Below, one piece after another: positions 1 to 64,000 of a stretch of DNA of 64,000 bases; the first letter of the stretch is position 1; the number at the start of each line of letters is the position of its first letter. The notes under the pieces were generated by a model. It did no database searches. It was not told the DNA's origin and worked only from the letters and a program-made list of their open reading frames with translations. The DNA is taken from positions 226,909-290,908 of the forward strand of contig NZ_BAAADV010000008.1 in NCBI RefSeq assembly GCF_039522665.1. Direction: 5' to 3'. Both the position numbers and the translations under genes were made by a program. Source of the stretch: Natronoarchaeum mannanilyticum. Its GTDB lineage: Archaea > Halobacteriota > Halobacteria > Halobacteriales > Natronoarchaeaceae.

Positions 1-2445
1 CCGTCCGCCTTCAGCTTCGATCTGTTCGGGAAACTGCATCGACAGTCCGACCGACAGGCGAAAGCCCCGTCCTTTCTCGAGCAGGTCGTTCATGATGTCG
101 GAGACTACGACGGACGCCGCTTCGTCGATCAGCAGATTCGCGACGTACTCGTCGGGCTGGCGATCGAGATTTCGCTTGCGCTCTTTGAGGGCGTCGTCGA
201 GATTCGTCAGGATCACCCCCGTCATGATCGTCGCAGCATCGTCGCGGAGGTCACCTAGGTCGAACAGGATGACCTTGTTCTCGTCGAGGACGTCCCGGAA
301 GTCGAACCGGCGCTCGGTGTTGTTGAAGATCTTCCTGAGGTGGGTGTCCTGCGAGATGTAGGCGAGCCGGTTCCCGACGCCACCCATCACATTCGAGAAC
401 GTACTGGAGTCCAGCTGCAGCTGCCGGCGGATCGTCCGCTCGATCTCCTCGTCACTCGTCTGAGGAACTTCCGCCATATCGGGCTGGGGCGGGCCAGCGT
501 CCCACAGTTGATCGACGGCGTGTTCCAGTTGCTGATGCGCGAAGTAGTTCTCCGACTCTCGGTATCGCCCGTTCTCCCGGCCGTACTCTTCGTCGAACAG
601 CGTCTTGATCAGCGACTGGATAACGGTGGGGGCGACGGTCGCTCGCTCGTAGCGCTCCTCGCCCATGACGAGCTTCAGAAGCTCTTCGTAGTGATCTGCT
701 TTCCGTTGGACGGCGTCCTCACGCCGCCGTCCGTTCTCCAGCGAGGGCTCCAAGTTGAAAAACGAGAATCCCGGAAGGACGTCTGGTACCGGGAAGTGGA
801 TCACGTTCTCCTCGAGGTCGGACAGTCCGAAGCGCCGCCCGTGGGCGCGCATATAGTTCTCCGTCATACCGTCGCCCTTCGGATCGATGAGGACGACTGG
901 TCCCTCCGTATTAGCATACAACGAGAGCATATCGTTGATGAGCGCTTTCGACTTCCCCGAGCCAGTCGTCCCGAATCGTCCGTAGTGCGTCGGAAGGAGT
1001 CCTGGTGGCACGTGTGTCGGAATACCTTCCGGAACACCGTTCTCGTCGAGCGCGTAGCCGATCGCCATCCCGTCACGGAACTCGCGCATGAGGTCCTGGT
1101 GCGGGCGAGGAAGCGGATTGCGGCTCTGCTGTTCGGCTCGCGTGCCTCTCGTTCCCTCGACGGTGAGATCGCCCGACGACGGCGTCAAGATGAAGTTCGC
1201 GAGCTCATCTCCGTTCAACACGAGATCGGGCCGAGTCGCTCCAGAGCCGGTAGTGATCTCACGGTCCCGCAAGCGCGAGAGTTCCCGCTGAGCGCGTTTT
1301 TCTTTCGTCTTCTGTCGGAGTCCCCCCTCGCGTAATCGCTGGCCGTCAACGCCGTAGAAGCGCCCGTCGAGCGAATCGAGCGCAGAGCACATCGTCTCGA
1401 GACTCGATTCGAGCGACGGTGGAACAGAATCCTCCGAGGGGACGGAAACCACACGGAGATTGGTAGTGAACGTCCGCTCTGGCGAGTTGTCCTCGATACG
1501 GTCGTACCGTCGCTTTGCATCGCCTCGCAGGTCAGCCGCCGTCCGCTCCCAGTTATCGTCGAGAAGAAAGCCCAGGACCTTCTGACCGAGTGTGTCGCGC
1601 CCAGCGAGGAGGTCGGCCTGACGGTCGACAGCGCTGGAGGTCCAGTCCGGTTTTCGGCGAAAAACGACTTGGAAGGCAGTCGGCTGGTCTACCTCCGTGA
1701 GCAGATCGATCAGCGGTGCGAGCGGCGCACGCCCTTGGTCGGATTCGTCAGCGGATCCGGATTGCGTCGCCGATGTCGTGAACGCGGTGAGCGGCGTCAT
1801 CCAGTCACGTTTCCGTTCGCCCTCGCCCTGCCAGCGGACGCCGACGGGCGAGACGTCATCGATCGGTGGACGGGCTAACACACGACCGTCCGGTGTCGCA
1901 GTCGGTCGGTCGAGTTTCGTCCACGGCTGCTCCTTCGGGATCTCGTCCGGCGAAGCGAGTTCAATCACACCGCCTTCACAGTCGACGTACCTGCTGCTGG
2001 CTTCGTTGGTGGCCCCGCCGTCTGTAGCGGCTGGGCGCTGATTGCTCTCTTCGAGTTCGCAGTCGCGGTAGAGCTGGTCGTGTTCGACCCGCTCACGGAA
2101 CTCCTCGTGGGTGTACTCGGCTGGCGATACTAACTTGGCGATAGGATCGAGTGTGACGCGAGAGATGTCGAACGAGGGAGGGTAGATCGTCCGAAGTCGT
2201 TTCTCGAACGTGTCTAACTGGCCTCCAGTTACCCCGTAGTAAAACTCGACAGGCTCGCCGTCGCCCTGGCTCAACGCAAGAAACTCGAACGTCGGCGGTG
2301 GCGTACTGTAGAGTGGATTCAATCGCTCGCCGAGACTCTGTGATTCAGCGGTCTGGAGTTTGTGGAGGCTGGCGATCGTCTCGGGGACGGAGCTTGCAGC
2401 GTACTCCTCCGAGGTCGGTGTTACTCGCAGGTATTCCCGTCGCAT
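1..2445 (-). CDS. VirD4/TraG-like conjugative coupling ATPase, partial
   Basis: The gene starts at ATG 2445 and runs off the left edge, so the C-terminus is missing; about 815 residues are visible. The frame is open throughout. A Walker A motif, GTTGSGKSK, lies near residue 475 and is followed by VVLIDPKGDG. A Walker-B-like acidic stretch (EYVANLLIDEAAS) is near residue 780. This fits the VirD4/TraG/TraD and HerA-like DNA-pumping ATPases that bring DNA to a type IV secretion channel at the membrane. The ATG lies one base after the stop of the VirB4-like gene, so the two are co-transcribed and probably translationally coupled. No clear transmembrane segment is visible near the N-terminus, unlike classical VirD4. 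The family call is firm; the transported substrate is inferred. Confidence 0.8.
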   Translation of the reverse strand, partial: MRREYLRVTPTSEEYAASSVPETIASLHKLQTAESQSLGERLNPLYSTPPPTFEFLALSQGDGEPVEFYYGVTGGQLDTFEKRLRTIYPPSFDISRVTLDPIAKLVSPAEYTHEEFRERVEHDQLYRDCELEESNQRPAATDGGATNEASSRYVDCEGGVIELASPDEIPKEQPWTKLDRPTATPDGRVLARPPIDDVSPVGVRWQGEGERKRDWMTPLTAFTTSATQSGSADESDQGRAPLAPLIDLLTEVDQPTAFQVVFRRKPDWTSSAVDRQADLLAGRDTLGQKVLGFLLDDNWERTAADLRGDAKRRYDRIEDNSPERTFTTNLRVVSVPSEDSVPPSLESSLETMCSALDSLDGRFYGVDGQRLREGGLRQKTKEKRAQRELSRLRDREITTGSGATRPDLVLNGDELANFILTPSSGDLTVEGTRGTRAEQQSRNPLPRPHQDLMREFRDGMAIGYALDENGVPEGIPTHVPPGLLPTHYGRFGTTGSGKSKALINDMLSLYANTEGPVVLIDPKGDGMTENYMRAHGRRFGLSDLEENVIHFPVPDVLPGFSFFNLEPSLENGRRREDAVQRKADHYEELLKLVMGEERYERATVAPTVIQSLIKTLFDEEYGRENGRYRESENYFAHQQLEHAVDQLWDAGPPQPDMAEVPQTSDEEIERTIRRQLQLDSSTFSNVMGGVGNRLAYISQDTHLRKIFNNTERRFDFRDVLDENKVILFDLGDLRDDAATIMTGVILTNLDDALKERKRNLDRQPDEYVANLLIDEAASVVVSDIMNDLLEKGRGFRLSVGLSMQFPEQIEAEGGR

Positions 2446-2446
2446 C

Positions 2447-5400
2447 TTATTGGCTCCTCTCCTCGCCTGGGTCGGCGCCTGCATCGGCTGTACCCCCGTC
2501 AGCTACTGTCGGCTGGCTATTCTGCTTCTCCGATAGTAGGTTCTCGAGAAGCGCTTCCGCCGAGAGATCGTCGTTCAGCAGTCGCTCTGCAGTCGACCGT
2601 GAGAGACCGTAGCGGTTTGTCAGCGCGTTCACTCGGGCTTCGCGCTCGACGACCTCCTCGAACTCGAGGAGATCGTCGGGAGTGTTGCTAATCGCTTGCT
2701 GGATGAACGCCCGGTCGTCCGGTTCGTAGTCGATGACCCGCTTTTCGAACTCGTCGGCGACGACGTGGAGCGGGTACGTCCCGTGTTCTTCGACGCGAAC
2801 GAGCGCCTGGCTATACCCGAGATCTTCCTTGCCGGCGTCGGCGCCGCGAACGTACGTACGCTGCTCGCGCGTGAGCCCGATCTTGTCCGCGGTCTCGTCG
2901 TCGAGGCCTGGGAGTTTGTGGAACACCTTGATCGGACACATCCCGAGGATCTTCTCGGCCTGATCGGTCTCGTAGAACTCTTGGGCAGTCTGGGAGAGTA
3001 AGACCATCCGAAGGCCGGCGTGTCGCTGGTGGCGGAACGCCGTTTCGAGGAAGTCGAGATTCGCCTGGTCCTCGAACAGGTAGTGGGCCTCGTCAATCGC
3101 GAGCTCGACGTTTCGGTCCGTCTTCTTGGCCTGCTGGTAGACCGTCGACAGGAGCAACTGCATCAGGAACGTCTGGCGGTCGATCCCCGATGCGCTCCCC
3201 TCGATCTGGCCTAAATCGATGTAGACGACTTTGTTATCGCCCTCCAGAATGTCGACCTCCGACCGTCGGGAGAGGTTTTCGTATGCCCCACCGTCGCGGA
3301 ACGGCTGAAGTGCGATGGCCAGTTCGTCGGCGTACTGGGCGGCCCGTTCGCGAGCGGACTCCGACGTAGCGATGTTGTGTTCGCTGGGGTTCTCGGCGAC
3401 ATCAGCGAGGACGCGATGGACGTCCGTCATCGTCGGCGAGTTCTCGGGCGTGTGCGTGCTGACGTCGTCTTCGACGACGCCCGCCTGCCGATACACTTCG
3501 TCGATGACGTACGAGAGCACGCCCGTCTCGGTTCCGAGGTCGATATCGCGGGCCCTTAAGAAGTTCTCGAGAACGGCGTACACCTCGTCCTTTTTCGCCG
3601 ACAGCGGCGAGATGCCGTCAGCAGAGTTGAGTACTTCCTGGGGTGTCTCGCGGATTTCGAGCGGGTTCAGTCGCGTGTCGCCGCCCACGGAGATCGTCTT
3701 CGCGTCGAGCGCGTCGGCGATACCCTTGAATCCGCCGACGGGGTCGATCAACACGAGCATCGTGTCCTGCCGACGCTTCATCATCCGAGCGTGGCGCATG
3801 ATATCGCCGAACGTCTTCCCGGCGCCGGGCATCCCGACGACGAGTTCGCTGTGACCGGTTTCGAGCGACCACGGATCGATCCGGACGGGCGACTCGTTGT
3901 GACCGTGGTAGCCGTACTCGACGCCCTCGTCCATCATCATGTAGTTTGACGAGAACGGGAACATCGCGCCGATCGCCTGGTTCGTCAGTGTCGACATCCG
4001 ATCGTGACCGAGTTCGTTCCGCCCCAGCGGTGACACCGTCGCGAGACCTTTCTCTTGCCAGCGGCTCGCGATTTTGAGCGTACAGTTCGCAGGGGCGTCT
4101 TTGACGATCGAGCGCAGCCGTGTGGTGTGGTTATCGAGTTCCTGCTTGCTCTCGGCGGAGAGTCGGATGAAGACGCCGCCACGATAGAACGATGCCTTGT
4201 TCGCGCGGACGAGCGACCGCATATACTTCCCGCGGTCGATGTCCTCCTGGAGGTCTTCCGCTTTGAGACTGTTCGAGTCGTGCTGGCTGACCTTCAGGTC
4301 CGAAATCCAGTCGGCCATCATGTCCTCGGCAGACTGATTGTCGAACGGATCCAGGTGGATGCTGATGTCCGTCTGAAGTTCCGTCTCTAGCAACAGGCGT
4401 TCGAACATCCCATCGGCAGGCTCTTCGGGAAACTGCTCGATCCAGAACGTCCGGACGTACGTCTCGTCGTCGATGACCGCGTGGGTCGGCTCCCAGTCGA
4501 CCGTCGAGGGTGCGATGACCGACTGGTGCATCGTCGACGCATCCGCGAGCGTAGCTTGTGTGGCCCCCTCCATCTCGTCGACTGTTTCTGACGCGTCTTT
4601 GCCCTCGGCGTCGAGGCCGTCGGTGGCATCGGTCCCTTCGTCGTTCTCGTGGCCGCGTCTGGCCGTCGCAGTGCCACGCGTATCGGCTGGATCGTCCATC
4701 GCGTCGATGACGTCGGTTGGATCGGGCGTCGAAGGGACGTCATCGCTGATTCCGTGAGTTACGACCGGGAATGTCCCGAGTGCGTCGGTGATGTCGCCGT
4801 ACGTTTCGGTGCGACCGGTCCAGTATTCCTTCGTCACGCGAGCGAGTTCGTAGGCGTCGACCGGACTGACCGAACACCGGTAGAGCGACGATCCGCCTCG
4901 GCGGAGCTGTGCCAGGCGGGACTCCAGTTTGTCCTCTTTGAGCCGGTCGCGTTCGGCTTCTGAGAGTTCGTCGGACTGGAACCGACCAAACACGCGCCCG
5001 AGGACGGGGACATCGGCGAGATAGGCGAGTACGCTGTCGCCGGTCTCGTCGAACTGCTCGACATCGGCATCGTCGACTGCAGTGATGATGTAGTATTCCC
5101 GAATCGTCGTACTCTCGGAATCGACGGCGCCGTTGGCGTCCGTGTTATCGGTGATGTACTCCTCGAGCAATCGCTTGAGGACCGGACGTGATCGAACGTC
5201 GGCGTCACCGAGGCGCCGCTGGTGACTACGGACGACGTCGTCCTGGTCGATCTCTCGACTGGTGATGTAGAATTTCACGGGGAAGTCGACGGTCGCGTTA
5301 ACGAACTCGGAGAGCGACTCGACGGCTTTCGCCCACGCCTCGTCGTCCTCAAGCGCCATGTTCGCCGGATCGACTTTGATCGCGCCGACCAGCGCACCGT

Positions 5401-5779
5401 CCGACCGTTCGATGGCGTGGGGGAACACCTGCCCAACGCGAGTCAGATAGCGGACGTCACTGTCGTCCTTGCCGTGAGTGTACTCCTTGTTCCTGACTGC
5501 CCAGCTGAGGCGTGCGGCCAGCCACTCGGTGAGCCAGAGGTAAGAGGGCTTGACCTTGTGGAGTAGTCCCAGCACGAGGCCGAGCATAACGCCGAACCCG
5601 AGGACTGGGATCGTGAACGTCGCCGGGACGAGTGCTGCCCCGATGAGTGTGACGAACGCCACGCCGATGAACAGCATGAGTTCGCCGATCGTGTACCCCT
5701 GAAAGAACGCGGTCGTCCCTCCGAGGGAGTGATGAATTCGTCGCGCGCTGTACTCGTGATCGTCAGTGTTGGTACTCAT
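2447..5779 (-). CDS. VirB3-VirB4-like type IV secretion ATPase
   Basis: The protein has 1110 residues. Two hydrophobic segments at about residues 33-75 resemble the VirB3 membrane part that is often fused to VirB4. A long middle domain includes an acidic, low-complexity linker at about 350-410. The C-terminal half is a RecA-like ATPase with Walker A GMPGAGKT near 646-653 and a Walker B/DEAH-like LAIDEAHYLF near 893. VirB4/TraC proteins are membrane-associated motor ATPases that energise pilus and channel assembly in conjugation systems. The gene sits 6 bases after the TrbL-like gene and 1 base before the VirD4-like gene, in the order expected for archaeal conjugation-type clusters. The ATPase class is certain; the VirB3 fusion is my reading of the N-terminal helices. 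Confidence 0.88.
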   Translation of the reverse strand: MSTNTDDHEYSARRIHHSLGGTTAFFQGYTIGELMLFIGVAFVTLIGAALVPATFTIPVLGFGVMLGLVLGLLHKVKPSYLWLTEWLAARLSWAVRNKEYTHGKDDSDVRYLTRVGQVFPHAIERSDGALVGAIKVDPANMALEDDEAWAKAVESLSEFVNATVDFPVKFYITSREIDQDDVVRSHQRRLGDADVRSRPVLKRLLEEYITDNTDANGAVDSESTTIREYYIITAVDDADVEQFDETGDSVLAYLADVPVLGRVFGRFQSDELSEAERDRLKEDKLESRLAQLRRGGSSLYRCSVSPVDAYELARVTKEYWTGRTETYGDITDALGTFPVVTHGISDDVPSTPDPTDVIDAMDDPADTRGTATARRGHENDEGTDATDGLDAEGKDASETVDEMEGATQATLADASTMHQSVIAPSTVDWEPTHAVIDDETYVRTFWIEQFPEEPADGMFERLLLETELQTDISIHLDPFDNQSAEDMMADWISDLKVSQHDSNSLKAEDLQEDIDRGKYMRSLVRANKASFYRGGVFIRLSAESKQELDNHTTRLRSIVKDAPANCTLKIASRWQEKGLATVSPLGRNELGHDRMSTLTNQAIGAMFPFSSNYMMMDEGVEYGYHGHNESPVRIDPWSLETGHSELVVGMPGAGKTFGDIMRHARMMKRRQDTMLVLIDPVGGFKGIADALDAKTISVGGDTRLNPLEIRETPQEVLNSADGISPLSAKKDEVYAVLENFLRARDIDLGTETGVLSYVIDEVYRQAGVVEDDVSTHTPENSPTMTDVHRVLADVAENPSEHNIATSESARERAAQYADELAIALQPFRDGGAYENLSRRSEVDILEGDNKVVYIDLGQIEGSASGIDRQTFLMQLLLSTVYQQAKKTDRNVELAIDEAHYLFEDQANLDFLETAFRHQRHAGLRMVLLSQTAQEFYETDQAEKILGMCPIKVFHKLPGLDDETADKIGLTREQRTYVRGADAGKEDLGYSQALVRVEEHGTYPLHVVADEFEKRVIDYEPDDRAFIQQAISNTPDDLLEFEEVVEREARVNALTNRYGLSRSTAERLLNDDLSAEALLENLLSEKQNSQPTVADGGTADAGADPGEERSQ

Positions 5780-5785
5780 AGATCG

Positions 5786-6982
5786 TCACCACCGCGAAAC
5801 CTTGTTCTTCGTCTGTCTGAACGCCTGATTCGAGCGGGCTTTCGCCGCCTGCGTCGCCCGACTCGCGTCTTCTGCGGCCTTGTCTCGCATCCGGCCCGTC
5901 TTCGACTTCCGGAGATTGTTGTACTGCTTCGCGTGGACCTTTGCCGACTGGGCGGACGACCCGACTTTGTAGGCGTTCGAATCACCGTTACCGAGCTGCG
6001 CCTGCCCGTTCTTTGTCACTGGCCCGTGGCTATTCTGTGAGTATCCTCGGTGGACGTTTCGGGCACCGCGAATAGATTTTCCAGTACCTTTCTTTGCAGC
6101 CGTGGCGGCAGCCGCTGGATTCGTGCGACGTGTCCCCTTCCGTGCGATCGTCTGCATCGCAGGGGCAGACCAGTAGACGGTCATGATCGACGTGAGACAG
6201 GCTGCTGGAATGAGCACGAGGCCAAGGAAAAGCGAAAAAATCCCGCTTGCGCTCGCCGTGAGCTCCATCTGCCATCCGATCCGGAAGAGGACAGCGGCAG
6301 GAAGTCCTGCGAGAATGAGCCCAGGATAGATTCCTCCTGCTCGACGAGCGATCTCCGAGGCCGAACTAAGCGGCCACACGTCGAGCGCCCAGAAGACGCC
6401 AAGTAACGGCATCAGCAGCGTTAGAACGAGGATACCAAGCCAACGGAGACTGTAAACGAGGGCCGCGACGACTAAGAGAGCATTCGAGATGATCGCCATC
6501 GCCAAGATGACGAAGAGGCCACCGACTGCGGATTCGATGAGCCCTCCGAAGCCAGCCGACATATCGTCGATTGGCGCGAGCGTTAGGCCGAGCGCATCGA
6601 CGAACTGGAGAGGGATCGACACGAGTGGGAACCAGACAAAGGTACCCATGAGGACAAGCCCGATGCGCCGAAGGAGTCGTTTGCGGCGGTAGCTACTGAT
6701 CGACCCTGCTCGGAGTCCAATGTAGGACAGGCCGATGAGCAGTAGCATGATCGTCAACGGCAGGATATACTGAAGATAGAAATCCGCGTACAGGCTCTGC
6801 CAGGGATCATTATCTGGCGTTCCGACAACGATGTATCGAGAGTCGGATGTTGGCGTCGGAACGCCGACAATCGGTGTAAGAAAGGCCTCGAAGATATCGT
6901 TCGAGAATCCAAGGAGTGCCTCCTTGATGTCCGTAAGGACGTTCTCGATCGCGTTCTCTACCTGTTTTTCCATCCACCCCAT
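5786..6982 (-). CDS. TrbL/VirB6-like polytopic membrane protein
   Basis: The protein has 398 residues. An amphipathic N-terminus (1-60) is followed by about six or seven hydrophobic segments between residues 65 and 275. The C-terminal 120 residues are basic and Ala/Gln/Lys/Arg-rich with no hydrophobic segment. This layout, together with its place just upstream of the VirB4-like ATPase, matches TrbL/VirB6 inner-channel proteins of type IV secretion. The start codon overlaps the stop of the preceding lipoprotein gene by one base (TGATG), which suggests coupled translation. Sequence-level family membership cannot be proved by eye, so the call rests on topology and gene order. Confidence 0.65.
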   Translation of the reverse strand: MGWMEKQVENAIENVLTDIKEALLGFSNDIFEAFLTPIVGVPTPTSDSRYIVVGTPDNDPWQSLYADFYLQYILPLTIMLLLIGLSYIGLRAGSISSYRRKRLLRRIGLVLMGTFVWFPLVSIPLQFVDALGLTLAPIDDMSAGFGGLIESAVGGLFVILAMAIISNALLVVAALVYSLRWLGILVLTLLMPLLGVFWALDVWPLSSASEIARRAGGIYPGLILAGLPAAVLFRIGWQMELTASASGIFSLFLGLVLIPAACLTSIMTVYWSAPAMQTIARKGTRRTNPAAAATAAKKGTGKSIRGARNVHRGYSQNSHGPVTKNGQAQLGNGDSNAYKVGSSAQSAKVHAKQYNNLRKSKTGRMRDKAAEDASRATQAAKARSNQAFRQTKNKVSRW

Positions 6983-7863
6983 CAGGTATCACTCTCGTTC
7001 GTCTTGAGTGAGCTAGTCGAACCGCTGTCGACGATGGTAAGATCGCACGAGTATTTCTTCCCGCCGTACTCAACAGTCTGTGAGAATGTGGGATTCTTGC
7101 CGGTCTGGACGTTTCCAGTGACGGTGAGTGTATCCCTCTCAAGAGAGCCACAATCAACAGCCTCGTAGGCGCCAGTTGGATCTTGCGTCCGATAGACTGG
7201 AGCAGTTGTATAAATCGTCGTCTCACCAGGCGGTATGATCCTACGTAGATAGTGTGTCAGAGCCTCCGACGGAGATACCTTCGTATGTGGAGAGTTTTCC
7301 CACCGAAGCGCTGTGAGATATGACGGTGCATTTCCCGTATTCTCCACCGTAACCGCGGCGAACTGTTCCCACGACGGCTGCTCCTTGTCCCAGTTCAGAT
7401 CCGGATAATCCTGTGCACGCTTGACATCTGTAATATCGATTTTTGGATCAAGGGTGATTGTTGTCTCGTCAACCGTCTCATCCCCGGTGATAGCGACGAT
7501 GCGATACTCCCCGGGCACGTACCCGTCCTCCGTTTCTCCGAGTAGTTGAAATGCGACCTGTGTCGTCCCATCTTGGATTCGCCGAATGGCGTTCGTCTCT
7601 CCGTCTGGATTGAGAAGATTCACCGAATCGATGTCAGCGTCACTAGGAAGTTTGACGACGAGTTCCGTCTCGACCATTTCAACGCTCGTGAGCGAATCTT
7701 TCTTGCCTTCGGGCGGGCCCGATGACGTAGAGTTAGGAGCATCATTTCTCGATGTCAATGTGGAACATCCAGAAAGCGCCACAAAGCTAGCGCTGAGTCC
7801 TCCGAGGACTGTTCGCCGATCAATGCGTCTATCGTTCGTCTTTGAGTTCGTATCGTCGTTCAT
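6982..7863 (-). CDS. Tat-exported lipoprotein of the conjugation-like operon
   Basis: The protein has 293 residues. The N-terminus carries a twin-arginine signal (DRRTVLGG) and a lipobox (ALSGC), so it should be exported folded and lipid-anchored on the outer face of the membrane. The mature part is rich in beta-prone stretches and resembles no enzyme I recognise. A single Cys pair (Cys near 235 and 273) could form a disulfide. Its start overlaps the stop of the preceding gene (ATGA) and its stop overlaps the next start, so it is embedded in the operon. By position it could be an external component of the channel or pilus. Function is unknown. Confidence 0.7.
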   Translation of the reverse strand: MNDDTNSKTNDRRIDRRTVLGGLSASFVALSGCSTLTSRNDAPNSTSSGPPEGKKDSLTSVEMVETELVVKLPSDADIDSVNLLNPDGETNAIRRIQDGTTQVAFQLLGETEDGYVPGEYRIVAITGDETVDETTITLDPKIDITDVKRAQDYPDLNWDKEQPSWEQFAAVTVENTGNAPSYLTALRWENSPHTKVSPSEALTHYLRRIIPPGETTIYTTAPVYRTQDPTGAYEAVDCGSLERDTLTVTGNVQTGKNPTFSQTVEYGGKKYSCDLTIVDSGSTSSLKTNESDT

Positions 7864-9620
7864 GTTCGATTAGAGAGACCGAGTAGCGTGCCGCCGGACA
7901 TATAGTCGAAGCCGAAGACCAGCGCAGCGACCGGGACGAACCAGAGAATCGTCACGACGATGAGTCGGATGAGCGTCTGGAAAGCAGGGAAGTTCGCAGG
8001 CAACTCCGTGACGTCGTTCGACGCTGCGTAGGGCTGGTCGGTAAGCCACCACGGTGCCGACGTATACTCACCTCGAATGACCGTCGACGGGGTCGAGATG
8101 GTAGTGACGCCAATCCCGCTGGTGTTGAGAGCCACCGTCTGATTCCCGATGGCCACTCGGCCTGTCGTGACAGCCTTTCCAGACGCGTTCTCGGTGACAC
8201 TTGCACGGATGACCGCGTGGGTAGCGTTGGCTTCGACGACGGTCATATCGAGATTCGTTTCGCGGACGGTCTGCTGGTCGGAAAGCGAGACCGTCTGTGT
8301 CTGCCCCCTGACGATACCCTGGACTGTGACATCGCGGAATGCACTACCATCGAGGTGAGATGAACTCAGAGCGATCGAGTCTGCGTTTCCGTATCGATTG
8401 GCGGCCGCTATGTCGATGTTCGGTGGCAGTGCTGGTCCCGAGTGTTCTGTTCCCCACGCCTCCTCGATGGCGAGTGGTCGCTCGCCGCCCTCCGTCAGTT
8501 CGGTTGGGATATACGCTTCCTCCTGACTCGGGAAGGCGTGAACCTGAACGGGGCGGACGGACGACTCGGTATGTGACGTATCTCTGGCAGTGCTAGTGAC
8601 CATCGTCTGCCAGCCCGACCGCCCGGCAGTATAGAACCACCAGTTGCTCCGGACGCGAACATCGCCGTCGACGGCGATCGTCGACCATTCAGTGTTTGGA
8701 TGAACGACTGCCCCGACTCGGTTCTGATCTGCGTCGAACCGGACTTGCTGTCCAGCGGTGTCCGAAATGCGGTTTACGACTACGTCTCTCGATGTCGAGA
8801 CTGTCTTTGATGCGTCGGTAGTTTCGCTCTCTCGATCCCAGTCTCCGTTACAACTGGATGTGGAATTATCCCACTCAGGGCATTCTAGTGTAAGTCGACG
8901 GAGTTCGACAACGATCTTCGCTTCGACGGTTAACCGCGATGTCTCCGAGAGACTGCCATACGTGAGGGCTGCCTGATGGCCATCTTCGACGTCGACAGTG
9001 CGACTATCGACGGAGAGCTCGACGGACTCGATACTCGTTTGGGAGACTGACCATCGTTCTCGGTGTGATCCAGTTCGATCATCCTGCGGAACGGCGACTC
9101 GGTAATCACTGAGTGCGAGGACTTCACCGTCCGGAGCAACGTACTGCGTCGTTTCGTTCCCTTGATGGAGTATCGTGGATGGCTGAACAGCGAAGATGCT
9201 GACGTACGCGTCCCTGATGTACACGCCATCTTCGAGCGTTGCAGCTTCGGGATGGACCGAGGCATCGTCGCTGCCGTGAGTGTAATCACCGAAGTCACCT
9301 TGATTCCATTTCTCCGTTGCTTGCGGCGGTTCACTAAACGGGATGTCTGTCGATCGAGCTAACCGACTTGCGAACTTGGCTCGCGAGGATCTGTTCTCGC
9401 TAATACCGTTCTCGTCCAATTGATTCTCCTTGTCGTTGTCCTCTGACCAGAGCCGCTGGAACGTGCTGTTGTTCACGCCGTAGTCCGGGCCATCACTGGG
9501 GACTGCACTCGTGTTGATAGACGGCTCACTCTCGCTGATACTTCCCGCGACGATGCCAAGCATACTGCCACTCACGAGCAGAATGGCAACCATGGCGGCT
9601 ATTATACGGCGGGAGGGCAT
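7860..9620 (-). CDS. Large exported protein with C-terminal membrane anchor, unknown function
   Basis: The protein has 586 residues. An N-terminal signal-like helix (about residues 7-27) is followed by about 515 residues of acidic, Ser/Thr-rich sequence. One strong hydrophobic segment lies near 550-572, with a short tail inside. The predicted topology is a large extracellular domain on one C-terminal helix. The middle part looks beta-rich, with repeated short hydrophobic strands. A pair of Cys near 246-255 (ECPEWDNSTSSC) could be a disulfide loop. The gene lies between the pilin-like gene and the lipoprotein gene, so it may be a surface or mating-contact component. I recognise no named family. 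Confidence 0.65.
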   Translation of the reverse strand: MPSRRIIAAMVAILLVSGSMLGIVAGSISESEPSINTSAVPSDGPDYGVNNSTFQRLWSEDNDKENQLDENGISENRSSRAKFASRLARSTDIPFSEPPQATEKWNQGDFGDYTHGSDDASVHPEAATLEDGVYIRDAYVSIFAVQPSTILHQGNETTQYVAPDGEVLALSDYRVAVPQDDRTGSHRERWSVSQTSIESVELSVDSRTVDVEDGHQAALTYGSLSETSRLTVEAKIVVELRRLTLECPEWDNSTSSCNGDWDRESETTDASKTVSTSRDVVVNRISDTAGQQVRFDADQNRVGAVVHPNTEWSTIAVDGDVRVRSNWWFYTAGRSGWQTMVTSTARDTSHTESSVRPVQVHAFPSQEEAYIPTELTEGGERPLAIEEAWGTEHSGPALPPNIDIAAANRYGNADSIALSSSHLDGSAFRDVTVQGIVRGQTQTVSLSDQQTVRETNLDMTVVEANATHAVIRASVTENASGKAVTTGRVAIGNQTVALNTSGIGVTTISTPSTVIRGEYTSAPWWLTDQPYAASNDVTELPANFPAFQTLIRLIVVTILWFVPVAALVFGFDYMSGGTLLGLSNRT

Positions 9621-9657
9621 TGTATACTGGGTAGATTTGTGCCTTGAGGAGCTCTGC

Positions 9658-10140
9658 TTAGAATGGCTTCACGCAATCTGAGAAGCCAAAGCCCATCTGA
9701 CTACCAATCTTGTCGATGAGTTCGGGCGATACGAGCGCAAGGGTGACGATCCCGAAGCCGATGCCGGCCATGACGAGTCTCTCCTTCGCCTCATTCTTCT
9801 TCTCGGGATTGCCGCCGGCTCGCATATACGAGAGCCCAGCTTTCCCCGTATAGAAACTGGTTGCAGGGAGTCCGAGTCCAGCGACGGCGCCAAACACGAG
9901 GTCGATCCCAGTTGCGACGCCGGTATCGCAGTACACGTCGCCGACTTGGCTCTGTGCAGCTGCAGGGCCGACAGCGACAACGAGGAACGCGAGCCCCGAT
10001 GTAAGTGAGAGTACCTGAGGTGGTACGCGTGCAAGTGCTGCTTTGGTCCGTTCTTTTGTCATCGAATTCGCAGTTTCGTCAATGGAGCTAGGTTCAGTTG
10101 ACGAATTATCAATCGTAGGGGTAGATGGTGTAGTGCTCAT
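9658..10140 (-). CDS. VirB2/TrbC-like pilin candidate
   Basis: The protein has 160 residues, or about 134 if the internal ATG at residue 27 (MTKERTK) is the true start. A signal-peptide-like hydrophobic stretch ending in GPAAAQ is followed by two more hydrophobic segments (about 83-98 and 122-140) with a short basic loop between them (GGNPEKKNEAKE). Signal plus two helices with a short loop is the VirB2/TrbC pilin plan. Two Cys, near the mature N-terminus and the C-terminus (DVYCDTG, FSDCVKPF), may pair. It is the first gene of the operon, as in many type IV clusters. Pilin identity is inferred from topology and position only. Confidence 0.55.
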   Translation of the reverse strand: MSTTPSTPTIDNSSTEPSSIDETANSMTKERTKAALARVPPQVLSLTSGLAFLVVAVGPAAAQSQVGDVYCDTGVATGIDLVFGAVAGLGLPATSFYTGKAGLSYMRAGGNPEKKNEAKERLVMAGIGFGIVTLALVSPELIDKIGSQMGFGFSDCVKPF

Positions 10141-10544
10141 ACTGTGATTTCAAGGGACGCTTAGCTGGGCCCCGAATCCGTTTATCTGCTCAATTTGCAG
10201 TTCGGTTCTTGGAGTGATGATTGAACGATCATCTCCTCCAGTTGCTGCTCCATCTAGACCGCTTCGAGACGCTATTGTGATCGATCTTTGTAACCACTGC
10301 AGTACGCAGGAGTCTAAATGAGTTCGTTGCGGTTCCCTGTTGGAGGACTTTTGAACTGATCGGCTGATTTTCACTCTAGTCTTTATATCCTGTATCATTC
10401 GGCAACTCGTTAGATGGTTTTGAGACAGCAAGTATGCTGACCACCAGTATCATATATGCCTTCTGTTCGATATTTTGTCCCTGAATACTAGTATCGAGGA
10501 ATATGTAATTATCGTCCCTCGTATTTCTGAAGCCCCTTCGTGAC
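10141..10544. other. Intergenic region upstream of the conjugation-like operon
   Basis: About 400 bases with no convincing coding frame. Base composition is lower in GC than the operon. It should contain the operon promoter on the minus strand, but I could not place a TATA box with confidence. Confidence 0.4.
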
Positions 10545-10913
10545 ATGACTAATCGGCGACAACGCGAACAGAAACTCGAAAGCGAACTCTAGTACATACT
10601 GGGCAGGCCTCCGATGCGTTCTACACGCTCGATTACGAGTTCCGGTTTATGCACGTCAACAATCGTGCCGAAGAGTTCATCCAGCATACTGAAGCGGAGT
10701 TACTCGGGAGAACCATAGGAAGTACTCTCTAGTGTCGCCAAGAACGATGGGGTCCGGGACGCCTTCCAGACGGCGATGAACTCTAGGGAAGCGACGCCTC
10801 TCGAATTCTACGACGAGACGCTCGGATTCTGGGCCAAGGTAAATCTCTATCCCTCCGAGACTGGTCTCTCTACGTTGATCCTGACAGCCAACTCATCGAC
10901 AGCGACCTGCGAC
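10545..10913 (+). pseudogene. Decayed PAS-domain sensor gene fragment
   Basis: An ATG at 10545 opens a frame that stops after 15 codons (TAG at 10590). In a shifted frame, 10611-10730 encodes SDAFYTLDYEFRFMHVNNRA and then an EELLG-type helix, ending at TAG. In another segment, 10741-10900 encodes DAFQTAMNSREATPLEFYD followed by WAKVNLYPSETGLS. Together these match the start and end of the PAS domain common in haloarchaeal signalling proteins. At least two stops and one frame change break it. The rest of the gene is absent, so it is a relic. Confidence 0.75.
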
Positions 10914-11098
10914 GGCTATGCCGTTAGTAGATCCGTCAGACTGTCGGCCAGACGGTGAATCCACTACCAGACCGCTCCGTGCAAGCGATCAATGCCGAGG
11001 GGCCGTAACATGGCGGGTGTTTCCCTGATCGATAAGCCGATAGAGGTGAGTGGACGCTGAACGCCCTGACGGGCGTCGGCGTCCGCTCACGGTCATGT

Positions 11099-11735
11099 TT
11101 AGTTTGTAGCATTGTGCCAGACAGCAAAGGCTTGGAGCCATGAATCTGCTGTTGATGGTTTTGGGTGACTAAAAGAGTTTAAAAACGAAGAGGTACATCG
11201 TTTTATCTGACGAAAGATACGTTCAGCAGCGTTCTGATTTCCATGTTTTTCGTATCGAAATCCGAGCGCAGATCGAGGGAGTGCAGTCTGGAGATGCTTT
11301 GTACCATCGACGAGAAACACGGCATCGAGGTCAGGTTTCTTAGTGAGTTTCTGTGAAAATTGTTCTGTCAACGCGGTTGTAGTCGTCGAATACAGACGGA
11401 TATAGAGGGCTTTGTTCATTTCCGGATCGTCAATAGTGTACACGCCAATAACGATAACTGTCTCGTCAAGCGTAACGTGATTCGGCTTCTTATTTTCTGC
11501 CGGCTGTAGATCGTACTTATAAACCTAATCGTGGACTGCCTTGTGACTCCGTTTGACACCTATTCCCCCAAAATAATCTAATAGTATCCGAAAGCGAGGG
11601 ACCTGCAATATGGAGCCGGATACTTAGCTCCATCAGCTGACGTGGTGTCAGCTCTTGCTCCACGAAACTCAGATCGATCCGGTCGCTACATTCACTGAGG
11701 CGGCGGATTTTTAGCACAGAGAACCACAAAATCAT
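11099..11735 (-). pseudogene. Dead IS6-type (ISH) transposase
   Basis: On the minus strand, 11735-11550 encodes the N-terminal region (LSFVEQELTPRQLMELSIRL, then GPSLSDTIRLF). The frame is then lost. From about 11520 to 11099 it resumes with NHVTLDETVI (first catalytic Asp), VFLVDGTKHL (second Asp) and ERIFRQIKRC (Glu), ending in WLQAFAVWHN. This is the DDE order of haloarchaeal IS6-family transposases. The frame break near 11525-11560 means no full-length protein can be made. I could not find convincing terminal inverted repeats. A second relic of the same type lies at 42555-43252. Confidence 0.8.
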
Positions 11736-12061
11736 ACTTCCTTACTTTTCACACTTAATGAAGCAGCACCCCGCTCACGCTGCCAATACCTCAAGATCAT
11801 CTGTTGCAAAATTCTCTCTTCAGACCGCTGAGGGGCATAAACCCCTAGCTCTTCGGTCTGTCCATTCCATATATAGTGATCCTGCAGACATCAGTGTATG
11901 AGAAGAAACGTCCAATGTTCGAATGAAGAGGATACAACAGACCCCTGAGATTATCCTCGCGCAGTTCAAGGGAGAACTGCTACTACCGGCAGAAATAGTC
12001 TGGAGGACCACTCACGAAGTTCTGCTACTGAGATATTATTGCATCTCTGATGGGGGAAGGA
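11736..12061. other. Intergenic region, no gene seen
   Basis: About 325 AT-rich bases between the transposase relic and the lipoprotein gene. One open frame of 63 codons (11820-12011, minus) has no recognisable content and is probably chance. It may include eroded IS or flanking relic DNA. Confidence 0.35.
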
Positions 12062-12520
12062 CTAGCTAGCAAGTTCTTTACTTCCGTTTTCATAATAGAC
12101 ACGATAATAGAACCCCTCCCATCTGAGATACACAGAACCTTCATCATTCCGCTGCTTAATCCGACTTTCGAGTAAACTGATCTCTGGACGCCTATTCGGA
12201 TGCACACACTTCTCAAGATTAGTCGCTGACTCGACGAGCTGCTTCTCGTTGGTGGAGAGATTGCTGTACTGGATCGGATTGGTCGAATCTTCATCAACGT
12301 CTGACTTAAGTACTGAATCAAGTCTTAAACGAATGTCTGAAGAACATTTGCTCTCCGTGATAGAATCCGACTTTGACTCCTCTCTTGATGAACGCTGCTG
12401 ATCTTTAGTCTGCTTTGACAGACCTGGTACACCGTTATCTGCTAGGTCTGTACAGCCACCGGTGGAGAGAAGTCCTATAAAGAAGACGCTCTGGAGTACT
12501 GACCGACGAGAGGATGACAT
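12062..12520 (-). CDS. Small Tat lipoprotein, haloarchaeal hypothetical
   Basis: The protein has 152 residues. It begins with a twin-arginine signal (SRRSVLQS) and a lipobox ending in TGGC, so it should be lipid-anchored outside the cell. The mature domain after a Ser/Lys/Glu-rich linker contains YSNLSTNEKQLVESA and ends in VYLRWEGFYYRVYYE. This pattern recurs in small haloarchaeal lipoproteins of unknown function. It is divergent to the histidine kinase at 12936. Both promoters carry the same TTAGATATC element at a similar distance from the start codon, so they may be co-regulated. Function is unknown. Confidence 0.6.
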   Translation of the reverse strand: MSSSRRSVLQSVFFIGLLSTGGCTDLADNGVPGLSKQTKDQQRSSREESKSDSITESKCSSDIRLRLDSVLKSDVDEDSTNPIQYSNLSTNEKQLVESATNLEKCVHPNRRPEISLLESRIKQRNDEGSVYLRWEGFYYRVYYENGSKELAS

Positions 12521-12531
12521 ATTAATAGATG

Positions 12532-12546
12532 TTGGATATCTAACTA
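12532..12546 (-). promoter_or_regulatory. Promoter element shared with the kinase gene
   Basis: Read on the minus strand, TTAGATATCCAA lies about 12-26 bases upstream of the lipoprotein start. The same sequence with one change (TTAGATATCTAA) lies at 12906-12920 ahead of the kinase gene, in the same orientation relative to its gene. It could be a TATA-type core, a regulator site, or both overlapping. Confidence 0.4.
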
Positions 12547-12905
12547 TAGTTCTTGTGATCTCTTGGCCATAATTGTGAAATAATATTTCCTCATGAGCAG
12601 CTACGAGTGGCGGGCACCCACCCGCCCACAGGAGATTTCCCGTGTATTACCCTCGAATAGGCCAATGGATTGACCAGCGGCAGTATCAAACTACCGCGAA
12701 TAGATAGTTCATGGTCGGGTATAAAAAACCTTGCCATTCCCTCAATTATGGAAATACCTCAGCGTATCTACCACCATGTTGGTTTGATCCTGATGAAAAT
12801 TGATCATTGCTACCGCCAATAGGTGGTTATCCTTATTTCAAAAGTGTAATTGGTCGGCATCGCCATTATATTCAGGAATATACTCACGATACTGAAGAGA
12901 AGCTA
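12547..12905. other. Divergent intergenic region with a GC-rich hairpin
   Basis: AT-rich DNA between divergent genes with no coding frame. It contains one GC-rich stem, GGCGGG-CACCCA-CCCGCC at 12609-12626 (six perfect pairs), which stands out against the AT-rich surroundings. Its role is unknown; it could be a weak terminator or a structured leader. Confidence 0.35.
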
Positions 12906-12920
12906 TTAGATATCTAATTA
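12906..12920 (+). promoter_or_regulatory. Palindromic promoter element of the kinase gene
   Basis: Positions 12905-12918 read ATTAGATATCTAAT, a perfect 14-base palindrome, 18-31 bases before the ATG at 12936. It matches the element in front of the divergent lipoprotein gene in 12 of 15 positions. In a leaderless haloarchaeal gene this is where the TATA box would be. Confidence 0.45.
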
Positions 12921-12935
12921 CCGAGTCAACTACCA

Positions 12936-14915
12936 ATGAACGTCATACTCCAACAACCAGCAACTGTACTCGTGGTCTCGACGAATACCAACTACGTCAA
13001 CCAGATCAGAGAGGCGCTCTCCAAGAGTACTACCGGGAAAGTAGTTCATGAATCCTCAGCTGATGAGGCGCTTACTTTCATCACCGACGAGGAGTCGGTC
13101 GGTTGCGTCATCGCTGACGAAACAGTGGCCGACATTACGTCATTTCGAGCCGCGCTAGCTGATACTGATAGATACCTTCCCTTCATTTTCTGTTCGTCAA
13201 CCTCTAAAGAGAATCTGATGCGGGAATTGACACGAAATGGACCGACTACGATCCTTTCAACACTATCCAACGACAAGTCGCTTCGCGAGATCGTTGATGA
13301 GTCGCTCACTACGTACCACAAGGATCGAATTACCGCTGAAGAGAGCGATATGCTTCAGACGATGATGTCGGAGATGAATGTGCCAATTTTTGTCAAGGAC
13401 TCAGAGGGCCGTCATCTCCGAATGACGAACGTACCTGGTGGGGTCGACGAAGACGTTGTGATTGGCAAAACGGACCTTGAAGTGTACAGCTATGACTATG
13501 AAGCGGCTGAAGAGTTCTATGCAGACGATATGCGCGTCATCAACGACGATATCGCAATTCGGCAAAAAGACGAGTCATCGGGTCCTCAGGGAAGCAAACA
13601 CTATGCTAGAGCCAGCAAAGTTCCCTGGCCCGACAAGGATGGTTCGAACAAAGGATTACTCGGGATTTCGGTTGACATTACTGACCTAAAGAAGAGGGCC
13701 AAACGAGCCGACCAATTGGAAGATCGCCTCGAACAATTTGCGAGCTATGTCAGTCACGATCTCCAGAACCCGCTCAACGTTGCTAGCGGTTACACCCAGA
13801 TTGCGAAGGAAGGCGATACGGAGGCGCTTGATACTGTAGAGGAGGCGCTTAACCGTATCGAAGAGATGCTCAATGATTTGGACTACCTCGCACGGCAGCC
13901 ACCAGAAAACGGGGGGGCGGAATCAGTAGAAATTCCGATCATTATCAGACGGATCTGTTCGTTCATCTCGACCCGTGAGGCCGAGATTGAGATTGAGATG
14001 CCTGAGACAGCGAGAGCTCAGACTTCCGTCGAGGAACTGCGACCGCTTCTTGAGAATTTAATTCGCAACGCCATAGTTCACGGTGGGGATCAGGTCACTG
14101 TGCGAGTCGGTACACTTGACGACGGATTCTACGTTTCCGATGATGGTGTAGGAATTCCACCTAGTAAGCGGAAGAAGGTCCTCCAACGTGGCTATACGAC
14201 TGCCGAAGACGGGTCCGGTACTGGGTTAGCAATTGTCTCAGAGATCGTAGAGCGAAATGGCTGGACGCTGAACATTACTGAGAGTGAAGAGGGAGGTGCT
14301 CGCTTCGAGATTCACGACGCACTCGTAGTTCCTGATCCCGTCATCCAGTACACTCCTGGCGAGTCCATTGAACTTGACGAGTTCACATCCGTGCCAGATG
14401 CCGAGATCACAGGTGGTATCGAACGAGACGGATCAAATTGGACTCTGACGAGTGGTAGAGACATCGAGCAGCAAGGCCGAGGCTTCTCATTTGCGTACAC
14501 AGAGGTTTCTGGCCCAGTACGGATACAAGCGAGAATTCAGTCAGTTGAGCACGTTAATGACTTCAGTAACGCTGGTCTCATGATAAGAGGCGGACTCAAG
14601 ATGGACGACTCATTCGGCTTCGTGGGCCACACTGTCGGTCAAGGGGTTGAATTACTCTACCGTCACAACCCTGACAACGAACCATATCAAACCTTCCTCA
14701 ATCACGAACAGCCGTATCAGTGGTTCCGGCTGGATAGAATCGGGGAGACGCTTACGTGCTCAGTCTCAGTGAGTGGGGATGACTGGAAACCACTTGACCA
14801 GCGTAGGATCGCTTTTGACGATCCAGTATTTGTGGGAATCATGGTGAATAGCGTCGTTCCGGGGGAACCATGCAAAGCAGTGTTCTCCAATGTTGAGGCG
14901 ATTGATCTGAGATAG
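12936..14915 (+). CDS. Hybrid histidine kinase with degenerate receiver, PAS and C-terminal jelly-roll-like domain
   Basis: The protein has 659 residues and no transmembrane segment, so it is cytoplasmic. Residues 8-130 look like a response-regulator receiver, but the acidic pocket is VVSTNTN instead of acidic residues and the usual Lys is missing, so it is probably not phosphorylated normally. A PAS domain follows (about 138-250). The HisKA helix carries the phospho-acceptor in SHDLQNP (His274). The ATPase domain has N-box ENLIRNA, DDGVGIPP and GSGTGLAI (about 345-450). Residues about 470-655 form a beta-rich module with GLMIRGG and FSNVEAI, resembling DUF1349 or concanavalin-like folds, which normally bind sugars outside cells. 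I see no partner response regulator next to it. Confidence 0.85.
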   Translation: MNVILQQPATVLVVSTNTNYVNQIREALSKSTTGKVVHESSADEALTFITDEESVGCVIADETVADITSFRAALADTDRYLPFIFCSSTSKENLMRELTRNGPTTILSTLSNDKSLREIVDESLTTYHKDRITAEESDMLQTMMSEMNVPIFVKDSEGRHLRMTNVPGGVDEDVVIGKTDLEVYSYDYEAAEEFYADDMRVINDDIAIRQKDESSGPQGSKHYARASKVPWPDKDGSNKGLLGISVDITDLKKRAKRADQLEDRLEQFASYVSHDLQNPLNVASGYTQIAKEGDTEALDTVEEALNRIEEMLNDLDYLARQPPENGGAESVEIPIIIRRICSFISTREAEIEIEMPETARAQTSVEELRPLLENLIRNAIVHGGDQVTVRVGTLDDGFYVSDDGVGIPPSKRKKVLQRGYTTAEDGSGTGLAIVSEIVERNGWTLNITESEEGGARFEIHDALVVPDPVIQYTPGESIELDEFTSVPDAEITGGIERDGSNWTLTSGRDIEQQGRGFSFAYTEVSGPVRIQARIQSVEHVNDFSNAGLMIRGGLKMDDSFGFVGHTVGQGVELLYRHNPDNEPYQTFLNHEQPYQWFRLDRIGETLTCSVSVSGDDWKPLDQRRIAFDDPVFVGIMVNSVVPGEPCKAVFSNVEAIDLR

Positions 14916-14980
14916 TAAACTAATATATCTCAGGGATGTGGTATAATTGCAGATTCCGTCCACTGGCATAAACTCTGCTC

Positions 14981-15244
14981 TTACGAGTCCTTGCAGCCAA
15001 TTTTCTCGATGTAAATTTCCGAGTTTTCCATCTTTATCGCCAGACGGAGATCACAGACCGTAAACGATATTTTGATACTAGTTGAAGAGGAGAGAATAAC
15101 TCTTTCGAGCGCCTCAACATCGATCTCGTCGTAAAGCTGGTACTCCTCGCTTTTAACACCATGTGCTTCCAAAGCCTCTAATATAATAATAAGCAGGCTC
15201 TCAGAAGTATCTATACGGTCTGTCGAGAAGGTTGACACCGTCAT
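14981..15244 (-). CDS. HalOD1 output-domain protein
   Basis: The protein has 87 residues. The layout is a helix starting with an SLLIIILEALEAHG-like stretch, then YDEIDVEALERVI, then a beta hairpin (IKISFTVCDLRLAIKMENSE). This is the HalOD1 pattern, a small domain of unknown biochemical role found alone or attached to haloarchaeal signalling proteins. It lies between a histidine kinase and a chemotaxis transducer, convergent to the kinase gene, so a signalling role fits. The start ATG at 15244 is the only good one. Confidence 0.75.
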   Translation of the reverse strand: MTVSTFSTDRIDTSESLLIIILEALEAHGVKSEEYQLYDEIDVEALERVILSSSTSIKISFTVCDLRLAIKMENSEIYIEKIGCKDS

Positions 15245-15343
15245 TGTACACTATGATATCCCACGTATATACTTAAGTCGATCCATATCTGGGACCTGAT
15301 TTTTGTATACTTAATTATGTGAGCGCATTTCACTTAGGCATAC

Positions 15344-15360
15344 GTACTGCATTGCAGTAC
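15344..15360. promoter_or_regulatory. Perfect 17-base palindrome upstream of transducer gene
   Basis: The sequence GTACTGCA-T-TGCAGTAC is a perfect inverted repeat in the 266-base region between the divergent HalOD1 gene (start 15244) and the transducer gene (start 15511). It lies about 100 bases from the HalOD1 start and 150 from the transducer start. This is a plausible operator for a dimeric regulator; the regulator is unknown. Confidence 0.4.
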
Positions 15361-15510
15361 CACTAATATCCATAACCTTGGCGACTGGGTTTAAGAGATG
15401 GCCCCAGTAAAGGAACGGTGGTACTTGGAGTCTCGTTCGAACAGCAGTTACACTATACTATCATGTAGATTTATGTATTGTGGACATAGTGATCATTCTG
15501 AAGAGAACGT

Positions 15511-17979
15511 ATGACAGCAGATAGTCCGCCCAGCGACACGAAAAGCGGTAGCTCTACTCAGAGCTCAGGGATTGCAGCCAGAATTGTTCCGGATTTCATA
15601 CGGAAACGGTACGTGCTGAAATTCGCCGTAGCGTTCGCATTTGTCATGCTCATAATTGGATGCGTCGGCGCTATCGGATACAGCCAAACGCAGGGAACCG
15701 TTGAGCAGAATACCGAAAACCAACTCACCTCAACCGCGAAACTCCAAGCCGACTCAATGGGTGAGTGGGTTGAAGGGATGCGTCGTCAAACCATTCTCTT
15801 GTCGGAAGGAGAGGCGGTTCAGGATGGCAACGCTGAATCGATCGACGCATATGTTTCGACAAAGAAAAGTTCTGTATCTTTGGAGATGAAAAATATACAC
15901 TACGTCGACGCCAGCGATGGCTCCGTAGTGGCCAGTACACGCGAGGGATATGATGGTAGAGAGTTATCGAATGTTTCGGCGCCGTGGGGTCAACAATCAT
16001 TTTACGACCAATTATCAAGGCACAGCTCGGTAGCGATCACAAATTCGTCATACTACTCTGGCGCGTTTAGCGGTCGTGTCATCGCATTCGCCAGTCCAGT
16101 CCGTAGTCAAGAAGACGGGTACATCGTTACGGTGGGACGAGCAGAACAGCGTGTCCAGGGGCTTTACCAGCCGATTGAGGGCGGAGAGACGGTGATCATC
16201 AACGGTAATAACGAACAGGTTCTCAGTAATGGATCTGCAGATCAGGCATACACATCTGTCGAATCAGATGGTGACGAAACAACCGCTCAATTCGAACGAC
16301 GTAACGACGAGGTCATTGCATACACCGAGGTGCCTGGAACTGACTGGACCGTAATCACGAGTACACCAACATCTCAGGCCTTCGCCGTTCGAAACGAAGT
16401 GGGCCTGAACATACTCGCGATGCTCGCGGTGGCGCTGCTCGGGTTAGCACTAACTGGCGTTGTCCTGGGTCGGCACACTGTAGTTCCGATTCAGCGACTA
16501 CAGCGAAAAACGGCAGAGATGGAGAACGGGAACCTCGATATCGATCTTGCAACAGACAGAGACGACGAAATCGGCCATCTATTTGCAGGGTTCAAGAATA
16601 TGCGCGATGCGTTGCGAGAGCAAATCAGTGAGGCCCGTAAGGCTCGCGAGGATGCCGAAGCAGCACGAGCCGAAACGGAACAGATGAATGAACATCTCGA
16701 AACGAAAGCTAACGAGTATCGCTCCATCATGGATGACGCTGCAGCCGGAGATCTGACCGTGCGGATGGACCCAGAGAGCAAGAACGATGCGATGAGCCAG
16801 ATCGGTCGCACGTTCAACGAGATGCTCGGCGAGATTGAAGCCACCACCGAACAGCTCAAGAACTTTGCCGGGGAGGTCGCAACAGCCTCCGAGCAGGTAA
16901 CTGCCTCCAGCGAGGAGGTCCGGTCGGCCAGCGAGCAGGTGACCGAGTCGATCCAAGAAATCTCGGACGGCGCAGAGCGCCAGAACGATTCACTCCTGAC
17001 GGTATCCAGTGAGATGGACGGGCTCTCGACGACGACCGAACAGATCGCCGCCTCTTCGAACGAAGTCGCTGACCTCGCCGAGCGGACTGCCCAAACGGGA
17101 CAGGAAGGTCGCGAGGCCGCCCAGCAGGCGATCGAGGGGATGAACTCGATTAAGGCCGAGAGCGAAGGTACTGTTACCGAAATCGAACAGCTCCAAGAAG
17201 AGGTCGCCCAGATCGACGAACTCCTAGAGTTCATCACTGAGATGGCTAACCAGACGAACATGCTGGCACTCAACGCCAATATCGAAGCGTCGCGTTCCGC
17301 TAACGGTGAAGACAGCGGATTCGGCGCAGTCGCAGAGGAAGTCAAGGAACTGGCCACTGACACGAAAGACGCTGCTGAGGACATCGAAGCCCGGCTCGAA
17401 CAGATCAAGAACCAGACCGATACCACCACAACGGAGGTGCGCAAGACGTCCAACGAGATTGCCGAACATACAGACTCGGTACTCGAAGCAGCAGACGCAC
17501 TTGAGGAGATTGCTGGTTACGCTCAGGAGACCAATACCGGCGTTCAGGAAATTAGCGCAGCAACCCAACAGCAAGCTGCTGCCACTCAACAAGTCGTGGC
17601 GATGGTTGACGAAGCCGCGACGATCAGCGAAGAGACCACGACCGAAGCTGAGAACGTCGCCGCCGCCGCTGAAGAACAGACCACGGCACTCACCGAAGTG
17701 TCGCGCTCTGCATCCGACTTGGCTACTCAGGCGTCCCAGCTCTCTGAAGCGCTTGATCGCTTCGATACCGACGCTCACGACAGAAAGCCGTCCCAGCAAC
17801 TCACCTCCAAACAGACAGAGGAGAAGGTAACGCTCAATCGGGACAATACGGAAAATCGTACAGATAGCACTTCCGCTGACGTGGAAGGTGAGACTCGACA
17901 GTCAGCTGAAGAGCACGACGCGTTCTCGTTCGCTGAGTCGCCCACTAAATCGAGGCAATCGGACAAAAAGGAGGACTGA
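15511..17979 (+). CDS. Methyl-accepting chemotaxis transducer (Htr family)
   Basis: The protein has 822 residues. A first transmembrane helix (about 37-57) and a second (about 295-318) enclose an extracellular sensor of about 235 residues that looks like a Cache domain. A HAMP linker follows (HTVVPIQRLQRKTAEMENGN). The C-terminal cytoplasmic coiled coil has the hairpin tip ALNANIEASR followed by FGAVAEEVKELA, where the CheA/CheW complex binds, and many Glu/Gln pairs suited to methylation. It senses an unknown ligand and controls the archaellum motor. Its position beside the polysaccharide locus suggests a sugar or sugar-acid ligand, but nothing in the sequence proves that. Confidence 0.93.
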   Translation: MTADSPPSDTKSGSSTQSSGIAARIVPDFIRKRYVLKFAVAFAFVMLIIGCVGAIGYSQTQGTVEQNTENQLTSTAKLQADSMGEWVEGMRRQTILLSEGEAVQDGNAESIDAYVSTKKSSVSLEMKNIHYVDASDGSVVASTREGYDGRELSNVSAPWGQQSFYDQLSRHSSVAITNSSYYSGAFSGRVIAFASPVRSQEDGYIVTVGRAEQRVQGLYQPIEGGETVIINGNNEQVLSNGSADQAYTSVESDGDETTAQFERRNDEVIAYTEVPGTDWTVITSTPTSQAFAVRNEVGLNILAMLAVALLGLALTGVVLGRHTVVPIQRLQRKTAEMENGNLDIDLATDRDDEIGHLFAGFKNMRDALREQISEARKAREDAEAARAETEQMNEHLETKANEYRSIMDDAAAGDLTVRMDPESKNDAMSQIGRTFNEMLGEIEATTEQLKNFAGEVATASEQVTASSEEVRSASEQVTESIQEISDGAERQNDSLLTVSSEMDGLSTTTEQIAASSNEVADLAERTAQTGQEGREAAQQAIEGMNSIKAESEGTVTEIEQLQEEVAQIDELLEFITEMANQTNMLALNANIEASRSANGEDSGFGAVAEEVKELATDTKDAAEDIEARLEQIKNQTDTTTTEVRKTSNEIAEHTDSVLEAADALEEIAGYAQETNTGVQEISAATQQQAAATQQVVAMVDEAATISEETTTEAENVAAAAEEQTTALTEVSRSASDLATQASQLSEALDRFDTDAHDRKPSQQLTSKQTEEKVTLNRDNTENRTDSTSADVEGETRQSAEEHDAFSFAESPTKSRQSDKKED

Positions 17980-18199
17980 CCTGATAATAACGATCATGAT
18001 GACCTAGGTCCTCTATTCGGTTCTAGACAGTACGGCCTCTGATCGCAGTACTTCACGTAAAATCGTTGTCAGTCGGTGCGAGATCGATTCGTAGCGGAAT
18101 ACGAGGTTCCGCGCGCATCAATGCACTCGTAGCTGGCTGATCCCTATACTGTGGTTCTTTGCCGCCTCGCACTACACTCGATCGAGTATTCGTAACCTT

Positions 18200-19462
18200 C
18201 TACAGCCGTTTTAGGGCCGCTATACACTCGAGAAGCGCCCGACCGTTGTGGTACGCCGCCTTGTAGACTGCTCCTTTACGGCCGACGGGTTCAAGGTTCT
18301 CGTCGACGCCAGAGTGCCACTCGCCGTGTTCGCGGTCAATCTGGTACTCGTCAAGGAAATCCCACGTATCAGCGAAGACATCGAGATACCGGTCATCCCC
18401 GGTGCATTCATAGGTTCGTAGAGCGCTGGTCATACACTCTGCCTGCACCCACCAAGCTTTGACGCGGAAGCTCGCGGGCTCGTCGAAGCCGCCGTAGAAG
18501 TAAAACCCGCCGTGCTCCTCGTCGTACCCATATTCGAGTGAGTAGTCCCACAGCGTCTCGAAGAATTCGCGGTACAAGTCCTGTGAGTGGTCGAGTGCGT
18601 CGGCAGCCTCCATGACGAGCCAGACATTCTCCAGATCGTGTCCGTACGAAACGATCTGGAACTCTTCGTCGTCAAGTTTCGGGGCCCAGTCGGGATCGTA
18701 CTTGTCAGTACAGAAGCCGCGCTTCTTTCGGTAGACCGTGTTGGTGAGAATGTCGAGCAGTTCGTGCAAGCGCTTACGCCCGCGCTCGTTGTCGAAGGCC
18801 TCATAGTACGTGGTGAACGCCTCCATGAGATGGAGGTGTGTGTTCATCAGCTTCAGCGTCGGATCAAGGACGCTGTCGCCCGATTCCTTCGGTGACCAGT
18901 CCGGCTCGATGTTTTCAAGATACGTCTGCCCCTCTGTAATCGGCTTCCAGTCGGGCGTGAAGTACTCGACATACCCCCCGTGATCACCGTCTTTGGCGTG
19001 TTCATCCATCAGATCGACGAGTTTGTGGGCGTAGTCAGCAGCCTTGTCATCACTAGTTGCACGGTAGTACTCGGAGAGGGCATAGAGTCCAAACGACTGA
19101 CCGTACAGGTGTTTGTTGGGTTTGGATGTAGTCCCGTCGCGCCGGACTTCCCACACGAATCCTCCGTTGGTGTCATCCCACATCTCGTTGATCAGAAACG
19201 CGAAGCCGTGATCGGCGATCTCGCGGTACTCCTCGCCGTACCCTTCGCGGGCGAGCCGCGCCGTCAACCAGACCATACGCGCCTGCGTGACGACCTGCTT
19301 ATTTCCGTTACCTGCAAACTCGCCGACCTCGTCGTAACTGGTGATGAACCCACCGTGTTCTTCGTCGATACTGCGGGGGAACCAGAAATCGAGGACGTTG
19401 TCCGTCAGCGTCTTTTCGAGTGACGAAAGATACTCGTCTTTAAGCGTGGCTACATCTGGCAT
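18200..19462 (-). CDS. AGE-family sugar epimerase/isomerase (cellobiose 2-epimerase or mannose isomerase type)
   Basis: I take the start at ATG 19462 (MPDVATLKDEY), giving 420 residues. The frame extends upstream by 35 codons, but that stretch has no family resemblance. The protein fits the (alpha/alpha)6-barrel N-acylglucosamine 2-epimerase superfamily: EEHGGF near the N-terminus, WDDTNGGFVWEV, SYGHDLENVWLVMEA and DREHGEWHSGVD carry the usual catalytic His residues. Cellobiose 2-epimerases share the GHD-E-WL and GEWH blocks, while aldose-ketose isomerases of this family act on mannose. In a mannan locus either activity would move mannose or a mannosyl sugar into another pathway. No signal peptide, so intracellular. 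It is divergent from the Gfo/Idh gene. Confidence 0.85.
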   Translation of the reverse strand: MPDVATLKDEYLSSLEKTLTDNVLDFWFPRSIDEEHGGFITSYDEVGEFAGNGNKQVVTQARMVWLTARLAREGYGEEYREIADHGFAFLINEMWDDTNGGFVWEVRRDGTTSKPNKHLYGQSFGLYALSEYYRATSDDKAADYAHKLVDLMDEHAKDGDHGGYVEYFTPDWKPITEGQTYLENIEPDWSPKESGDSVLDPTLKLMNTHLHLMEAFTTYYEAFDNERGRKRLHELLDILTNTVYRKKRGFCTDKYDPDWAPKLDDEEFQIVSYGHDLENVWLVMEAADALDHSQDLYREFFETLWDYSLEYGYDEEHGGFYFYGGFDEPASFRVKAWWVQAECMTSALRTYECTGDDRYLDVFADTWDFLDEYQIDREHGEWHSGVDENLEPVGRKGAVYKAAYHNGRALLECIAALKRL

Positions 19463-19620
19463 TGCGGATAAACGATTGTCTACGCGATGGATAATATTAC
19501 CGGTAGCGGACGATTCTCGCTGTGAAGATGGTGGCAGGTCAGGCAGGGTTCGCGAGACACGAAACACGGATTCGGAGGGAAATGCATATACGTGGTATGA
19601 TTCAAAAAAGAGTGACGAAC

Positions 19621-20730
19621 ATGAGTAGTCATACAGTCGCAGTCATCGGAACCGGTCCCGATCCAGACAACCCGACCGTGGATGGATTTGCAATGGGCTA
19701 TCGTCACGCCGAAGCTTTCGAATTCGACGATCGCTGCGAGCTCATCGGTTGCGCGGACATCGTCAAAGAGAACCGTCTCGCGTTCGCCGATACGTTCGGA
19801 CTGTCGACGGAGAACGCCTTCGAGGATTACGAGGCGATGCTCTCCGCGCTCGAACCGGATATCGTGAGTGTCGCGGTTCCGCCGGCAATCCACAGAGCTA
19901 TCGTCGTAGAGTGTGCCAAAAGCGGCGTCGTCGACGCCATCCACTGTGAGAAGCCGATGGCGAACACATGGGAAGACGCTCGGCAAATGGCCCAAGAATG
20001 TTGGCGACACGATGTGCAGTTGACGCTGAACCGCCAGCGTCGGTTCGGGCGACCGTTCACCGAGGCCAAACGCCTGCTCGAGGAGGGGAAGATCGGCTCG
20101 CTCCAGCGAGTAGAGATCGGATGGGGCGACTTCTTTGATACCGGTGCCCACACAGTTGACCTCGCTGGGATGTTTAACGATGACCACGCCGCAGAGTGGG
20201 TGCTTGCGGGACTTGATTACCGCGAGGAGGATCGCCGGTTCGGCGCTCACCAAGAGAATCAGATATGGGCACAGTGGCGATACGAGAACGGCGTATACGG
20301 CGTTATTTCGACCGGTGAAGGGAGTGATTTCACCGACGCGGCTATTGTACTCCGCGGGACGGAAGGAATCATTCGTATCGACAAGACGGACGGCCCGATG
20401 CTGGAACTTGAGCACGGCGGTGATCGGCGATCGGTTGACGTGAACGGGGAGACCATGCACGCAACGAACGACGAAAGTGACGATCGCTATGGGTCACACT
20501 TTCATGATCGTGCGGTCAGTGCGGTAATCGATGGAGTGGAGTCGGGAGAGGAGCCGTCTATCAGCGCGCGAATCGGACTGACCACGGCCGAAATACTGTT
20601 TGCCGGCTATGAGTCCGTCCGGCGCCGTGGGCGCATCGATCTCCCGCTTGACGTCACAGACAATCCGCTGGAGTCGATGGTTGACTCGGGGGCACTTTCT
20701 CCGTCACCGCCGGCAGTCGACGAGGAGTAG
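19621..20730 (+). CDS. Gfo/Idh/MocA-family oxidoreductase with extended nucleotide loop
   Basis: Translation most likely starts at ATG 19621 (MSSHTVAVIGTG), giving 369 residues; upstream codons lack similarity. The N-terminal Rossmann fold has an unusual loop: the first glycines (VIGTG) are followed by PDPDNPTVDGFAMGYRHA rather than the short GxGxxG. The family motif HCEKPMA is present, as is the C-terminal alpha/beta substrate domain. These enzymes oxidise or reduce sugars and inositols with NAD(P). The closest relative in this window is the gene at 43303, which shares the extended loop and the IKSGVVDAVHCEKPMA-type block. Both are near TIM-barrel isomerases. Substrate unknown; a mannose-derived sugar is a reasonable guess from the locus. 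Confidence 0.85.
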   Translation: MSSHTVAVIGTGPDPDNPTVDGFAMGYRHAEAFEFDDRCELIGCADIVKENRLAFADTFGLSTENAFEDYEAMLSALEPDIVSVAVPPAIHRAIVVECAKSGVVDAIHCEKPMANTWEDARQMAQECWRHDVQLTLNRQRRFGRPFTEAKRLLEEGKIGSLQRVEIGWGDFFDTGAHTVDLAGMFNDDHAAEWVLAGLDYREEDRRFGAHQENQIWAQWRYENGVYGVISTGEGSDFTDAAIVLRGTEGIIRIDKTDGPMLELEHGGDRRSVDVNGETMHATNDESDDRYGSHFHDRAVSAVIDGVESGEEPSISARIGLTTAEILFAGYESVRRRGRIDLPLDVTDNPLESMVDSGALSPSPPAVDEE

Positions 20731-20749
20731 ACGACTGACGGATACCAAC

Positions 20750-21787
20750 TCAATGGTTCTGCAGTTCCTGGTCACTCAATCTCATCGCTAATTTTTCGGC
20801 GATTCCACCCGCGATCGAACTCATTCCCGCGTCACCGGGATGAAGCAGATCAGTGGTTAGACCGGTGGCATCCATGAGGTTGGCCCCTTCGACCAGTATT
20901 ACGTTGTCAGGTGTGCTTTCGGTAGTTTTCCGAACGGCTGCTCGAAAGTCTTCGGCCCTCCTGGCGTCGCCGTCTTGGAGCGCGTCTGCATGGTAAGGAA
21001 AAAGCGTGACGCACGCAATCGGACGGTCAGTTACTGAGGCCGCAACGGCGTTCACAAACTCTGTCACGCGCTCTCTGAACTGTTCCGCCGTGAATCCCCT
21101 GTTTGCCATATTGACCGACAGCGACAGTGTGGCGACATCCCAGTCATCCCTATGAGCGATGTGATCGGCGACCGCAGGTTCACAGAACGCCGACCCAGCA
21201 ACGCCGAGATTCACTGCGTCGGCACCCAATTTACGCGCTGTCTGTGAGACGTACGTGAGGTGACAGCCCGTCGCCGATGCACCCTCGGTGATCGATGTTC
21301 CGTACGCCAGATATCGGAGCGTCGGCAATTCGGTTTCGTCCGGCGGGCGACAGCGTCCGGAGACATCGTGGACTGCAACCGGCGCCCATGCGTCGAACCG
21401 AAGACGACATACGCGGGGATCGAACGCGCCCATCGCAGTGATATCTGACTTGAGATGCTCGATAGAATCAGGCGTCGAGAACTCTAACGTTCTGGGAGCT
21501 GGACCCAGTTCGTATGTATCCGCTCCTTGGAAGCCACCCCAAAACGGACGAACGACGGTTTCGGATGCTGCCGACAGTGTTACCGACACTGTCGCTTCAT
21601 CTCCCTTGGGAACAAACCGAAGTTCGCACCCAGATGGATGACAGAATCGATCGCGGGCCTCGACGTTGACGGCGGTGGCAACCGACTCGGGAATACGGTG
21701 GAGCTGACGCCCGTCATCCGCCCAGTCGGCTGCCTTCGTGGCTGCGACGTTGTGAAGACTGACAGATGGAAATGCGTCACCGGTCAT
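20750..21787 (-). CDS. SGNH/GDSL hydrolase, candidate sugar acetylesterase
   Basis: The protein has 345 residues. The N-terminal 150 residues are beta-rich (jelly-roll-like). The C-terminal half carries SGNH blocks: YGTSITEG (nucleophile Ser, GDS replaced by GTS), NLGVAGSA (Gly), SVNMANRG (Asn) and DLLHPGDAGM (Asp-His). A beta-sandwich before an SGNH domain is known in carbohydrate esterases such as CE2/CE3-like enzymes. No signal peptide is visible, so it may deacetylate imported oligosaccharides, for example from acetylated mannan. The gene is convergent to the Gfo/Idh gene (20 bases apart) and divergent from the isomerase at 21966. Confidence 0.78.
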   Translation of the reverse strand: MTGDAFPSVSLHNVAATKAADWADDGRQLHRIPESVATAVNVEARDRFCHPSGCELRFVPKGDEATVSVTLSAASETVVRPFWGGFQGADTYELGPAPRTLEFSTPDSIEHLKSDITAMGAFDPRVCRLRFDAWAPVAVHDVSGRCRPPDETELPTLRYLAYGTSITEGASATGCHLTYVSQTARKLGADAVNLGVAGSAFCEPAVADHIAHRDDWDVATLSLSVNMANRGFTAEQFRERVTEFVNAVAASVTDRPIACVTLFPYHADALQDGDARRAEDFRAAVRKTTESTPDNVILVEGANLMDATGLTTDLLHPGDAGMSSIAGGIAEKLAMRLSDQELQNH

Positions 21788-21804
21788 ACGAATACGCGTC
21801 TAAT

Positions 21805-21818
21805 TAGGTAGTTACCTA
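21805..21818. promoter_or_regulatory. Palindrome in divergent promoter region
   Basis: TAGGTA-GT-TACCTA is a near-perfect inverted repeat 18 bases upstream of the esterase start (21787) and in the region shared with the isomerase gene (21966). It could be an operator for the divergent pair. No other copy was noticed. Confidence 0.35.
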
Positions 21819-21965
21819 GATAATTCTGGCGGGTGCATTCCCGTATAGTGCATTCTGAAACATGACCATGTAGGAGAGGAGTCACAAAACGGCGTTACAG
21901 AGAGGAAGAGGCAACCTTTGACTGTTGGTTCACACTTACAGTACCAACATCGGAATGAAAAGTGC

Positions 21966-22697
21966 ATGACGTCGTTTGGATTCCAGCTGTACAGCTTGCA
22001 CGCAGTCGACGATCAGCTCCCGACCGTAATCAAACGCGTCGGCGAAACAGGATTCGAGGGTGTCGAGTTTGCCGGTCTCGACGACGCTGACATCGAGTCA
22101 GTGAATACCGCATTAGATCGAAGTGGATTGGCCACTGCGGGCGCCCACGTCGGCCTCGACGAGATCGAGGCCGACATCGAAGATGTTGCCGAAACATATC
22201 GCAATCTTGGCTGCGAAGCCGTTGCTGTGCCGTGGCTTGACCCGGAGCACTTCAACTCTCGGGAGGCCGTCAAGGAGACGGGCGAGCGGCTCAACGACGC
22301 TGCTACATCACTGGCGAACTACGGGCTTGATCTACACTACCATAACCACGATCAGGAGTTCACTGAATTAGACGGAAGTCCCGCGTTGGAACATCTGCTC
22401 GAAGTGACCGATGATGTCGGCCTCCAGTTGGATCTCGGGTGGGCCGGCGCAGCGGGGTACGAACCACTCTCCTTCGTAGAAGCGCACGCAGATCGGATCG
22501 ACCTCGTACACCTGAAAGATTACGACGCCGCCACGGGCAAGACTGTCGAGGTCGGCGAGGGAGATCTAGATATCGGGAAGACTGTAGATTTGGTCAGGGA
22601 GCTAGAGTTCGATTGGCTCATCTACGAGGCCGAAGAGCAACCCGACTCCTACGAGACACTCAAGCACGCCGCAGACATCGTCGAAGCCCACTGGTAA
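21966..22697 (+). CDS. Sugar phosphate isomerase/epimerase-like TIM-barrel protein
   Basis: ATG 21966 (MTSFGFQLYSLH) gives 243 residues; earlier in-frame codons carry no family sequence. The protein fits the AP-endonuclease-2/xylose-isomerase-like TIM barrel. It shows FGFQLYSL at strand 1, GFEGVEFAGL, LDLHYHNHDQEF, VGLQLDLGWAGAAG and IDLVHLKDYD. The Glu, His, Asp and His in these blocks would bind the metal ion. Members isomerise or epimerise sugars or remove groups from 3-keto-glycosides. It is cytoplasmic. It is near a Gfo/Idh oxidoreductase, a pairing repeated at 43303-45158. The exact reaction is not known. Confidence 0.83.
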   Translation: MTSFGFQLYSLHAVDDQLPTVIKRVGETGFEGVEFAGLDDADIESVNTALDRSGLATAGAHVGLDEIEADIEDVAETYRNLGCEAVAVPWLDPEHFNSREAVKETGERLNDAATSLANYGLDLHYHNHDQEFTELDGSPALEHLLEVTDDVGLQLDLGWAGAAGYEPLSFVEAHADRIDLVHLKDYDAATGKTVEVGEGDLDIGKTVDLVRELEFDWLIYEAEEQPDSYETLKHAADIVEAHW

Positions 22698-22703
22698 CAC
22701 GGG

Positions 22704-23120
22704 CTATCGGCCAATACTGTCCTCACGCCCGGTCTCTGACGAGCTGTCGTGGAACTCTGAGAGCTTCTTTGCGTTACCTTTGGACTCCCAGATCTGCGTC
22801 AGGATGTCGGTGAAAGCGACTGTGCGCCGAGGAAACCCTTCGTTATTCTCCTCCATCGGTTCCTCTATGACTCGATCTGCATATGGCCGACCGAAAGGCA
22901 TCTCGTCGATGGCATCGCGGACATCGAATGTGTGTGTTCCATCATCGGCTACTTGTAGCCAACCGGCCGTTGCGGCGTCCTCGTCATACTCAATCGTGTA
23001 CTCTTCCCCATCAACAAGATGGTACACATCCTCCAGCGATCCGAGTTCGCGGTATCCGTCCTCTCCAACAAGATAGAGTTCCCTGTCGTCGACGCGCACG
23101 TGTTTAGGTTCGAACGACAT
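22704..23120 (-). CDS. Hypothetical acidic haloarchaeal protein
   Basis: The protein has 138 residues, with clear haloarchaeal acidic composition. There is no signal peptide, membrane segment or motif I recognise. An N-terminal part of short beta strands (HVRVDDRELYLVGEDGY) leads to a C-terminal charged helix. Its stop is 7 bases from the stop of the TIM-barrel gene, so the two are convergent. The ATG at 23120 starts a frame with proper codon bias. Function unknown. Confidence 0.6.
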   Translation of the reverse strand: MSFEPKHVRVDDRELYLVGEDGYRELGSLEDVYHLVDGEEYTIEYDEDAATAGWLQVADDGTHTFDVRDAIDEMPFGRPYADRVIEEPMEENNEGFPRRTVAFTDILTQIWESKGNAKKLSEFHDSSSETGREDSIGR

Positions 23121-23227
23121 ACGCCATGTGAGTGTCCCAGGCGTAAGAAAGGTTGCGGCTCTGACCGGTGTCCGAAAACGCCGACTGATCCGTCACGTAT
23201 AACTGAATTGGCGTCGCTCTCGATGAC

Positions 23228-24130
23228 ATGGTAGATACTAACGAGGGGACAGCCGAGCGACTAGACACAACTTCGCTGAAAAACGCGGAGACTGACACCC
23301 TTCGCGAAGCACTGAAGGCGGAGGATAATCAGACCCGCATCCGGGCTGCGGCGACCTGTTTGACCCTTGCTGAAGAGAATATCGACAACGTTGCACCACT
23401 TATTCCCGTCATCGTCGACCGACTGGATGATGAGCGGGTAGCCGTCCTCAGAGACTCTGCAACTGCGCTCGCGTTCGTCGCCGAGTCGCGACCTGGATTA
23501 CTGGAGGGATCCATCGGTCCGCTCGTGGACCTACTCACCCACGATATCCCGATAGTCCGAGCCGCTGCAGCAAAGCCGATTGGCTCGCTAACAATCGAGC
23601 GGACGAAGTGGTTCGTACCCCACGTAGAGGCACTACTCGACGTGATTGAGGAGGAAATAGTTGACCCGACGCAGGGCACTAAGTTAGAACCGCTCGAAGA
23701 ACCCCATCTGTTCGAAGAACAGCGATCGATCAGCGCCGGAGAAAGACGTCGCCAGTTCGCGGCGAGATCCGTCGCAGCCAACGTACTGATCGAGGTCAGC
23801 GATACGAACAGCGGTGCTCTCCAAGACCACATCCCGCGGATCGTTGACCACCTTGATCATGACGACGATGTCGTCGTCGGAGCGTGTGCCGACATCATCG
23901 CTAATGTCGCTCGGACGAATCCTGAGGCGGCAACCTCCGCAGTAGATCCGCTTTGTTCCCTTCTCGATAGTCAAAACGACATGGTCCGAGCCCGCGCTAC
24001 ACGGGCTCTCGGCGTTCTCGGCGAGGAAAGTGCTATCGCACCTCTTCGTGGCGTCGCTACTGATGAAAATGCATCACAGGAGCTACGAGATCTCGCAGCC
24101 GATACGATTTCTTGGCTCGAACAGCCGTAG
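23228..24130 (+). CDS. HEAT-repeat protein
   Basis: The protein has 300 residues made almost wholly of helical repeats of about 37-40 residues. Examples are TRIRAAATCLTLAEEN, RVAVLRDSATALAFVAES, PIVRAAAAKPIGSLTIE, VVVGACADIIANVARTN and MVRARATRALGVLGEES. These are HEAT/Armadillo-type units that form a curved scaffold for protein binding. A less regular insert lies at about 140-185. No signal peptide is present. It stands alone on the plus strand between hypothetical and transporter genes. Similar haloarchaeal proteins are of unknown role, and nothing here ties it to sugar use. Confidence 0.8.
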   Translation: MVDTNEGTAERLDTTSLKNAETDTLREALKAEDNQTRIRAAATCLTLAEENIDNVAPLIPVIVDRLDDERVAVLRDSATALAFVAESRPGLLEGSIGPLVDLLTHDIPIVRAAAAKPIGSLTIERTKWFVPHVEALLDVIEEEIVDPTQGTKLEPLEEPHLFEEQRSISAGERRRQFAARSVAANVLIEVSDTNSGALQDHIPRIVDHLDHDDDVVVGACADIIANVARTNPEAATSAVDPLCSLLDSQNDMVRARATRALGVLGEESAIAPLRGVATDENASQELRDLAADTISWLEQP

Positions 24131-24139
24131 TAACCCTTC

Positions 24140-24373
24140 TTAGCGAGATCTCCCTCGGCGGATACTCATCCAGAATACGGCGCTAACGATCGATCCAAAT
24201 CCGAGTACGATGATGAGATTGACAACCGCGAGCGTATACGACTCAGTTCCTGGCTCCCCGAACAAGAGGGTGATGGCAGTCAACACCAGCATGAACACGA
24301 GAAACATCCAGAGCATTCCTAATTGCGTCTGGTAGTCGCGAACGAGCGACCAGAACGATTTTTTCCAGGACAT
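24140..24373 (-). CDS. Small two-helix membrane protein, last gene of the dpp-type operon
   Basis: Starting at ATG 24373 (MSWKKSFWSL) the protein has 77 residues, with two transmembrane helices (about 18-38 and 48-69) and basic ends. An upstream TTG at 24382 is in frame but less likely. It follows the ATP-binding protein gene by about 115 bases on the same strand, so it may be an accessory of the transporter or an independent gene. No family was recognised. Confidence 0.55.
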   Translation of the reverse strand: MSWKKSFWSLVRDYQTQLGMLWMFLVFMLVLTAITLLFGEPGTESYTLAVVNLIIVLGFGSIVSAVFWMSIRRGRSR

Positions 24374-24489
24374 GTGACTCAACTGGGTCCGTTACCCGAA
24401 TAAGCTTTTTCACCACACTATAGGTGTTCCGCAGAGGGATGGAGCGCAAGCTATACCAACAGCGATAGAAAAGGGAGACAAATCCGGGG

Positions 24490-25536
24490 TTAGTCAGTAA
24501 GTTCGGGGCTATCCCAGTACTCGTGGTTCTCGTCTTCGCGGAAGCACGCGACCGTCTGCTCGCCGTGTTGGTAGTCAGAAGGTGTCTCCTGTCTGCACGC
24601 CTCGGTCGCCTTTGGACAGCGCGTGTGGAATCGGCAGCCACTCGGCGGATTCACCGGATCGGGAACGTCGATCTTCCGCATCGGTGGGTCGCCTGTCTCA
24701 CGCAGCGCCAGATCTGGCGTCGCCCAGCGTAGCACGTTCGTGTATGGGTGCTGAGGATCGTTGATCATGTCCTCCGCTGGTCCGACCTCAACGAGTTCAC
24801 CGAGGTACATCACACCGATCTTCCCACCGCCATGGGCGGAGAAGTACCGTGCGTTAGAGAGGTCGTGTGAGATGAAGATGTAGGACGTGTCGAACTCGTC
24901 CTGAAGGTCAAGCATCAGGTCCATCATCTCGACACGCAAGGAGACGTCCAGGGCGCTGATCGCCTCGTCGGCGAGGATGACGTCCGGATTCATCAGGAGT
25001 GCGCGACACAGCGCGACGCGTTGCTTTTCGCCGCCGGACAGCTGGTGAGGATAGCGTTCCGCGAAGTCTCCCGGCGGATTCATGCCGACTCTCTCTAGTA
25101 GCGAGTAAATCCGGCTTCGCTTTTCCCCGCGACTGAGTTCCGGGTTGACCTGCCGTAACGGTTCTGACAGGATAGAAATGATCCGCCGATTGGGATTAAG
25201 CGAGGCGCCGGGATCCTGGTGGATGATCTGAAGCGATGTGCGAATGTCTTCCCACTCCGTGTCTGTATCCGCGTCGCCGTCGCGGATTGCCCAGATATCC
25301 TCGCCTCGGTACTTTACTGAGCCGCCAGTAGGTCGCTGGAGGCCGATCGCCGTCTTTCCGAGCGTCGTCTTCCCACAACCGCTTTCGCCAACTAGCGATA
25401 CGACATCGTTCTCCTCGACGTCAAGCGACACGCCGTCGACCGCACGGACCGTCTTGGTATCGCCAAAGTCCAGCAGGCTCTCGTTGGTGAAGTGGACCTC
25501 AACGTCTTCGAGCGAAATGAGCGAGTCGGAACTCAT
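24490..25536 (-). CDS. Dipeptide/oligosaccharide-type ABC transporter ATPase (DppF/OppF type)
   Basis: The protein has 348 residues. Walker A GESGCGKTT lies near residue 53, the signature LSGGEKQR near 167, and Walker B VILADEAISALD follows. Q-loop and switch His (ISHDL) are present. The C-terminal extension has the CRFHTRCPKATEAC cysteine motif that is characteristic of OppD/OppF-type subunits and can bind an Fe-S cluster in this family. It powers import through the permeases encoded upstream. Its ATG overlaps the stop of the previous gene (ATGA). Confidence 0.93.
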   Translation of the reverse strand: MSSDSLISLEDVEVHFTNESLLDFGDTKTVRAVDGVSLDVEENDVVSLVGESGCGKTTLGKTAIGLQRPTGGSVKYRGEDIWAIRDGDADTDTEWEDIRTSLQIIHQDPGASLNPNRRIISILSEPLRQVNPELSRGEKRSRIYSLLERVGMNPPGDFAERYPHQLSGGEKQRVALCRALLMNPDVILADEAISALDVSLRVEMMDLMLDLQDEFDTSYIFISHDLSNARYFSAHGGGKIGVMYLGELVEVGPAEDMINDPQHPYTNVLRWATPDLALRETGDPPMRKIDVPDPVNPPSGCRFHTRCPKATEACRQETPSDYQHGEQTVACFREDENHEYWDSPELTD

Positions 25537-26606
25537 CGGCTTTCACCTCCTGCAGTATCACCCAGTGAGTCCGCATAGACAAGCGGAACCTCGTCGTAGG
25601 ATTCTTGCCAGTGATAGCAGGCGGATCCGTGTTCGGGACCGACGTCATGGTAGTCGGGGACGTCTGTCCGACACTCTTCCGTTGCGAGTGGACAGCGTGG
25701 ATGATACGCACAGCCGGACGGCATATTGATCGGAGCAGGGCTCTGTCCCTCAATCGGTTTCATCTCTGACAACGGTGCATCGAGGTTCGGGGTTGAATTG
25801 AGTAGCGCGCGCGTATAGGGATGAGCTGCGTTCTCCACGATGTCGCGCGTTTCGCCAAACTCGACGAGCCTGAATGCGTACATAATGGCCATCCGATCGG
25901 CCAACGCGGCGACGAGTGGCAGGTCGTGCGTGATAAACACCATCGTGAGGTTATACTTCTCCTGTAGGTTCGACAGCAGCATCAGGATGGACCGCTGCAT
26001 CAGGAGGTCGAGCGCTGCCGTTGGCTCGTCCATTACCAGCACGTCCGGCTCGAGGACGAGGCTTAGTGCGATTAGTGCTCGCTGTTGCATTCCACCGCTC
26101 AGCTCGTGCGGGTAAGAGTCTAGGACGCGATCCGGTTCGAGATACAGATCCTCGAGCAGTTCCTCTGCTCGTCCGATACCCTCCTTGATGTCGGCGTCGT
26201 GGGCCTGTAACGTCTCCTCGAAGTGCGTCCGAAGGTCCATCGTCGGGTTGAACGAGTTCATTGCACCCTGGAACACCATCGAAATTTCCTCCCAACGGAG
26301 TGACCGTAGCTCCTCTTTCTCTAGTTCGAGGACGTCGACCGGTTCCTCACCCTCTGGGCGATAAGTGATCTCTCCAGTCAGACGACCGGGCGAGGGGACC
26401 GCGTCAAGTAATGACGATGCAAGCATCGACTTACCGCTGCCGCTTTCTCCGACAACACCGAGGATCTCGCCACGGTCAAGATCGAGCGAGACATGATCAA
26501 GAACGTACGACTCGCCTTCGTCGTAGGTAACGGCCGCATCGCGGATCTTGACGATCGGATCGTCAGTTCTGTACACCTGTTCTTCAGTCGTCTGGTCCAT
26601 TGACAT
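25533..26606 (-). CDS. Dipeptide/oligosaccharide-type ABC transporter ATPase (DppD/OppD type)
   Basis: The protein has 357 residues with Walker A GESGSGKSM, signature LSGGMQQR, Walker B VLVMDEPTAALD and switch ITHDLPL. The C-terminal CAYHPRCPLATEEC cysteine motif marks the oligopeptide-type family. The start overlaps the permease stop by one base (TGATG), so translation is likely coupled. It pairs with the ATPase encoded just downstream to form the heterodimeric motor of the importer. Confidence 0.93.
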   Translation of the reverse strand: MSMDQTTEEQVYRTDDPIVKIRDAAVTYDEGESYVLDHVSLDLDRGEILGVVGESGSGKSMLASSLLDAVPSPGRLTGEITYRPEGEEPVDVLELEKEELRSLRWEEISMVFQGAMNSFNPTMDLRTHFEETLQAHDADIKEGIGRAEELLEDLYLEPDRVLDSYPHELSGGMQQRALIALSLVLEPDVLVMDEPTAALDLLMQRSILMLLSNLQEKYNLTMVFITHDLPLVAALADRMAIMYAFRLVEFGETRDIVENAAHPYTRALLNSTPNLDAPLSEMKPIEGQSPAPINMPSGCAYHPRCPLATEECRTDVPDYHDVGPEHGSACYHWQESYDEVPLVYADSLGDTAGGESR

Positions 26607-27646
26607 CAGGTCATCACCTCCGTGGGCGCAGCAGCGTCTTCGTCATCTTCAGTCTCCGATTCGGACTCACCGGCGAGACGGGTCCGGACGCGGGGATTGA
26701 ACACTCGGTCCATCCCCTGCGCGAGCAGGATGAGACCGAGAGCGAGGAACATGATTGCGATCATGGGAACCACGAGCTGATACATCGTCCCACCGCCGCT
26801 GAGAGCGCCTGCTCGGCTGTAGGCGTTGTTTAGTTGGATCCCCCAGTTGGCGACAGATGTTGGGAGGATTCCAAGATAGTATAGTCCGACCGATGCGAAG
26901 ACGACATACCGTGCGGCGTTGGCGAAGTTGACGAGTACATACGGCATAATATTCGGGATGACATCCTTGAATATGATCCGTGGTGTACTGACACCCATCG
27001 TCCGCGACGCCTCCACATAGGAGTGTTCGCGGATCGTCAGCACCTGTGACCGTATGGAACGGGCGAGCCCCGCCCAGTAGTTGATCGTGATGAGGATGCC
27101 GATTACAGTAGCTCGCTCCGGCGATATGACGACCGCTAGCACCATGATGAGTGGGAGTCCCGGGATCGACATCGCGACGTCTGAAAACGTCGTCAGGACG
27201 CGGTCTGTCGTCCCGCCCTTGTATCCTGCAACCGTGCCGATCAAAACCGCGAGCACAGTTGCGAAGATGCCACCTGATAGGATCATAATGAGCATCTCCG
27301 GCGTCGCGTGGATCGCCATAGCCAAGACGTCTTCACCGGAGCTGGTCGTTCCGAGCGGGGCCTCCCAGGTTTGGAACGGCTGAAGGCTACGTTCCGATTG
27401 GTTCGTCGTCGGTGCTCGGTAGAACCACGTGCCGACAGTACCGATAAAGACGTACACGGCAAGGATCGACGCGCCGATGCGCGTCCGGTTGTCTTCCCAC
27501 GCGACGAGTCCCGGTTTGTAGATGAACTCACGGTAGATGTCGCGCAGTCGGTCCGCTGTCGAGACTTCAACCTCAGACTGGGCAGCACCGAACGAGAACT
27601 CCTCTTCCGTTCCGGTTTCCGATTCAGTATGCTTCACTGGAATCAC
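26606..27646 (-). CDS. ABC transporter permease (DppC type)
   Basis: The protein has 346 residues, begins with GTG at 27646 and overlaps the end of the DppB-type gene by 23 bases. The cytoplasmic N-terminus (about 50 residues) is followed by six membrane helices. The EAA loop lies in SYVEASRTMGVSTPRIIFKD, where the ATPases dock. It forms the membrane channel together with the upstream permease. In a mannan locus the substrate may be manno-oligosaccharides instead of peptides. Confidence 0.9.
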   Translation of the reverse strand: MIPVKHTESETGTEEEFSFGAAQSEVEVSTADRLRDIYREFIYKPGLVAWEDNRTRIGASILAVYVFIGTVGTWFYRAPTTNQSERSLQPFQTWEAPLGTTSSGEDVLAMAIHATPEMLIMILSGGIFATVLAVLIGTVAGYKGGTTDRVLTTFSDVAMSIPGLPLIMVLAVVISPERATVIGILITINYWAGLARSIRSQVLTIREHSYVEASRTMGVSTPRIIFKDVIPNIMPYVLVNFANAARYVVFASVGLYYLGILPTSVANWGIQLNNAYSRAGALSGGGTMYQLVVPMIAIMFLALGLILLAQGMDRVFNPRVRTRLAGESESETEDDEDAAAPTEVMT

Positions 27647-28622
27647 CCGATTTAACGCGAGGATCGACGAGACCGTACGTCAGATCGGCGATGTACACCG
27701 ACAACACGAGCGCAGTCGTAATGACGAGGAAGATTCCCATCATGAGCGCGTAATCCCTATTGATGAGCGCCTCGAACATGTAGTATCCGATTCCGGTGTA
27801 CGTGAAGATCTCTTCCAAGATCACGGATCCGCCGAGGTTGAAGCCAATTAGAGTCAGGAATCCGGTGTACATCGGGAGAATTGCGTTTCGCCCAACGTAC
27901 CTGACGGCGATCCGGCGGTCGGACAGTCCTCTCAATCGTGCGACTCGGACGAAGTCCTCGCCAAGCACCTGGATACTATTGCCCCGCATCGCCAGTGTCT
28001 GGAGGCCGACCTGCGTGATCACGATGGATGCAATCGGTAGCGCTGCATGGTATAGTGCGTTTCCAACGAACTGTATCGACAAACTAGCGGTCACACCCGG
28101 GCTCGTTCGATACCGAGCTGGGAAGATGCCGAATCGATACGATAACACGACAACGAACAGAATGCCGAGTACGTAGAACGGAACGGACGACATCAGGATG
28201 GACAGTCCGCTTGAGACCGTGTCGAACGTGGATCCCTCTTTGTAAGCGATGATCGCCCCCCAGACAATTGCGATCGCGAACAGGATGATCGTCGCGGTTA
28301 CCATGACGAAGACCGTCCACGGGAGCGCGTCGGTGATGATGCTGGAGACCGGTTCTCTGAAGTAGAACGACTCCCCCAGATTCCCGGATAGGAGCGACGA
28401 CATATACTCATAGTACTCCACGTAGATCGGTTGGCTCTCCTCCTGACGAGACTGGATTATAGCGTCGATCCGAGTTGGGTCAACGCCCTGTCGGACTAGT
28501 CTCGCTCTTAGCATTTCTAATGGACCGCCGGGGATAGCCCGGATCAGCCCAAACGTGAGTGTCACAGTAACCCACAGGGTGAGCACTGCACGCCCGGTGC
28601 GCTTGATAAAGTAATTGTTCAT
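27624..28622 (-). CDS. ABC transporter permease (DppB type)
   Basis: The protein has 332 residues. The N-terminal helix is followed by the family's PGGPLEMLRA stretch. Six transmembrane segments follow, with the EAA loop in GEDFVRVARLRGLSDRRI. It is 73 bases downstream of the solute-binding protein gene, completing the order A-B-C-D-F on the minus strand. Membrane channel component. Confidence 0.92.
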   Translation of the reverse strand: MNNYFIKRTGRAVLTLWVTVTLTFGLIRAIPGGPLEMLRARLVRQGVDPTRIDAIIQSRQEESQPIYVEYYEYMSSLLSGNLGESFYFREPVSSIITDALPWTVFVMVTATIILFAIAIVWGAIIAYKEGSTFDTVSSGLSILMSSVPFYVLGILFVVVLSYRFGIFPARYRTSPGVTASLSIQFVGNALYHAALPIASIVITQVGLQTLAMRGNSIQVLGEDFVRVARLRGLSDRRIAVRYVGRNAILPMYTGFLTLIGFNLGGSVILEEIFTYTGIGYYMFEALINRDYALMMGIFLVITTALVLSVYIADLTYGLVDPRVKSGDSSEAY

Positions 28623-28695
28623 GAATGGTGATGTGCTACTGTGCTAAATAAATGCTTTGATTGGAGTTTCGTGCAGTCGTCTCGCAGTCCAGTTA

Positions 28696-30462
28696 TTATC
28701 CGTCGTACTGGAGTTCGCCCTGGCGGATTAGCCACGAGTTGGCCCACCGAACCTGCGAAATTTCGGCACCCTGCTCAGGAACGTTCCACTCGTCAGTAGC
28801 AAGGAAGGTTTGTTCTTGCTTCTCCATGACAGGGATCATAGGCAGGTCCACGTTGGTCACCCATGCCTGCTCATTAATGACCTCCTGGACTAGCTCCTCG
28901 TCAGCCGTTTCGGAGAGCTCTGAGAGTCGGTCACTCGGATTGACGGTCATCGTTCCCGAGCCAGTTCGGGAGGGGACAGTAACGTCACCGTTGCTTCCGC
29001 CACGGTTCGGGTTTGCCGGACCGTAGTTGTATGTGAAGTTCCGGTAGTGCTCGAGCATCATGTGGTGGAGCGAGAAGTACGGATAGGCTGCACGGCCACC
29101 TCCAGGGAGCCACCCGCCGGCCGACAGTACGAAGTCGCCGTTCGGCCACGTCGTACCGTTTAGAGCACTGAAGTTTCGAGAGTCGACCTGGGCCTCGAAT
29201 CCGAAGTCATTGAGCTGATCGACGATCGTCTGCGTTGCAGTGACCCAGTCACTCCATCCGGAAGGAACCGTCACGGGAAGTTCGACTGTATTCCCGTTAC
29301 TGTCGATCCACGTACCACCATCCTGCGAATAGCCCGCCTCGCGAAGAATCTGGGCGGCTTCGTCGGTTTGCTGAGCATCTACACCATAGTCATCGAACGA
29401 GTCAGAGATCTCACCGATCCACCGTTCTTGGTCGTCAGATGCAATTCCCACCGGGATCGGTGGAACCTGCTTGAGTGTGTCGCCGACGTTTTTGACGATT
29501 GTTTCCCGATCGAGTACGTGTGCGATCGCTTGACGAACAGCTCGGTCTCCCGCATGTTCGTGGTCGTGCTGCGGAATCAGACTGTAGCCGGTCTTCCCAG
29601 GGATAGTTTCCATCTGGATGTGATCCGGGAAGTTGTCAACAACGTTCGGTGGCGCGAATACGGAGTAAACCGAATCGAGTTCGTTTGCGCCGATCGAGTT
29701 GTGTACAGCCGTATTGCCGTCGAGGTATCGGAACGCTACCTCGTCGAAGTTGATGTTATCGGAATCAGGATGCTCGTCGCGCTTCTCAAGGAGGATTTGT
29801 TGATTACCCCGATCTGCGATAGTGAACGGCCCGTTTGCGATGACATCCTTGTAAGCAAACTCTTGGATCTCGCTCTGAGCCTGGTCGGGGTTCTCCTCAA
29901 ACATCTCGACGTACTCCCCGAATTCGCTCTCTTTCTGTGTCATGAACCGCTGACCCAGCACATTGTACTCGACGATCTGGGGGTTGACATCGCCGGTGAG
30001 GTTGAGAACCACCGTTTGCTCGTCGGCCACATCGATACTATCTGTAAACCCGGCGATTGCTCCGCCGCTCAGCATCGCGATCCGAAGTTGCGTCGCGACG
30101 TCACCGGCAGTAACGTCGTCACCGTCCTCCCAGGTGACGCCATCACGGAGGGACAGTTCGTACGTATCACCGTTAAACTGCCAGTCCTGAATGAGGTAGG
30201 GCTGGAACTCCCCTCTCGCAAAGTTGAAATTTGCGAATCGGTCGAAGAGGAGGTAGTGCGAGATCTGGGAGTAGCTAGTCGGATTACTGGGGTTGTACTG
30301 AATTTTCGTCGGCACCTGATTCGTGTAGCTGATGTGAGTGCCGTCTCCAGCCCCGTTTCCACCCGTGCAGCCCGCCAGTGCAGCTGCCCCGGAGGCACCT
30401 GCGATCTGCAGGAAAGCACGGCGATCAATATGACTACTATAGTCACGGTTATTATTCGACAT
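28696..30462 (-). CDS. Solute-binding lipoprotein, SBP_bac_5 (DppA/OppA) type
   Basis: The protein has 588 residues. It has a twin-arginine signal (IDRRAFLQIAG) and lipobox (ALAGC), so it is anchored outside the membrane. The mature protein has family 5 landmarks: YELSLRDGVTWEDGDDVTAGD, then a substrate-loop domain, then AVRQAIAHVLDRETIV. Family 5 proteins bind peptides but also oligosaccharides; in Thermotoga close relatives bind beta-mannosides. Its place beside mannanases and a beta-mannosidase favours a sugar ligand, but this is an inference. It is the first gene of the transporter operon, divergent from the Gfo/Idh gene across a 581-base gap. Confidence 0.9.
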   Translation of the reverse strand: MSNNNRDYSSHIDRRAFLQIAGASGAAALAGCTGGNGAGDGTHISYTNQVPTKIQYNPSNPTSYSQISHYLLFDRFANFNFARGEFQPYLIQDWQFNGDTYELSLRDGVTWEDGDDVTAGDVATQLRIAMLSGGAIAGFTDSIDVADEQTVVLNLTGDVNPQIVEYNVLGQRFMTQKESEFGEYVEMFEENPDQAQSEIQEFAYKDVIANGPFTIADRGNQQILLEKRDEHPDSDNINFDEVAFRYLDGNTAVHNSIGANELDSVYSVFAPPNVVDNFPDHIQMETIPGKTGYSLIPQHDHEHAGDRAVRQAIAHVLDRETIVKNVGDTLKQVPPIPVGIASDDQERWIGEISDSFDDYGVDAQQTDEAAQILREAGYSQDGGTWIDSNGNTVELPVTVPSGWSDWVTATQTIVDQLNDFGFEAQVDSRNFSALNGTTWPNGDFVLSAGGWLPGGGRAAYPYFSLHHMMLEHYRNFTYNYGPANPNRGGSNGDVTVPSRTGSGTMTVNPSDRLSELSETADEELVQEVINEQAWVTNVDLPMIPVMEKQEQTFLATDEWNVPEQGAEISQVRWANSWLIRQGELQYDG

Positions 30463-31043
30463 TGTCCATCCTGAGGGTTGCGCTCAAAGGTAATAAAAGT
30501 ATGGGAGGCATTCTCCAGCCCTATCGAGGGCGCACCAGCGTACACGAGTTCCTGTGGTGTACTCCGATCGACTGCAGATGTGGGGACTCCGCTCTGGTAC
30601 TGCCGATAGCCGTCACCTCCTCAACTGAGTTCAGGGGTATTCGCTTGGTAGTTCTATACCCGCGGTGGTGCGTACGCGTGCCCGAAAAGCAAGGTCACCC
30701 ATGCTGGCATCGTTTCACCAGATCAAACGTCTCTGTGATTGTCTACCAATTGATTCATGTCGAGAAAATCCCCAGATGATGGCCTGATATGTGTATGGCC
30801 GATAGCAGCTCGTTATACGGCATACTCCCACACGCTATGACCTCATCACCCCCACTCAGGAGCTTTGTAGAAAGCTTTTGATTTGACCATGTCGAACAGT
30901 TAGTGTTATATAGAATATCTTTTTACATCACTACTCCTGTAATCTCCCATAGAATGCAAACCGAACAACTCAGTTCGAATTAATCCTGTAAAGTATTCTA
31001 TCGCAAGACATTTATCGAATGGGAGTGAGACAGTTTAGCAAAC
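30463..31043. other. 581-base divergent regulatory region
   Basis: No coding frame of interest. The right half is AT-rich and includes an operator-like repeat (30923-30942) about 100 bases before the Gfo/Idh start, and a half site, TAATCCTGTAAAG, at 30981-30993. The remainder shows nothing I can name. It must hold promoters for the transporter operon and for the oxidoreductase gene. Confidence 0.5.
30923..30942 (-). promoter_or_regulatory. Operator-like repeat, copy 1
   Basis: On the minus strand this reads TTACA-GG-AGTA-GTGA-TGTAA. It matches copies at 33041, 33068 and 48870 with the same arms, the same inner AGTA and the same spacing. It lies about 100 bases upstream of the Gfo/Idh gene and about 460 upstream of the transporter operon. 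An IclR-type regulator from this window is an obvious candidate binder. Confidence 0.6.
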
Positions 31044-32117
31044 ATGGAAAACACGAATCTGACGGTCGGGCTGGTTGGGTTAGGGACCCACGGAGCGAAT
31101 CACGTAAAGATACTCGAGGATCTCGGTCACGAGGTCCTCGGAGTAGATGCAGACACAGCAGCAAGGGAGGCATTTCAGGAACAGTACGATGCAACGACCT
31201 TCGAGAGTCTTGAGGAGTTGTATGAGCAGGATCTGGATGCGGTCATCATATCGACACCGAACAAGTTCCACGAGACAGCTGCCATAGACGCGCTCCAGGC
31301 GGACCACGACGTCCTATTAGAAAAACCGCTCGCGCATAATTTGGAGAGTGCAGAGAATATCGCCGACGTAGCGAACCAAACTGGCAACATCTGTATGGTA
31401 GGGTACCACCACCGCTACCGAAACATCTGTCAAGTCGCCAAATCCTACGTTGAGGATGGCTATCTAGGGGAAATTACGCACATTGATGCTCAGTTTGTCC
31501 GGCGACGCGGAGTTCCCGGTCGTGGGACGTGGTACACATCACAGGAGATCGCAGGGGGCGGCGCACTCATCGATGTCGGTGCACATCTACTCGACCTGCT
31601 TCTTTTCTGGACTGACTGGCCGACGATTACTGACGTGATGGCGACAGCACGATCTGACTTCGGCCAACATGATGACTACTCGTACCTCCACATGTGGGGC
31701 GAGGACGACCGGGGGAAGATGTACGACGTAGAGGATTCAGTTACGGCATTTTGCGAATTCGACTCCGGAATGACCGCGAATATTCAGGTTGCGTGGGCAG
31801 CGAACATGGAGTCGTCGCACAGTTATCGTATTCAGGGAACGGAAGCGGGTATGACAGTAGATATTACGAATACACTTCAGGAAGTCCAACCGGAAGTCGA
31901 TCAACGGAATGATCTGCAACTGTACGAGGCGCGGTCTGGGCGTCGTGACCATTTCGTCAATAGTGAGGTCATTGTTTCATCTAACGATCCGTATCGCGAT
32001 GAGCTGGAGACGTTTCTCGGCGGAGTTCGCTCTAGTGAGCGCCCGGATATGACGAACGTAGAGCAGGCGCTTGATGTGCAACGTGCTATCGACCGAATCT
32101 ACCAAGCGAGTCGATAG
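31044..32117 (+). CDS. Gfo/Idh/MocA-family oxidoreductase
   Basis: The protein has 357 residues. It has a standard nucleotide loop, GLVGLGTHGANH, then IISTPNKFHE and the signature LLEKPLA. The substrate domain contains YHHRYRN and GGGALIDVGAHLLDLLL, a pattern in which the Asp and His would be catalytic. It is a soluble NAD(P)-dependent sugar oxidoreductase and differs from the extended-loop pair at 19621 and 43303. It is followed by the iclR gene 101 bases downstream on the same strand and may share its promoter region. Substrate unknown. Confidence 0.87.
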   Translation: MENTNLTVGLVGLGTHGANHVKILEDLGHEVLGVDADTAAREAFQEQYDATTFESLEELYEQDLDAVIISTPNKFHETAAIDALQADHDVLLEKPLAHNLESAENIADVANQTGNICMVGYHHRYRNICQVAKSYVEDGYLGEITHIDAQFVRRRGVPGRGTWYTSQEIAGGGALIDVGAHLLDLLLFWTDWPTITDVMATARSDFGQHDDYSYLHMWGEDDRGKMYDVEDSVTAFCEFDSGMTANIQVAWAANMESSHSYRIQGTEAGMTVDITNTLQEVQPEVDQRNDLQLYEARSGRRDHFVNSEVIVSSNDPYRDELETFLGGVRSSERPDMTNVEQALDVQRAIDRIYQASR

Positions 32118-32218
32118 TCATCCCTTCGTTGACTCGCTGCGATTTCTCACCGTATTCACTATTATTGTTCGGCCGGCTGGTGAGCATGTTTAACTATCCG
32201 TAGATACTGATAGTGAGT

Positions 32219-33013
32219 ATGCCAGAAGAAACCACCGGGGATCGCGGAAAGACGATCCAGTCTGTCGAGTCAGCACTGGAGGTTGTTGAGGTCATCCGCC
32301 AGAAGGAGCGGGCAGGCGTTACTGAGATAGCGAACGAACTCGATCGCTCCAAGAGTACAGTCCACCACTATGTGACGACACTCGTCAAACATGACTATCT
32401 AGACAAGGTCGAAGGGGAGTATCAGCTCAGTCTGCGGTTTCTCACGCTCGGCGGACAGGTTCGCGAACGCGAGCGGTTGTATCACCTCGGAAAAGACGAT
32501 GTCGAAGAGCTCGCACAGGAAACAGGGGAACAAGCCCGCCTCATCGTCGAACGCAACGGATCCGGCATTACGCTCTATCAGGCGACCGGAGACCGCGTCA
32601 CGGAGCCGATAACGCACGTGGGCAGTATTGAGGAGCTCTACTGTACGGCAGCAGGTAAAGTGTTCTTGGCCGAACTCTCTGATGACGAGCTTGATTCGTA
32701 CCTTGAGGAAGTCTCTTTCACGCCCTACACCGAGAGTACGATTACTGATGCCGACGAACTACGAAGAGAAATAGAAGAAATCAGGGACCGAGGAGTTGCG
32801 TTTGACGATGAAGAACGGTATGAAGGATACCGATGCGTAGCTTCTGCTATCAGCACGGAGGCAAGGGAACTGTTCGGCGCCCTTAGTGTCTCTGCACCGG
32901 TTGAGCGGATGGACAAAGAGAGGTTCCGTACCGCTGTACCAAACCAACTCCAGAACGTTGCTGGTGTTGTCGAGATCAACACGACGTACTCCGAGTGGAC
33001 GGATGTGCTCTGA
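32219..33013 (+). CDS. IclR-family transcriptional regulator
   Basis: From ATG 32219 it has 264 residues; an in-frame GTG two codons earlier is possible. A winged helix-turn-helix at about 15-75 (VTEIANELDRSKSTVHHYVTTL) is followed by the IclR effector domain with YCTAAGKVFLAEL, ERYEGYRCVASAI and GALSVSAP. Such proteins bind palindromic operators as dimers and respond to small sugar acids or aromatic acids. It sits in the middle of the mannan locus, with two operator-like repeats within 75 bases after its stop codon, so local or autoregulation is likely. Confidence 0.92.
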   Translation: MPEETTGDRGKTIQSVESALEVVEVIRQKERAGVTEIANELDRSKSTVHHYVTTLVKHDYLDKVEGEYQLSLRFLTLGGQVRERERLYHLGKDDVEELAQETGEQARLIVERNGSGITLYQATGDRVTEPITHVGSIEELYCTAAGKVFLAELSDDELDSYLEEVSFTPYTESTITDADELRREIEEIRDRGVAFDDEERYEGYRCVASAISTEARELFGALSVSAPVERMDKERFRTAVPNQLQNVAGVVEINTTYSEWTDVL

Positions 33014-33040
33014 AATCATCTGAATTCTCCGACCTCTCAC

Positions 33041-33060
33041 TTACAGGAGTATGTCTGTAA
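33041..33060 (+). promoter_or_regulatory. Operator-like repeat, copy 2
   Basis: TTACA-GG-AGTA-TGTC-TGTAA, 28 bases after the iclR stop codon. It shares the first 11 bases (TTACAGGAGTA) with the minus-strand reading of copy 1. Copy 3 follows with 27 bases from centre to centre, a spacing that would suit side-by-side binding of two dimers. Confidence 0.6.
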
Positions 33061-33067
33061 AATACGA

Positions 33068-33087
33068 ATACAATAGTACGCCTGTAA
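33068..33087 (+). promoter_or_regulatory. Operator-like repeat, copy 3
   Basis: ATACA-AT-AGTA-CGCC-TGTAA. One arm base differs from the other copies. The inner ATAGTAC is shared with copy 4 at 48870, which lies in the other sugar locus. Confidence 0.55.
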
Positions 33088-33422
33088 AAGACGCGCTATA
33101 TTCCTGGCAGAGCATCTTGCCAATGCTGTCGAACGTAATGACGTTAGATCCCGCCTATTTGACCATAGAGAACAAAAGAGAGCGATGAGATCGGCTCATG
33201 GAAAATACTACTACTTCCAAGCATGGTCCAAACAGTTCGCTAGACTGCCCAGAACCAATTCCTACGTAAACTGGCCCCCTTGAGGTGTGTTCCTGCCGAA
33301 AAAACCCAGGAGTGATGAACAAGACATGTTCTACTGTATCAAATACCTATGCTGCTCTCCTTCAGGCATCTCATCCATATCACGACAGTAGATTCTTGTA
33401 GAACCAGTTCGTGGGCTTGTCT

Positions 33423-33881
33423 ATGCAGCGTGGATTAGTCATCGCAGAAGATAGCCAGAAGGGTAGAAAACTACTAAATGAAGCAGCTGCGGCCGCTCGT
33501 GGTAGCGATTGCGGGCTAGTTGTCCTATCCATCATCCATCCAGAGTCCTTTGCAGCTGATGTCGAGACTCTGGAAGCGATCGGCGACGTTGAGGACACGC
33601 ATTATGACGAGAACAACGTATTGGATGCTGAGAGAAACTCCGTTCAGTCTATAGTCGCCGATAGCATTGATGACGGGAATTTGGAAATAACGTACCGTGT
33701 CAGTGTAGCATCGCAAGACGAGCTCGTAAAAGAGGTCCTCAAAACTGCACAAAATACTGAGTGCGATCATCTATTCACCTGCGGTAATCAACGCTCTCCA
33801 ACTGGAAAAGCGATTTTCGGAGATAGTACGCAACAACTTCTTCTTGAGTTTCCCGGCCCGGTGACAGTGGCTCTCGACTGA
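33423..33881 (+). CDS. Universal stress protein (UspA family)
   Basis: From ATG 33423 it has 152 residues; a GTG four codons earlier is in frame. The Rossmann-like alpha/beta fold starts with GLVIAEDSQKGRKLLNEAAA. Near the end, GNQRSPTGKAIFGDSTQQLL resembles the nucleotide-binding G-x2-G-x9-G(S/T) motif. Haloarchaeal genomes carry many such small regulators or chaperone-like proteins. It is 140 bases upstream of the beta-mannosidase gene and may or may not be part of the locus. Confidence 0.8.
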   Translation: MQRGLVIAEDSQKGRKLLNEAAAAARGSDCGLVVLSIIHPESFAADVETLEAIGDVEDTHYDENNVLDAERNSVQSIVADSIDDGNLEITYRVSVASQDELVKEVLKTAQNTECDHLFTCGNQRSPTGKAIFGDSTQQLLLEFPGPVTVALD

Positions 33882-34020
33882 TCCGCTGATCAAGTATACT
33901 CGTACGGACAAGCGAGCCACAACGACAACCAGCCGCTATCAGAGTAATCCTGCAAGAATTACGTAGATCTATATCTCAGGGACCGGTAGCGTTATTATGC
34001 TCTGCTGATACAGTCCAGTT

Positions 34021-36552
34021 ATGCGGGTAGAGTCGTTAAACGGCAGTTGGAAGTTACGCCAGTCGGAGACCGATGATTGGTTCGACGCATCGGTTCCCGG
34101 AGGAGTATACACAGATCTCCTAAATGCGGGCGAAATCCCTGATCCGTACTACGCTGATAATGAACTCGATATTCAGTGGGTCGGGAAGTCTGACTGGGTG
34201 TATAGACGCACCGTGACAATCGACGAGGGCTTCCTTAACGAGGATCGTATACGCTTACGCTGTGCAGGCCTTGACACCGTTGCGACGGTACGCATTAACG
34301 GTGAAGTCGTAGGTGAATCCGCGAATATGCACCGTGAGTACGAGTTTGATGTCGAGAACGCCCTCACATCTGGGGAGAATCAAGTGGAGATCACATTCCA
34401 CTCCCCTGTCGAATATAGTACTCGCCACTCAGAGAATTACGAATATCAGGTCCCAACACTCCGATATCCGGTCGACCAGCCAGGGCGAAACTTCATCCGG
34501 AAAGCTCAGTGCCACTACGGCTGGGACTGGGGACCATGCCTCCCGACTGTCGGCATCTGGCGGGATATCGAACTTCTTGCATACTCCGAACCGCGGATCG
34601 AGTATACGAAGACAGCACAGAACCACGAAACCAACAACGTTGAACTCGACGTGACCGTCGGCCTCGACGCACCGTCTGGCGACGAAGTGTTGATAGCAGC
34701 TGAGGTTGCAGATGCGGCGACGCGTGAAGTCGTCGACGTCGTTGAGGGCCACAACGAGGTCACGGTAGCCCTGGAGGTTTCAGACCCCGATCTCTGGTGG
34801 CCGAACGGGTACGGCGACCAACCGCTCTACGATCTCACCGTAGCCGTCGATGCGGAATCCGTGCTGAAACCGAGCGACACGGACACAGTGACAGCAGACG
34901 GCGGCGTGACGGGGGCCAAATCGTCGATTCCGGAGGATCCATCACACGAACGCTCTACCCGAATCGGTTTCCGAGATCTCGAACTCGTCCGCGAACCGGA
35001 TCAGGGGGATGACGGCGAGTCGTTCACGTTTGAGGTCAACGGGGTCCCGATATTCGCGAAAGGCGCCAACTGGATCCCGGCTGATGCGCTGTACGGGCGG
35101 ATTACGCGCGATCGATATGATTCCTTGCTTGACAGCGCTGTCGATGCCAACATGAATATGATTCGCGTCTGGGGCGGCGGGTACTACGAGCGCGACGGTT
35201 TCTACGAGGCCTGCGACGAGCGCGGATTGCTCGTTTGGCAAGACTTCATGTTCGCGTGTGCGCTGTATCCCAGTGACGAGGAGTATCTAGAATCCGTCGA
35301 GTCAGAGGTCAGGGATCAAGTCCGTCGACTAGCTGACCATCCCTCGATCGCGCTCTGGTGCGGAAACAACGAGGTTGAGATGGGCCTCGAAAGCTGGTTT
35401 GACGATGCCGACGAACTGGAGCGATTGAAGCAGGGTTACGAGACGCTGTTCTACGACGTAATCGGCGGTGCCGTCGCCGAAGAGGACGATACCCGGACGT
35501 ACTGGCCCGGGTCGCCGTCGAGCGGCACCGGAATGCAAGATCCCTATCAGACGAATAAGGGAGATATTCATTACTGGGATGTCTGGCACGACGGCGCAGA
35601 TTTCGAAGAGTACGAGACGGTCGACCCGCGGTTTGTGTCGGAATTCGGCTACCAGTCGTTCCCCTCAGTCGACGCTCTCTCGTCGGTGCTCCCTGACGAC
35701 GAGCTCAACCCAACTGCGCCGTTGATGGAGCACCACCAGCGCAATGAAGGTGGAAATCGGACGATTCTCCAGAGGATGGCCGCATCGTTCCGAATCCCGT
35801 TTAGCTTCGAGAACTTCGTTTATCTCAGTCAGGTACAGCAGGGTCTCGCGATGAAGGTCGCTATTGAACACTGGCGACGGCTAAAGCCAGAGTGTATGGG
35901 GACGCTGTACTGGCAGTTGAACGACCTCTGGCCCTGTGCGTCGTGGTCGTCTATCGAGTACGGCGGCAATTGGAAAGCGCTCCAGCACGTCAGTCGGCGC
36001 ATCTACGCACCGGTCTTGCTCTCGACGAGGACGGGCGACGATGGTGTCGAGATTTGGCTTACGAACGACGAACGAGAATCCCTCTCTGGGGAAGTCACCG
36101 TTGAGGCCTACACCTTCGACGGAGAACTCGTAGACGAGGTTGGCAAGAGCGTCTCTGTTGAAGCGCTCGAAAGTGACTGCGTCACAACTGTCAATGTAGA
36201 TCAGTTGATCGACGGCGTCTCTCGAGAAGAAGCGTTCCTCAGCGTCAAGTTTGACGGGAGTGACGAGACGTACCCTGCGTTCGAGTTCTTTGAGGAGTAC
36301 AAACATCTCGAGCTACCGGAGCCGGATATCGACATCGACGTCGATAAGAACGAGGTGACGATCCAGACGGATGCCGCGGCACTGTTCGTCGAATTCGACG
36401 TTCCGATTGACGGCCGGTTCTCGGACAACTACTTCCACCTGACACCTGACGAGGAGCGGACGATTACGTTCGACCCCACAGAATCCATCGAAGAGCTCGA
36501 ACAGAGACTCACTGAGAGTCTATCGGTAAACCACCTCCGCAAAACGTACTAA
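34021..36552 (+). CDS. GH2 beta-mannosidase
   Basis: The protein has 843 residues, the usual length for the family. The N-terminal sugar-binding domain starts LNGSWKLR and contains HYGWDWGPCLPTVGIWRDI, typical of beta-mannosidases. The catalytic TIM barrel has RVWGGGYYERDGFYEACDE, acid/base Glu451 in WCGNNEVEMG and nucleophile Glu541 in FVSEFGYQSFPS. There is no signal peptide, so it acts inside the cell and removes mannose from the non-reducing ends of imported beta-manno-oligosaccharides. A Ser/Thr/Gly-rich insert of about 30 residues near residue 285-310 (SDTDTVTADGG) interrupts the region before the barrel. Confidence 0.95.
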   Translation: MRVESLNGSWKLRQSETDDWFDASVPGGVYTDLLNAGEIPDPYYADNELDIQWVGKSDWVYRRTVTIDEGFLNEDRIRLRCAGLDTVATVRINGEVVGESANMHREYEFDVENALTSGENQVEITFHSPVEYSTRHSENYEYQVPTLRYPVDQPGRNFIRKAQCHYGWDWGPCLPTVGIWRDIELLAYSEPRIEYTKTAQNHETNNVELDVTVGLDAPSGDEVLIAAEVADAATREVVDVVEGHNEVTVALEVSDPDLWWPNGYGDQPLYDLTVAVDAESVLKPSDTDTVTADGGVTGAKSSIPEDPSHERSTRIGFRDLELVREPDQGDDGESFTFEVNGVPIFAKGANWIPADALYGRITRDRYDSLLDSAVDANMNMIRVWGGGYYERDGFYEACDERGLLVWQDFMFACALYPSDEEYLESVESEVRDQVRRLADHPSIALWCGNNEVEMGLESWFDDADELERLKQGYETLFYDVIGGAVAEEDDTRTYWPGSPSSGTGMQDPYQTNKGDIHYWDVWHDGADFEEYETVDPRFVSEFGYQSFPSVDALSSVLPDDELNPTAPLMEHHQRNEGGNRTILQRMAASFRIPFSFENFVYLSQVQQGLAMKVAIEHWRRLKPECMGTLYWQLNDLWPCASWSSIEYGGNWKALQHVSRRIYAPVLLSTRTGDDGVEIWLTNDERESLSGEVTVEAYTFDGELVDEVGKSVSVEALESDCVTTVNVDQLIDGVSREEAFLSVKFDGSDETYPAFEFFEEYKHLELPEPDIDIDVDKNEVTIQTDAAALFVEFDVPIDGRFSDNYFHLTPDEERTITFDPTESIEELEQRLTESLSVNHLRKTY

Positions 36553-36665
36553 CGGGCGCTACTCCGACAACAGACGGGACGAAATCGTCACGGCGTTGCC
36601 GTCCGTCTTCATTCTTGAGAGGGACTAACCGTGGACAACTGCTACTTTGATTACGTGTTGTAGAG

Positions 36666-37661
36666 CTATTTGCTTTCGGCAACTGGGCTCCGCTCGTCGG
36701 CAGACGGGTCGGTCGCGTCTAGCAGGCCTCGAATGTATCCGCTGGCGAATAACTTCCCGGAGAGGTGGTATCCAGGAGTTGAATTGTCTTCACCGGCCAT
36801 CGTCGGAACGTGGTCCGGTCGGATTGGACCGTCGAAGCCGATATCGCGATACGCCTCAATGGCGGCAGCCATGTCAGTCGGCCCGTCATCGTGCCACATC
36901 TCGGTGAAGCTGTCGGGATCTCCCTCGACGTCGCGGAAGTGGACGAAATTGATCCGGTCAGCAAACTGGCGGATCGTCGATGGGATGTCAGCACCCATCG
37001 CCGAAAAATTGCCTTGGCAGAATGTGATACCGTTGTACTGTGAATCGACGATATTGAGTACACGCTTGTACGCCTCTGGTGAGTTGATAATGCGCGGCAT
37101 CCCGCGAACGTCTCCAGTTGGCGGGTCGTCGGGATGCAGTCCGAGTTTTACGCCTGCCTCTTCGGCGACTGGAACGACGCGTTCGAGAAAGTATTCTAAG
37201 TTCTCCCAGAGGTCGTCTGCCGTTGTCGAGCGTGCTACAGCAGGTGGGGGTCCACGCCGCATCTGTTTGTCGCTGTACGAGGTAGTAAGCGAATTGCCTC
37301 GACTTGGCGTCGTGATGGAAGTCCGAGCCCACCGTAGCCCCGCCATCCAGTCGTAACACACAACATTGACATCAAGTTCGCCGAGGTTCCGCAGGAATCG
37401 ACAGAATTCGTCAATCTCGGCGTCTCGACCCTCCTTCGCAAGTCGCGTAGTATCGGTCAACGGTACACTTCCCTCGAACGCGGCGGGTTCGATCCCATGA
37501 TCGCGGTACCGGTTGACAATGCGGAGTAGTTCGTCGTACTTCGACGGGCGGCGGCCATTGCCGAGTTCGAGTGAGTGATACACCGCGTTTTCGACACCGA
37601 TCTGCTTAGCCTTATCCCACCGTTCGTCAGGAGTCGGCGGGAGGACGAGGGAAAGTTGCAT
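36666..37661 (-). CDS. UxuA-like mannonate dehydratase
   Basis: The protein has 331 residues, slightly shorter than bacterial UxuA (about 390). The TIM-barrel blocks fit: LGLHPDDPP, GITFCQGNF (Cys metal ligand), INFVHFRDVEGD, EMWHDDGPTDM and GPIRPDHVPTM. Mannonate dehydratase converts D-mannonate to 2-keto-3-deoxygluconate, which feeds the haloarchaeal semi-phosphorylative Entner-Doudoroff route. In a mannan locus this links mannose oxidation to central metabolism. It is convergent to the beta-mannosidase gene and divergent from the GH5 gene. Related family members with other sugar-acid substrates exist, so the exact substrate is probable only. Confidence 0.87.
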   Translation of the reverse strand: MQLSLVLPPTPDERWDKAKQIGVENAVYHSLELGNGRRPSKYDELLRIVNRYRDHGIEPAAFEGSVPLTDTTRLAKEGRDAEIDEFCRFLRNLGELDVNVVCYDWMAGLRWARTSITTPSRGNSLTTSYSDKQMRRGPPPAVARSTTADDLWENLEYFLERVVPVAEEAGVKLGLHPDDPPTGDVRGMPRIINSPEAYKRVLNIVDSQYNGITFCQGNFSAMGADIPSTIRQFADRINFVHFRDVEGDPDSFTEMWHDDGPTDMAAAIEAYRDIGFDGPIRPDHVPTMAGEDNSTPGYHLSGKLFASGYIRGLLDATDPSADERSPVAESK

Positions 37662-37802
37662 TCAAATCCTCTGACGAAAGAGGCTTCCTCCGGTAGCTTA
37701 GTTCTTGTCCTGTCGTCGCGTCCGATCCTGTCGAGATGGGGCTTCCGTTCCGGTTTGCTAAAGTTTATTATTAAGGTCGATGATTCCGAGACGCACCATC
37801 CC

Positions 37803-39020
37803 ATGGTACGAAGACGCACGATCCTACGCAACGGTAGTACAATCGCCGGCAGCCTAGCACTTCCTGGGTTTGCGTCGGCATCTTCTGACACAGCAGCGAG
37901 CCGACCGGACGACTTCCTCGAGACAAACGGGACATCGTTTTCGATTGGTAGGAGGTCCCACTATCTATCTGGGACGAACAACTTCTGGCTCGCAGATGTA
38001 TGGACAACTCGAGATGAGGTCGATGCTGCACTTGATCAGGCCGCTGCGCTGGGGCTAAACACGGTCCGGACTTGGGCGTTCTGCGCTGGACGCGAGGGGC
38101 ACTGCTTCCAGCCGACTAAGGGAGAATACAATGAGGCTGCCTTTGAACACCTCGACTATGTAATCGAAGCCGCGGCAAAACGAGGTATCCGCTTGATCCT
38201 TCCGCTTGCGAACAATTGGGGCGCTTACGGAGGTATGGAGAAGTATGTTGAGTGGTCCGACACAGCCGAGGAGCACGATGACTTCTACACCGACCCCGAG
38301 GCGCGACAGCTGTACCGCGACTTCGTTAAGAAGGTCGTGACACGCACGAACTCCATCTCGGGGATCCAGTACACCGAGGATCCGACTGTCGCGATGTGGG
38401 AACTCGGGAATGAACCGCGCGCCCAGCAGAAGGGCGTCGACGTACTCGGAGACTGGATCAAAGAGATATCAGGGTACATCAAAGACCTCGATCCAAACCA
38501 CCTTGTGTCCACTGGAATGGAAGGCTTCTACAACAGCGATGGTGACGACTGGCTTCGCGACGGTTCTCAGGGAACTGCGTACGTCGATCACCACCGGATC
38601 GACACCATCGACGCGTGTTCGTTCCACCTCTACCCCGATCATTGGGGCGTTACCCCCGAGTACGGCACCGAATGGATCGAAGACCACGTCAGGGACGCCC
38701 GCCAACGGGTCGGGAAACCAGCCTACTTAGGCGAGTTCGGCATCCAGGTTGATCGAGATGCGAGCGATGCGGAGCAGATCGCCCGTCGGAACGAGATCTA
38801 CGATACTTGGTACGATCGGCTCGACGACCTGGACGCCGACGGTGGCGTCGTCTGGCAGCTCACCCTCAAGAAGCGTGCTCAGTACGACGACGGGTTCTAC
38901 GTGTTTCCTGACGACGACCGAACAACACGACGGATAGAGCGATTTGCTAACCGGATGGACGCCAAGTCCGGGCGCCCGCTTCACGCGGACCAGAAGCGAC
39001 GCCGCACGAGGCATGATTGA
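37803..39020 (+). CDS. Secreted GH5 endo-beta-mannanase (GH5_7-like)
   Basis: ATG 37803 (MVRRRTILRN) gives 405 residues; the frame is open further upstream but without signal or similarity. The N-terminus is a Tat-like signal with RRRTILR and a hydrophobic stretch. The catalytic domain shows NTVRTWAFCAG, acid/base Glu204 in WELGNEPR and nucleophile Glu311 in LGEFGI. The TWAF and NEPR blocks are typical of GH5_7 beta-mannanases. It should cut mannan or glucomannan outside the cell. No binding module is attached. A TATA-like TTTATTATTAA lies 33-43 bases upstream of the start. Confidence 0.88.
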   Translation: MVRRRTILRNGSTIAGSLALPGFASASSDTAASRPDDFLETNGTSFSIGRRSHYLSGTNNFWLADVWTTRDEVDAALDQAAALGLNTVRTWAFCAGREGHCFQPTKGEYNEAAFEHLDYVIEAAAKRGIRLILPLANNWGAYGGMEKYVEWSDTAEEHDDFYTDPEARQLYRDFVKKVVTRTNSISGIQYTEDPTVAMWELGNEPRAQQKGVDVLGDWIKEISGYIKDLDPNHLVSTGMEGFYNSDGDDWLRDGSQGTAYVDHHRIDTIDACSFHLYPDHWGVTPEYGTEWIEDHVRDARQRVGKPAYLGEFGIQVDRDASDAEQIARRNEIYDTWYDRLDDLDADGGVVWQLTLKKRAQYDDGFYVFPDDDRTTRRIERFANRMDAKSGRPLHADQKRRRTRHD

Positions 39021-39145
39021 CGGCACGGTTCTAAGGTAGCACAACGGGCAGCCGTCCATAGATCGGCCCTCGATATTTATTCTGGAATCTCATCCCCAAG
39101 CTTTAATAGTAATATTCATCCATTATCAATCGGAGTCTGGAAACA

Positions 39146-40474
39146 ATGTACAAACGACGTGACGTACTCAAGTCCTCCGCGATAGGGACGACGCTTGGTA
39201 TCGGCGTACTAGCAAGCAGTTCGACGACGACCGCGACAGGCGCATCGTTCGGTGACGGCGTGAATCTCCAGCCCGCCTACTACTGCAGCGGCGATCAGAA
39301 CTTAGGCTGGGATCTGATGACCGATCACCCGGACATCGAAACCGTTCGAATCGAGATCGAACCGCCGAGCGGTGGCGAGACGAGCGCGGACCTGTCCGAT
39401 ATCCGGCGGTGGATCGACGAGGCGAACAACAACGGATATCAGGTCATCGCGACCTATCATCACTGGCCGAATAACGGATCTGGAGACCCACAGGACTTGC
39501 AGGACGCGGCAGACTGGTGGGTCGAGAACTACAACTATCTCTCGCAAAACTCGTCGTTCATCATCAACCTTCACAACGAGTGGGGGACTCACAGCGTATC
39601 GGCGTCCGAGTACGGCAATGCGTACGACAGTGCGCTCAATAGGCTCCGAGACAGCGCCTACGACGGAACCGTAATCTGCGACGTCCCCGGGTATGGGCAG
39701 GAACCGCAGATCGCCGCCGACAGCGTCGACTACATTAGTGACGACGACATCGCGTTCTCCGTGCACGTGTACGCAAAGGCGTGGAACGAGTATGCTGGGG
39801 CGCCGCTGCAGGAGTCGCACCTGGATTATCTCGATACGAACCAGCCATATCCATGTCTGATCGGAGAATTCGGCCCGCTTGGGCCAGACGACCGGACCGA
39901 CTGGTCAGCCGTCGTTGATCACGCAAAGTCTCTGGGCTGGCCGGTACTCGGCTGGGCCTGGAATGGCGACGGCGAGTCCGATCCCATGAACATGACTTCG
40001 CCATTCTGGGGAGACAATTGCAGTACAACGTCCTACTCGAAGACCTCATATTTCGATACGGTGTACGATAAGCTCGGTAGTGGAAGTACCGGTGGTGGTG
40101 GGGAGACGACGACTCACTATCTGAACGCCGAGTATTATTCGCTTGACGGCGTTTCGACGTCGACTAGTCGGGCGGGTTACTGGGGCGATGCGTACGTCAC
40201 AGGCTTCGATAGCTCAGGGGACTCCGTCACGATGAATTTTGACGCAGCGACCAGCGGGGAACGAACCGTCAAGATCCGGTATGCTGCTCCGTACGACGAC
40301 AAAAAGAGCAATCTGTACATTAACGGTCAGTCAGCTGGACAGATATCGCTCCCGTACACAACCTCGTTCCAGCAGACAACCATTGGTGCCCACCACTTCG
40401 ACGCGGGATATAATGAGATCACTATAGAGAAAGGTTGGGGGTACTACGATATCGACGCGATCATCGTCGAGTAA
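39146..40474 (+). CDS. Secreted GH5 glycanase with CBM35-like module
   Basis: The protein has 442 residues. A Tat signal (YKRRDVLKSS) is followed by a compact GH5 domain with acid/base Glu145 in NLHNEWG and nucleophile Glu241 in IGEFGPLG. A short Gly-rich linker (GSTGGGGE) leads to a C-terminal beta-sandwich module of about 120 residues, with YYSLDG, YVTGFDSSGDSVTM and GWGYYDIDAIIVE. This matches CBM35/CBM6-type binding modules, several of which bind mannan. The enzyme is probably a mannanase (GH5_8-like) given its neighbours, but cellulase activity is not excluded. It lies 125 bases after the other GH5 gene on the same strand. Confidence 0.87.
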   Translation: MYKRRDVLKSSAIGTTLGIGVLASSSTTTATGASFGDGVNLQPAYYCSGDQNLGWDLMTDHPDIETVRIEIEPPSGGETSADLSDIRRWIDEANNNGYQVIATYHHWPNNGSGDPQDLQDAADWWVENYNYLSQNSSFIINLHNEWGTHSVSASEYGNAYDSALNRLRDSAYDGTVICDVPGYGQEPQIAADSVDYISDDDIAFSVHVYAKAWNEYAGAPLQESHLDYLDTNQPYPCLIGEFGPLGPDDRTDWSAVVDHAKSLGWPVLGWAWNGDGESDPMNMTSPFWGDNCSTTSYSKTSYFDTVYDKLGSGSTGGGGETTTHYLNAEYYSLDGVSTSTSRAGYWGDAYVTGFDSSGDSVTMNFDAATSGERTVKIRYAAPYDDKKSNLYINGQSAGQISLPYTTSFQQTTIGAHHFDAGYNEITIEKGWGYYDIDAIIVE

Positions 40475-41050
40475 ATTAGGCTAGCCCGGGCCTGCGTAGA
40501 ACAACGAGGAGATTACAGAATCGATCGAAGAGGGGGTTACAGAAATTGCCCCCCTCGTTAATCCCCTTGAGTAGTGTTTTGGTTGTGACTATGGTCAACC
40601 AGTCTTAGAACGTGGATCAAAGAGAGCCAGAAGGAAATACCCTCAACAAAACAGCAGGTGTTAGTGGCGACCATTACATCTGGAGCCAAGGAAAGATATT
40701 TATATGAGCGCATTAAATAATATGATGCGTCAGTTGGAGTCTTACCAGGCATACCTGACGGAGTAATACGCGGACTGTGATCCGTGGGCGGACTCTCATC
40801 CGCCACCGATTCACAGCTTATGCCATAATTTTTCCTAGCTACTGGACTAGTTATCTTGCCTAGTAGTACGTGTAGCCCGGAATCGTCCTTCAAAGACGAG
40901 CGGGCTGACGTGGAGCGCGGCCACTTCTACGTGACGCAATCCTCAGCTACGGAAATACAGAATTATCATATTCTCCGAGATCGTGTTGGCGAACTCAATC
41001 AGAAGGCGTAAACTCCATGATCTGAGGGTGACTCAACAGACGCTCGCGGA
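40475..41050. other. Intergenic region before the integrase gene end
   Basis: About 575 bases without a supported gene. It holds a terminator-like hairpin near 40530-40556 and, further right, a 10-base sequence (TACTGGACTA at 40840-40849) that recurs at 42293-42302 on the other side of the integrase gene. Confidence 0.4.
40530..40556 (+). terminator. Terminator-like hairpin after GH5-CBM gene
   Basis: GAGGGGG at 40530-40536 pairs with CCCCCTC at 40550-40556 across a 13-base loop, 56 bases after the stop codon. A T-rich stretch does not follow directly, so the role in stopping transcription is only likely from position. Confidence 0.4.
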
Positions 41051-42244
41051 CTACTCGTTACTAAACACGTCGCTCCCAACCTCGGAGAGTTCGCTCGCTT
41101 CGATGTGGCTGTACATCTCGCTCGTCGTCGACGGATCGGCGTGCCGTAGCGCCCGCTGGGCAGCGGACGCTCCTTCCTCGCGGTAGTACATCTCACCGGC
41201 GCCACGACGGGCGCCATGCAGCGTGAGATAGTCTTTCGAGTCGTCGCTGGTGTCGACATCAGCCGACTTGCTTAACCGCTTGAGGAGGGTTCGCCCACCG
41301 GGTGTGGTTAGTGCTGGCGGCACGCAATCATACTCGCAGTAGGCGTTTAGCACGTCGTCGTAGGGATCAAGTAGCTTGTCGATATCGTCGTGGCCGCGCT
41401 GTTCGAGCTGGTCGCGAAGCGCGTTCCACAATGACGGTCGATGCGAGGTCGGAAACAGCGGCCACGCGTCGGTAGCGGGGTCAAGTACGTCGCGCCAGCG
41501 TTCGAGGGCCGGGATCGGCTTGTCGGTCAGCGGCGCCTGTTCCCACTCCTGGCTTTTGCCGTAGATGGAGATCGTTGCCGCCTCAAGATCGAGCGCGCTC
41601 CACGGCGCCCCGTTTCGGCCGTCGCGGTCGGTGGCCGGGTGCGACAGGACCTCGGCACCGCGAATGCCGGAGTAGCCAAGCAGGTAGCACAACGCCCGAT
41701 CTCGGACCTCTGTGGTGGCGTCGCTACCGTTCTCGTCGATCGCCGCGTGGGCCCGCTCGTCGACGTACTGTAGTAGCGTCTGGCGCTGAGACGGCGACCA
41801 GAACTGTTGGTCCTTCGACCCGCCACTTGGTCGGTCGGGCATCGCGTTCTTGACGACCGCCGCTTTGGCCGGATTCTCGTCGAGGAACTCCCACTCGCGA
41901 CAGTACGTGAGGTACGCCGAGACGAGATTGTAGTACGTCCACGCCGACGCGCGGGTGATGCCGCTGTCGGCGTCGTGAGCCTTGACGCGCCGATTGAGGT
42001 ACTGTGCCCACCGACCGATCGTCTGTGAGTCCAGATCCTCCAGATACTCGACGCCGTGATCGCGCGTCCAGTCGATCCACTTCGGAACAGTCGTCGCGAG
42101 CTGGCTCGCGTACGCGCCCGAGCGCTCGCCGGTCTCTGGATCCTCGGTTTTTGCTTTGTCGCCGAGGAACTCGTCAAGCGGCGCGTCGAGTGGGGTTTTC
42201 TCGCCGTCATCCCCAGGGTTAGCGTCTGCAGTTCCAAGTTCCAT
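41051..42244 (-). CDS. Tyrosine recombinase/integrase
   Basis: The protein has 397 residues. An N-terminal SAM-like core-binding domain (about 40-160) precedes the catalytic domain. The active-site residues are visible: Arg in GYSGIRGAEV (about 194), Lys in the beta hairpin IYGKSQEW, His-x-x-Arg in LHGARRGAGE (about 343), His in ALRHADPSTT and the nucleophile Tyr in SEMYSHIE (about 378). It is an XerC/D-like haloarchaeal integrase and should cut and rejoin DNA at a specific site. No tRNA gene or clear att pair lies beside it. It sits between the mannan locus and the galactoside locus. Confidence 0.93.
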   Translation of the reverse strand: MELGTADANPGDDGEKTPLDAPLDEFLGDKAKTEDPETGERSGAYASQLATTVPKWIDWTRDHGVEYLEDLDSQTIGRWAQYLNRRVKAHDADSGITRASAWTYYNLVSAYLTYCREWEFLDENPAKAAVVKNAMPDRPSGGSKDQQFWSPSQRQTLLQYVDERAHAAIDENGSDATTEVRDRALCYLLGYSGIRGAEVLSHPATDRDGRNGAPWSALDLEAATISIYGKSQEWEQAPLTDKPIPALERWRDVLDPATDAWPLFPTSHRPSLWNALRDQLEQRGHDDIDKLLDPYDDVLNAYCEYDCVPPALTTPGGRTLLKRLSKSADVDTSDDSKDYLTLHGARRGAGEMYYREEGASAAQRALRHADPSTTSEMYSHIEASELSEVGSDVFSNE

Positions 42245-42554
42245 GTTCTATGCGTACCCGACAGCGTCGACACACTAAAAACTACTTAGGTTTACTGGAC
42301 TAAGCGAAAGTAAGTGGCTATTAGTAGATTTCTCCCGATATCGTCAGACTCGGGGCCTCTAACACACATATGAGTCCCAGAAACAGCCTATAAACCCAAT
42401 AATGATATACAAAATTCTGATGTCTGAAGTATTCGGTACTATTTCGGCGAATCCTTATGGCGGTGTCTCGAAGCTTCAGCGATGGAAAAACGCTCCAAAT
42501 CGATATAGAGTACCTAGTTCCACCAACTACGAGATTTCACAAACGCTGTCCTCT
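42245..42554. other. Intergenic region upstream of integrase
   Basis: AT-rich DNA of about 310 bases, with no gene seen. It begins with the integrase promoter region, which includes TACTGGACTA at 42293-42302, a copy of the sequence at 40840-40849. Confidence 0.35.
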
Positions 42555-43252
42555 CGGTAGTGTTCAGATTAGTTGATTCCATGCGAAGGCGAACGCTTGG
42601 AGTCACTTTTCGGAGGTGGTTACTTCGGCGTTGCTGAAACAGTTTGAGAACTGGTTGGTTCGGCATTTTAGTTCTGGAAAGACACGTTCGACGCTGTTCC
42701 GATTCCCGTGGCGTTCGTACTGGAATCGGAGGCCGTGGCGGTGAAGTACTGCATGCAGCCACGGCCCAGAATCGACGAGAAAGAGTGCGTCATCGACGAG
42801 ATGTTTCTCGCGGAGTTCCGCAAGGAACATCTCGGTAATCGCTTGATTTCTCGTCGGAACAAGCTTCACGTGCAGCAATCGGTTCGTTTCAGGATCGACC
42901 GCAGCGTACAGCCAGAACTGCTCGTCATTCAGTTGGATCACGGTCACGTCAACTGCGACGTGATCCGGCTCGGCGCCGTCACGGAGCTGTAACTCTGCTT
43001 TCTGCACCCAGTTGTGCACGGTCGCTCAACACCGTTCGACACCCAGCTTATCGAGAATAGAGATGGTATCCGACAGTGATAGTCCCGCCAAATGAAGTCG
43101 GATACCGAACTCCATCGCTGGCTCGGGTGTCGCCTCTCGCTCCACAAAATCTAACTCGAAGCAGTCGGTATCTTCGATGAGGCGGGCGATTTCTGGCATG
43201 GACACCTAGAAATCACACCGCCTCGTTCTTCAGATCTTATCTGAACACCGCC
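42555..43252 (-). mobile_element. Dead IS6-type (ISH) insertion sequence
   Basis: About 698 bases bounded by imperfect inverted repeats: GGTAGTGTTCAGATTAG at the left and GGCGGTGTTCAGATAAG (minus strand) at the right. It encloses a broken transposase gene. I could not find a clear target-site duplication; the flanks GTCCTCTC and CTCTCTCG are similar but not identical. It lies 50 bases before the galactoside locus. Confidence 0.75.
42563..43199 (-). pseudogene. IS6-type transposase with internal stops
   Basis: The frame runs from ATG 43199 through FVEREATPEPAMEFGIRL and LSLSDTISIL to an in-frame TGA at 43026-43028, just before VHNWVQKAEL. It continues with VAVDVTVIQL, FLVDSGPWLH and SVERVFPELK (the DDE residues). 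A second TGA at 42603-42605 replaces the Trp usual before LQAFAFAWNQL. With two stops it cannot make an intact transposase. Confidence 0.82.
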
Positions 43253-43302
43253 CTCTCTCGAACCCAAAGGACTTTGACGCGATCTCCCGACCAGATATCC
43301 GG

Positions 43303-44409
43303 ATGACGTACTCAGTTGCGGTCATAGGCACGGGTGCGGAACCGGACGACCCTGGTGGAGACGGGTATGCGATGGCGTACCACCACGGGGGCGGCTACGA
43401 GAAACACGCCGACTGTGAGCTCGTCGCGTGTGCGGACATCGTCCCCGAGAACGCGCGGGCGTTCGCCGGCGAGTTCGGAATCCGCGACGACGCGATCTTC
43501 GAGGATTACGGCGAAATGCTCACGGCCGTCGAACCGGACATCGTCTCGGTCTGCGTGCCGCCGACGCTCCACGCCGAGATCGCGATCGATTGCATCAAGA
43601 GCGGCGTCGTCGACGCCGTCCACTGCGAGAAGCCGATGGCCGACTCATACGGCGGCGCGCGGCGCATGACAGAAGCGGCCGCCGATAGGGGGGTCCAGCT
43701 GACGTTCAACCACCAGCGGCGGTTCAGCGACGCGGTGCGGACGGCGAAGGATTTGCTTGACTCGGGCGAGATCGGCGGCCTAGAGCGCGTCGAGTTCGCC
43801 GCGCCGGTCGGGCTCCTCGACTACGGCTCCCACTCGTTCGATCTCTGTAATTACTTCAACGACGAGCGATCCGCGGAGTGGGTCATGGGACAGATCCATT
43901 ATGATGAGGAGAACGTCCTGTTCGGGACTCACAACGAGAACCAAGCCATCGTCCACTGGGAGTACGAGAACGGCGTCCACGGCGTCGGCGCGTCCGACAG
44001 TACCGGAACTGGCGGCCCCGCGGCCGGGATCTCCTGTCACAACCGACTGGTCGGCTCCGATGGTGTCATCGAAGTCGGCCCCGAGAGCGAGGACGGAGAC
44101 GAGGATCTTCCACCCCTTCGAATCCGACGCAATGGCGAGGACTGGAAACCGATCAAGACCGAAGACGGGCTCCACGGCTGGGAGTTCATCGACCGCGCGG
44201 TCGCCGAGAACGTCCGCTGTCTGCAGCGCGGCGAGACGCCTGAACTCGCCGCCGAAAACGCTCTGAGCGCGACCGAGCTGATCTTCGGCGCGTGGGAGTC
44301 GTCGCGCCGACGGGGGCGGGTGGATCTGCCGCTCGAGATCGACGGGAATCCGCTCCGAGAGATGATCGATACCGGGGAGTTGACGCCGGAACCGGCGGGT
44401 GATGACTGA
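43303..44409 (+). CDS. Gfo/Idh/MocA-family oxidoreductase with extended nucleotide loop
   Basis: The protein has 368 residues and is a paralogue of the gene at 19621. Shared features are the extended loop after VAVIGTG (here AEPDDPGGDGYAMAYHH), CELVACADIVPEN, SGVVDAVHCEKPMAD and a C-terminal RRRGRVDLPLE. It is a soluble NAD(P)-dependent sugar oxidoreductase. The stop overlaps the start of the TIM-barrel gene by one base (TGATG), so the two proteins are made together and probably act in sequence. Codon use is much more GC-rich than in the 19621 paralogue. Confidence 0.87.
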   Translation: MTYSVAVIGTGAEPDDPGGDGYAMAYHHGGGYEKHADCELVACADIVPENARAFAGEFGIRDDAIFEDYGEMLTAVEPDIVSVCVPPTLHAEIAIDCIKSGVVDAVHCEKPMADSYGGARRMTEAAADRGVQLTFNHQRRFSDAVRTAKDLLDSGEIGGLERVEFAAPVGLLDYGSHSFDLCNYFNDERSAEWVMGQIHYDEENVLFGTHNENQAIVHWEYENGVHGVGASDSTGTGGPAAGISCHNRLVGSDGVIEVGPESEDGDEDLPPLRIRRNGEDWKPIKTEDGLHGWEFIDRAVAENVRCLQRGETPELAAENALSATELIFGAWESSRRRGRVDLPLEIDGNPLREMIDTGELTPEPAGDD

Positions 44410-45158
44410 TGACCGACCTGTCCGTCTGTGTCGAGATGGTGTACGACGGCCCGTTTCCCGAACGGATTCAGCGCGCGGCCAACGCCGGCGTTGACGCGAT
44501 CGAGTTCTGGGACTGGCGCGAGAAGGACCTCGATGCTGTCGAAGCCGCGGCCGCCGACGCCGGCGTCGACATCGTCGGCTGCACGGCGGGCGGCGTCCTG
44601 ACGGATCCCGACGCCACCGACGCCGCCGTCGGGACGATCCGCGAATCGATCGACACCGCGGCGTCGATCGGCTGTCCGACGCTCATCGTGACGACCGGTC
44701 CCGATCAGGCGGGACTGGATCGCGCGACGCAGCGGGAGAACATCGTCGACGTGCTCTCCGCCGTCGCGCCGGCTGCCGTGTCTGCCGGCGTGACGCTGGC
44801 CCTCGAACCGCTGAACACGGCCGTCGACCACCCCGGATACTATCTCTCGACCGCCGCCGAGGGGTTCGACATCGTCGATGCGGTCGGATCGTCGCACGTG
44901 AACCTCCTGTACGATGTCTACCATCAGCAGGTGACCGAGGGGAACGTCATCGCGACGCTCACCGAGAACGTCGAGGATGTCGGGCACGTCCACATCGCGG
45001 ACGTTCCCGGCCGCGCGGAGCCCGGAACGGGCGAACTGAACTACGAGAACGTGCTGGCCGCGATCAACGACGCCGGCTACGAGGGCTACGTCGGCTGCGA
45101 GTTCTCGCCGACCGGTGACCCGGACGAGGCGGTCGCGGAGATCCTGAATCTGACGTAA
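44409..45158 (+). CDS. Hydroxypyruvate isomerase-like TIM-barrel protein
   Basis: The protein has 249 residues in the AP-endonuclease-2-like TIM barrel fold. Blocks are VDAIEFWDWREKDL, TLALEPLNTAVDHPGYYL, VNLLYDVYHQQVTEGN, VGHVHIADVPGR and VGCEFSPTG. The Glu, Asp, His and Glu of these blocks are the usual metal and catalytic ligands. These match Hyi-type isomerases more than the 21966 protein does. Overlap with the Gfo/Idh gene suggests it isomerises or cleaves that enzyme's product. The exact substrate is unknown. Confidence 0.85.
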   Translation: MTDLSVCVEMVYDGPFPERIQRAANAGVDAIEFWDWREKDLDAVEAAAADAGVDIVGCTAGGVLTDPDATDAAVGTIRESIDTAASIGCPTLIVTTGPDQAGLDRATQRENIVDVLSAVAPAAVSAGVTLALEPLNTAVDHPGYYLSTAAEGFDIVDAVGSSHVNLLYDVYHQQVTEGNVIATLTENVEDVGHVHIADVPGRAEPGTGELNYENVLAAINDAGYEGYVGCEFSPTGDPDEAVAEILNLT

Positions 45159-45192
45159 CCGCCGCCCAGTTCGTTCGCAGAGGTTGCAGTTG

Positions 45193-45287
45193 GTGTGGAC
45201 TAATAGTGGATGGGGGCGTCGGGTTTACGCCCATATCCCTGTAATTCAGTCGATCGGTTCCGACCCCCATTTACTATTAGTTTACAC
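45193..45287. repeat. 24-base inverted repeat in convergent intergenic region
   Basis: Left arm 45193-45216 (GTGTGGACTAATAGT then GGATGGGGG) and right arm 45264-45287, read on the minus strand (GTGTAAACTAATAGT then AAATGGGGG), match in 20 of 24 bases across a 47-base spacer. All four mismatches are GG versus AA. The core ACTAATAGT also appears at 48843-48851. It lies between the ends of the convergent isomerase and beta-galactosidase genes in a 320-base gap with no other gene. Confidence 0.6.
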
Positions 45288-45478
45288 AAATCGGTCGATT
45301 TTGCTAGGGGAGTTAAATCGTCTTGGACTGCAGTCTGCGGTCAGGAGCGCCTCGCAGGTCTCCTACTGCAATCGGACAAGCACGTCGACCGGAGAGCGGA
45401 CGCGTACCCGGATACGCCGAACGCGTGCAGACAGTGTCCGTGATCCGTGCGTCAGCGCTGTCTCGATGTGATCTCGTC

Positions 45479-48400
45479 TCAGTCTGTCTGGGGCGGTTCG
45501 ATGGGGGTGTCGCCGTCTGCGGTATTGGCGTCCAGCTCGCGGGGCAACTGCTCGCGCGCGAGTGCGGACGGGTCAGCGGCGGCGTCAAACGGATGGAAGT
45601 CGAACGAGAACGAGACCGGCTCGGGCTGAACGCGGTACTCCGGGAGCGGCTTGACCGGCGTCCCACCGACGCCGGAGACGGCGACGTCGGCGAACAGCGT
45701 CGTCCCGTCCTTCTCAACCAGTTCCTCGAGGCGACTCGCCGACGCGAGGTTCTCGTACTGGTCGAGTCGAACGTTAAGCGGCTGGTCGCCGGATACCACG
45801 ACGCCGACATCCTCGCTCGTCACGCTGACCCAGCGCACGTCGGTCTTGTTACCGTTATCCGAGGGAACGCGGTACGGGACGAACTGGTCGTCAATCCCGC
45901 CGGCGTAGCGTCCGATCTCGCTGCCGGTCTTGCGGTCGGGGTAGGTTTCCTCGGGTCCGCGCCCGAACCACTCGATCGACGAGAACGACGCCGGAAGATC
46001 GAACTGGACGCCGAGTCTTGGCAGCCACGACTCGAGCGTATTTCGGAGCGTATCCGTGGGATCGACGTCGACTGTCGTCGTGACGGCGCCGTTCCCGAAC
46101 ACCTCGTGCCGGTAGCGCAGATCGAACAGCGCGTCGCCGTCGGGATTCAGGGCCACCGACTCGGCAATCAGGCGAACGGCCCCCGGAACTGGGCGTTTAA
46201 CGGAGTAGTCGAGCAGTTCGTGCCGGAGGTCGTCCAGCCCGAGCGCCCGCCACTCCGAGGCGTTGTCGTACCCCCACTCGGTGTCGCTGTCGAGGTGCTG
46301 CTCGTTCGCCAGCGGGGCCCGAAACGCACCGAACAGTGGCCCGTCGATCGCTACGACGTCGCCGTCGTACTCGAACTCGCAGAACACCCCGCGATCCGCG
46401 TCGAAGCGGTACGCAAACCGATCGCCGCGGAGTTCGATCGTCGATCCGGTTTCCGAGACTGCGATCGGGGGCTGTTCCGCGGGGGATTCGGGTGAGGGCT
46501 CGGGCATATCGAAGGGCACCTCGAACTGCTCAAACCCGATCTCGTGGCCCGCTGTCGCCCAATCGGTATCCTCGGCAAGTTCGAGTCGGATCGTCAGATG
46601 ACACACGGAGCCGACGTCCACGTCCGGGTGATTGAGCGGAACGATGACGCCCCGCTCGTGGCCCGGGGGAACGTCGAGGTCGAGCACGCCCGACTGTACG
46701 ACGGCGCCGTCGACCGCGAGCTCCCAGGTCGCATCGAACGCGCTCAGGTTGGTGAAATCGTAGTGGTTCGTGACCGTGAGGATCCCCTCCTCGAGCGAAA
46801 CGGCGTCGGCGGTGAACGGCTGCTGGGTCTTTTTCACCTGACGCAGTTCAGGCTGGGGTGTCAGGTCCGCGAACACCGTCCCGTCGAGCAGGAACGGATC
46901 GTCGTCGATCCACCACTCCTCGCCGTCGGCGACGGGGACGGCATCGCCGGCGAGCGTCTGGTTGCACCACTCCCAGATGAACCCGCCCTGGAGGCCGCTG
47001 ATCTCCCGGATCAGCTCCCAGTACGCGTCCTGAAGCCCGAGACTGTTACAGAGCGCATGGCCGTACTCGCCCATCACGAGCGGCCGGTCGTCGACGGCGT
47101 CGTGCTGGACGAGCGTGTGCGGAACCGGATATCGTGGACCGGAGACATCGGTGAACGGCGCCGTTCCGGTCATGTTCTCGTGGTACTTGTCGTACGGCGC
47201 AGGGCCCGATCCCTGGTGGTAGACAAATCGGGTGCCGTCTCGATCGCGGGCGTACGACGCCATCTTCTCGTGGGGGGGGCCCTCGCCAGCCTCGTTGCTC
47301 GTACTCCAGGCGACGATTGACGCGAAGTTCTTGTGGTGTTCGACCATCCGCTCGAACCGCTGGAAGTACGAGTCGTGGAACGTCGGGGCCTTGTGGACGA
47401 AGTCCATGTCGAAGTGCGTCTCGACGTTCGCCTCGTCGACGACGTACATCCCCAGCTCGTCGGCGAGTTCGTAGATCTCGAGGTCGTTCGGGTAGTGAGA
47501 GGTTCGGACGGCGTTGATGTTGTTCCGCTTCAGCATGCGGAACTCCTCGAGGGAGCGCTCATACGGGACGGTTCGTCCCGTCTCGGGATCGTGCTCGTGG
47601 CGGTTCATTCCGCGGAACGTCACCGGTTCCCCGTTCACGAGTACCTGTCCGTCCTCGATCTCGAACTCCCGGAACCCGACCCGCTGTGGGATCGCTTCGC
47701 GGACCGTTCCGTCCGGCCCGCGCAGTTCCAGGACGAGATCATAGAGATTCGGATGTTCGGCCGACCACTGGGCCGGTCGCTCGACGGTCGTTTGCAGGCG
47801 TGTCTCGACGCCGTCGGCCAGGTCGACAGACTCGCGGAGCGTCGTCACCTCGTCTCCGGCGTCGTCGAACAGTCGCCCGATGAGCGTCCACCCGTCGTCG
47901 CGCTCGGCGTCAACGCGGGCCTCGTCGGCGGAGAGTTCGGCGTCCACGGTCAGTGTAGCGTCCTCGTAAGCGCCGTCGAACGACGTCCGGACGAAGTAGT
48001 CTCGGAGGTGCACCGCCGGCTTCGAGTAGAGGTAGACGCTCCGGAAGATCCCGCTGAACCGGATCATATCCTGTGTTTCGAGGTAGCTTCCGTCGGAGAA
48101 GCGGAACACCTGAACGGTGATCGTGTGCTCGCCGCCTGGATCGAGCTTCTCGGTCACGTCGAACTCCGAGGGCGTCATCGACCCCTGGTCGTAGCCGACG
48201 TACTCGCCGTCCATCCAGACGAAAAACGCGGACTTGACGCCCTCGAAGTGAAGATAGTTGCTGCGGGCGCCGTCCCAGTCGTCCGGGACGTCGACGGTGC
48301 GGCGATACGTCCCGACGGGGTTGAACTCCTCGGGAACGTTCGGCGGCTCGGGTTCGGTCTCGATCTCGGGAATCCGTTCCCACGTCAGGGCGTGGTTGCG

Positions 48401-48739
48401 GTAGATTGGTCTGTCATAGCCCTCGAGCTGCCAGACGCTCGGAACCGGGATCGAATCCCAGTTCGCGTCCGCGCCGAGCCGCTCGGGAACGTCGGACGGG
48501 GCCTCCGCCCAGCAGAACGACCATTCGCCGTTCAGAAGTTCGAAGTACTCCGACTCGCTCCATCTGGACTCCGGTTCCGACAGTCTGTTTCCGGCGTTCC
48601 GCGCCGCCGCCGTCGACGCGTACGGAACGGTCGGCGCATGCACGGCTTCGACGTTCTCCCCGAGCTGTGACGGATTTTCGATATAATCTGCTACCGCCGC
48701 AAGTTGGTCTGGCTTTCTGGACACGGGTACTCGTAGCAT
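45479..48739 (-). CDS. GH2 beta-galactosidase (LacZ-like)
   Basis: Taking ATG 48739 (MLRVPVSRKPDQL) gives 1086 residues; ATGs at 48754 and 48751 are possible. A TTTTTTTATAT stretch at about 48752-48763 would serve as TATA box for a leaderless transcript. Domain order is LacZ-like: NPSQLGENVEAVHAPTVPY, sugar-binding domain (PVPSVWQLEGYDRPIYRN), barrel with NRHEHDPETGR, acid/base Glu near 483 in STSNEAGEG and nucleophile Glu near 558 in VMGEYGHALCN, then the C-terminal beta-sandwich. No signal peptide, so it acts inside the cell on imported galactosides. It is divergent from the DgoD gene, and the shared region holds operator-like copy 4. Confidence 0.93.
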   Translation of the reverse strand: MLRVPVSRKPDQLAAVADYIENPSQLGENVEAVHAPTVPYASTAAARNAGNRLSEPESRWSESEYFELLNGEWSFCWAEAPSDVPERLGADANWDSIPVPSVWQLEGYDRPIYRNHALTWERIPEIETEPEPPNVPEEFNPVGTYRRTVDVPDDWDGARSNYLHFEGVKSAFFVWMDGEYVGYDQGSMTPSEFDVTEKLDPGGEHTITVQVFRFSDGSYLETQDMIRFSGIFRSVYLYSKPAVHLRDYFVRTSFDGAYEDATLTVDAELSADEARVDAERDDGWTLIGRLFDDAGDEVTTLRESVDLADGVETRLQTTVERPAQWSAEHPNLYDLVLELRGPDGTVREAIPQRVGFREFEIEDGQVLVNGEPVTFRGMNRHEHDPETGRTVPYERSLEEFRMLKRNNINAVRTSHYPNDLEIYELADELGMYVVDEANVETHFDMDFVHKAPTFHDSYFQRFERMVEHHKNFASIVAWSTSNEAGEGPPHEKMASYARDRDGTRFVYHQGSGPAPYDKYHENMTGTAPFTDVSGPRYPVPHTLVQHDAVDDRPLVMGEYGHALCNSLGLQDAYWELIREISGLQGGFIWEWCNQTLAGDAVPVADGEEWWIDDDPFLLDGTVFADLTPQPELRQVKKTQQPFTADAVSLEEGILTVTNHYDFTNLSAFDATWELAVDGAVVQSGVLDLDVPPGHERGVIVPLNHPDVDVGSVCHLTIRLELAEDTDWATAGHEIGFEQFEVPFDMPEPSPESPAEQPPIAVSETGSTIELRGDRFAYRFDADRGVFCEFEYDGDVVAIDGPLFGAFRAPLANEQHLDSDTEWGYDNASEWRALGLDDLRHELLDYSVKRPVPGAVRLIAESVALNPDGDALFDLRYRHEVFGNGAVTTTVDVDPTDTLRNTLESWLPRLGVQFDLPASFSSIEWFGRGPEETYPDRKTGSEIGRYAGGIDDQFVPYRVPSDNGNKTDVRWVSVTSEDVGVVVSGDQPLNVRLDQYENLASASRLEELVEKDGTTLFADVAVSGVGGTPVKPLPEYRVQPEPVSFSFDFHPFDAAADPSALAREQLPRELDANTADGDTPIEPPQTD

Positions 48740-49186
48740 ATCTACGGTCATCATATAAAAAAAGCGCGGTAGCTGACCGGGTTCGGGGTGCGGGCGCAAG
48801 CCGTGTCCGCACCGGGACTTCCGCTGCGATCGCTCTAGATCCACTAATAGTACATCCTGCAAAGTTCTTTTACAATAGTACCTATGTAATTTCTTGGGCG
48901 AGGCTCCGCGGGTTGTACACTATCAGTAAACACGGTGTTCGTGCGGGTGACGTGGTCGCCTTCTACAGTGCGCAAACATTTTGACGGCCTGCGTGGAAGC
49001 GACAGGTGCAGAACGCTACCGGACAGTTGATCCGACCGCCGTCGCCGAGACAAGACGACGCACCCGGCAGGGTGGACCGGTCGACGCGCCCGACAGAGCG
49101 ATCGAACAGCGTCGCCGGGACGGTCGCCGCCGACGCGTCCGTAGGTCGGATCAGTCCGGCGAGAACGACGGTGATCAAGTGTACCC
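48740..49186. other. Divergent regulatory region of the galactoside locus
   Basis: About 447 bases between the beta-galactosidase and galactonate dehydratase genes. It contains operator-like copy 4, an ACTAATAGT element at 48843-48851 and a CATCCTGCAAAG half site beside it. The right half (48985-49186) is GC-rich without a supported gene. Confidence 0.5.
48870..48889 (+). promoter_or_regulatory. Operator-like repeat, copy 4
   Basis: TTACA-AT-AGTA-CCTA-TGTAA, with both arms and the AGTA core identical to copy 2. It lies about 130 bases upstream of the beta-galactosidase start and 300 upstream of the DgoD start, 15 kb away from the other copies and in the other sugar locus. Confidence 0.6.
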
Positions 49187-50341
49187 ATGAGCGAAATCGT
49201 AGACTACGAACTGTTCGAAGTACCGCCACGCTGGGTGTTTCTGCGGATCGAGACAGCCGACGGCACCGTCGGCTGGGGAGAACCGGTGATCGAAGGGCGC
49301 TCCCGGACGGTACTGACGGCGGTGGAGGAACTGATGGACAACTACCTGCTGGGCGAAGATCCCCAGCGGATCGAGGACCACTGGCAGGCGATGTACCGCG
49401 GCGGGTTCTACCGCGGGGGTCCGATCCTGATGAGCGCGATTGCCGGCATCGACCAGGCGCTCTGGGACATCAAGGGCAAGCAGTACGGCGCCCCGATCCA
49501 CGACCTGCTGGGCGGTGCAGCACGGGATCGCATCCGCGTCTACCAGTGGATCGGCGGCGACCGACCGTCCGACGTGGCCGAGCAGGCCCGGGAGCAGGTC
49601 GACGCCGGCTTCACCGCCCTGAAGATGAACGCGACGCCGGAGATCGAGCGGATCGATGATCCGGCGACCGTGACGGCCGCCGCGAATCGGCTGCAGCAGG
49701 TACGGGAGGCCGTCGGCGACGAGATTGACATCGGGGTCGACTTCCACGGGCGCGTCTCGAAGCCGATGGCGAAACGGCTCGTCGAGGCGCTCGAACCCCA
49801 CGATCCGTTCTTCGTCGAGGAGCCCGTGCTGCCCGAGCACAACGACGCGCTGCCGGAGATCGCCCAGCACACGACGACGTCGATCGCGACCGGCGAGCGA
49901 ATGTTCTCCCGCTGGGACTACAAGGAGCTGTTCGAGCAGGGCGTCGTTGACCTAATCCAGCCCGACCTCTCCCACGCCGGCGGGATCACCGAGGTAAAGA
50001 AGATTGCCGCGATGGCAGAAGCCTACGACGTGGCGATGGCACCGCACTGTCCGCTTGGTCCGATCGCGCTGGCCTCGTGCGTGCAGGTCGACGCCTGTTC
50101 GCCGAACGCGCTGATCCAGGAGCAGAGCCTGAACATCCACTACAACGAGACGACGGACGTACTGGACTACCTTACTGATCCTTCCGTGTTCGAGTACGAA
50201 GAGGGGTACGTGTCGATCCCCGACGATCCCGGGCTCGGCATCGACATCGACGAGGAGTACGTCCGTGAGCAGTCTCAGCAGGACGTTGATTGGACCAATC
50301 CTGTCTGGCGCCACGACGACGGCAGCGTCGCCGAGTGGTAG
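49187..50341 (+). CDS. dgoD: D-galactonate dehydratase
   Basis: The protein has 384 residues and matches bacterial DgoD along its whole length: PPRWVFLRIET, GWGEPVIEGR, YRGGFYRGGPILMSAIAGID, LWDIKGK and a C-terminal WRHDDGSVAEW. It belongs to the enolase superfamily. Metal ligands are Asp in VDFHGR, Glu in FVEEPV and Glu in ATGERM. Catalytic His187 (DFHGR) and His287 (APHCPLGP) are both present. It dehydrates D-galactonate to 2-keto-3-deoxygalactonate in the De Ley-Doudoroff route. With the SDR and lactonase in this locus it would complete galactose oxidation. Starts at ATG 49187; the next gene follows after 66 bases. Confidence 0.95.
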   Translation: MSEIVDYELFEVPPRWVFLRIETADGTVGWGEPVIEGRSRTVLTAVEELMDNYLLGEDPQRIEDHWQAMYRGGFYRGGPILMSAIAGIDQALWDIKGKQYGAPIHDLLGGAARDRIRVYQWIGGDRPSDVAEQAREQVDAGFTALKMNATPEIERIDDPATVTAAANRLQQVREAVGDEIDIGVDFHGRVSKPMAKRLVEALEPHDPFFVEEPVLPEHNDALPEIAQHTTTSIATGERMFSRWDYKELFEQGVVDLIQPDLSHAGGITEVKKIAAMAEAYDVAMAPHCPLGPIALASCVQVDACSPNALIQEQSLNIHYNETTDVLDYLTDPSVFEYEEGYVSIPDDPGLGIDIDEEYVREQSQQDVDWTNPVWRHDDGSVAEW

Positions 50342-50407
50342 CTTCGCCTGCCAGCGGCCGGAGTCGCTATCGGTACCTACTTTTTCGTCGGGGCGAATGA
50401 CCCGAGT

Positions 50408-51220
50408 ATGTCGAGGGATCCAACAGACGGCGCAGTCGCGAACAGACACGACGAGCGCGTCGCCATCGTCACCGGATCGACGCGGGGCATCGGCAAGGGC
50501 GTCGCCCGTCGCTTCGCCGCCGAAGGAGCCTCGGTCGTCGTGACGGGCCGAACGCGCGAGCGCGGAGAGGCGGTCGCGTCGACGATTCGCGAGGAGGGCG
50601 GCGAGGCGACGTTCGTGCGGGCGGACATGCGCGACCCGGCCGAGATCGAGGCGCTCGTCGAGCACACCGTCGACGAGTACGGCCGCGTCGACGTGCTCGT
50701 GAACAACGCGGGCGTCCAGACCGAAACCACCGCCGCGGAGGCTGAAATCGACGACTGGGTGTTCGTCGTCGAGACGGACTTCCGATCGTTCTGGCTCTGC
50801 GCGAAACACGCCGTCGAGCACATGGCCCAGGGCGGAACGATCCTCAACATGTCCTCGAACCACGCGTATCTCACGATGCCCGGACTATTCCCCTACAACG
50901 CGATCAAGGCCGGTATCAACGGCATGACGCGAGCGCTCGCCCTGGAACTCGGCCCGTTGGGGATCACCGTCAACACGATCAACCCCGGCTGGATCGAGAT
51001 CGAGCGGACCCAGGAGGAACTCGGCGACGACTACGAGTACACCCAGGAGATCCACCCGGTCGGCCGGCTCGGCACGCCCGCTGACGTCGCGGGGCTGGCA
51101 GCGTTCCTCGCGAGCGACGACGCGACGTTCGTCACCGGCGAGAGCGTTCTCATCGACGGCGGGCGCAGTCAGGTGATGCAGGACGAGCTGTATAGGCAGT
51201 ACCGGACGCAGATCGAGTGA
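50408..51220 (+). CDS. Short-chain dehydrogenase/reductase, candidate sugar 1-dehydrogenase
   Basis: The protein has 270 residues, a classical SDR. The nucleotide motif is TGSTRGIG, followed by NNAGVQ. The catalytic Ser is in NMSSNHAY, and Tyr and Lys are in PYNAIKAG. The C-terminal VTGESVLIDGG is typical. An N-terminal extension of about 18 residues precedes the Rossmann fold. Members oxidise sugars such as galactose, glucose or fucose at C1 to lactones. Its place between dgoD and a sugar ABC transporter, with a lactonase in the same locus, makes galactose dehydrogenase the best guess. Confidence 0.82.
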   Translation: MSRDPTDGAVANRHDERVAIVTGSTRGIGKGVARRFAAEGASVVVTGRTRERGEAVASTIREEGGEATFVRADMRDPAEIEALVEHTVDEYGRVDVLVNNAGVQTETTAAEAEIDDWVFVVETDFRSFWLCAKHAVEHMAQGGTILNMSSNHAYLTMPGLFPYNAIKAGINGMTRALALELGPLGITVNTINPGWIEIERTQEELGDDYEYTQEIHPVGRLGTPADVAGLAAFLASDDATFVTGESVLIDGGRSQVMQDELYRQYRTQIE

Positions 51221-51331
51221 GAGCCGCCGGCTCCGCGGTTTTGTCGGCCTCGGAATGTGGCGCCCGCAACCGTGGTCGGCCGCTGTGGAAACTCTGATGC
51301 ACCGTGCATCTCATTCACACACAACCGTTAA

Positions 51332-51340
51332 TTATATATG
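51332..51340 (+). promoter_or_regulatory. TATA-like promoter element of the ABC operon
   Basis: TTATATATG at 51332-51340 lies 32-40 bases before the ATG of the binding-protein gene and is followed by TGAAGG. The secreted GH2 gene has an almost identical stretch (TTATATATGAAGG at 56087-56099) at the same distance, so the two units may share core promoter design and control. Confidence 0.5.
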
Positions 51341-51371
51341 TGAAGGTTTCAAGCTATTGAATGGGTAAACC

Positions 51372-52670
51372 ATGAAGGACCCTGCAGATCCTAGTCTACG
51401 GCGTCGGCAAGTCATCCAAGCACTCGGTCTCGCCGGTGCAGGCAGCCTGGCAGGTTGCATCGGCGGTAGCAGCGGCGGTGGCGACTCCGAAATCGAGGGA
51501 TGGGCGTGGAACGTCGCCGCCAAGGCGCTCAGCGATGCCGCCGACACGTACAACGAGGAAAATGACACCAACATCGCAGTTGACGAGCTCGGCCGCAACA
51601 CGCATGAACAGCGCCTCCAGACGGCGATCACCAGCGGGACCGGCGCCCCCGAGTTCACTGCCGTCCAGAACTACGACGTCACGTCGTACGGAAGCAAGAA
51701 CGGTCTCACCGACCTCTCTGACCGGATCGACGATAGCGTCCGCGATGACATCATTGACGGGAAGTGGGAGACGGTCAACGTCGACGGCGCTGACATGGCG
51801 TTCCCGTGGGACATCGGCCCGACGGGCATCTTCTACAAGCGGGATCGCTACGACGAAGCCGGCATCGATCCGGATTCCATCGAGACGTGGGACGACTTCA
51901 TCGAAGCCGGGAAACAGCTCCCCGATGACGTCGCGATGGTAAACATCCCGAAAGAAGAGATTTCCCAGCTGTGGCGAATGCTTTTCCGTCAGCTCGGCGG
52001 TCAGTCGTTCACCGAGGACGGCGCGGTGAACATCCACAGCGAAGAGAGCGTCCGCGTTGCCCAGCTCCTGATGGACATGAAGGATGCCGGCATCACCCAG
52101 CGCATCGGACTGTGGTCTGGTGGGTGGTTCACCTCGTTCGCCGAGGGGACCATCGCGTCGCTACCCTCTGCGGCCTGGATGGACGGAACGCTCCGGGCTG
52201 AACTCAGCGACACGGCCGGGAACTGGGGCGTCTACAAACTGCCGGCGTTCGAGCCGGGCGGCAACCGCGCGTCAAACCGCGGCGGTTCCAACATGGCGAT
52301 CCCAGCTCAGATCAGCGACGAAGAGGTCGTCGACACCACGTACGATTACATTGAGTACGCGATGACGACCCCCGAAATACAGAACATGATGCTTGAGGAG
52401 TACGGCCTCTTCCCGTCGCTGACGACGGCGTACGACGCTGACATCTACGACGAGGAGCTGGACTTCTACGACGGGCAGCCGGTCTTCCGACTGTTCGCAG
52501 AGGTCGCCCAAGAGATTGAGCCGTACAGCTACACGACCGACACACCGGAGGTCAACAACGCCATCACCACCGAACTCGGCCGGATGCTTGAGGGGAACAA
52601 GTCCCCTGAGCAGGCCGTCCAAGACGCCGCAGAGACCGTCGCGGACCGCAGCGACCGCGATCTGGCGTAA
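51372..52670 (+). CDS. Sugar ABC transporter binding lipoprotein (MalE/family 1 type)
   Basis: The protein has 432 residues. It has a twin-arginine signal (LRRRQVIQALG) and lipobox (SLAGC) followed by a Gly/Ser linker. The mature domain fits the family 1 extracellular sugar-binding proteins: FPWDIGPTGIFYKRDRYDEAG, WDDFIEAGKQL and SNMAIPAQ. It is lipid-anchored outside and delivers oligosaccharides to the permeases. Genes for two permeases and an ATPase follow on the same strand, making a complete CUT1-type importer. The ligand is likely a beta-galactoside or galacto-oligosaccharide from context. Confidence 0.92.
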   Translation: MKDPADPSLRRRQVIQALGLAGAGSLAGCIGGSSGGGDSEIEGWAWNVAAKALSDAADTYNEENDTNIAVDELGRNTHEQRLQTAITSGTGAPEFTAVQNYDVTSYGSKNGLTDLSDRIDDSVRDDIIDGKWETVNVDGADMAFPWDIGPTGIFYKRDRYDEAGIDPDSIETWDDFIEAGKQLPDDVAMVNIPKEEISQLWRMLFRQLGGQSFTEDGAVNIHSEESVRVAQLLMDMKDAGITQRIGLWSGGWFTSFAEGTIASLPSAAWMDGTLRAELSDTAGNWGVYKLPAFEPGGNRASNRGGSNMAIPAQISDEEVVDTTYDYIEYAMTTPEIQNMMLEEYGLFPSLTTAYDADIYDEELDFYDGQPVFRLFAEVAQEIEPYSYTTDTPEVNNAITTELGRMLEGNKSPEQAVQDAAETVADRSDRDLA

Positions 52671-52874
52671 AATCGCGAGCAGTTCAGGATGCAGAGCGGA
52701 ACCTTTATCATTAACCCAAAGCAATCCGATCAAGAATCCACATGAGTCGACAAACCACACCACCAGTTTCCAAACCGCCGCTGCGCACCGGCAGGTCGAG
52801 CGCTTGTCGGTCCAGGGCGGCCCGCGGAAACGTCTGGTCGTCACGGCCGGAGGTAACGAGGTGAAACCCGTCAG

Positions 52875-53888
52875 ATGGTGTTGAGTGCCATCCAATCTAA
52901 GGTCCGGTCGCTTCCCGCTTACCAGCGTGTGAGCGACCAGCTCAGATACCGCCGGCAGGGCGTTTCCGACGCCGTGCCGGAGGTGCCGGGGCTTCCATAC
53001 CTCTACATCTCCCCGTTCTTCGTCCTGTTCGGGATCTTCCTGCTGTTCCCGACCGCCTACACGCTTTACCTGTCCTTTTTCAGCTATCAGGGGGCCTCAA
53101 ACGAGGCGCTCCTGACGATACCCCTTCTGAAGGTGACGATACCGCAGATCGCCCAGCTCGAGTTCATCGGGCTGGATCACTATCAGCGATTACTCTTCGA
53201 GGACTCGCTGTTCCGTCAGTCCCTGTTCAACACCTCTTTCATCTTCCTGGTGCAGGTGCCGCTGATGGTGATCCTCGGGCTCGCGACAGCGCTCGTCCTT
53301 GACGCAAAGTTCATCCGGGCGAAGGGGCTGTTTCGGACGCTCATCGCCCTGCCGGTCGCGACGGGACTAGTCGCGTACTCCACAATATTCCTGCTGTTGT
53401 TCAACGACGACATCGGGATGATCAACTACGTGCTCCAGTCGCTGGGCGCGAGCGCGATCCCGTGGCTCAGCGACTCGTGGTGGGCGCGGATCACGCTGGT
53501 CATCGCGGTCACCTGGCGATGGCTCGGCTACAACATGATCATCCTGCTGGCGGGGCTCCAGACGATCCCCGAACAGCTCTACGAGGCCGCCGAGATCGAC
53601 GGCGCGAAGCGCTGGGAGAAGTTCCGCTACGTCACGCTCCCCCAGCTCCGGCCGGTGCTGCTGTTCGTCGTCGTCTCCTCGACGATCGGGACGTTCCAGA
53701 TTTTCGCCGAACCGTTCGTCATCACCGGCGGCGGCCCGTCTAACGCCACAATCACGATGGTACAATACATCTACAGACAGGCGTTCATCCAGCTGAACCT
53801 CGGCTACGCGAGCGCCGTGTCGGTCGTGCTCGTCGCGCTCGTGAGCGTCATGTCGATCGTACAGATCAAATATGGAGGGACCGAATAA
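52875..53888 (+). CDS. Sugar ABC transporter permease (MalF/UgpA type)
   Basis: The protein has 337 residues. A cytoplasmic N-terminus of about 50 residues is followed by six membrane helices. The EAA loop is in EQLYEAAEIDGAKRWEKFRY. It is typical of the first permease of CUT1 transporters. The 204-base gap after the binding-protein gene has no other gene. Its stop overlaps the next start (TAATG). Confidence 0.93.
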   Translation: MVLSAIQSKVRSLPAYQRVSDQLRYRRQGVSDAVPEVPGLPYLYISPFFVLFGIFLLFPTAYTLYLSFFSYQGASNEALLTIPLLKVTIPQIAQLEFIGLDHYQRLLFEDSLFRQSLFNTSFIFLVQVPLMVILGLATALVLDAKFIRAKGLFRTLIALPVATGLVAYSTIFLLLFNDDIGMINYVLQSLGASAIPWLSDSWWARITLVIAVTWRWLGYNMIILLAGLQTIPEQLYEAAEIDGAKRWEKFRYVTLPQLRPVLLFVVVSSTIGTFQIFAEPFVITGGGPSNATITMVQYIYRQAFIQLNLGYASAVSVVLVALVSVMSIVQIKYGGTE

Positions 53889-54724
53889 TGCGGCAAGCAG
53901 ACAAGAGGGAGGCGCTCTGGAAGTTCGGGAGCTACCTCTTCCTGTTGGTCATCACGGCGCTCGTGTTGATCCCCATCTACTGGATGGTCGTCGCGGCGAC
54001 GATTCCCCAGCAGGAGTTCTTCAGTTGGCCGCCGCGACTCATCCCCGGCACCCACTATCTGGAGAACTTCCAGGCGCTACAAGAGAACGTCAGCTTCGCG
54101 CGGAGCATCCTCAACAGCCTCATCGTCTCCGTCGGGTACACGGCGCTGTCGCTGGTGCTGTGTTCGATGGCGGGCTTCGCCTTCGCGAAGTACGAGTTCC
54201 GGTTCAAGGAACCGCTGTTCTACTTCATCCTGGCGACGCTGGTGCTCCCGATCCAGTTGCTGATCATCCCGCTGTTCCTGCTGATGACCCAGATCGGCTG
54301 GACGAACTCGTTCATCGCCGTGATCTTACCGTGGGCGGCCAACCCGCTCGGGATCTTCCTGATGCGCCAGAACATGAAGGCGATCCCCGACGCACTGCTC
54401 GAATCGGCACGGATGGACGGCGCGACGGAGTTCCAGCTGTACTACAAGATTGCGCTGCCGACGATGCTCCCCTCGCTCGCGGCGCTCGCGATCATCCTGT
54501 TCATCAACCAGTGGCAGGCGTTCCTCTACCCTCTGGTCATCCTCCAGGAGGAGGAGATGTTCACTATCCCGATCGCGCTGGCCCAGCTCGTCGGGCAACA
54601 GCGCGTCTACTTCGATCAGGTGATGGTCGCGACATCGCTGTCGATCATCCCTCTGTTCCTGGTGTTCATCTTCCTGCAGCAGTACTTCATCAAGGGAATC
54701 CTCTCGGGCTCAGTCAAACAATAA
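53888..54724 (+). CDS. Sugar ABC transporter permease (MalG/UgpE type)
   Basis: The protein has 278 residues and six membrane helices. The EAA loop reads DALLESARMDGATEFQLYYK, followed by PTMLPSL. It begins within the stop codon of the preceding permease gene, so the two are translated together and form the channel. The ATPase gene starts 7 bases after its stop. Confidence 0.94.
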   Translation: MRQADKREALWKFGSYLFLLVITALVLIPIYWMVVAATIPQQEFFSWPPRLIPGTHYLENFQALQENVSFARSILNSLIVSVGYTALSLVLCSMAGFAFAKYEFRFKEPLFYFILATLVLPIQLLIIPLFLLMTQIGWTNSFIAVILPWAANPLGIFLMRQNMKAIPDALLESARMDGATEFQLYYKIALPTMLPSLAALAIILFINQWQAFLYPLVILQEEEMFTIPIALAQLVGQQRVYFDQVMVATSLSIIPLFLVFIFLQQYFIKGILSGSVKQ

Positions 54725-54731
54725 GATAACA

Positions 54732-55856
54732 ATGGCTACAATCGAAATCACGCAACTTCGCAAGGAATTCGGCGACGGAGACGAACAGATCGTCGCGGTC
54801 GAGGACGTCGACCTCACCATCGAGGACGGCGAGTTCATGGTGTTCGTCGGCCCCTCGGGCTGCGGCAAGACGACGACGCTCCGGTGCATCGCGGGGCTCG
54901 AAGACATCACCGACGGGACCATCGAGTTCGACGACGACGACGTCACCGACCAACGAGCGCGCGAACGGGACGTCGCAATGGTGTTCCAGAACTACGCGCT
55001 GTACCCTCACATGTCTGTCCGGAAGAATATCGGGTTTCCGCTCCGGCTGTCGACGAAGCAGTCGACAGACGAGATCAACGAGGAAGTCAAGGACGTCGCG
55101 GAGATGCTCGGCATCGAGGAGCTGCTGGGCGACAAGCCCAAGGAGCTCTCGGGCGGCCAGCAACAGCGCGTTGCGCTCGGGCGGGCGATCATCCGAGATC
55201 CGGAAGTGTTCCTCATGGACGAACCGCTCTCAAACCTCGACGCTAAGCTCCGCTCAAAAATGCGCACGGAGCTTCAGGAGCTCCAGAAGGATCTTGGCGT
55301 CACCACGGCCTACGTCACGCACGACCAGACCGAGGCGATGGCAATGGGCGACCGAATCGCGATTCTCAACAACGGTCGTCTCCAGCAGGTCGGAACCGCC
55401 AACGAGGTCTACCGCGAGCCGACGAACGAGTTCGTCGCTGGCTTCATCGGGAGTCCGAGCATCAACCTGTTCACCGCGGAGGTTGACGGAGCCACCCTGA
55501 CCGGCCCCGGCGGTTTCAGGTACGAACTAGACGACACGTCGCCGGTCGCCGATCGTGACGAGGTGCGCGTCGGCATCCGTCCGGAGGACATGCAACTCGT
55601 CGAGGACGGGAGCGTGCCCAGCGTGGTGACCGTCGTCGAGAACATGGGCAACGAGAACTTCCTCTACTCAGAGATGGGCGAGATCAACCTCACCACGCGC
55701 GTCGACAGCAAGATGAACCCGCGCGAGGGCGCCGACGTCGAATTCCACTTTGACGAGGAGGACCTCTACCTGTTCGACCTGCGGACCGAGCAGGCCATCA
55801 AAACCAAGACCAGCGATATCGACGTCGACTACCGTCAGCACGTCCAGAGCAGGTAG
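54732..55856 (+). CDS. Sugar ABC transporter ATPase (MalK/MsmX/UgpC type)
   Basis: The protein has 374 residues. It has Walker A GPSGCGKTT, Q-loop FQNYALYPHM, signature LSGGQQQR, Walker B VFLMDEPLSNLD and switch VTHDQTEA. The C-terminal TOBE/MalK regulatory domain (about 240-370) contains VRVGIRPEDM, as in sugar importers. It is the last gene of the transporter operon. Confidence 0.95.
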   Translation: MATIEITQLRKEFGDGDEQIVAVEDVDLTIEDGEFMVFVGPSGCGKTTTLRCIAGLEDITDGTIEFDDDDVTDQRARERDVAMVFQNYALYPHMSVRKNIGFPLRLSTKQSTDEINEEVKDVAEMLGIEELLGDKPKELSGGQQQRVALGRAIIRDPEVFLMDEPLSNLDAKLRSKMRTELQELQKDLGVTTAYVTHDQTEAMAMGDRIAILNNGRLQQVGTANEVYREPTNEFVAGFIGSPSINLFTAEVDGATLTGPGGFRYELDDTSPVADRDEVRVGIRPEDMQLVEDGSVPSVVTVVENMGNENFLYSEMGEINLTTRVDSKMNPREGADVEFHFDEEDLYLFDLRTEQAIKTKTSDIDVDYRQHVQSR

Positions 55857-56084
55857 CGGCGTCGACCGGACCCGTCTCAACCGTTCTGGCAGGTACGCCG
55901 ACCGTTCCGCCGCGACGAATTCATTCTCGCTACCCGACTACTGATCGAGGGGATCGTCGACTCCGATCCGATTTGCAGCGTCGACGACCGCCGTCCGCAC
56001 CGCTCCGTTACTTACCGGCCACCGATCGATAGCTTCCCGGTATCATACGATTATATATTCAAGTATATTGGGGGTTAGAGACAG

Positions 56085-56099
56085 TATTATATATGAAGG
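56085..56099 (+). promoter_or_regulatory. TATA-like promoter element of the secreted GH2 gene
   Basis: TATTATATATGAAGG ends 29 bases before the ATG at 56128. It closely resembles the element before the ABC operon at 51332. A second AT-rich stretch (ATTATATATTC) lies 35 bases further upstream. Confidence 0.5.
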
Positions 56100-56127
56100 A
56101 TGCTGAACTTTGGTTTGGTTAGCGACA

Positions 56128-59100
56128 ATGGCACAAGAGACCAATCCACAGTCCGGAGCGAAAGCACCGACCACCCGCCGATCCGTGCTATCGGCGGTGT
56201 CTGGCGTCGCGCTCGGGACGGCGCTCCCGATCGGGGCCAGTGCTGCACAGGCAACCGAAGAGTACGAGGCGGCGAAATCGTCGGTCGAGTTGACGCCTCG
56301 ACCGGACCAGGCCGACGTCGGCGGGACGAGATCGCTGAACGGAACCTGGGACTTCACACTGGCGGGCAGCGAGACGCCGCCCGCCGCCGACTCGGCGTCC
56401 AGGGTTGTCACTCCGGATCGCACCACCCTCGAGAACGACGCCATGCTGCACGACGATCCGCCGATCATCACGGATCCCGACGAGCGTGCGGTCGACCTCG
56501 CCGGCGACGGGTACGTCGCCGTCGGCGACGCGAACAGCCTCGACTTCACGTCTCCCGGCTTCACCGTCCAGCTGACGTTCAAGTACACGGAGGACACAGT
56601 GCTGTTCTCCAAGGGCGGAAATCAGTACTCGGCCGGGGTGTACGGCGGCGAACTGTCATTCTGGACCAAGGGAGAAGGCGGCTGGCCATCGGTCGGCGGC
56701 GGCGACCTCTCACCTGGCGACTGGTACAGAGCCACCTTCGCGGTGGACGACGACGAGATCCGCATCTACGTCGAGGGCGAACGGGTCGGGACAGCCTCGC
56801 ACGGCTTCTCGTCGCTTCCCAGTACCGACTCGCCGCTCCACTTGGGCTACAACTCGGGGACCGACACGCAGGGCACACCCGCAGTCGACTCGCTGTGCGT
56901 CTTCGACACCGTGCTCACCGACAGCGACGTGAGCGCGGGGTTCGACTCGATCCCCGATAGCGCAGTCGCGTGGCTCCCGTTCGACGAGTCCGAAAGCGGA
57001 ACAAGTCAGGACGAATCGTCCGCCGGCAACGACGCCTCACTCGTCAACGACCCGCCGTTCGTCAGCGGGCGGGACGGGCGTGGACTGGATCTCGCCGGAC
57101 CGGGGTACGTCACAGTAGCACCGGACGACAGCCTGAACTTCGCGTCGACTGGGTTCGCGCTGCAGGCCATGGTACGGTACGACGGCGGGAGCGGCCTCGT
57201 CCTCGACAAAGGAAGCAGCGGCGTCTCCGGCGGGACCGAGCAGTTCGGTCTCGGCATCTACGACGGGACCGTCTCGTTCTACATGCAAAGTGCAGACGGG
57301 AGCTATCCGCAAAGCGTCCAGACCGACATCTCGACCGGCGGGTGGCACCGGATCACGGTCGTCGTCGACGACGCCGAGAACCGGCTGTACGTCGACGGCG
57401 ATCGGCGAGGGGCGGTCTCGCACGACGCCGACGGCCTCGCGAGCAGCGACGCGGCGTTCGTGGTCGGCGGCGACGACCTCGACGTCGCGGTGAAATCGAC
57501 GGCGGCGTTCGACGCCGCTCTCTCGGACGGCGAGGTCGCAAGCGGGTTCACCGGAGTACCCGACAGCGCCGTGCTCTGGCTGCCGTACAACGTCGTCGAG
57601 GATCGGAGCGTCGAATGGCGCGACGAGTCGGTCCCCGGCCAGTGGGCGTACGACGAGTACTTCGTCCCCGACGGCGCGTCGGACTGGTACCCCCAGGAGG
57701 GACAGCTGGGCTGGTACCGCCGCGAGTTCGAGGTTCCCGAAGGATGGGACGAGGGACGGCTAAAGCTCCGGTTCGACGGCGTGTACAGCCGCGGACGGGT
57801 CTTCGTGAACGGCACGGAAGTCGCCGATCACGTCGGGGGGTACACGCCGTTCGAGGCCGACATCACTGACGTCGTCGACCCCGAGGGCTCGAACACGCTC
57901 GCAGTCGGGGTCGCCCAGCGGTCGAAGGCCGACGACATGGGATGGCAGAACGTGACCGGCGGGATCACCCGCGACGTCACCCTCCTGTCGATCCCCGACG
58001 CCCACCTCGCCGACTGCGACGTCAGAACGACGCTCGACACCGGGACGGCGTCCGTCGCCATCGACGCGACCGTCGCGAACGTCGGCGAGACGGCGCTCGA
58101 ATCGGCCGTCGTCGAAGCGACACTGACCGATCCGGACGGGGAAGCCGTGGCGTCGAAACGCGCGGAGCTTTCATCGGTCGCGGACGGAGCGTCCCGAGAC
58201 GTCGAGTTCGAGATCGACGTCGACGACCCGCAACCCTGGAACCCGGAGCAACCGAGGCTGTACGCGCTCGACGTCGAACTCGACGCCGGCGGGACGACGG
58301 AACGTGTCACGGAGCACGTCGGCATCAGGGAGATCGAGGTCGACGGCAACGAACTGCTGCTCAACGGCGAGTCGGTGACGCTCCGCGGCGTCAACTGGGA
58401 GGAGATCCACCTGGCGGAACACGGCCACGCCGTGCCGCCGGACGTCACGCGGCGAGACGCCGAGCGCCTCAAGGAGGCGAACGTGAACTTCGTCCGCACC
58501 GCCCACCACCCGACGTCGGAGGCGTTCCTCGACGCCTGCGACGAGCTCGGGATCGTCGTCGAGGTTGAGGCACCGCACATGTTCATCGGGCGCCACCGCG
58601 GCGAACCGTATCCGGAGCTCGTCGTCCGGCAGACCCTGGAGATGGTCGAGCGGGACAAGAACAGGCCATCGGTCTGCATCTGGTCGATCGCCAACGAATC
58701 CGACTGGTACGACTGCTTCGACGCGGCCGCCCGACTGGCGAAGGAGGTCGACCCGACGCGCCCGACGATCTTCAATCACGACGACTACGACGCGGCCGAT
58801 CCATGGCACGGCGACTACGACCTCCGCGCGGATCACTACCCCGCGCTGCGGTCGGACTCGACCGTCTCCGACCACGCCGGCATGGACGCGCCGCTGCTGT
58901 TCGACGAGTACGCCCACACGTACTGCTACAACGACCGTGAGCTGGTCACCGATCCGGGACTCCGCGACGAGTGGGGCCGCGTGTTCCGGACGATCTGGGA
59001 GCAGTGTCGGTCGACGAAGTCGGTCGCTGGCGCGGCTCTGTGGGCGGGCGGCGACCACCTCGAACAGTGGGGCGAGTACCTCTGGGGCGCCGTCGACCGG

Positions 59101-60339
59101 AACGGGCGCCGCCGCCCGGAGTTCTGGCACCTGCGCAAGGTGTACGCGCCGGTGCAGTTCACCGACGTCGAGTGGCACGGCCGCCGCGCGACGGTGACCG
59201 TCGAGAACCGCCACGAGTTCGTCAACCTGCGCGAGCGGACGATCGCGTGGGACGACGGCAAGCGGTCCGGCGAGCGCTCGGTCGATCTCCCGCCCGGCGA
59301 AACCGCCGAGCTGTCCTTCGCCGTCCCGGGCGACAAACTCGAACTCGAAGTGATCCATCCCGACGGGCACGTGAACAACGAGTTCGTCGCCTCGCCGGAG
59401 GTGCCCGGAGCGAACCGGCGATCGCGCGCGAAGGAGCGGACGAAGAACCGCGGGCGCGGACGGGTTGACGCCGAAAGCGACTCGCTGTCGCTGCAGGTCG
59501 ACGAGGACGCCGGCGACGTGTCGATCTACGGCCCCGACGGGACGCTCCTCGCCCGGAACCCGGAGTTCGCCGTCACACCGACCCAGCAGTCGACGGGCCG
59601 CGATTACGCCTCCGCGATCGATCACCGGTTGTCGGGGCGGACCGTGACCGACGTTCGGCGGGACGGCGACGGAACCGTCACCGTCGACATCGAGTACGAC
59701 GTCGCGGAGGGATCGATCACCGTCGAGTCCGGCGAGAGCGGTCTCGACGTCGACTACGAGTTCGAGCTTCTCGAGTCGGTCGACGCCCGCGAGGCCGGGA
59801 TCACGTTCCCCGCAGACGCCGAGCTCACGACGCTCTCGTGGTCGCGCGACGGCCTCTGGAGCACGTATCCCGAGGATCACGTCGGCAGACTGGAGGGGAC
59901 CGCGTCGGCGTTCCCGGACGGGACCCGCTCCGAGAACGAAGGGATCGAAATCCAGTCCGGACAGCCCTGGAAGGACGACGCGACCGTCCACGGCTCAAAC
60001 GACTTCCGAAGCACGAAGCGAAACGTCAGGTCGGCAGCGCTCACCGACGAATCGGGCACCGGCGTCCGCGTCGATTCGGACGCCGACCAGCACGTCCGGG
60101 CGCAGGTCCGGTCGGATGGCGTCGACCTGATCGTCCTCGAACGATCGATCTCGGGGACGAACGCGGACGGCTGGCTCGACCGCCAGCCGCTTCTGGATCA
60201 GGATCCGACGCTCAAGGCGGGCGAGACCGTACGCGGAAGCGTCAGTCTCAGCGCCGCCGTCGATGGGACGGCGGTCGAGTTCGGCGAGCGCGCGGCGCCG
60301 GGCCGCCGTGCGGGTCGAGACCGCGATTCCGATAGATAG
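56128..60339 (+). CDS. Secreted GH2 glycosidase with two LamG-like modules inserted in the N-terminal domain
   Basis: ATG 56128 gives 1403 residues with a Tat signal (TRRSVLSAVSG). A start further upstream would need TTG. Residues about 55-100 begin a GH2 sugar-binding domain (SLNGTWDFTLAGSE). Two LamG/concanavalin-like modules follow at about 115-290 and 315-490, each with DLAG-GYV-V, a VDD-VDG-R strand and an F-D-L-D/S-G ending. The GH2 domain then resumes (VPGQWAYDEYF, LRFDGVYSRGRVFVNG). The barrel has LRGVNWEEIHL, acid/base Glu857 in WSIANESDWYD and nucleophile Glu927 in LFDEYAHTYC. It is probably a beta-galactosidase or beta-glucuronidase-like enzyme acting on polysaccharide outside the cell. 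The C-terminus is very acidic and Arg-rich. Confidence 0.88.
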   Translation: MAQETNPQSGAKAPTTRRSVLSAVSGVALGTALPIGASAAQATEEYEAAKSSVELTPRPDQADVGGTRSLNGTWDFTLAGSETPPAADSASRVVTPDRTTLENDAMLHDDPPIITDPDERAVDLAGDGYVAVGDANSLDFTSPGFTVQLTFKYTEDTVLFSKGGNQYSAGVYGGELSFWTKGEGGWPSVGGGDLSPGDWYRATFAVDDDEIRIYVEGERVGTASHGFSSLPSTDSPLHLGYNSGTDTQGTPAVDSLCVFDTVLTDSDVSAGFDSIPDSAVAWLPFDESESGTSQDESSAGNDASLVNDPPFVSGRDGRGLDLAGPGYVTVAPDDSLNFASTGFALQAMVRYDGGSGLVLDKGSSGVSGGTEQFGLGIYDGTVSFYMQSADGSYPQSVQTDISTGGWHRITVVVDDAENRLYVDGDRRGAVSHDADGLASSDAAFVVGGDDLDVAVKSTAAFDAALSDGEVASGFTGVPDSAVLWLPYNVVEDRSVEWRDESVPGQWAYDEYFVPDGASDWYPQEGQLGWYRREFEVPEGWDEGRLKLRFDGVYSRGRVFVNGTEVADHVGGYTPFEADITDVVDPEGSNTLAVGVAQRSKADDMGWQNVTGGITRDVTLLSIPDAHLADCDVRTTLDTGTASVAIDATVANVGETALESAVVEATLTDPDGEAVASKRAELSSVADGASRDVEFEIDVDDPQPWNPEQPRLYALDVELDAGGTTERVTEHVGIREIEVDGNELLLNGESVTLRGVNWEEIHLAEHGHAVPPDVTRRDAERLKEANVNFVRTAHHPTSEAFLDACDELGIVVEVEAPHMFIGRHRGEPYPELVVRQTLEMVERDKNRPSVCIWSIANESDWYDCFDAAARLAKEVDPTRPTIFNHDDYDAADPWHGDYDLRADHYPALRSDSTVSDHAGMDAPLLFDEYAHTYCYNDRELVTDPGLRDEWGRVFRTIWEQCRSTKSVAGAALWAGGDHLEQWGEYLWGAVDRNGRRRPEFWHLRKVYAPVQFTDVEWHGRRATVTVENRHEFVNLRERTIAWDDGKRSGERSVDLPPGETAELSFAVPGDKLELEVIHPDGHVNNEFVASPEVPGANRRSRAKERTKNRGRGRVDAESDSLSLQVDEDAGDVSIYGPDGTLLARNPEFAVTPTQQSTGRDYASAIDHRLSGRTVTDVRRDGDGTVTVDIEYDVAEGSITVESGESGLDVDYEFELLESVDAREAGITFPADAELTTLSWSRDGLWSTYPEDHVGRLEGTASAFPDGTRSENEGIEIQSGQPWKDDATVHGSNDFRSTKRNVRSAALTDESGTGVRVDSDADQHVRAQVRSDGVDLIVLERSISGTNADGWLDRQPLLDQDPTLKAGETVRGSVSLSAAVDGTAVEFGERAAPGRRAGRDRDSDR

Positions 60340-60473
60340 TTCTCCCGACTGCCCCGCTCTGCGGGCGGGTACGGCCGCTGGAGCCGTTCTCCGACCTTTC
60401 TGTCGCAGCGGTCGGCGTCCCAACTGTTCGCACGATCCGAAAGACAGTAGACCACCGCGGCGGACGTGCAGGT

Positions 60474-61334
60474 ATGACCGCAGAACTCGTAGCCGACTAC
60501 GCGTGCGAGATCGGGGAGGGACCTGTCTGGCATCCGGACGAGGAGCGACTCTACTGGGCCGACATTCCGAACGGGACGCTGTACCGCTACGATCCCGCGA
60601 CCGACACCCACGGGACGGTTCTGAGCGATACCGTCGTGAGCGGCGGGACGATCCAGTCGGACGGCTCGCTGTTGCTGTTCGGCGCCGGCGGCGCGGTCTA
60701 CCGGTGGGCCGGAGCCGAGACCGAGACGGTCGCGACGCTCGACACGGCCGCCCACACGCGGTTCAACGACGTCATTGCCGATCCCAGGGGCCGCGTCTTC
60801 TGCGGAACGATGCCGACGGACGATCAGCTCGGCACCCTTTTCCGGCTCGATCGCGACGGGACGTTCACGCGGATCCTCGACGAGGTCGACATTCCCAACG
60901 GGATGGCGTTCTCCGCGGACCGCGAGACGTTCTACTTCACGGCCTCGGACGAGAACGCGATCTACGCGTTCGACTATGACATCGAGTCCGGGTCGATATC
61001 GGATCGGTCAGTGCTCGTCGACACGAGCGACGAGGCCGGCGTCCCCGACGGGCTGGCGATCGACGAGCGCGGCGACCTCTGGTCGGCGCGCTGGGGCGGG
61101 AACGCGGTCGTTCGGTACTCCCCCGAGGGCGTCGAGCGGGAGCGGGTCGACGTTCCGGTCGAAAAGGTGTCGTGCGCGACGTTCGGCGGCCCGTCGTTCG
61201 ACACCCTCTACGTCACGACGGCAGGCGGGGACGAGCGCCCGACCGGAGGCGAACTGGACGGCTCGCTCTTCCGGTACGAGCCCGACACCACGGGTGGAGC
61301 GCAGTTCTACTCGCGAGTACTCGTCGACGAGTGA
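60474..61334 (+). CDS. SMP-30/gluconolactonase-family sugar lactonase
   Basis: The protein has 286 residues, a six-bladed beta-propeller. Landmarks are IGEGPVWHPDEERLYWAD (metal-binding Glu near the N-terminus), TRFNDVIADPRGRVFCGTM (Asn and Asp), IPNGMAFSADRETFYF and VPDGLAIDERGDLWSARWGG (Asp). These are the usual metal ligands. It opens sugar lactones to acids. Between a sugar dehydrogenase and a galactonate dehydratase in function, galactonolactone is the likely substrate. It is 134 bases after the secreted GH2 gene on the same strand. Confidence 0.9.
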   Translation: MTAELVADYACEIGEGPVWHPDEERLYWADIPNGTLYRYDPATDTHGTVLSDTVVSGGTIQSDGSLLLFGAGGAVYRWAGAETETVATLDTAAHTRFNDVIADPRGRVFCGTMPTDDQLGTLFRLDRDGTFTRILDEVDIPNGMAFSADRETFYFTASDENAIYAFDYDIESGSISDRSVLVDTSDEAGVPDGLAIDERGDLWSARWGGNAVVRYSPEGVERERVDVPVEKVSCATFGGPSFDTLYVTTAGGDERPTGGELDGSLFRYEPDTTGGAQFYSRVLVDE

Positions 61335-61921
61335 GCGCCGCGCCCGGGCGCCGATCGGCGTCGCCGCTCCGTCGACTTTTGCTGCCGGGGTAATAACATA
61401 ATAGAGCCAAGATTTTTAGAGAATTATATTTATCCAATCATTTAATGCAGACGGGACGGTAGCCTCCACTATTTCTACAACGTTGGGAACGACTAGATCC
61501 CGATAACGCGCCATCGTACGTAGTTTTCCGCTTTCTATCTGGTTCAGAACGCTCCCTAACCGAACGGGGCTCCGGACGGCCGGATAACACAGAAATATAA
61601 CCTAAAATTCGATTTATGACCGCTGTAAATCCGGATTCCTGCACCCGCCGGAGAGGAAACGGCTGCGATCTCGCGCTCTTTCCGCACACCAGCAACATCA
61701 CCTGGCGGTGAAACCTACCAACTTTACATTCATTATATTATACTGTTATATATGGCGGCTGTCCTGCGCTCACCGGCTCCAGCGATGTCGATTTCTCGGT
61801 CGTGTCTGCGCCCCATCACTGTACACACCCCGGACGTTCCACCGTGAATCCGCCCGCTCCCACCGCACTCCGACAGGACGGGTTAAACAAATCTTAACAC
61901 AGGCGACTTCGACTGGTAGGT
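61335..61921. other. AT-rich intergenic region, 587 bases
   Basis: No supported gene. It is strikingly AT-rich compared with the GC-rich genes on both sides, with stretches such as TTATATTTATCC near 61426 and TTATATTATACTGTTATATA near 61734-61753. A short minus-strand frame of 87 codons lacks any recognisable content. It holds the promoter for the next gene. Confidence 0.4.
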
Positions 61922-63055
61922 ATGGCCCAGATCGTCGACTACGAACTATTCAAGGTTCCGCCGCGATGGCTCTTCCTGAAGATCGAGACGAGCGACGGGA
62001 CGGTCGGCTGGGGCGAGCCGATTCTCGAGGGGCGTGCCAAGACCGTCCGGACGGCGGTCGAGGAACTGATGGACGGGTACCTGCTGGGCGAGGAATCGAA
62101 TCGGATTGAGGACCACTGGCAGCGGATGTACCGCGGCGGGTTCTACCGCGGCGGCCCCGTCCTCATGAGTGCGATCGCCGGCATCGACCAGGCGCTGTGG
62201 GACATCAAAGGGAAGTACGCGGGCGAACCCGTGTACGACCTTCTCGGCGGTCAGACCCGCCACCGGGTGAAAGTGTACAAGAAGGTGGTGACCGACGAGC
62301 TCGACGAACTCGCGGACCTGGTAACGGACGCGGTCGACGATGGATACGGTACCGTCAAGCTCATCACCGCGTACCAGACGTCGGCGATCGAGTCGACCGC
62401 GGATCTGGACGCAATCTGCGAATACCTCGAGGTGGCGAGAGAGGCGGCCGGTCGAGAGGTCGATATCGCCGTCGACCTGCACGGACACATCTCCGCAGCC
62501 ACGGCGCCGCGGCTATTCTCGCGCCTCGAGGAGTACGACCCGATGTTCGTCGAGGAACCGATCCGCCCCGAGCACCTCGATACGATCGATCCGTCGTCCC
62601 AGTACGCGTTCCCGATCGCGTTCGGCGAGCGGTTATATTCGCGGTGGGACTTCAAGCCATACCTCGAACGGGGACAACTGGACATCGCACAGCCCGACAT
62701 CTCGCACGCCGGCGGGATCACCGAAATCAAAAACATCGCCACGCTAGCCGAGACGTACGGCGCGAAGCTGATGATGAACTACTCCGTCGGGCCGATCGCC
62801 TACGCTGCGGGCACGCAGCTCAGCCACCACCTCTCGAACGCCGTCCAGCAGCCGGCGGTGAGCGAGCGCTACATCGACGCGTACATCGACAACGTCAACG
62901 ATCTCAGGAGCGAGAACGGCTACGTCTCCCTCCCCGACAAGCCCGGACTCGGGATCGACGTCAACGAGGAGGGAGTCAGGGACCACGCCGGACAGACGAG
63001 TGACTGGATGACGCCCAACCGGCGGCACGACGACGGGAGCCTCGTTGAGTGGTAG
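61922..63055 (+). CDS. DgoD-like enolase-superfamily protein lacking one catalytic His
   Basis: The protein has 377 residues and is a paralogue of the DgoD at 49187, with the same start (VDYELFKVPPRW), YRGGFYRGGPVLMSAIAGID and ending (RRHDDGSLVEW). Metal ligands Asp (VDLHGH), Glu (FVEEPI) and Glu (AFGERL) are kept, as is His187. The second catalytic His (APHCPLGP in DgoD) is replaced: here the stretch is MMNYSVGP, with Asn at 286. The central barrel region also differs (KVYKKVVTDELDELADLV). It probably acts on another sugar acid or epimer, or uses one base only. It is followed by an iclR gene. Confidence 0.85.
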   Translation: MAQIVDYELFKVPPRWLFLKIETSDGTVGWGEPILEGRAKTVRTAVEELMDGYLLGEESNRIEDHWQRMYRGGFYRGGPVLMSAIAGIDQALWDIKGKYAGEPVYDLLGGQTRHRVKVYKKVVTDELDELADLVTDAVDDGYGTVKLITAYQTSAIESTADLDAICEYLEVAREAAGREVDIAVDLHGHISAATAPRLFSRLEEYDPMFVEEPIRPEHLDTIDPSSQYAFPIAFGERLYSRWDFKPYLERGQLDIAQPDISHAGGITEIKNIATLAETYGAKLMMNYSVGPIAYAAGTQLSHHLSNAVQQPAVSERYIDAYIDNVNDLRSENGYVSLPDKPGLGIDVNEEGVRDHAGQTSDWMTPNRRHDDGSLVEW

Positions 63056-63164
63056 GCCCACAGCAAACGCCCGTGGATGTGCCAGTCGTCGAGTCCGCGT
63101 CTCCGTCACGACCGCGTGTGTACTAACAGTTCACTTATTGCGGTAGATCCCGTGACGGCGACGT

Positions 63165-63878
63165 GTGTCCCGGAAGAACCGCATTACGGCAACCGAGACC
63201 GCATTCGATATACTGGACGCTGTCAACGACGCCCAGGGCGCCACGGCGGCGGAACTAGTGGAGGAAGTCGACCTCTCCCGGGCAGGCGTTTACAAGCATC
63301 TCAGGACGCTGGTCGCCGTCGACGCCCTGATCAATCGCGACGGGATCTACGTTCTGGGACCGAAGCTCACCGAGTATGGTCTCGACACTGCGGACTCCGG
63401 GTTCGTCCCCGAGCAGACCGAGAAAATCGATCAGGTGGCGCAGTCCCTCGACGCGCCGGCAAACCTGTGGATCAACGACGATAACACGTGTCACTGCGTC
63501 TACACCGTGCTCTCGGAGGACCGAGAGAGGTACCCCAGGCACCGAGGAGAACAGGAACTGCTGACCGCGAGTCCACCCGGCAAGGCGATCCTGGCCCATC
63601 TCCCGCGGGAGCGGCGCAACGAACTAATCAACACTGAAGGACAGCCACTGCTGGATCAGTTAGAGGAACTTCGAGAGCGGAAGTTGCTCGAAGAGCAACT
63701 GTCAGATGCCTCCGAGTGGGTGTCGATCGCCACACCGGTGCTTGACCCCTCTGACCATCCCGTGGCGGCGATTGAGATCATCATCCCGTCCGAAAGAGCA
63801 GCCGGAATCGACGTCAAAAACAACATCCTCGGACTGTTGACTGAGACTGCGAACAAGATGCGCGTTGAGATGCTGTAA
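63165..63878 (+). CDS. IclR-family transcriptional regulator
   Basis: It starts at GTG 63165 and has 237 residues. The winged helix-turn-helix (ATAAELVEEVDLSRAGVYKHLRTL) is at about 20-65. The effector domain has LLTASPPGKAILAHL and VSIATPVLDPSDHPVAAIEI. It is shorter than usual and the effector region between about 85 and 130 diverges from the 32219 regulator. It is 109 bases after the DgoD-like gene and probably controls the galactoside locus. A GTACTAACAGTT stretch at about 63119-63130 just upstream may be its own operator, but no other copy was seen. Confidence 0.9.
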   Translation: MSRKNRITATETAFDILDAVNDAQGATAAELVEEVDLSRAGVYKHLRTLVAVDALINRDGIYVLGPKLTEYGLDTADSGFVPEQTEKIDQVAQSLDAPANLWINDDNTCHCVYTVLSEDRERYPRHRGEQELLTASPPGKAILAHLPRERRNELINTEGQPLLDQLEELRERKLLEEQLSDASEWVSIATPVLDPSDHPVAAIEIIIPSERAAGIDVKNNILGLLTETANKMRVEML

Positions 63879-64000
63879 TCCGGTTGCCGATCTTCCCGAG
63901 TCGTAGGGACAACCGGTATACGTAACGACGACGAACTGTTCGATGTGCCGTCGGGAACACCATTGAGCGAGTTATCGAGCAAAATAGCGGAAGGAAATAT
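63879..64000. other. Right edge, no assignable gene
   Basis: The last 122 bases hold no start codon with a convincing frame. One plus-strand frame reads DDELFDVPSG near the end, loosely like the DYELFEVPP start of the DgoD proteins, but it has no ATG and ends at the window edge. Confidence 0.3.

Follow-up and report, generated by a model that had tools for sequence, protein, structure and literature searches.

A 20-bp dyad, TTACA-N4-TA-N4-TGTAA, recurs beside genes for IclR-type regulators in a 64,000-nucleotide stretch of Natronoarchaeum mannanilyticum DNA (the window), elsewhere in the same genome and in related haloarchaea. Judging from the sequences, we see an even chance that this dyad is the operator class of haloarchaeal IclR loci, putatively read by the IclR protein of the same locus. 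Most likely each locus has a separate copy of an operator common to the family.

The window contains three exact copies of the pattern TTACANNAGTANNNNTGTAA, at 30923-30942 (minus strand), 33041-33060 and 48870-48889 (both plus strand), and a plus-strand copy with one mismatch at 33068-33087. When up to three mismatches to TTACANNAGTANNNNTGTAA were allowed, 10 strand matches were detected against a mean of 0.83 in shuffled sequence (largest 6), which confirms that the four sites noticed in a preliminary description are far beyond chance. The first copy precedes the Gfo/Idh-iclR genes by about 100 bp, counted to the ATG at 31044. The copy at 33041 follows the iclR stop by 28 bp, in the gap that separates iclR from the Usp/beta-mannosidase genes, and the copy at 33068, in which one arm base differs, follows 27 bp further on (start to start). 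The copy at 48870 sits in the gap between minus-strand lacZ and plus-strand dgoD, 297 bp ahead of the latter. We also found a fifth copy, absent from the earlier list, at 45225-45244 on the plus strand (TTACGCCCATATCCCTGTAA), past the lacZ 3′ end and one arm mismatch from the dyad. The sites had all been described as intergenic; none of them overlaps a Pfam-matched gene, but the one at 48870 does overlap a mechanical open reading frame (48406-48984, plus strand) that runs opposite lacZ and was left out of the Pfam scan.

The 14-position pattern first proposed was rejected and replaced by a dyad with 12 fixed positions. In each of the 12 exact TTACA-N10-TGTAA sites of the genome, positions 10-11 read TA whereas positions 8-9 differ from site to site, so the inner AG is common to the four window sites but is not fixed. 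The N4 spacers, evaluated on 118 distinct exact sites from the examined loci, are asymmetric and carry 0.1-0.2 bit per position. With its flanks the full form is (A/T)TTACA-N4-TA-N4-TGTAA(A/T), according to a flanking-base count that takes in overlapping loci.

Each of the two loci in the window encodes an IclR-family regulator. In the mannan locus IclR1 (32219-33013, plus strand) consists of an IclR helix-turn-helix (PF09339, 41.8 bits, cut-off 22) and an IclR_C effector domain (PF01614, 128.6 bits, cut-off 24); in front of it is the gene of a Gfo/Idh oxidoreductase (31044-32117, plus), and a GH2 beta-mannosidase-type enzyme is encoded at 34021-36552 (plus; PF22666, PF17753 and PF17786). The galactoside locus comprises a LacZ-type GH2 beta-galactosidase (45479-48739, minus, with a likely ATG at 48739), a galactonate-dehydratase-type enolase, DgoD (49187-50341, plus), for which most of the best plasmid matches are annotated dgoD, and at its end the divergent regulator IclR2 (63165-63878, plus). 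The latter passes the same cut-offs with 39.2 bits for PF01614 and 29 bits for PF09339, and HTH_20 scores higher for its helix-turn-helix (37 bits). No dyad with up to two mismatches was found within 1.5 kb of IclR2 in the window. The integrase reported between the two loci was verified (PF00589).

The whole N. mannanilyticum genome holds 12 exact dyads and 16 with at most one mismatch, compared with 0 for the reversed-pattern control, and 12 of the 16 are on the contig of the window (C8, 306 kb of 3.57 Mb). The earlier exact pattern also matches outside the window, at C6:18225, C8:93791 and C8:174559. A random or coding spread, which would have spoken against an operator, was not what the genome scan returned: 10 of the 11 sites in nine further stretches lie outside gene models, which are rough (acidic-ORF filter) away from annotated records, and the eleventh, C1:1372228, extends over the initial 10 bases of a model with an uncertain start.

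The association with IclR genes was evaluated in nine genomes of the family. Of the 72 exact sites, 32 had an IclR_C match at a distance of at most 1.5 kb, where 3.6 were expected and 2000 random placements reached a maximum of 11; the other 40 sites were further away. The 58 IclR loci of these genomes contain 51 dyads, whereas 59 permuted palindromes gave a mean of 0.14 and a maximum of 2. In an open palindrome scan of these loci TTACA-N10-TGTAA ranked first, with 32 found against 0.04 expected, and the next ranks were GC-rich arms at spacings typical of codon periodicity. By all three tests the dyad adjoins IclR genes beyond chance. A dyad was present within 1 kb, and never inside the gene, for 34 of the 58 IclR genes and was missing from that distance for 24; one exact dyad (L265) is located inside an IclR reading frame. 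Across 59 haloarchaeal genomes the number of sites followed the number of IclR genes with a Spearman coefficient of 0.66 for the dyad alone and 0.85 when the variant TAACA...TGTTA was included, and 2 sites in total came from the 10 genomes that lack IclR (E up to 1e-10). Exact TTACA sites numbered 231 in this set against 2 for the reversed pattern, and exact TAACA sites 68 against 1. With one mismatch allowed, the corresponding counts were 32 against 1 in Haloferax denitrificans and 39 against 4 in H. massiliensis. Taken together, the counts in the family and the correlation uphold the earlier proposal that the repeat is operator-like and tied to IclR-type regulators.

Most IclRs adjoining a dyad have the recognition-helix core K-S-T/S-V-H/Y-x-H/Y-L-x-T-L, which is carried also by IclRs without a dyad. 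The idea that the dyad holds a fixed place in promoters was rejected, since no AT-rich peak was observed at a constant distance from the TTACA form. Some dyads adjoin rdfA/SMC-type genes. On a Haloferax lucentense plasmid (236 kb, in five stretches) a single dyad follows each of the four annotated IclR genes at a distance of 113-468 bp; another two matches, of which one is exact and the other has a broken centre, lack an IclR neighbour. At a GacR-like locus, named by its context, the dyad was kept with changed spacers in 4 of 4 Haloferax records; one contig scan returned only two Haloferax loci. No xac locus was detected among 18 stretches of Haloferax denitrificans, which were compared only with a small in-house protein set.

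If the local IclR does read the dyad, a dimer would contact each TTACA arm with one winged helix-turn-helix, and the invariant TA step at the centre could allow a bend. The sites at 30923, 33041 and 33068 would then serve IclR1 in controlling its own operon and the mannan genes, and that at 48870 would serve IclR2 for the dgoD-SDR-ABC genes; activation or repression would be expected by analogy with haloarchaeal IclR activators already known. With almost no code in the spacers, the IclR paralogues of one cell may cross-bind each other's dyads.

Such an arrangement resembles that of bacterial IclR boxes, which, according to PMC8222616, are palindromes adjoining IclR genes, often in tandem, for factors that generally control themselves and one or two neighbouring operons. 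The two consensus forms given there are GKTYCRYW3-4RYGRAMC (group 1) and TGRAACA-N1-2-TGTTYCA (group 2). By inspection the dyad fits neither: its arms are different, 10 bases separate its 5-bp arms and its central TA is fixed. In the 58 IclR loci there were no matches (at most one mismatch) to group 1 with W3 or to group 2 with N1 or N2, and a looser group 1 pattern, GTTYCRNNNNNYGRAAC, had 18 matches in a count without a control. The haloarchaeal IclR activators XacR, GacR, RhcR and MscR (PMC11519228) belong to the same protein family and to loci of sugar or sugar-alcohol catabolism; no operator sequences for such activators are given in the available parts of PMC11519228 or PMC6085418. The latter describes, in the xacR promoter, a semi-palindromic element with a negative effect that spans the WW motif. 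It also describes semi-palindromic sptA elements, which are likewise short palindromes of haloarchaeal promoters, one of them with a 10-base centre (TTCTTN10AAGAA), but have other arms and no stated link to IclR.

Binding by the adjacent IclR is challenged by the arms themselves, which occur in two types, TTACA and TAACA. Among 157 distinct IclR proteins, 64 have a TTACA site, 26 a TAACA site and 67 no site within 700 bp. Arm type agreed with genus in 73 of 75 cases (those with at least two labelled companions), and with the nearest IclR homologue in another genus in 58 of 90, where a constant guess of the commoner type scores 64. On a tree of 109 labelled IclRs, obtained after adding 20 loci most of which were chosen for a known site beside an IclR gene, arm type changes 19 times, compared with a mean of 27 (minimum 20) on free shuffling and 21 (minimum 8) on shuffling of genus blocks. 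No recognition-helix residue clearly separates the arm types (52 of 1000 permutations were as high), and operator bases did not change together with the recognition residues of the adjacent IclR; the covariation test, designed to demonstrate reading of the dyad by the local IclR, came out against it.

Since arm type follows genus and not the adjoining IclR, a serious rival, if a rather unlikely one, is that one conserved DNA-binding protein other than the neighbouring IclR occupies every dyad in a genome and governs its IclR loci. The IclRs would then use boxes of their own, for example GTTTSA-N5-TSAAAC, a 17-bp motif of the mannan locus that is close to the GTT-11-AAC form of bacterial group 1. 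This second motif, which suits IclR1, has an exact copy at 30712-30728 and a two-mismatch copy at 30881-30897, both on the plus strand in the Gfo/Idh promoter region; it was found and counted in the same stretches, so its control is not independent. A shared reader would also suit the nearly code-free spacers and the 40 sites away from IclR genes. In most sampled genera the arm type is uniform across very different IclR paralogues (TAACA in 9 of 9 cases in g11 and 4 of 4 in g26, TTACA in 13 of 13 in Haloferax and 24 of 25 in g2), and it switches between close IclR homologues of different genera. However, no candidate protein for this role was found, and dyads track IclR genes rather than catabolic genes at large, the annotated hut, paa and acs genes of the Haloferax plasmid having none within 5 kb. 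Some genomes contain both arm types (2:3 in G020, 3:2 in G041, 4:2 in G021 and 5:2 in G061). Moreover, part of the genus effect is selection, because g10, g11, g20 and g26 were picked for the second arm type, as having IclR genes and few TTACA sites; the 59-genome counts are free of this choice.

The preliminary description had proposed a single regulon joining the two loci 15 kb apart, with IclR1 or IclR2 acting through the dyads on both mannan and galactoside genes. Both regulators are in the window, and the half-site TACAATAGT is common to the copies at 33068 and 48870 and TTACAGGAGT to those at 30923 and 33041. We nevertheless consider this improbable, as the same dyad, with freely varying spacers, stands beside many other IclR loci of this genome and its relatives, and each site persists alongside its regulator in genomes where the other one was not detected. 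All 5 other IclR1 orthologues of at least 88% have at least one dyad (at most one mismatch) immediately behind the gene, as does H. salifodinae, and the dyad is thus kept beside these orthologues (88-92%) although IclR2 was not found in the five genomes. The position of the 30923 copy is occupied by degenerate copies (two mismatches) in three of the five orthologous loci, with none at up to two mismatches in the other two and none at up to three in H. salifodinae. Only 4 exact dyads, most of them not adjoining iclR, were found for 24 distant IclR1 homologues (42-68%). IclR2 is present in 6 of 391 genomes, of which N. mannanilyticum is the only one to have IclR1 as well. In all six, N. mannanilyticum counted, the dgoD orthologue is preceded by an exact dyad, and no other palindrome (6-bp arms, one mismatch) is common to the six upstream regions; in the other five genomes no IclR1 homologue above 42% was detected. 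Since each locus keeps its dyad without the regulator of the other, a separate copy for each locus is the most likely arrangement.

That the dyad is instead an element of recombination, insulation or transcription end beside iclR is hard to credit: in the family set 27 sites are past the iclR 3′ end against 20 before the gene, several dyads (including 3 of the 4 beside Haloferax plasmid IclR genes) lie between convergent genes without an annotated promoter in that plasmid, and the central dinucleotide is invariant, but 5-bp arms round a 10-base centre with no fixed T run would make a weak RNA hairpin, the 20 sites are on the 5′ side of iclR, and the place of the dyad is kept between orthologous loci.

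The dyad is a concrete candidate for the operator of a large archaeal regulator family and can serve regulon prediction in many haloarchaea. Tentatively, a large part of haloarchaeal IclR loci may share one genome-wide operator word, whose second letter switches by genus across paralogues that share about one third of their residues. This raises the questions of how several IclR paralogues achieve specificity with one operator word per cell, and why that word changes by genus and not by regulator. If true, a genus-wide word could reflect a single master reader or IclR paralogues with common operators and mutual cross-binding, and either would amount to a global layer of catabolic control, of a kind not described in the literature that our searches found.

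A sequence search found the four 20-bp sites of the preliminary description in the window, at 30923-30942 (minus strand), 33041-33060, 33068-33087 and 48870-48889, and we detected a fifth at 45225-45244. The inner AG, which that description had included as a fixed part of a 14-position pattern (TTACA-NN-AGTA-NNNN-TGTAA), was common to its four sites and otherwise not conserved. In the whole genome (3,565,702 bases, 10 contigs) exact TTACA-N10-TGTAA occurred 12 times, each time with a central TA. The resulting dyad of 12 fixed positions, TTACA-N4-TA-N4-TGTAA, matched 16 sites when one mismatch was allowed, 12 of them on the contig that includes the window, and the reversed-pattern control gave 0 matches. 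Spacers were asymmetric and held 0.1-0.2 bit of information per position (118 distinct exact sites), and the base preceding the arm was mostly A or T.

The mannan side of the window encodes Gfo/Idh (31044-32117, plus strand), IclR1 (32219-33013, plus strand), Usp, a GH2 mannosidase-type enzyme, UxuA, GH5 and CBM35 and is followed by an integrase. The galactoside side encodes a second Gfo/Idh, a TIM-barrel protein, the GH2 beta-galactosidase LacZ (45479-48739, minus strand), the galactonate-dehydratase-type enolase DgoD (49187-50341, plus strand), an SDR, ABC transporter components, a second DgoD-like enolase and IclR2 (63165-63878, plus strand). Plasmids of Haloterrigena salifodinae and Haloterrigena turkmenica are syntenic with the mannan locus, which indicates that the window is haloarchaeal.

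The dyad was tied to IclR genes. In nine related genomes, 32 of 72 exact sites lay within 1.5 kb of an IclR_C match, compared with 3.6 expected and a maximum of 11 in 2000 random placements, which stayed within the same contigs (extents being the outermost coordinates seen). An exact site was present within 1.5 kb of 25 of the 58 IclR genes of these genomes, and when all 58 loci were read with up to one mismatch a dyad lay within 1 kb of 34. At this threshold 20 sites preceded the IclR gene, 27 followed it and none was inside; outside these genomes there was one exception, a dyad within an IclR reading frame (L265). The 58 loci (207 kb) held 51 dyads; 59 control palindromes with permuted arms and a centre of TA or AT averaged 0.14, none exceeding 2. 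When every 5-bp arm was scanned at gaps of 0-17, TTACA with gap 10 came out at the top (32 found, 0.04 expected). Across 59 genomes of the class, the number of exact TTACA sites tracked the IclR gene count (Spearman 0.66).

On the Haloferax lucentense plasmid pSVX82-2, of which 236 of 285 kb were read, all four annotated IclR genes had one dyad each, 113-468 bp past the gene end (two exact, two with one mismatch), and three of the four lay between convergent genes. Two extra matches had no nearby IclR gene: the match at L275, 681 was exact, and that at L037, 24301 had a broken centre. One IclR gene and its dyad belonged to a dgoD-gfo6-aldolase-kdgK2-beta-galactosidase cluster; by context we take this IclR to be GacR. 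The dyad of the GacR-like locus was kept, with different spacers, in H. alexandrinus, H. denitrificans and H. massiliensis. Four regions 3' of iclR, each about 600-1150 bp of intergenic DNA, contained a dyad and no annotated gene (L037 14741-15889 and 3336-4252; L274 6358-6971; L272 46174-46857), and transcripts without annotation are possible there. Dyads were also seen 5' of RdfA-like genes (L117 7661-7680, L119 5391-5410, L129 5660-5679), in two cases with an SMC-related gene next in line, and IclR genes were absent for about 3 kb around; these gene names reflect resemblance to an annotated pair in L275.

TTACA sites were few or absent in several IclR-bearing genera. When A/T-rich arms were scanned in loci sampled from these genera, TAACA-N10-TGTTA came first, joint first and joint second, respectively, in three groups, again with a central TA. 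Pooled over these 38 loci there were 10 exact TAACA and 0 TTACA sites, compared with 1 and 32 in the 58 loci of the nine related genomes. TAACA-N4-TA-N4-TGTTA adjoined IclR genes of other haloarchaeal genera at L228, L229, L233, L238, L218, L221, L223, L242, L245, L246, L136 and L016. The 59 genomes held 231 TTACA and 68 TAACA sites, which together tracked IclR number with a Spearman coefficient of 0.85; 2 of the 42 genomes with at least three IclR genes had neither form. The variant was scarce in most TTACA-rich genomes, and the ratio of the two forms was heterogeneous (X2 152 versus a maximum of 75 in 5000 permutations; 38 genomes with at least three sites). Tandem TTACA dyads were observed 5' of a gene that looks acetolactate-synthase-like (L112 5229 and 5279, L113 5112 and 5161, L114 91 and 140) in three genomes of one genus otherwise mostly TAACA.

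If the local IclR protein reads the dyad, arm type is expected to track IclR orthology. It did not: arm type was predicted in 58 of 90 cases by the closest homologue from a different genus and in 73 of 75 by the own-genus majority, a pattern that favours a single separate reader shared by all dyads. A tree of 109 labelled IclRs showed 19 changes of arm type, versus a mean of 27 and a minimum of 20 under free shuffling and close to genus-block shuffling (mean 21, minimum 8). No recognition-helix position clearly split the arm types (a value as high arose in 52 of 1000 permutations). A position outside the helix did so (7 of 1000), by a statistic that ignores relatedness. Against this, dyads paired one to one with IclR genes on pSVX82-2, no other palindrome was common to the IclR2 loci and both arm types occurred within a few genomes. 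From these sequence comparisons, we give about an even chance that the dyad is read by IclR proteins and rate a shared separate reader as less likely, though a serious rival.

A second motif, GTTTSA-N5-TSAAAC (17 bp), was common to the Gfo/Idh and Usp promoter regions of the mannan loci (window, L013, L014, L104-L107). These seven loci, represented by 13 intergenic stretches, gave 23 matches at up to two mismatches. The average for 120 arm permutations, the motif itself included, was 1.2, and the second-ranked permutation (21 matches) was largely the same kind of sequence. The window had an exact copy at 30712-30728, one with two mismatches at 30881-30897 and none at up to two mismatches on the Usp side. 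The motif was not common to other IclR loci of the related genomes (1 match in 58 loci, up to one mismatch). It is similar to the GTT-11-AAC type of box of bacterial IclR regulators (PMC8222616) and may be the true IclR1 box, in which case the dyad would be left to another reader.

Among 391 genomes searched, IclR1 orthologues (88-92% identity) were found in five others. A dyad with up to one mismatch just 3' of iclR was kept in all five loci and in Haloterrigena salifodinae; at the Gfo/Idh promoter, three of the five loci had a degenerate copy (two mismatches) and in two no copy was found. Distant IclR1 homologues (42-68%, 24 loci) were mostly without a dyad adjoining iclR. IclR2 was rare (6 of 391 genomes), and each of the six had an exact dyad upstream of the DgoD orthologue at a distance of about 140-420 bp (in the window, 297 bp); it was the only palindrome common to the six upstream regions (6-bp arms, one mismatch). 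Site 48870-48889 is best seen as a putative dgoD-side operator. Three plasmid loci with DgoD of about 84% identity had no dyad upstream of dgoD at up to two mismatches, a one-mismatch dyad farther along, past dgoD, and no evident IclR2 orthologue among annotated genes. In three genomes that lack IclR2 and have LacZ orthologues (58-59%), the 1.5 kb on either side of lacZ held no dyad at up to two mismatches. The lacZ gene is opposite to dgoD in the window and co-directional with it in two relatives (L079, L080), with a single intervening dyad; the window lacZ has a dyad on either side, which suggests a local inversion.

The preliminary description had joined the mannan and galactoside loci under one regulator by their common sign. 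Among the genomes searched only this one has both IclR1 and IclR2, and the dyad at each locus is kept in genomes with only one of them, so each locus appears to have its own reason for bearing the shared sign, and a single regulon is improbable. A role of the dyad other than as an operator is likewise improbable.

The dyad was given in no paper found by a literature search whose coverage excluded most subscription papers, including the XacR paper, and part of the dyad story may already be in print. An IclR-linked palindromic operator is of a kind already known; new, among the literature searched, are the dyad word, its 10-base centre, in which TA is fixed, and the genus-wise use of one word by different paralogues.

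Follow-up and report, generated by a model that had tools for sequence, protein, structure and literature searches.

The window, by which we mean the whole 64,000-nucleotide stretch of Natronoarchaeum mannanilyticum DNA that was analysed, encodes a canonical galactonate dehydratase (DgoD) and, in the same sugar-catabolic region, a DgoD-like paralogue that lacks the second catalytic histidine, referred to below as the variant. The features of the locus are as follows.

43303-45158, plus strand: Gfo/Idh/MocA oxidoreductase and a hydroxypyruvate/2-oxotetronate-isomerase-like TIM barrel, a pair conserved in 4 loci
45479-48754, minus strand: LacZ-type GH2 beta-galactosidase
49187-50341, plus strand: canonical DgoD with both catalytic His (H187, H287)
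50408-51220, plus strand: SDR dehydrogenase paired with dgoD, probable galactose dehydrogenase, with a partner of approximately 82% identity in 4 other loci
51372-55856, plus strand: CUT1-type sugar ABC transporter (binding protein, two permeases, ATPase), homologous to transporters in 4 variant loci, this one included
56110-60339, plus strand: GH2 glycoside hydrolase with LamG domains, with a counterpart (approximately 59% identity) in the Halorubrum trapanicum locus
60474-61334, plus strand: SMP-30/gluconolactonase-like protein, found at the window locus only
61922-63055, plus strand: the variant, a DgoD-like enolase-superfamily paralogue of 377 aa
62282-62284, plus strand: K121 of the variant, end of barrel strand 1 (E. 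coli DgoD Trp119), Lys or Arg in 8/8 orthologues
62357-62374, plus strand: strand-2 motif K146-L-I148-T-A-Y151, with the Lys kept, E. coli Asn146 replaced by Ile/Leu, and the clade-invariant Tyr151 as a candidate relocated base
62474-62482, plus strand: metal ligand D185 and H187 (E. coli D183 and H185), both kept
62564-62566, plus strand: R215, just past the strand-4 metal ligand, clade-invariant, Leu or Val in DgoD
62777-62779, plus strand: codon of Asn286, which replaces catalytic His285
63165-63878, plus strand: IclR-family regulator gene, directly downstream of the variant in 8/8 orthologous loci

The variant aligns over its full length with the neighbouring DgoD at 52% identity in BLASTP, and its block MMNYSVGP stands where that DgoD has APHCPLGP. 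In E. coli DgoD, His285 serves as the base and His185 as the acid (compare Wieczorek 1999, cited in PMC11219438). Alignment with the E. coli enzyme places the metal ligands D183, E209, and E235 at D185, E211, and E236 of the variant, His185 at H187, Lys144 at K146, and Asp258 at D259, all of which are kept, while His285 falls at N286 and is lost. These alignments bear out what the earlier note had read from the letters, namely that the sequence block was exchanged, that the metal ligands and the other histidine remained, and that the second catalytic histidine was missing. The active-site difference extends beyond His285, further than that note saw.

Seven orthologues of the variant, at 70-77% identity, were recovered when genome contigs, plasmids, and whole genomes were searched, while all other DgoD-like proteins found were at most 55% identical to it. 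The orthologues come from a Haladaptatus halobius plasmid (L055), Halegenticoccus tardaugens (L013), Halorubrum trapanicum (L014/L050), the genome G378 (L049), and three genomes of one genus (L051-L053), and together with the variant they form a single clade (100/100) on a long stem. A frame-shifted ordinary DgoD from Haladaptatus halobius (L019) was considered as a further orthologue and rejected. The site of His285 holds Asn in 3 of the 8 members, Ser in 5, and His in none, so that, judging by the alignment, it is the loss of the histidine that is conserved in the clade and not the asparagine itself. The weight that the earlier note had placed on the Asn as a meaningful residue is thus unsupported, and we reject the Asn as a conserved catalytic residue. 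Every other DgoD-like haloarchaeal or bacterial sequence that was read retains His285, with the exception of one further subfamily (H185R/H285N) described below.

All eight clade members retain the three metal ligands, K146, H187, and D259. When clade-wide changes were scored against 16 canonical haloarchaeal DgoDs, further positions invariant in DgoD were found altered in 8/8, with Trp119 replaced by Lys/Arg, Asn146 by Ile/Leu, Arg187 by His, and Leu213 by Arg (E. coli numbering). Glu310 of strand 8 is also lost in 8/8, the site being Gln or Pro depending on the gap. The new residues of the clade are Tyr151, His189, and Arg215, with Tyr151 invariant throughout in the loop past strand 2, five residues after Lys146. 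Over the whole protein, altered sites that are invariant in DgoD are over-represented at the active-site (C-terminal) ends of the barrel strands (odds ratio 4.5, p = 1e-4); within the barrel alone this enrichment is only suggestive (odds ratio 2.2, p = 0.07). Within one genus dN/dS of the variant is approximately 0.09-0.10, similar to DgoD, and the variant is under purifying selection. A sequencing error or pseudogene was rejected, given 8 loci with intact frames and a dN/dS of approximately 0.1.

The variant carries the Pfam domains MR_MLE_N/C, and its capping domain, modified TIM barrel, and acidic ligands on strands 3, 4, and 5 place it in the enolase superfamily. Its general acid H187 is that of DgoD in 8/8 members. 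The DgoD base His285 paired with Asp258, equivalent to the His-Asp dyad on strands 7 and 6 of the mandelate racemase (MR) subgroup, is broken in all of them, with Asp259 present and the His replaced by Asn or Ser. The pattern of two-base racemases and epimerases, a KxK motif together with a strand-6 Lys or strand-7 His, is likewise absent, the variant having KLI on strand 2, Asp259 on strand 6, and Asn286 on strand 7. On the curated galactonate dehydratase model NF010624 the variant scores 453 bits and passes the equivalog cut-off of 311, and on the curated ManD model it reaches 226 bits against a cut-off of 550. The AlphaFold model (pLDDT 87.6) has as its top solved structure the Mg-bound PRK14017 enzyme 3rra (Z 49.4, rmsd 2.3, 374 residues), followed by many ManD-type and MR-type enzymes. 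The structure alignment covered the clade without L055.

Divergence from DgoD is distributed very unevenly between the two domains. The capping domain (residues 1-112) is 76% identical to haloarchaeal DgoDs, which are 83% identical to each other, whereas the barrel is 42% identical, compared with 80% among DgoDs. The stem of the clade has a length of 0.22 changes per site when the tree is built from the cap, and of 1.96 when it is built from the barrel. Acquisition of the barrel from another enolase family is unsupported, as PRK14017 is still its top match at 246 bits. Recent gene conversion of the cap by a resident DgoD is also unsupported; third-position identity to the DgoD of the same genome is generally no higher (0.61 in the window), with a single higher value of 0.75 in L051. 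In the enolase superfamily the capping domain reads the far end of the substrate. Since the cap is nearly unchanged, the far end of the substrate is probably little changed and the chemistry around C1-C3 is probably what differs.

Most variant loci also hold DgoD, beta-galactosidase, or sugar-transporter genes. The dgoD-SDR pair occurs in five of them, and hydrolases of the LacZ, GH42, or LamG-GH2 type in several. The N. mannanilyticum genome contains two canonical DgoDs besides the variant, and the six other variant-bearing genomes searched in full each yielded a canonical DgoD; for Haladaptatus halobius the search covered the plasmid only. In that species a canonical dgoD with a frameshift near codon 150 lies at 8001-9153 of plasmid unnamed1, while the intact variant is on another plasmid. 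Haloarchaeal galactonate dehydratase genes have been described near beta-galactosidases, serving the De Ley-Doudoroff pathway (PMC3102087; PMC11219438). The GH2 hydrolase of the window is a protein of 1409 aa with two LamG-type domains before its catalytic part, and its gene adjoins that of the SMP-30 lactonase. Elsewhere in the window, at 36666-37661 on the minus strand, lies a UxuA-type mannonate dehydratase-like protein of only 331 aa, which scores 220 bits on NF003027 (cut-off 191) and whose match to UxuA is shortened. A sulfatase N-terminal fragment of 116 aa (L010, 7040-7390, minus strand) adjoins glycosyltransferase genes approximately 2.3 kb beyond the IclR gene.

Compared with DgoD (PRK14017/NF010624; E. 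coli DgoD; PDB 3rr1/3rra), the variant shares the fold, the cap, the three metal ligands, the equivalents of Lys144, His185, and Asp258, and the beta-galactoside/De Ley-Doudoroff context. It differs in having neither the His285 base nor Glu310, in the replacement of Trp119 and Asn146, in its new Tyr151, His189, and Arg215, and in a shorter region past strand 8. In the MR fold, 2R substrates depend on a His of strand 7 and 2S substrates on a base located on the strand-2 side, where ManD uses Tyr159/Arg147. The variant has in common with ManD and RspA a DxH on strand 3, and its Tyr in the loop after strand 2 may be an analogue of ManD Tyr159, but it is unlike them in having neither the long 150s insertion nor the strand-7 His that both of them keep. 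In the literature searched, from which subscription papers were mostly absent, no characterised relative with the residue pattern of the variant was found.

Our leading interpretation, to which we give about an even chance, is that the variant would be a catalytically competent, repurposed PRK14017-family dehydratase of a galactose-acid pathway and not a D-galactonate dehydratase. The observations that we count in its favour are the His285 loss, the clade-diagnostic changes, the strand-end enrichment, the contrast between cap and barrel, the dN/dS, the fold match, the coexistence with DgoD, and the IclR and sugar-catabolic context. Because the acid and the metal site are kept, the 2R-face base is gone, and a fixed Tyr151 has been gained, we propose an other-face dehydratase acting on a C2-altered acid derived from galactose. 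A Mg-chelated sugar acid would still be bound, and since the cap is kept its C4-C6 end would resemble that of galactonate. The 3-OH would still be expelled with H187 as the acid, while the C2 proton would be taken from the opposite face by a relocated strand-2-side base, for which Tyr151 activated by Lys146, or Lys121, are candidates. By analogy, this base may correspond to Tyr159/Arg147 of ManD.

Because the proton would be removed from the other face, a substrate with opposite or altered C2 is expected, probably a C2-altered acid, and D-galactonate would be poorly turned over. D-talonate, the 2S epimer, would be the most economical choice and is our best single guess, though a weakly held and rather improbable one; no gene naming D-talonate or another 2S acid occurs within the window. 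The altered stereochemistry or substrate that the earlier note had suggested is well supported: throughout the clade His285 is missing and no fewer than six additional residues at active-site strand ends are replaced, the protein is under purifying selection, and an intact DgoD exists alongside.

A different account of the same replacements is that the new basic residues (Lys/Arg121, Arg215, and His189) bind a second anionic group, so that the substrate would be a dianion, such as a galactarate- or uronate-type acid or a sulfated galactonate, and would still be dehydrated. This account fits the clade-fixed exchange of the DgoD Trp for Lys/Arg at position 121 and of the DgoD Leu for Arg at position 215, and also the sulfatase-domain fragment beyond the IclR gene. 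Against it, no such fragment turned up in the other loci that were read, and the capping domain, through which the far end of the substrate is recognised, is nearly unchanged; we consider a dianionic substrate unlikely. The loss of the base, together with a regulator gene that is always adjacent and a canonical DgoD that coexists, could also be explained if the variant performs no catalysis and instead serves to bind an acid of the galactose pathway or to form assemblies with DgoD, helping the adjacent IclR regulator or tuning DgoD. The conserved cap could in that case preserve subunit contacts. Retention of the three metal ligands, K146, H187, and D259 in 8/8 members speaks against a noncatalytic protein, as does the fixation of new active-site residues, which is not a product of decay, and we regard this as a rather unlikely explanation.

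It is less probable again that the variant is still a D-galactonate dehydratase in which water or another residue stands in for His285. The whole-protein score above the curated cut-off argues for retained activity, but the barrel by itself, to which a cut-off set for full-length proteins does not apply, reaches only the 246 bits noted above against 461 for the barrel of the neighbouring DgoD. Moreover, the base and the strand-8 Glu are both lost, and the genome already has two canonical DgoDs. Least probable, and very doubtful, is the racemase or epimerase that the earlier note envisaged, or alternatively a cycloisomerase, working on C2 of an acid or lactone derived from galactose. The enolase superfamily does contain racemases and cycloisomerases, and a lactonase-like gene lies upstream. 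However, 1,1-proton transfer as it is known requires a base on each face, and here strand 7 has no His and Ile/Leu takes the place of the second Lys of the strand-2 KxK motif; conservation of the lactonase gene, moreover, does not extend to the other loci.

A second DgoD-like group is present in approximately 36 of 391 haloarchaeal genomes (members L075-L077, L088, L089, and L096-L112; neighbourhoods L094, L095, and L113-L119). It resembles the variant in the loss of His285, here to Asn, in scoring above the DgoD cut-off (595 bits), and in a nearby IclR gene. Unlike the variant it has also lost His185, and all 19 of the members read carry H185R, H285N, N146D, and E310D; four (L105 and L108-L110) have additionally lost Asp258 to Val. 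The whole-protein tree joins this group and the variant clade as sisters (93/83), a relationship absent from the cap and barrel trees. Across nine loci the recurring neighbours are IclR, a sugar ABC transporter, a glucose-dehydrogenase-like MDR protein, a GH3 beta-N-acetylhexosaminidase, a PIG-L deacetylase, RidA, and a DgaE-like PLP lyase or a GlmS/GlmD-like SIS protein. The enzymes of these neighbourhoods, from the hexosaminidase and deacetylase to RidA, the lyase, and the glucose dehydrogenase, set the group apart from the variant, and none of 6 amino-sugar marker proteins was found in the loci of the variant clade, for which an amino-sugar role was accordingly rejected.

This neighbourhood points to an oxidative amino-sugar pathway, and the predicted substrate of the second subfamily is a sugar acid with a 2-amino or 2-acetamido group. 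We take the loss of His285 in a subfamily of amino-sugar clusters as a separate indication that the absence of this His is accompanied by a different group at C2. A more far-reaching proposal, which we put forward tentatively, is that, within the single orthologue group of DgoD, the variant has discarded the His/Asp base of the mandelate racemase type and abstracts the proton from the opposite face instead (by Tyr151/Lys146 or Lys121), with the cap near intact. Both the mechanistic subgroup that it represents and its activity on sugar acids would then be new, with the parallel H185R/H285N case serving a 2-amino sugar acid.

The automatic name galactonate dehydratase looks wrong for both groups, because they score above the cut-off yet lack catalytic residues. 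Misannotation through missing functional residues is a class already described for the enolase superfamily (PMC2781113), and two haloarchaeal subfamilies are here exposed that pass the curated threshold in this way. Since it is conserved in at least eight haloarchaea, the variant probably functions as an enzyme on a different sugar acid and goes by the wrong name in databases. Its near-unchanged cap and rewritten barrel amount to a natural experiment in how the superfamily changes chemistry while keeping substrate recognition, and the two groups predict as yet unassigned steps in archaeal galactoside and amino-sugar catabolism. Two other DgoD-like paralogues, L090 (G419:C7:421843-422988) and L091 (G378:C2:446361-447527), are deeply divergent, with 53-55% identity and long branches; in L090 the strand-4 metal ligand Glu209 is replaced by Asp, and in L091 the strand-1 and strand-2 motifs are altered.
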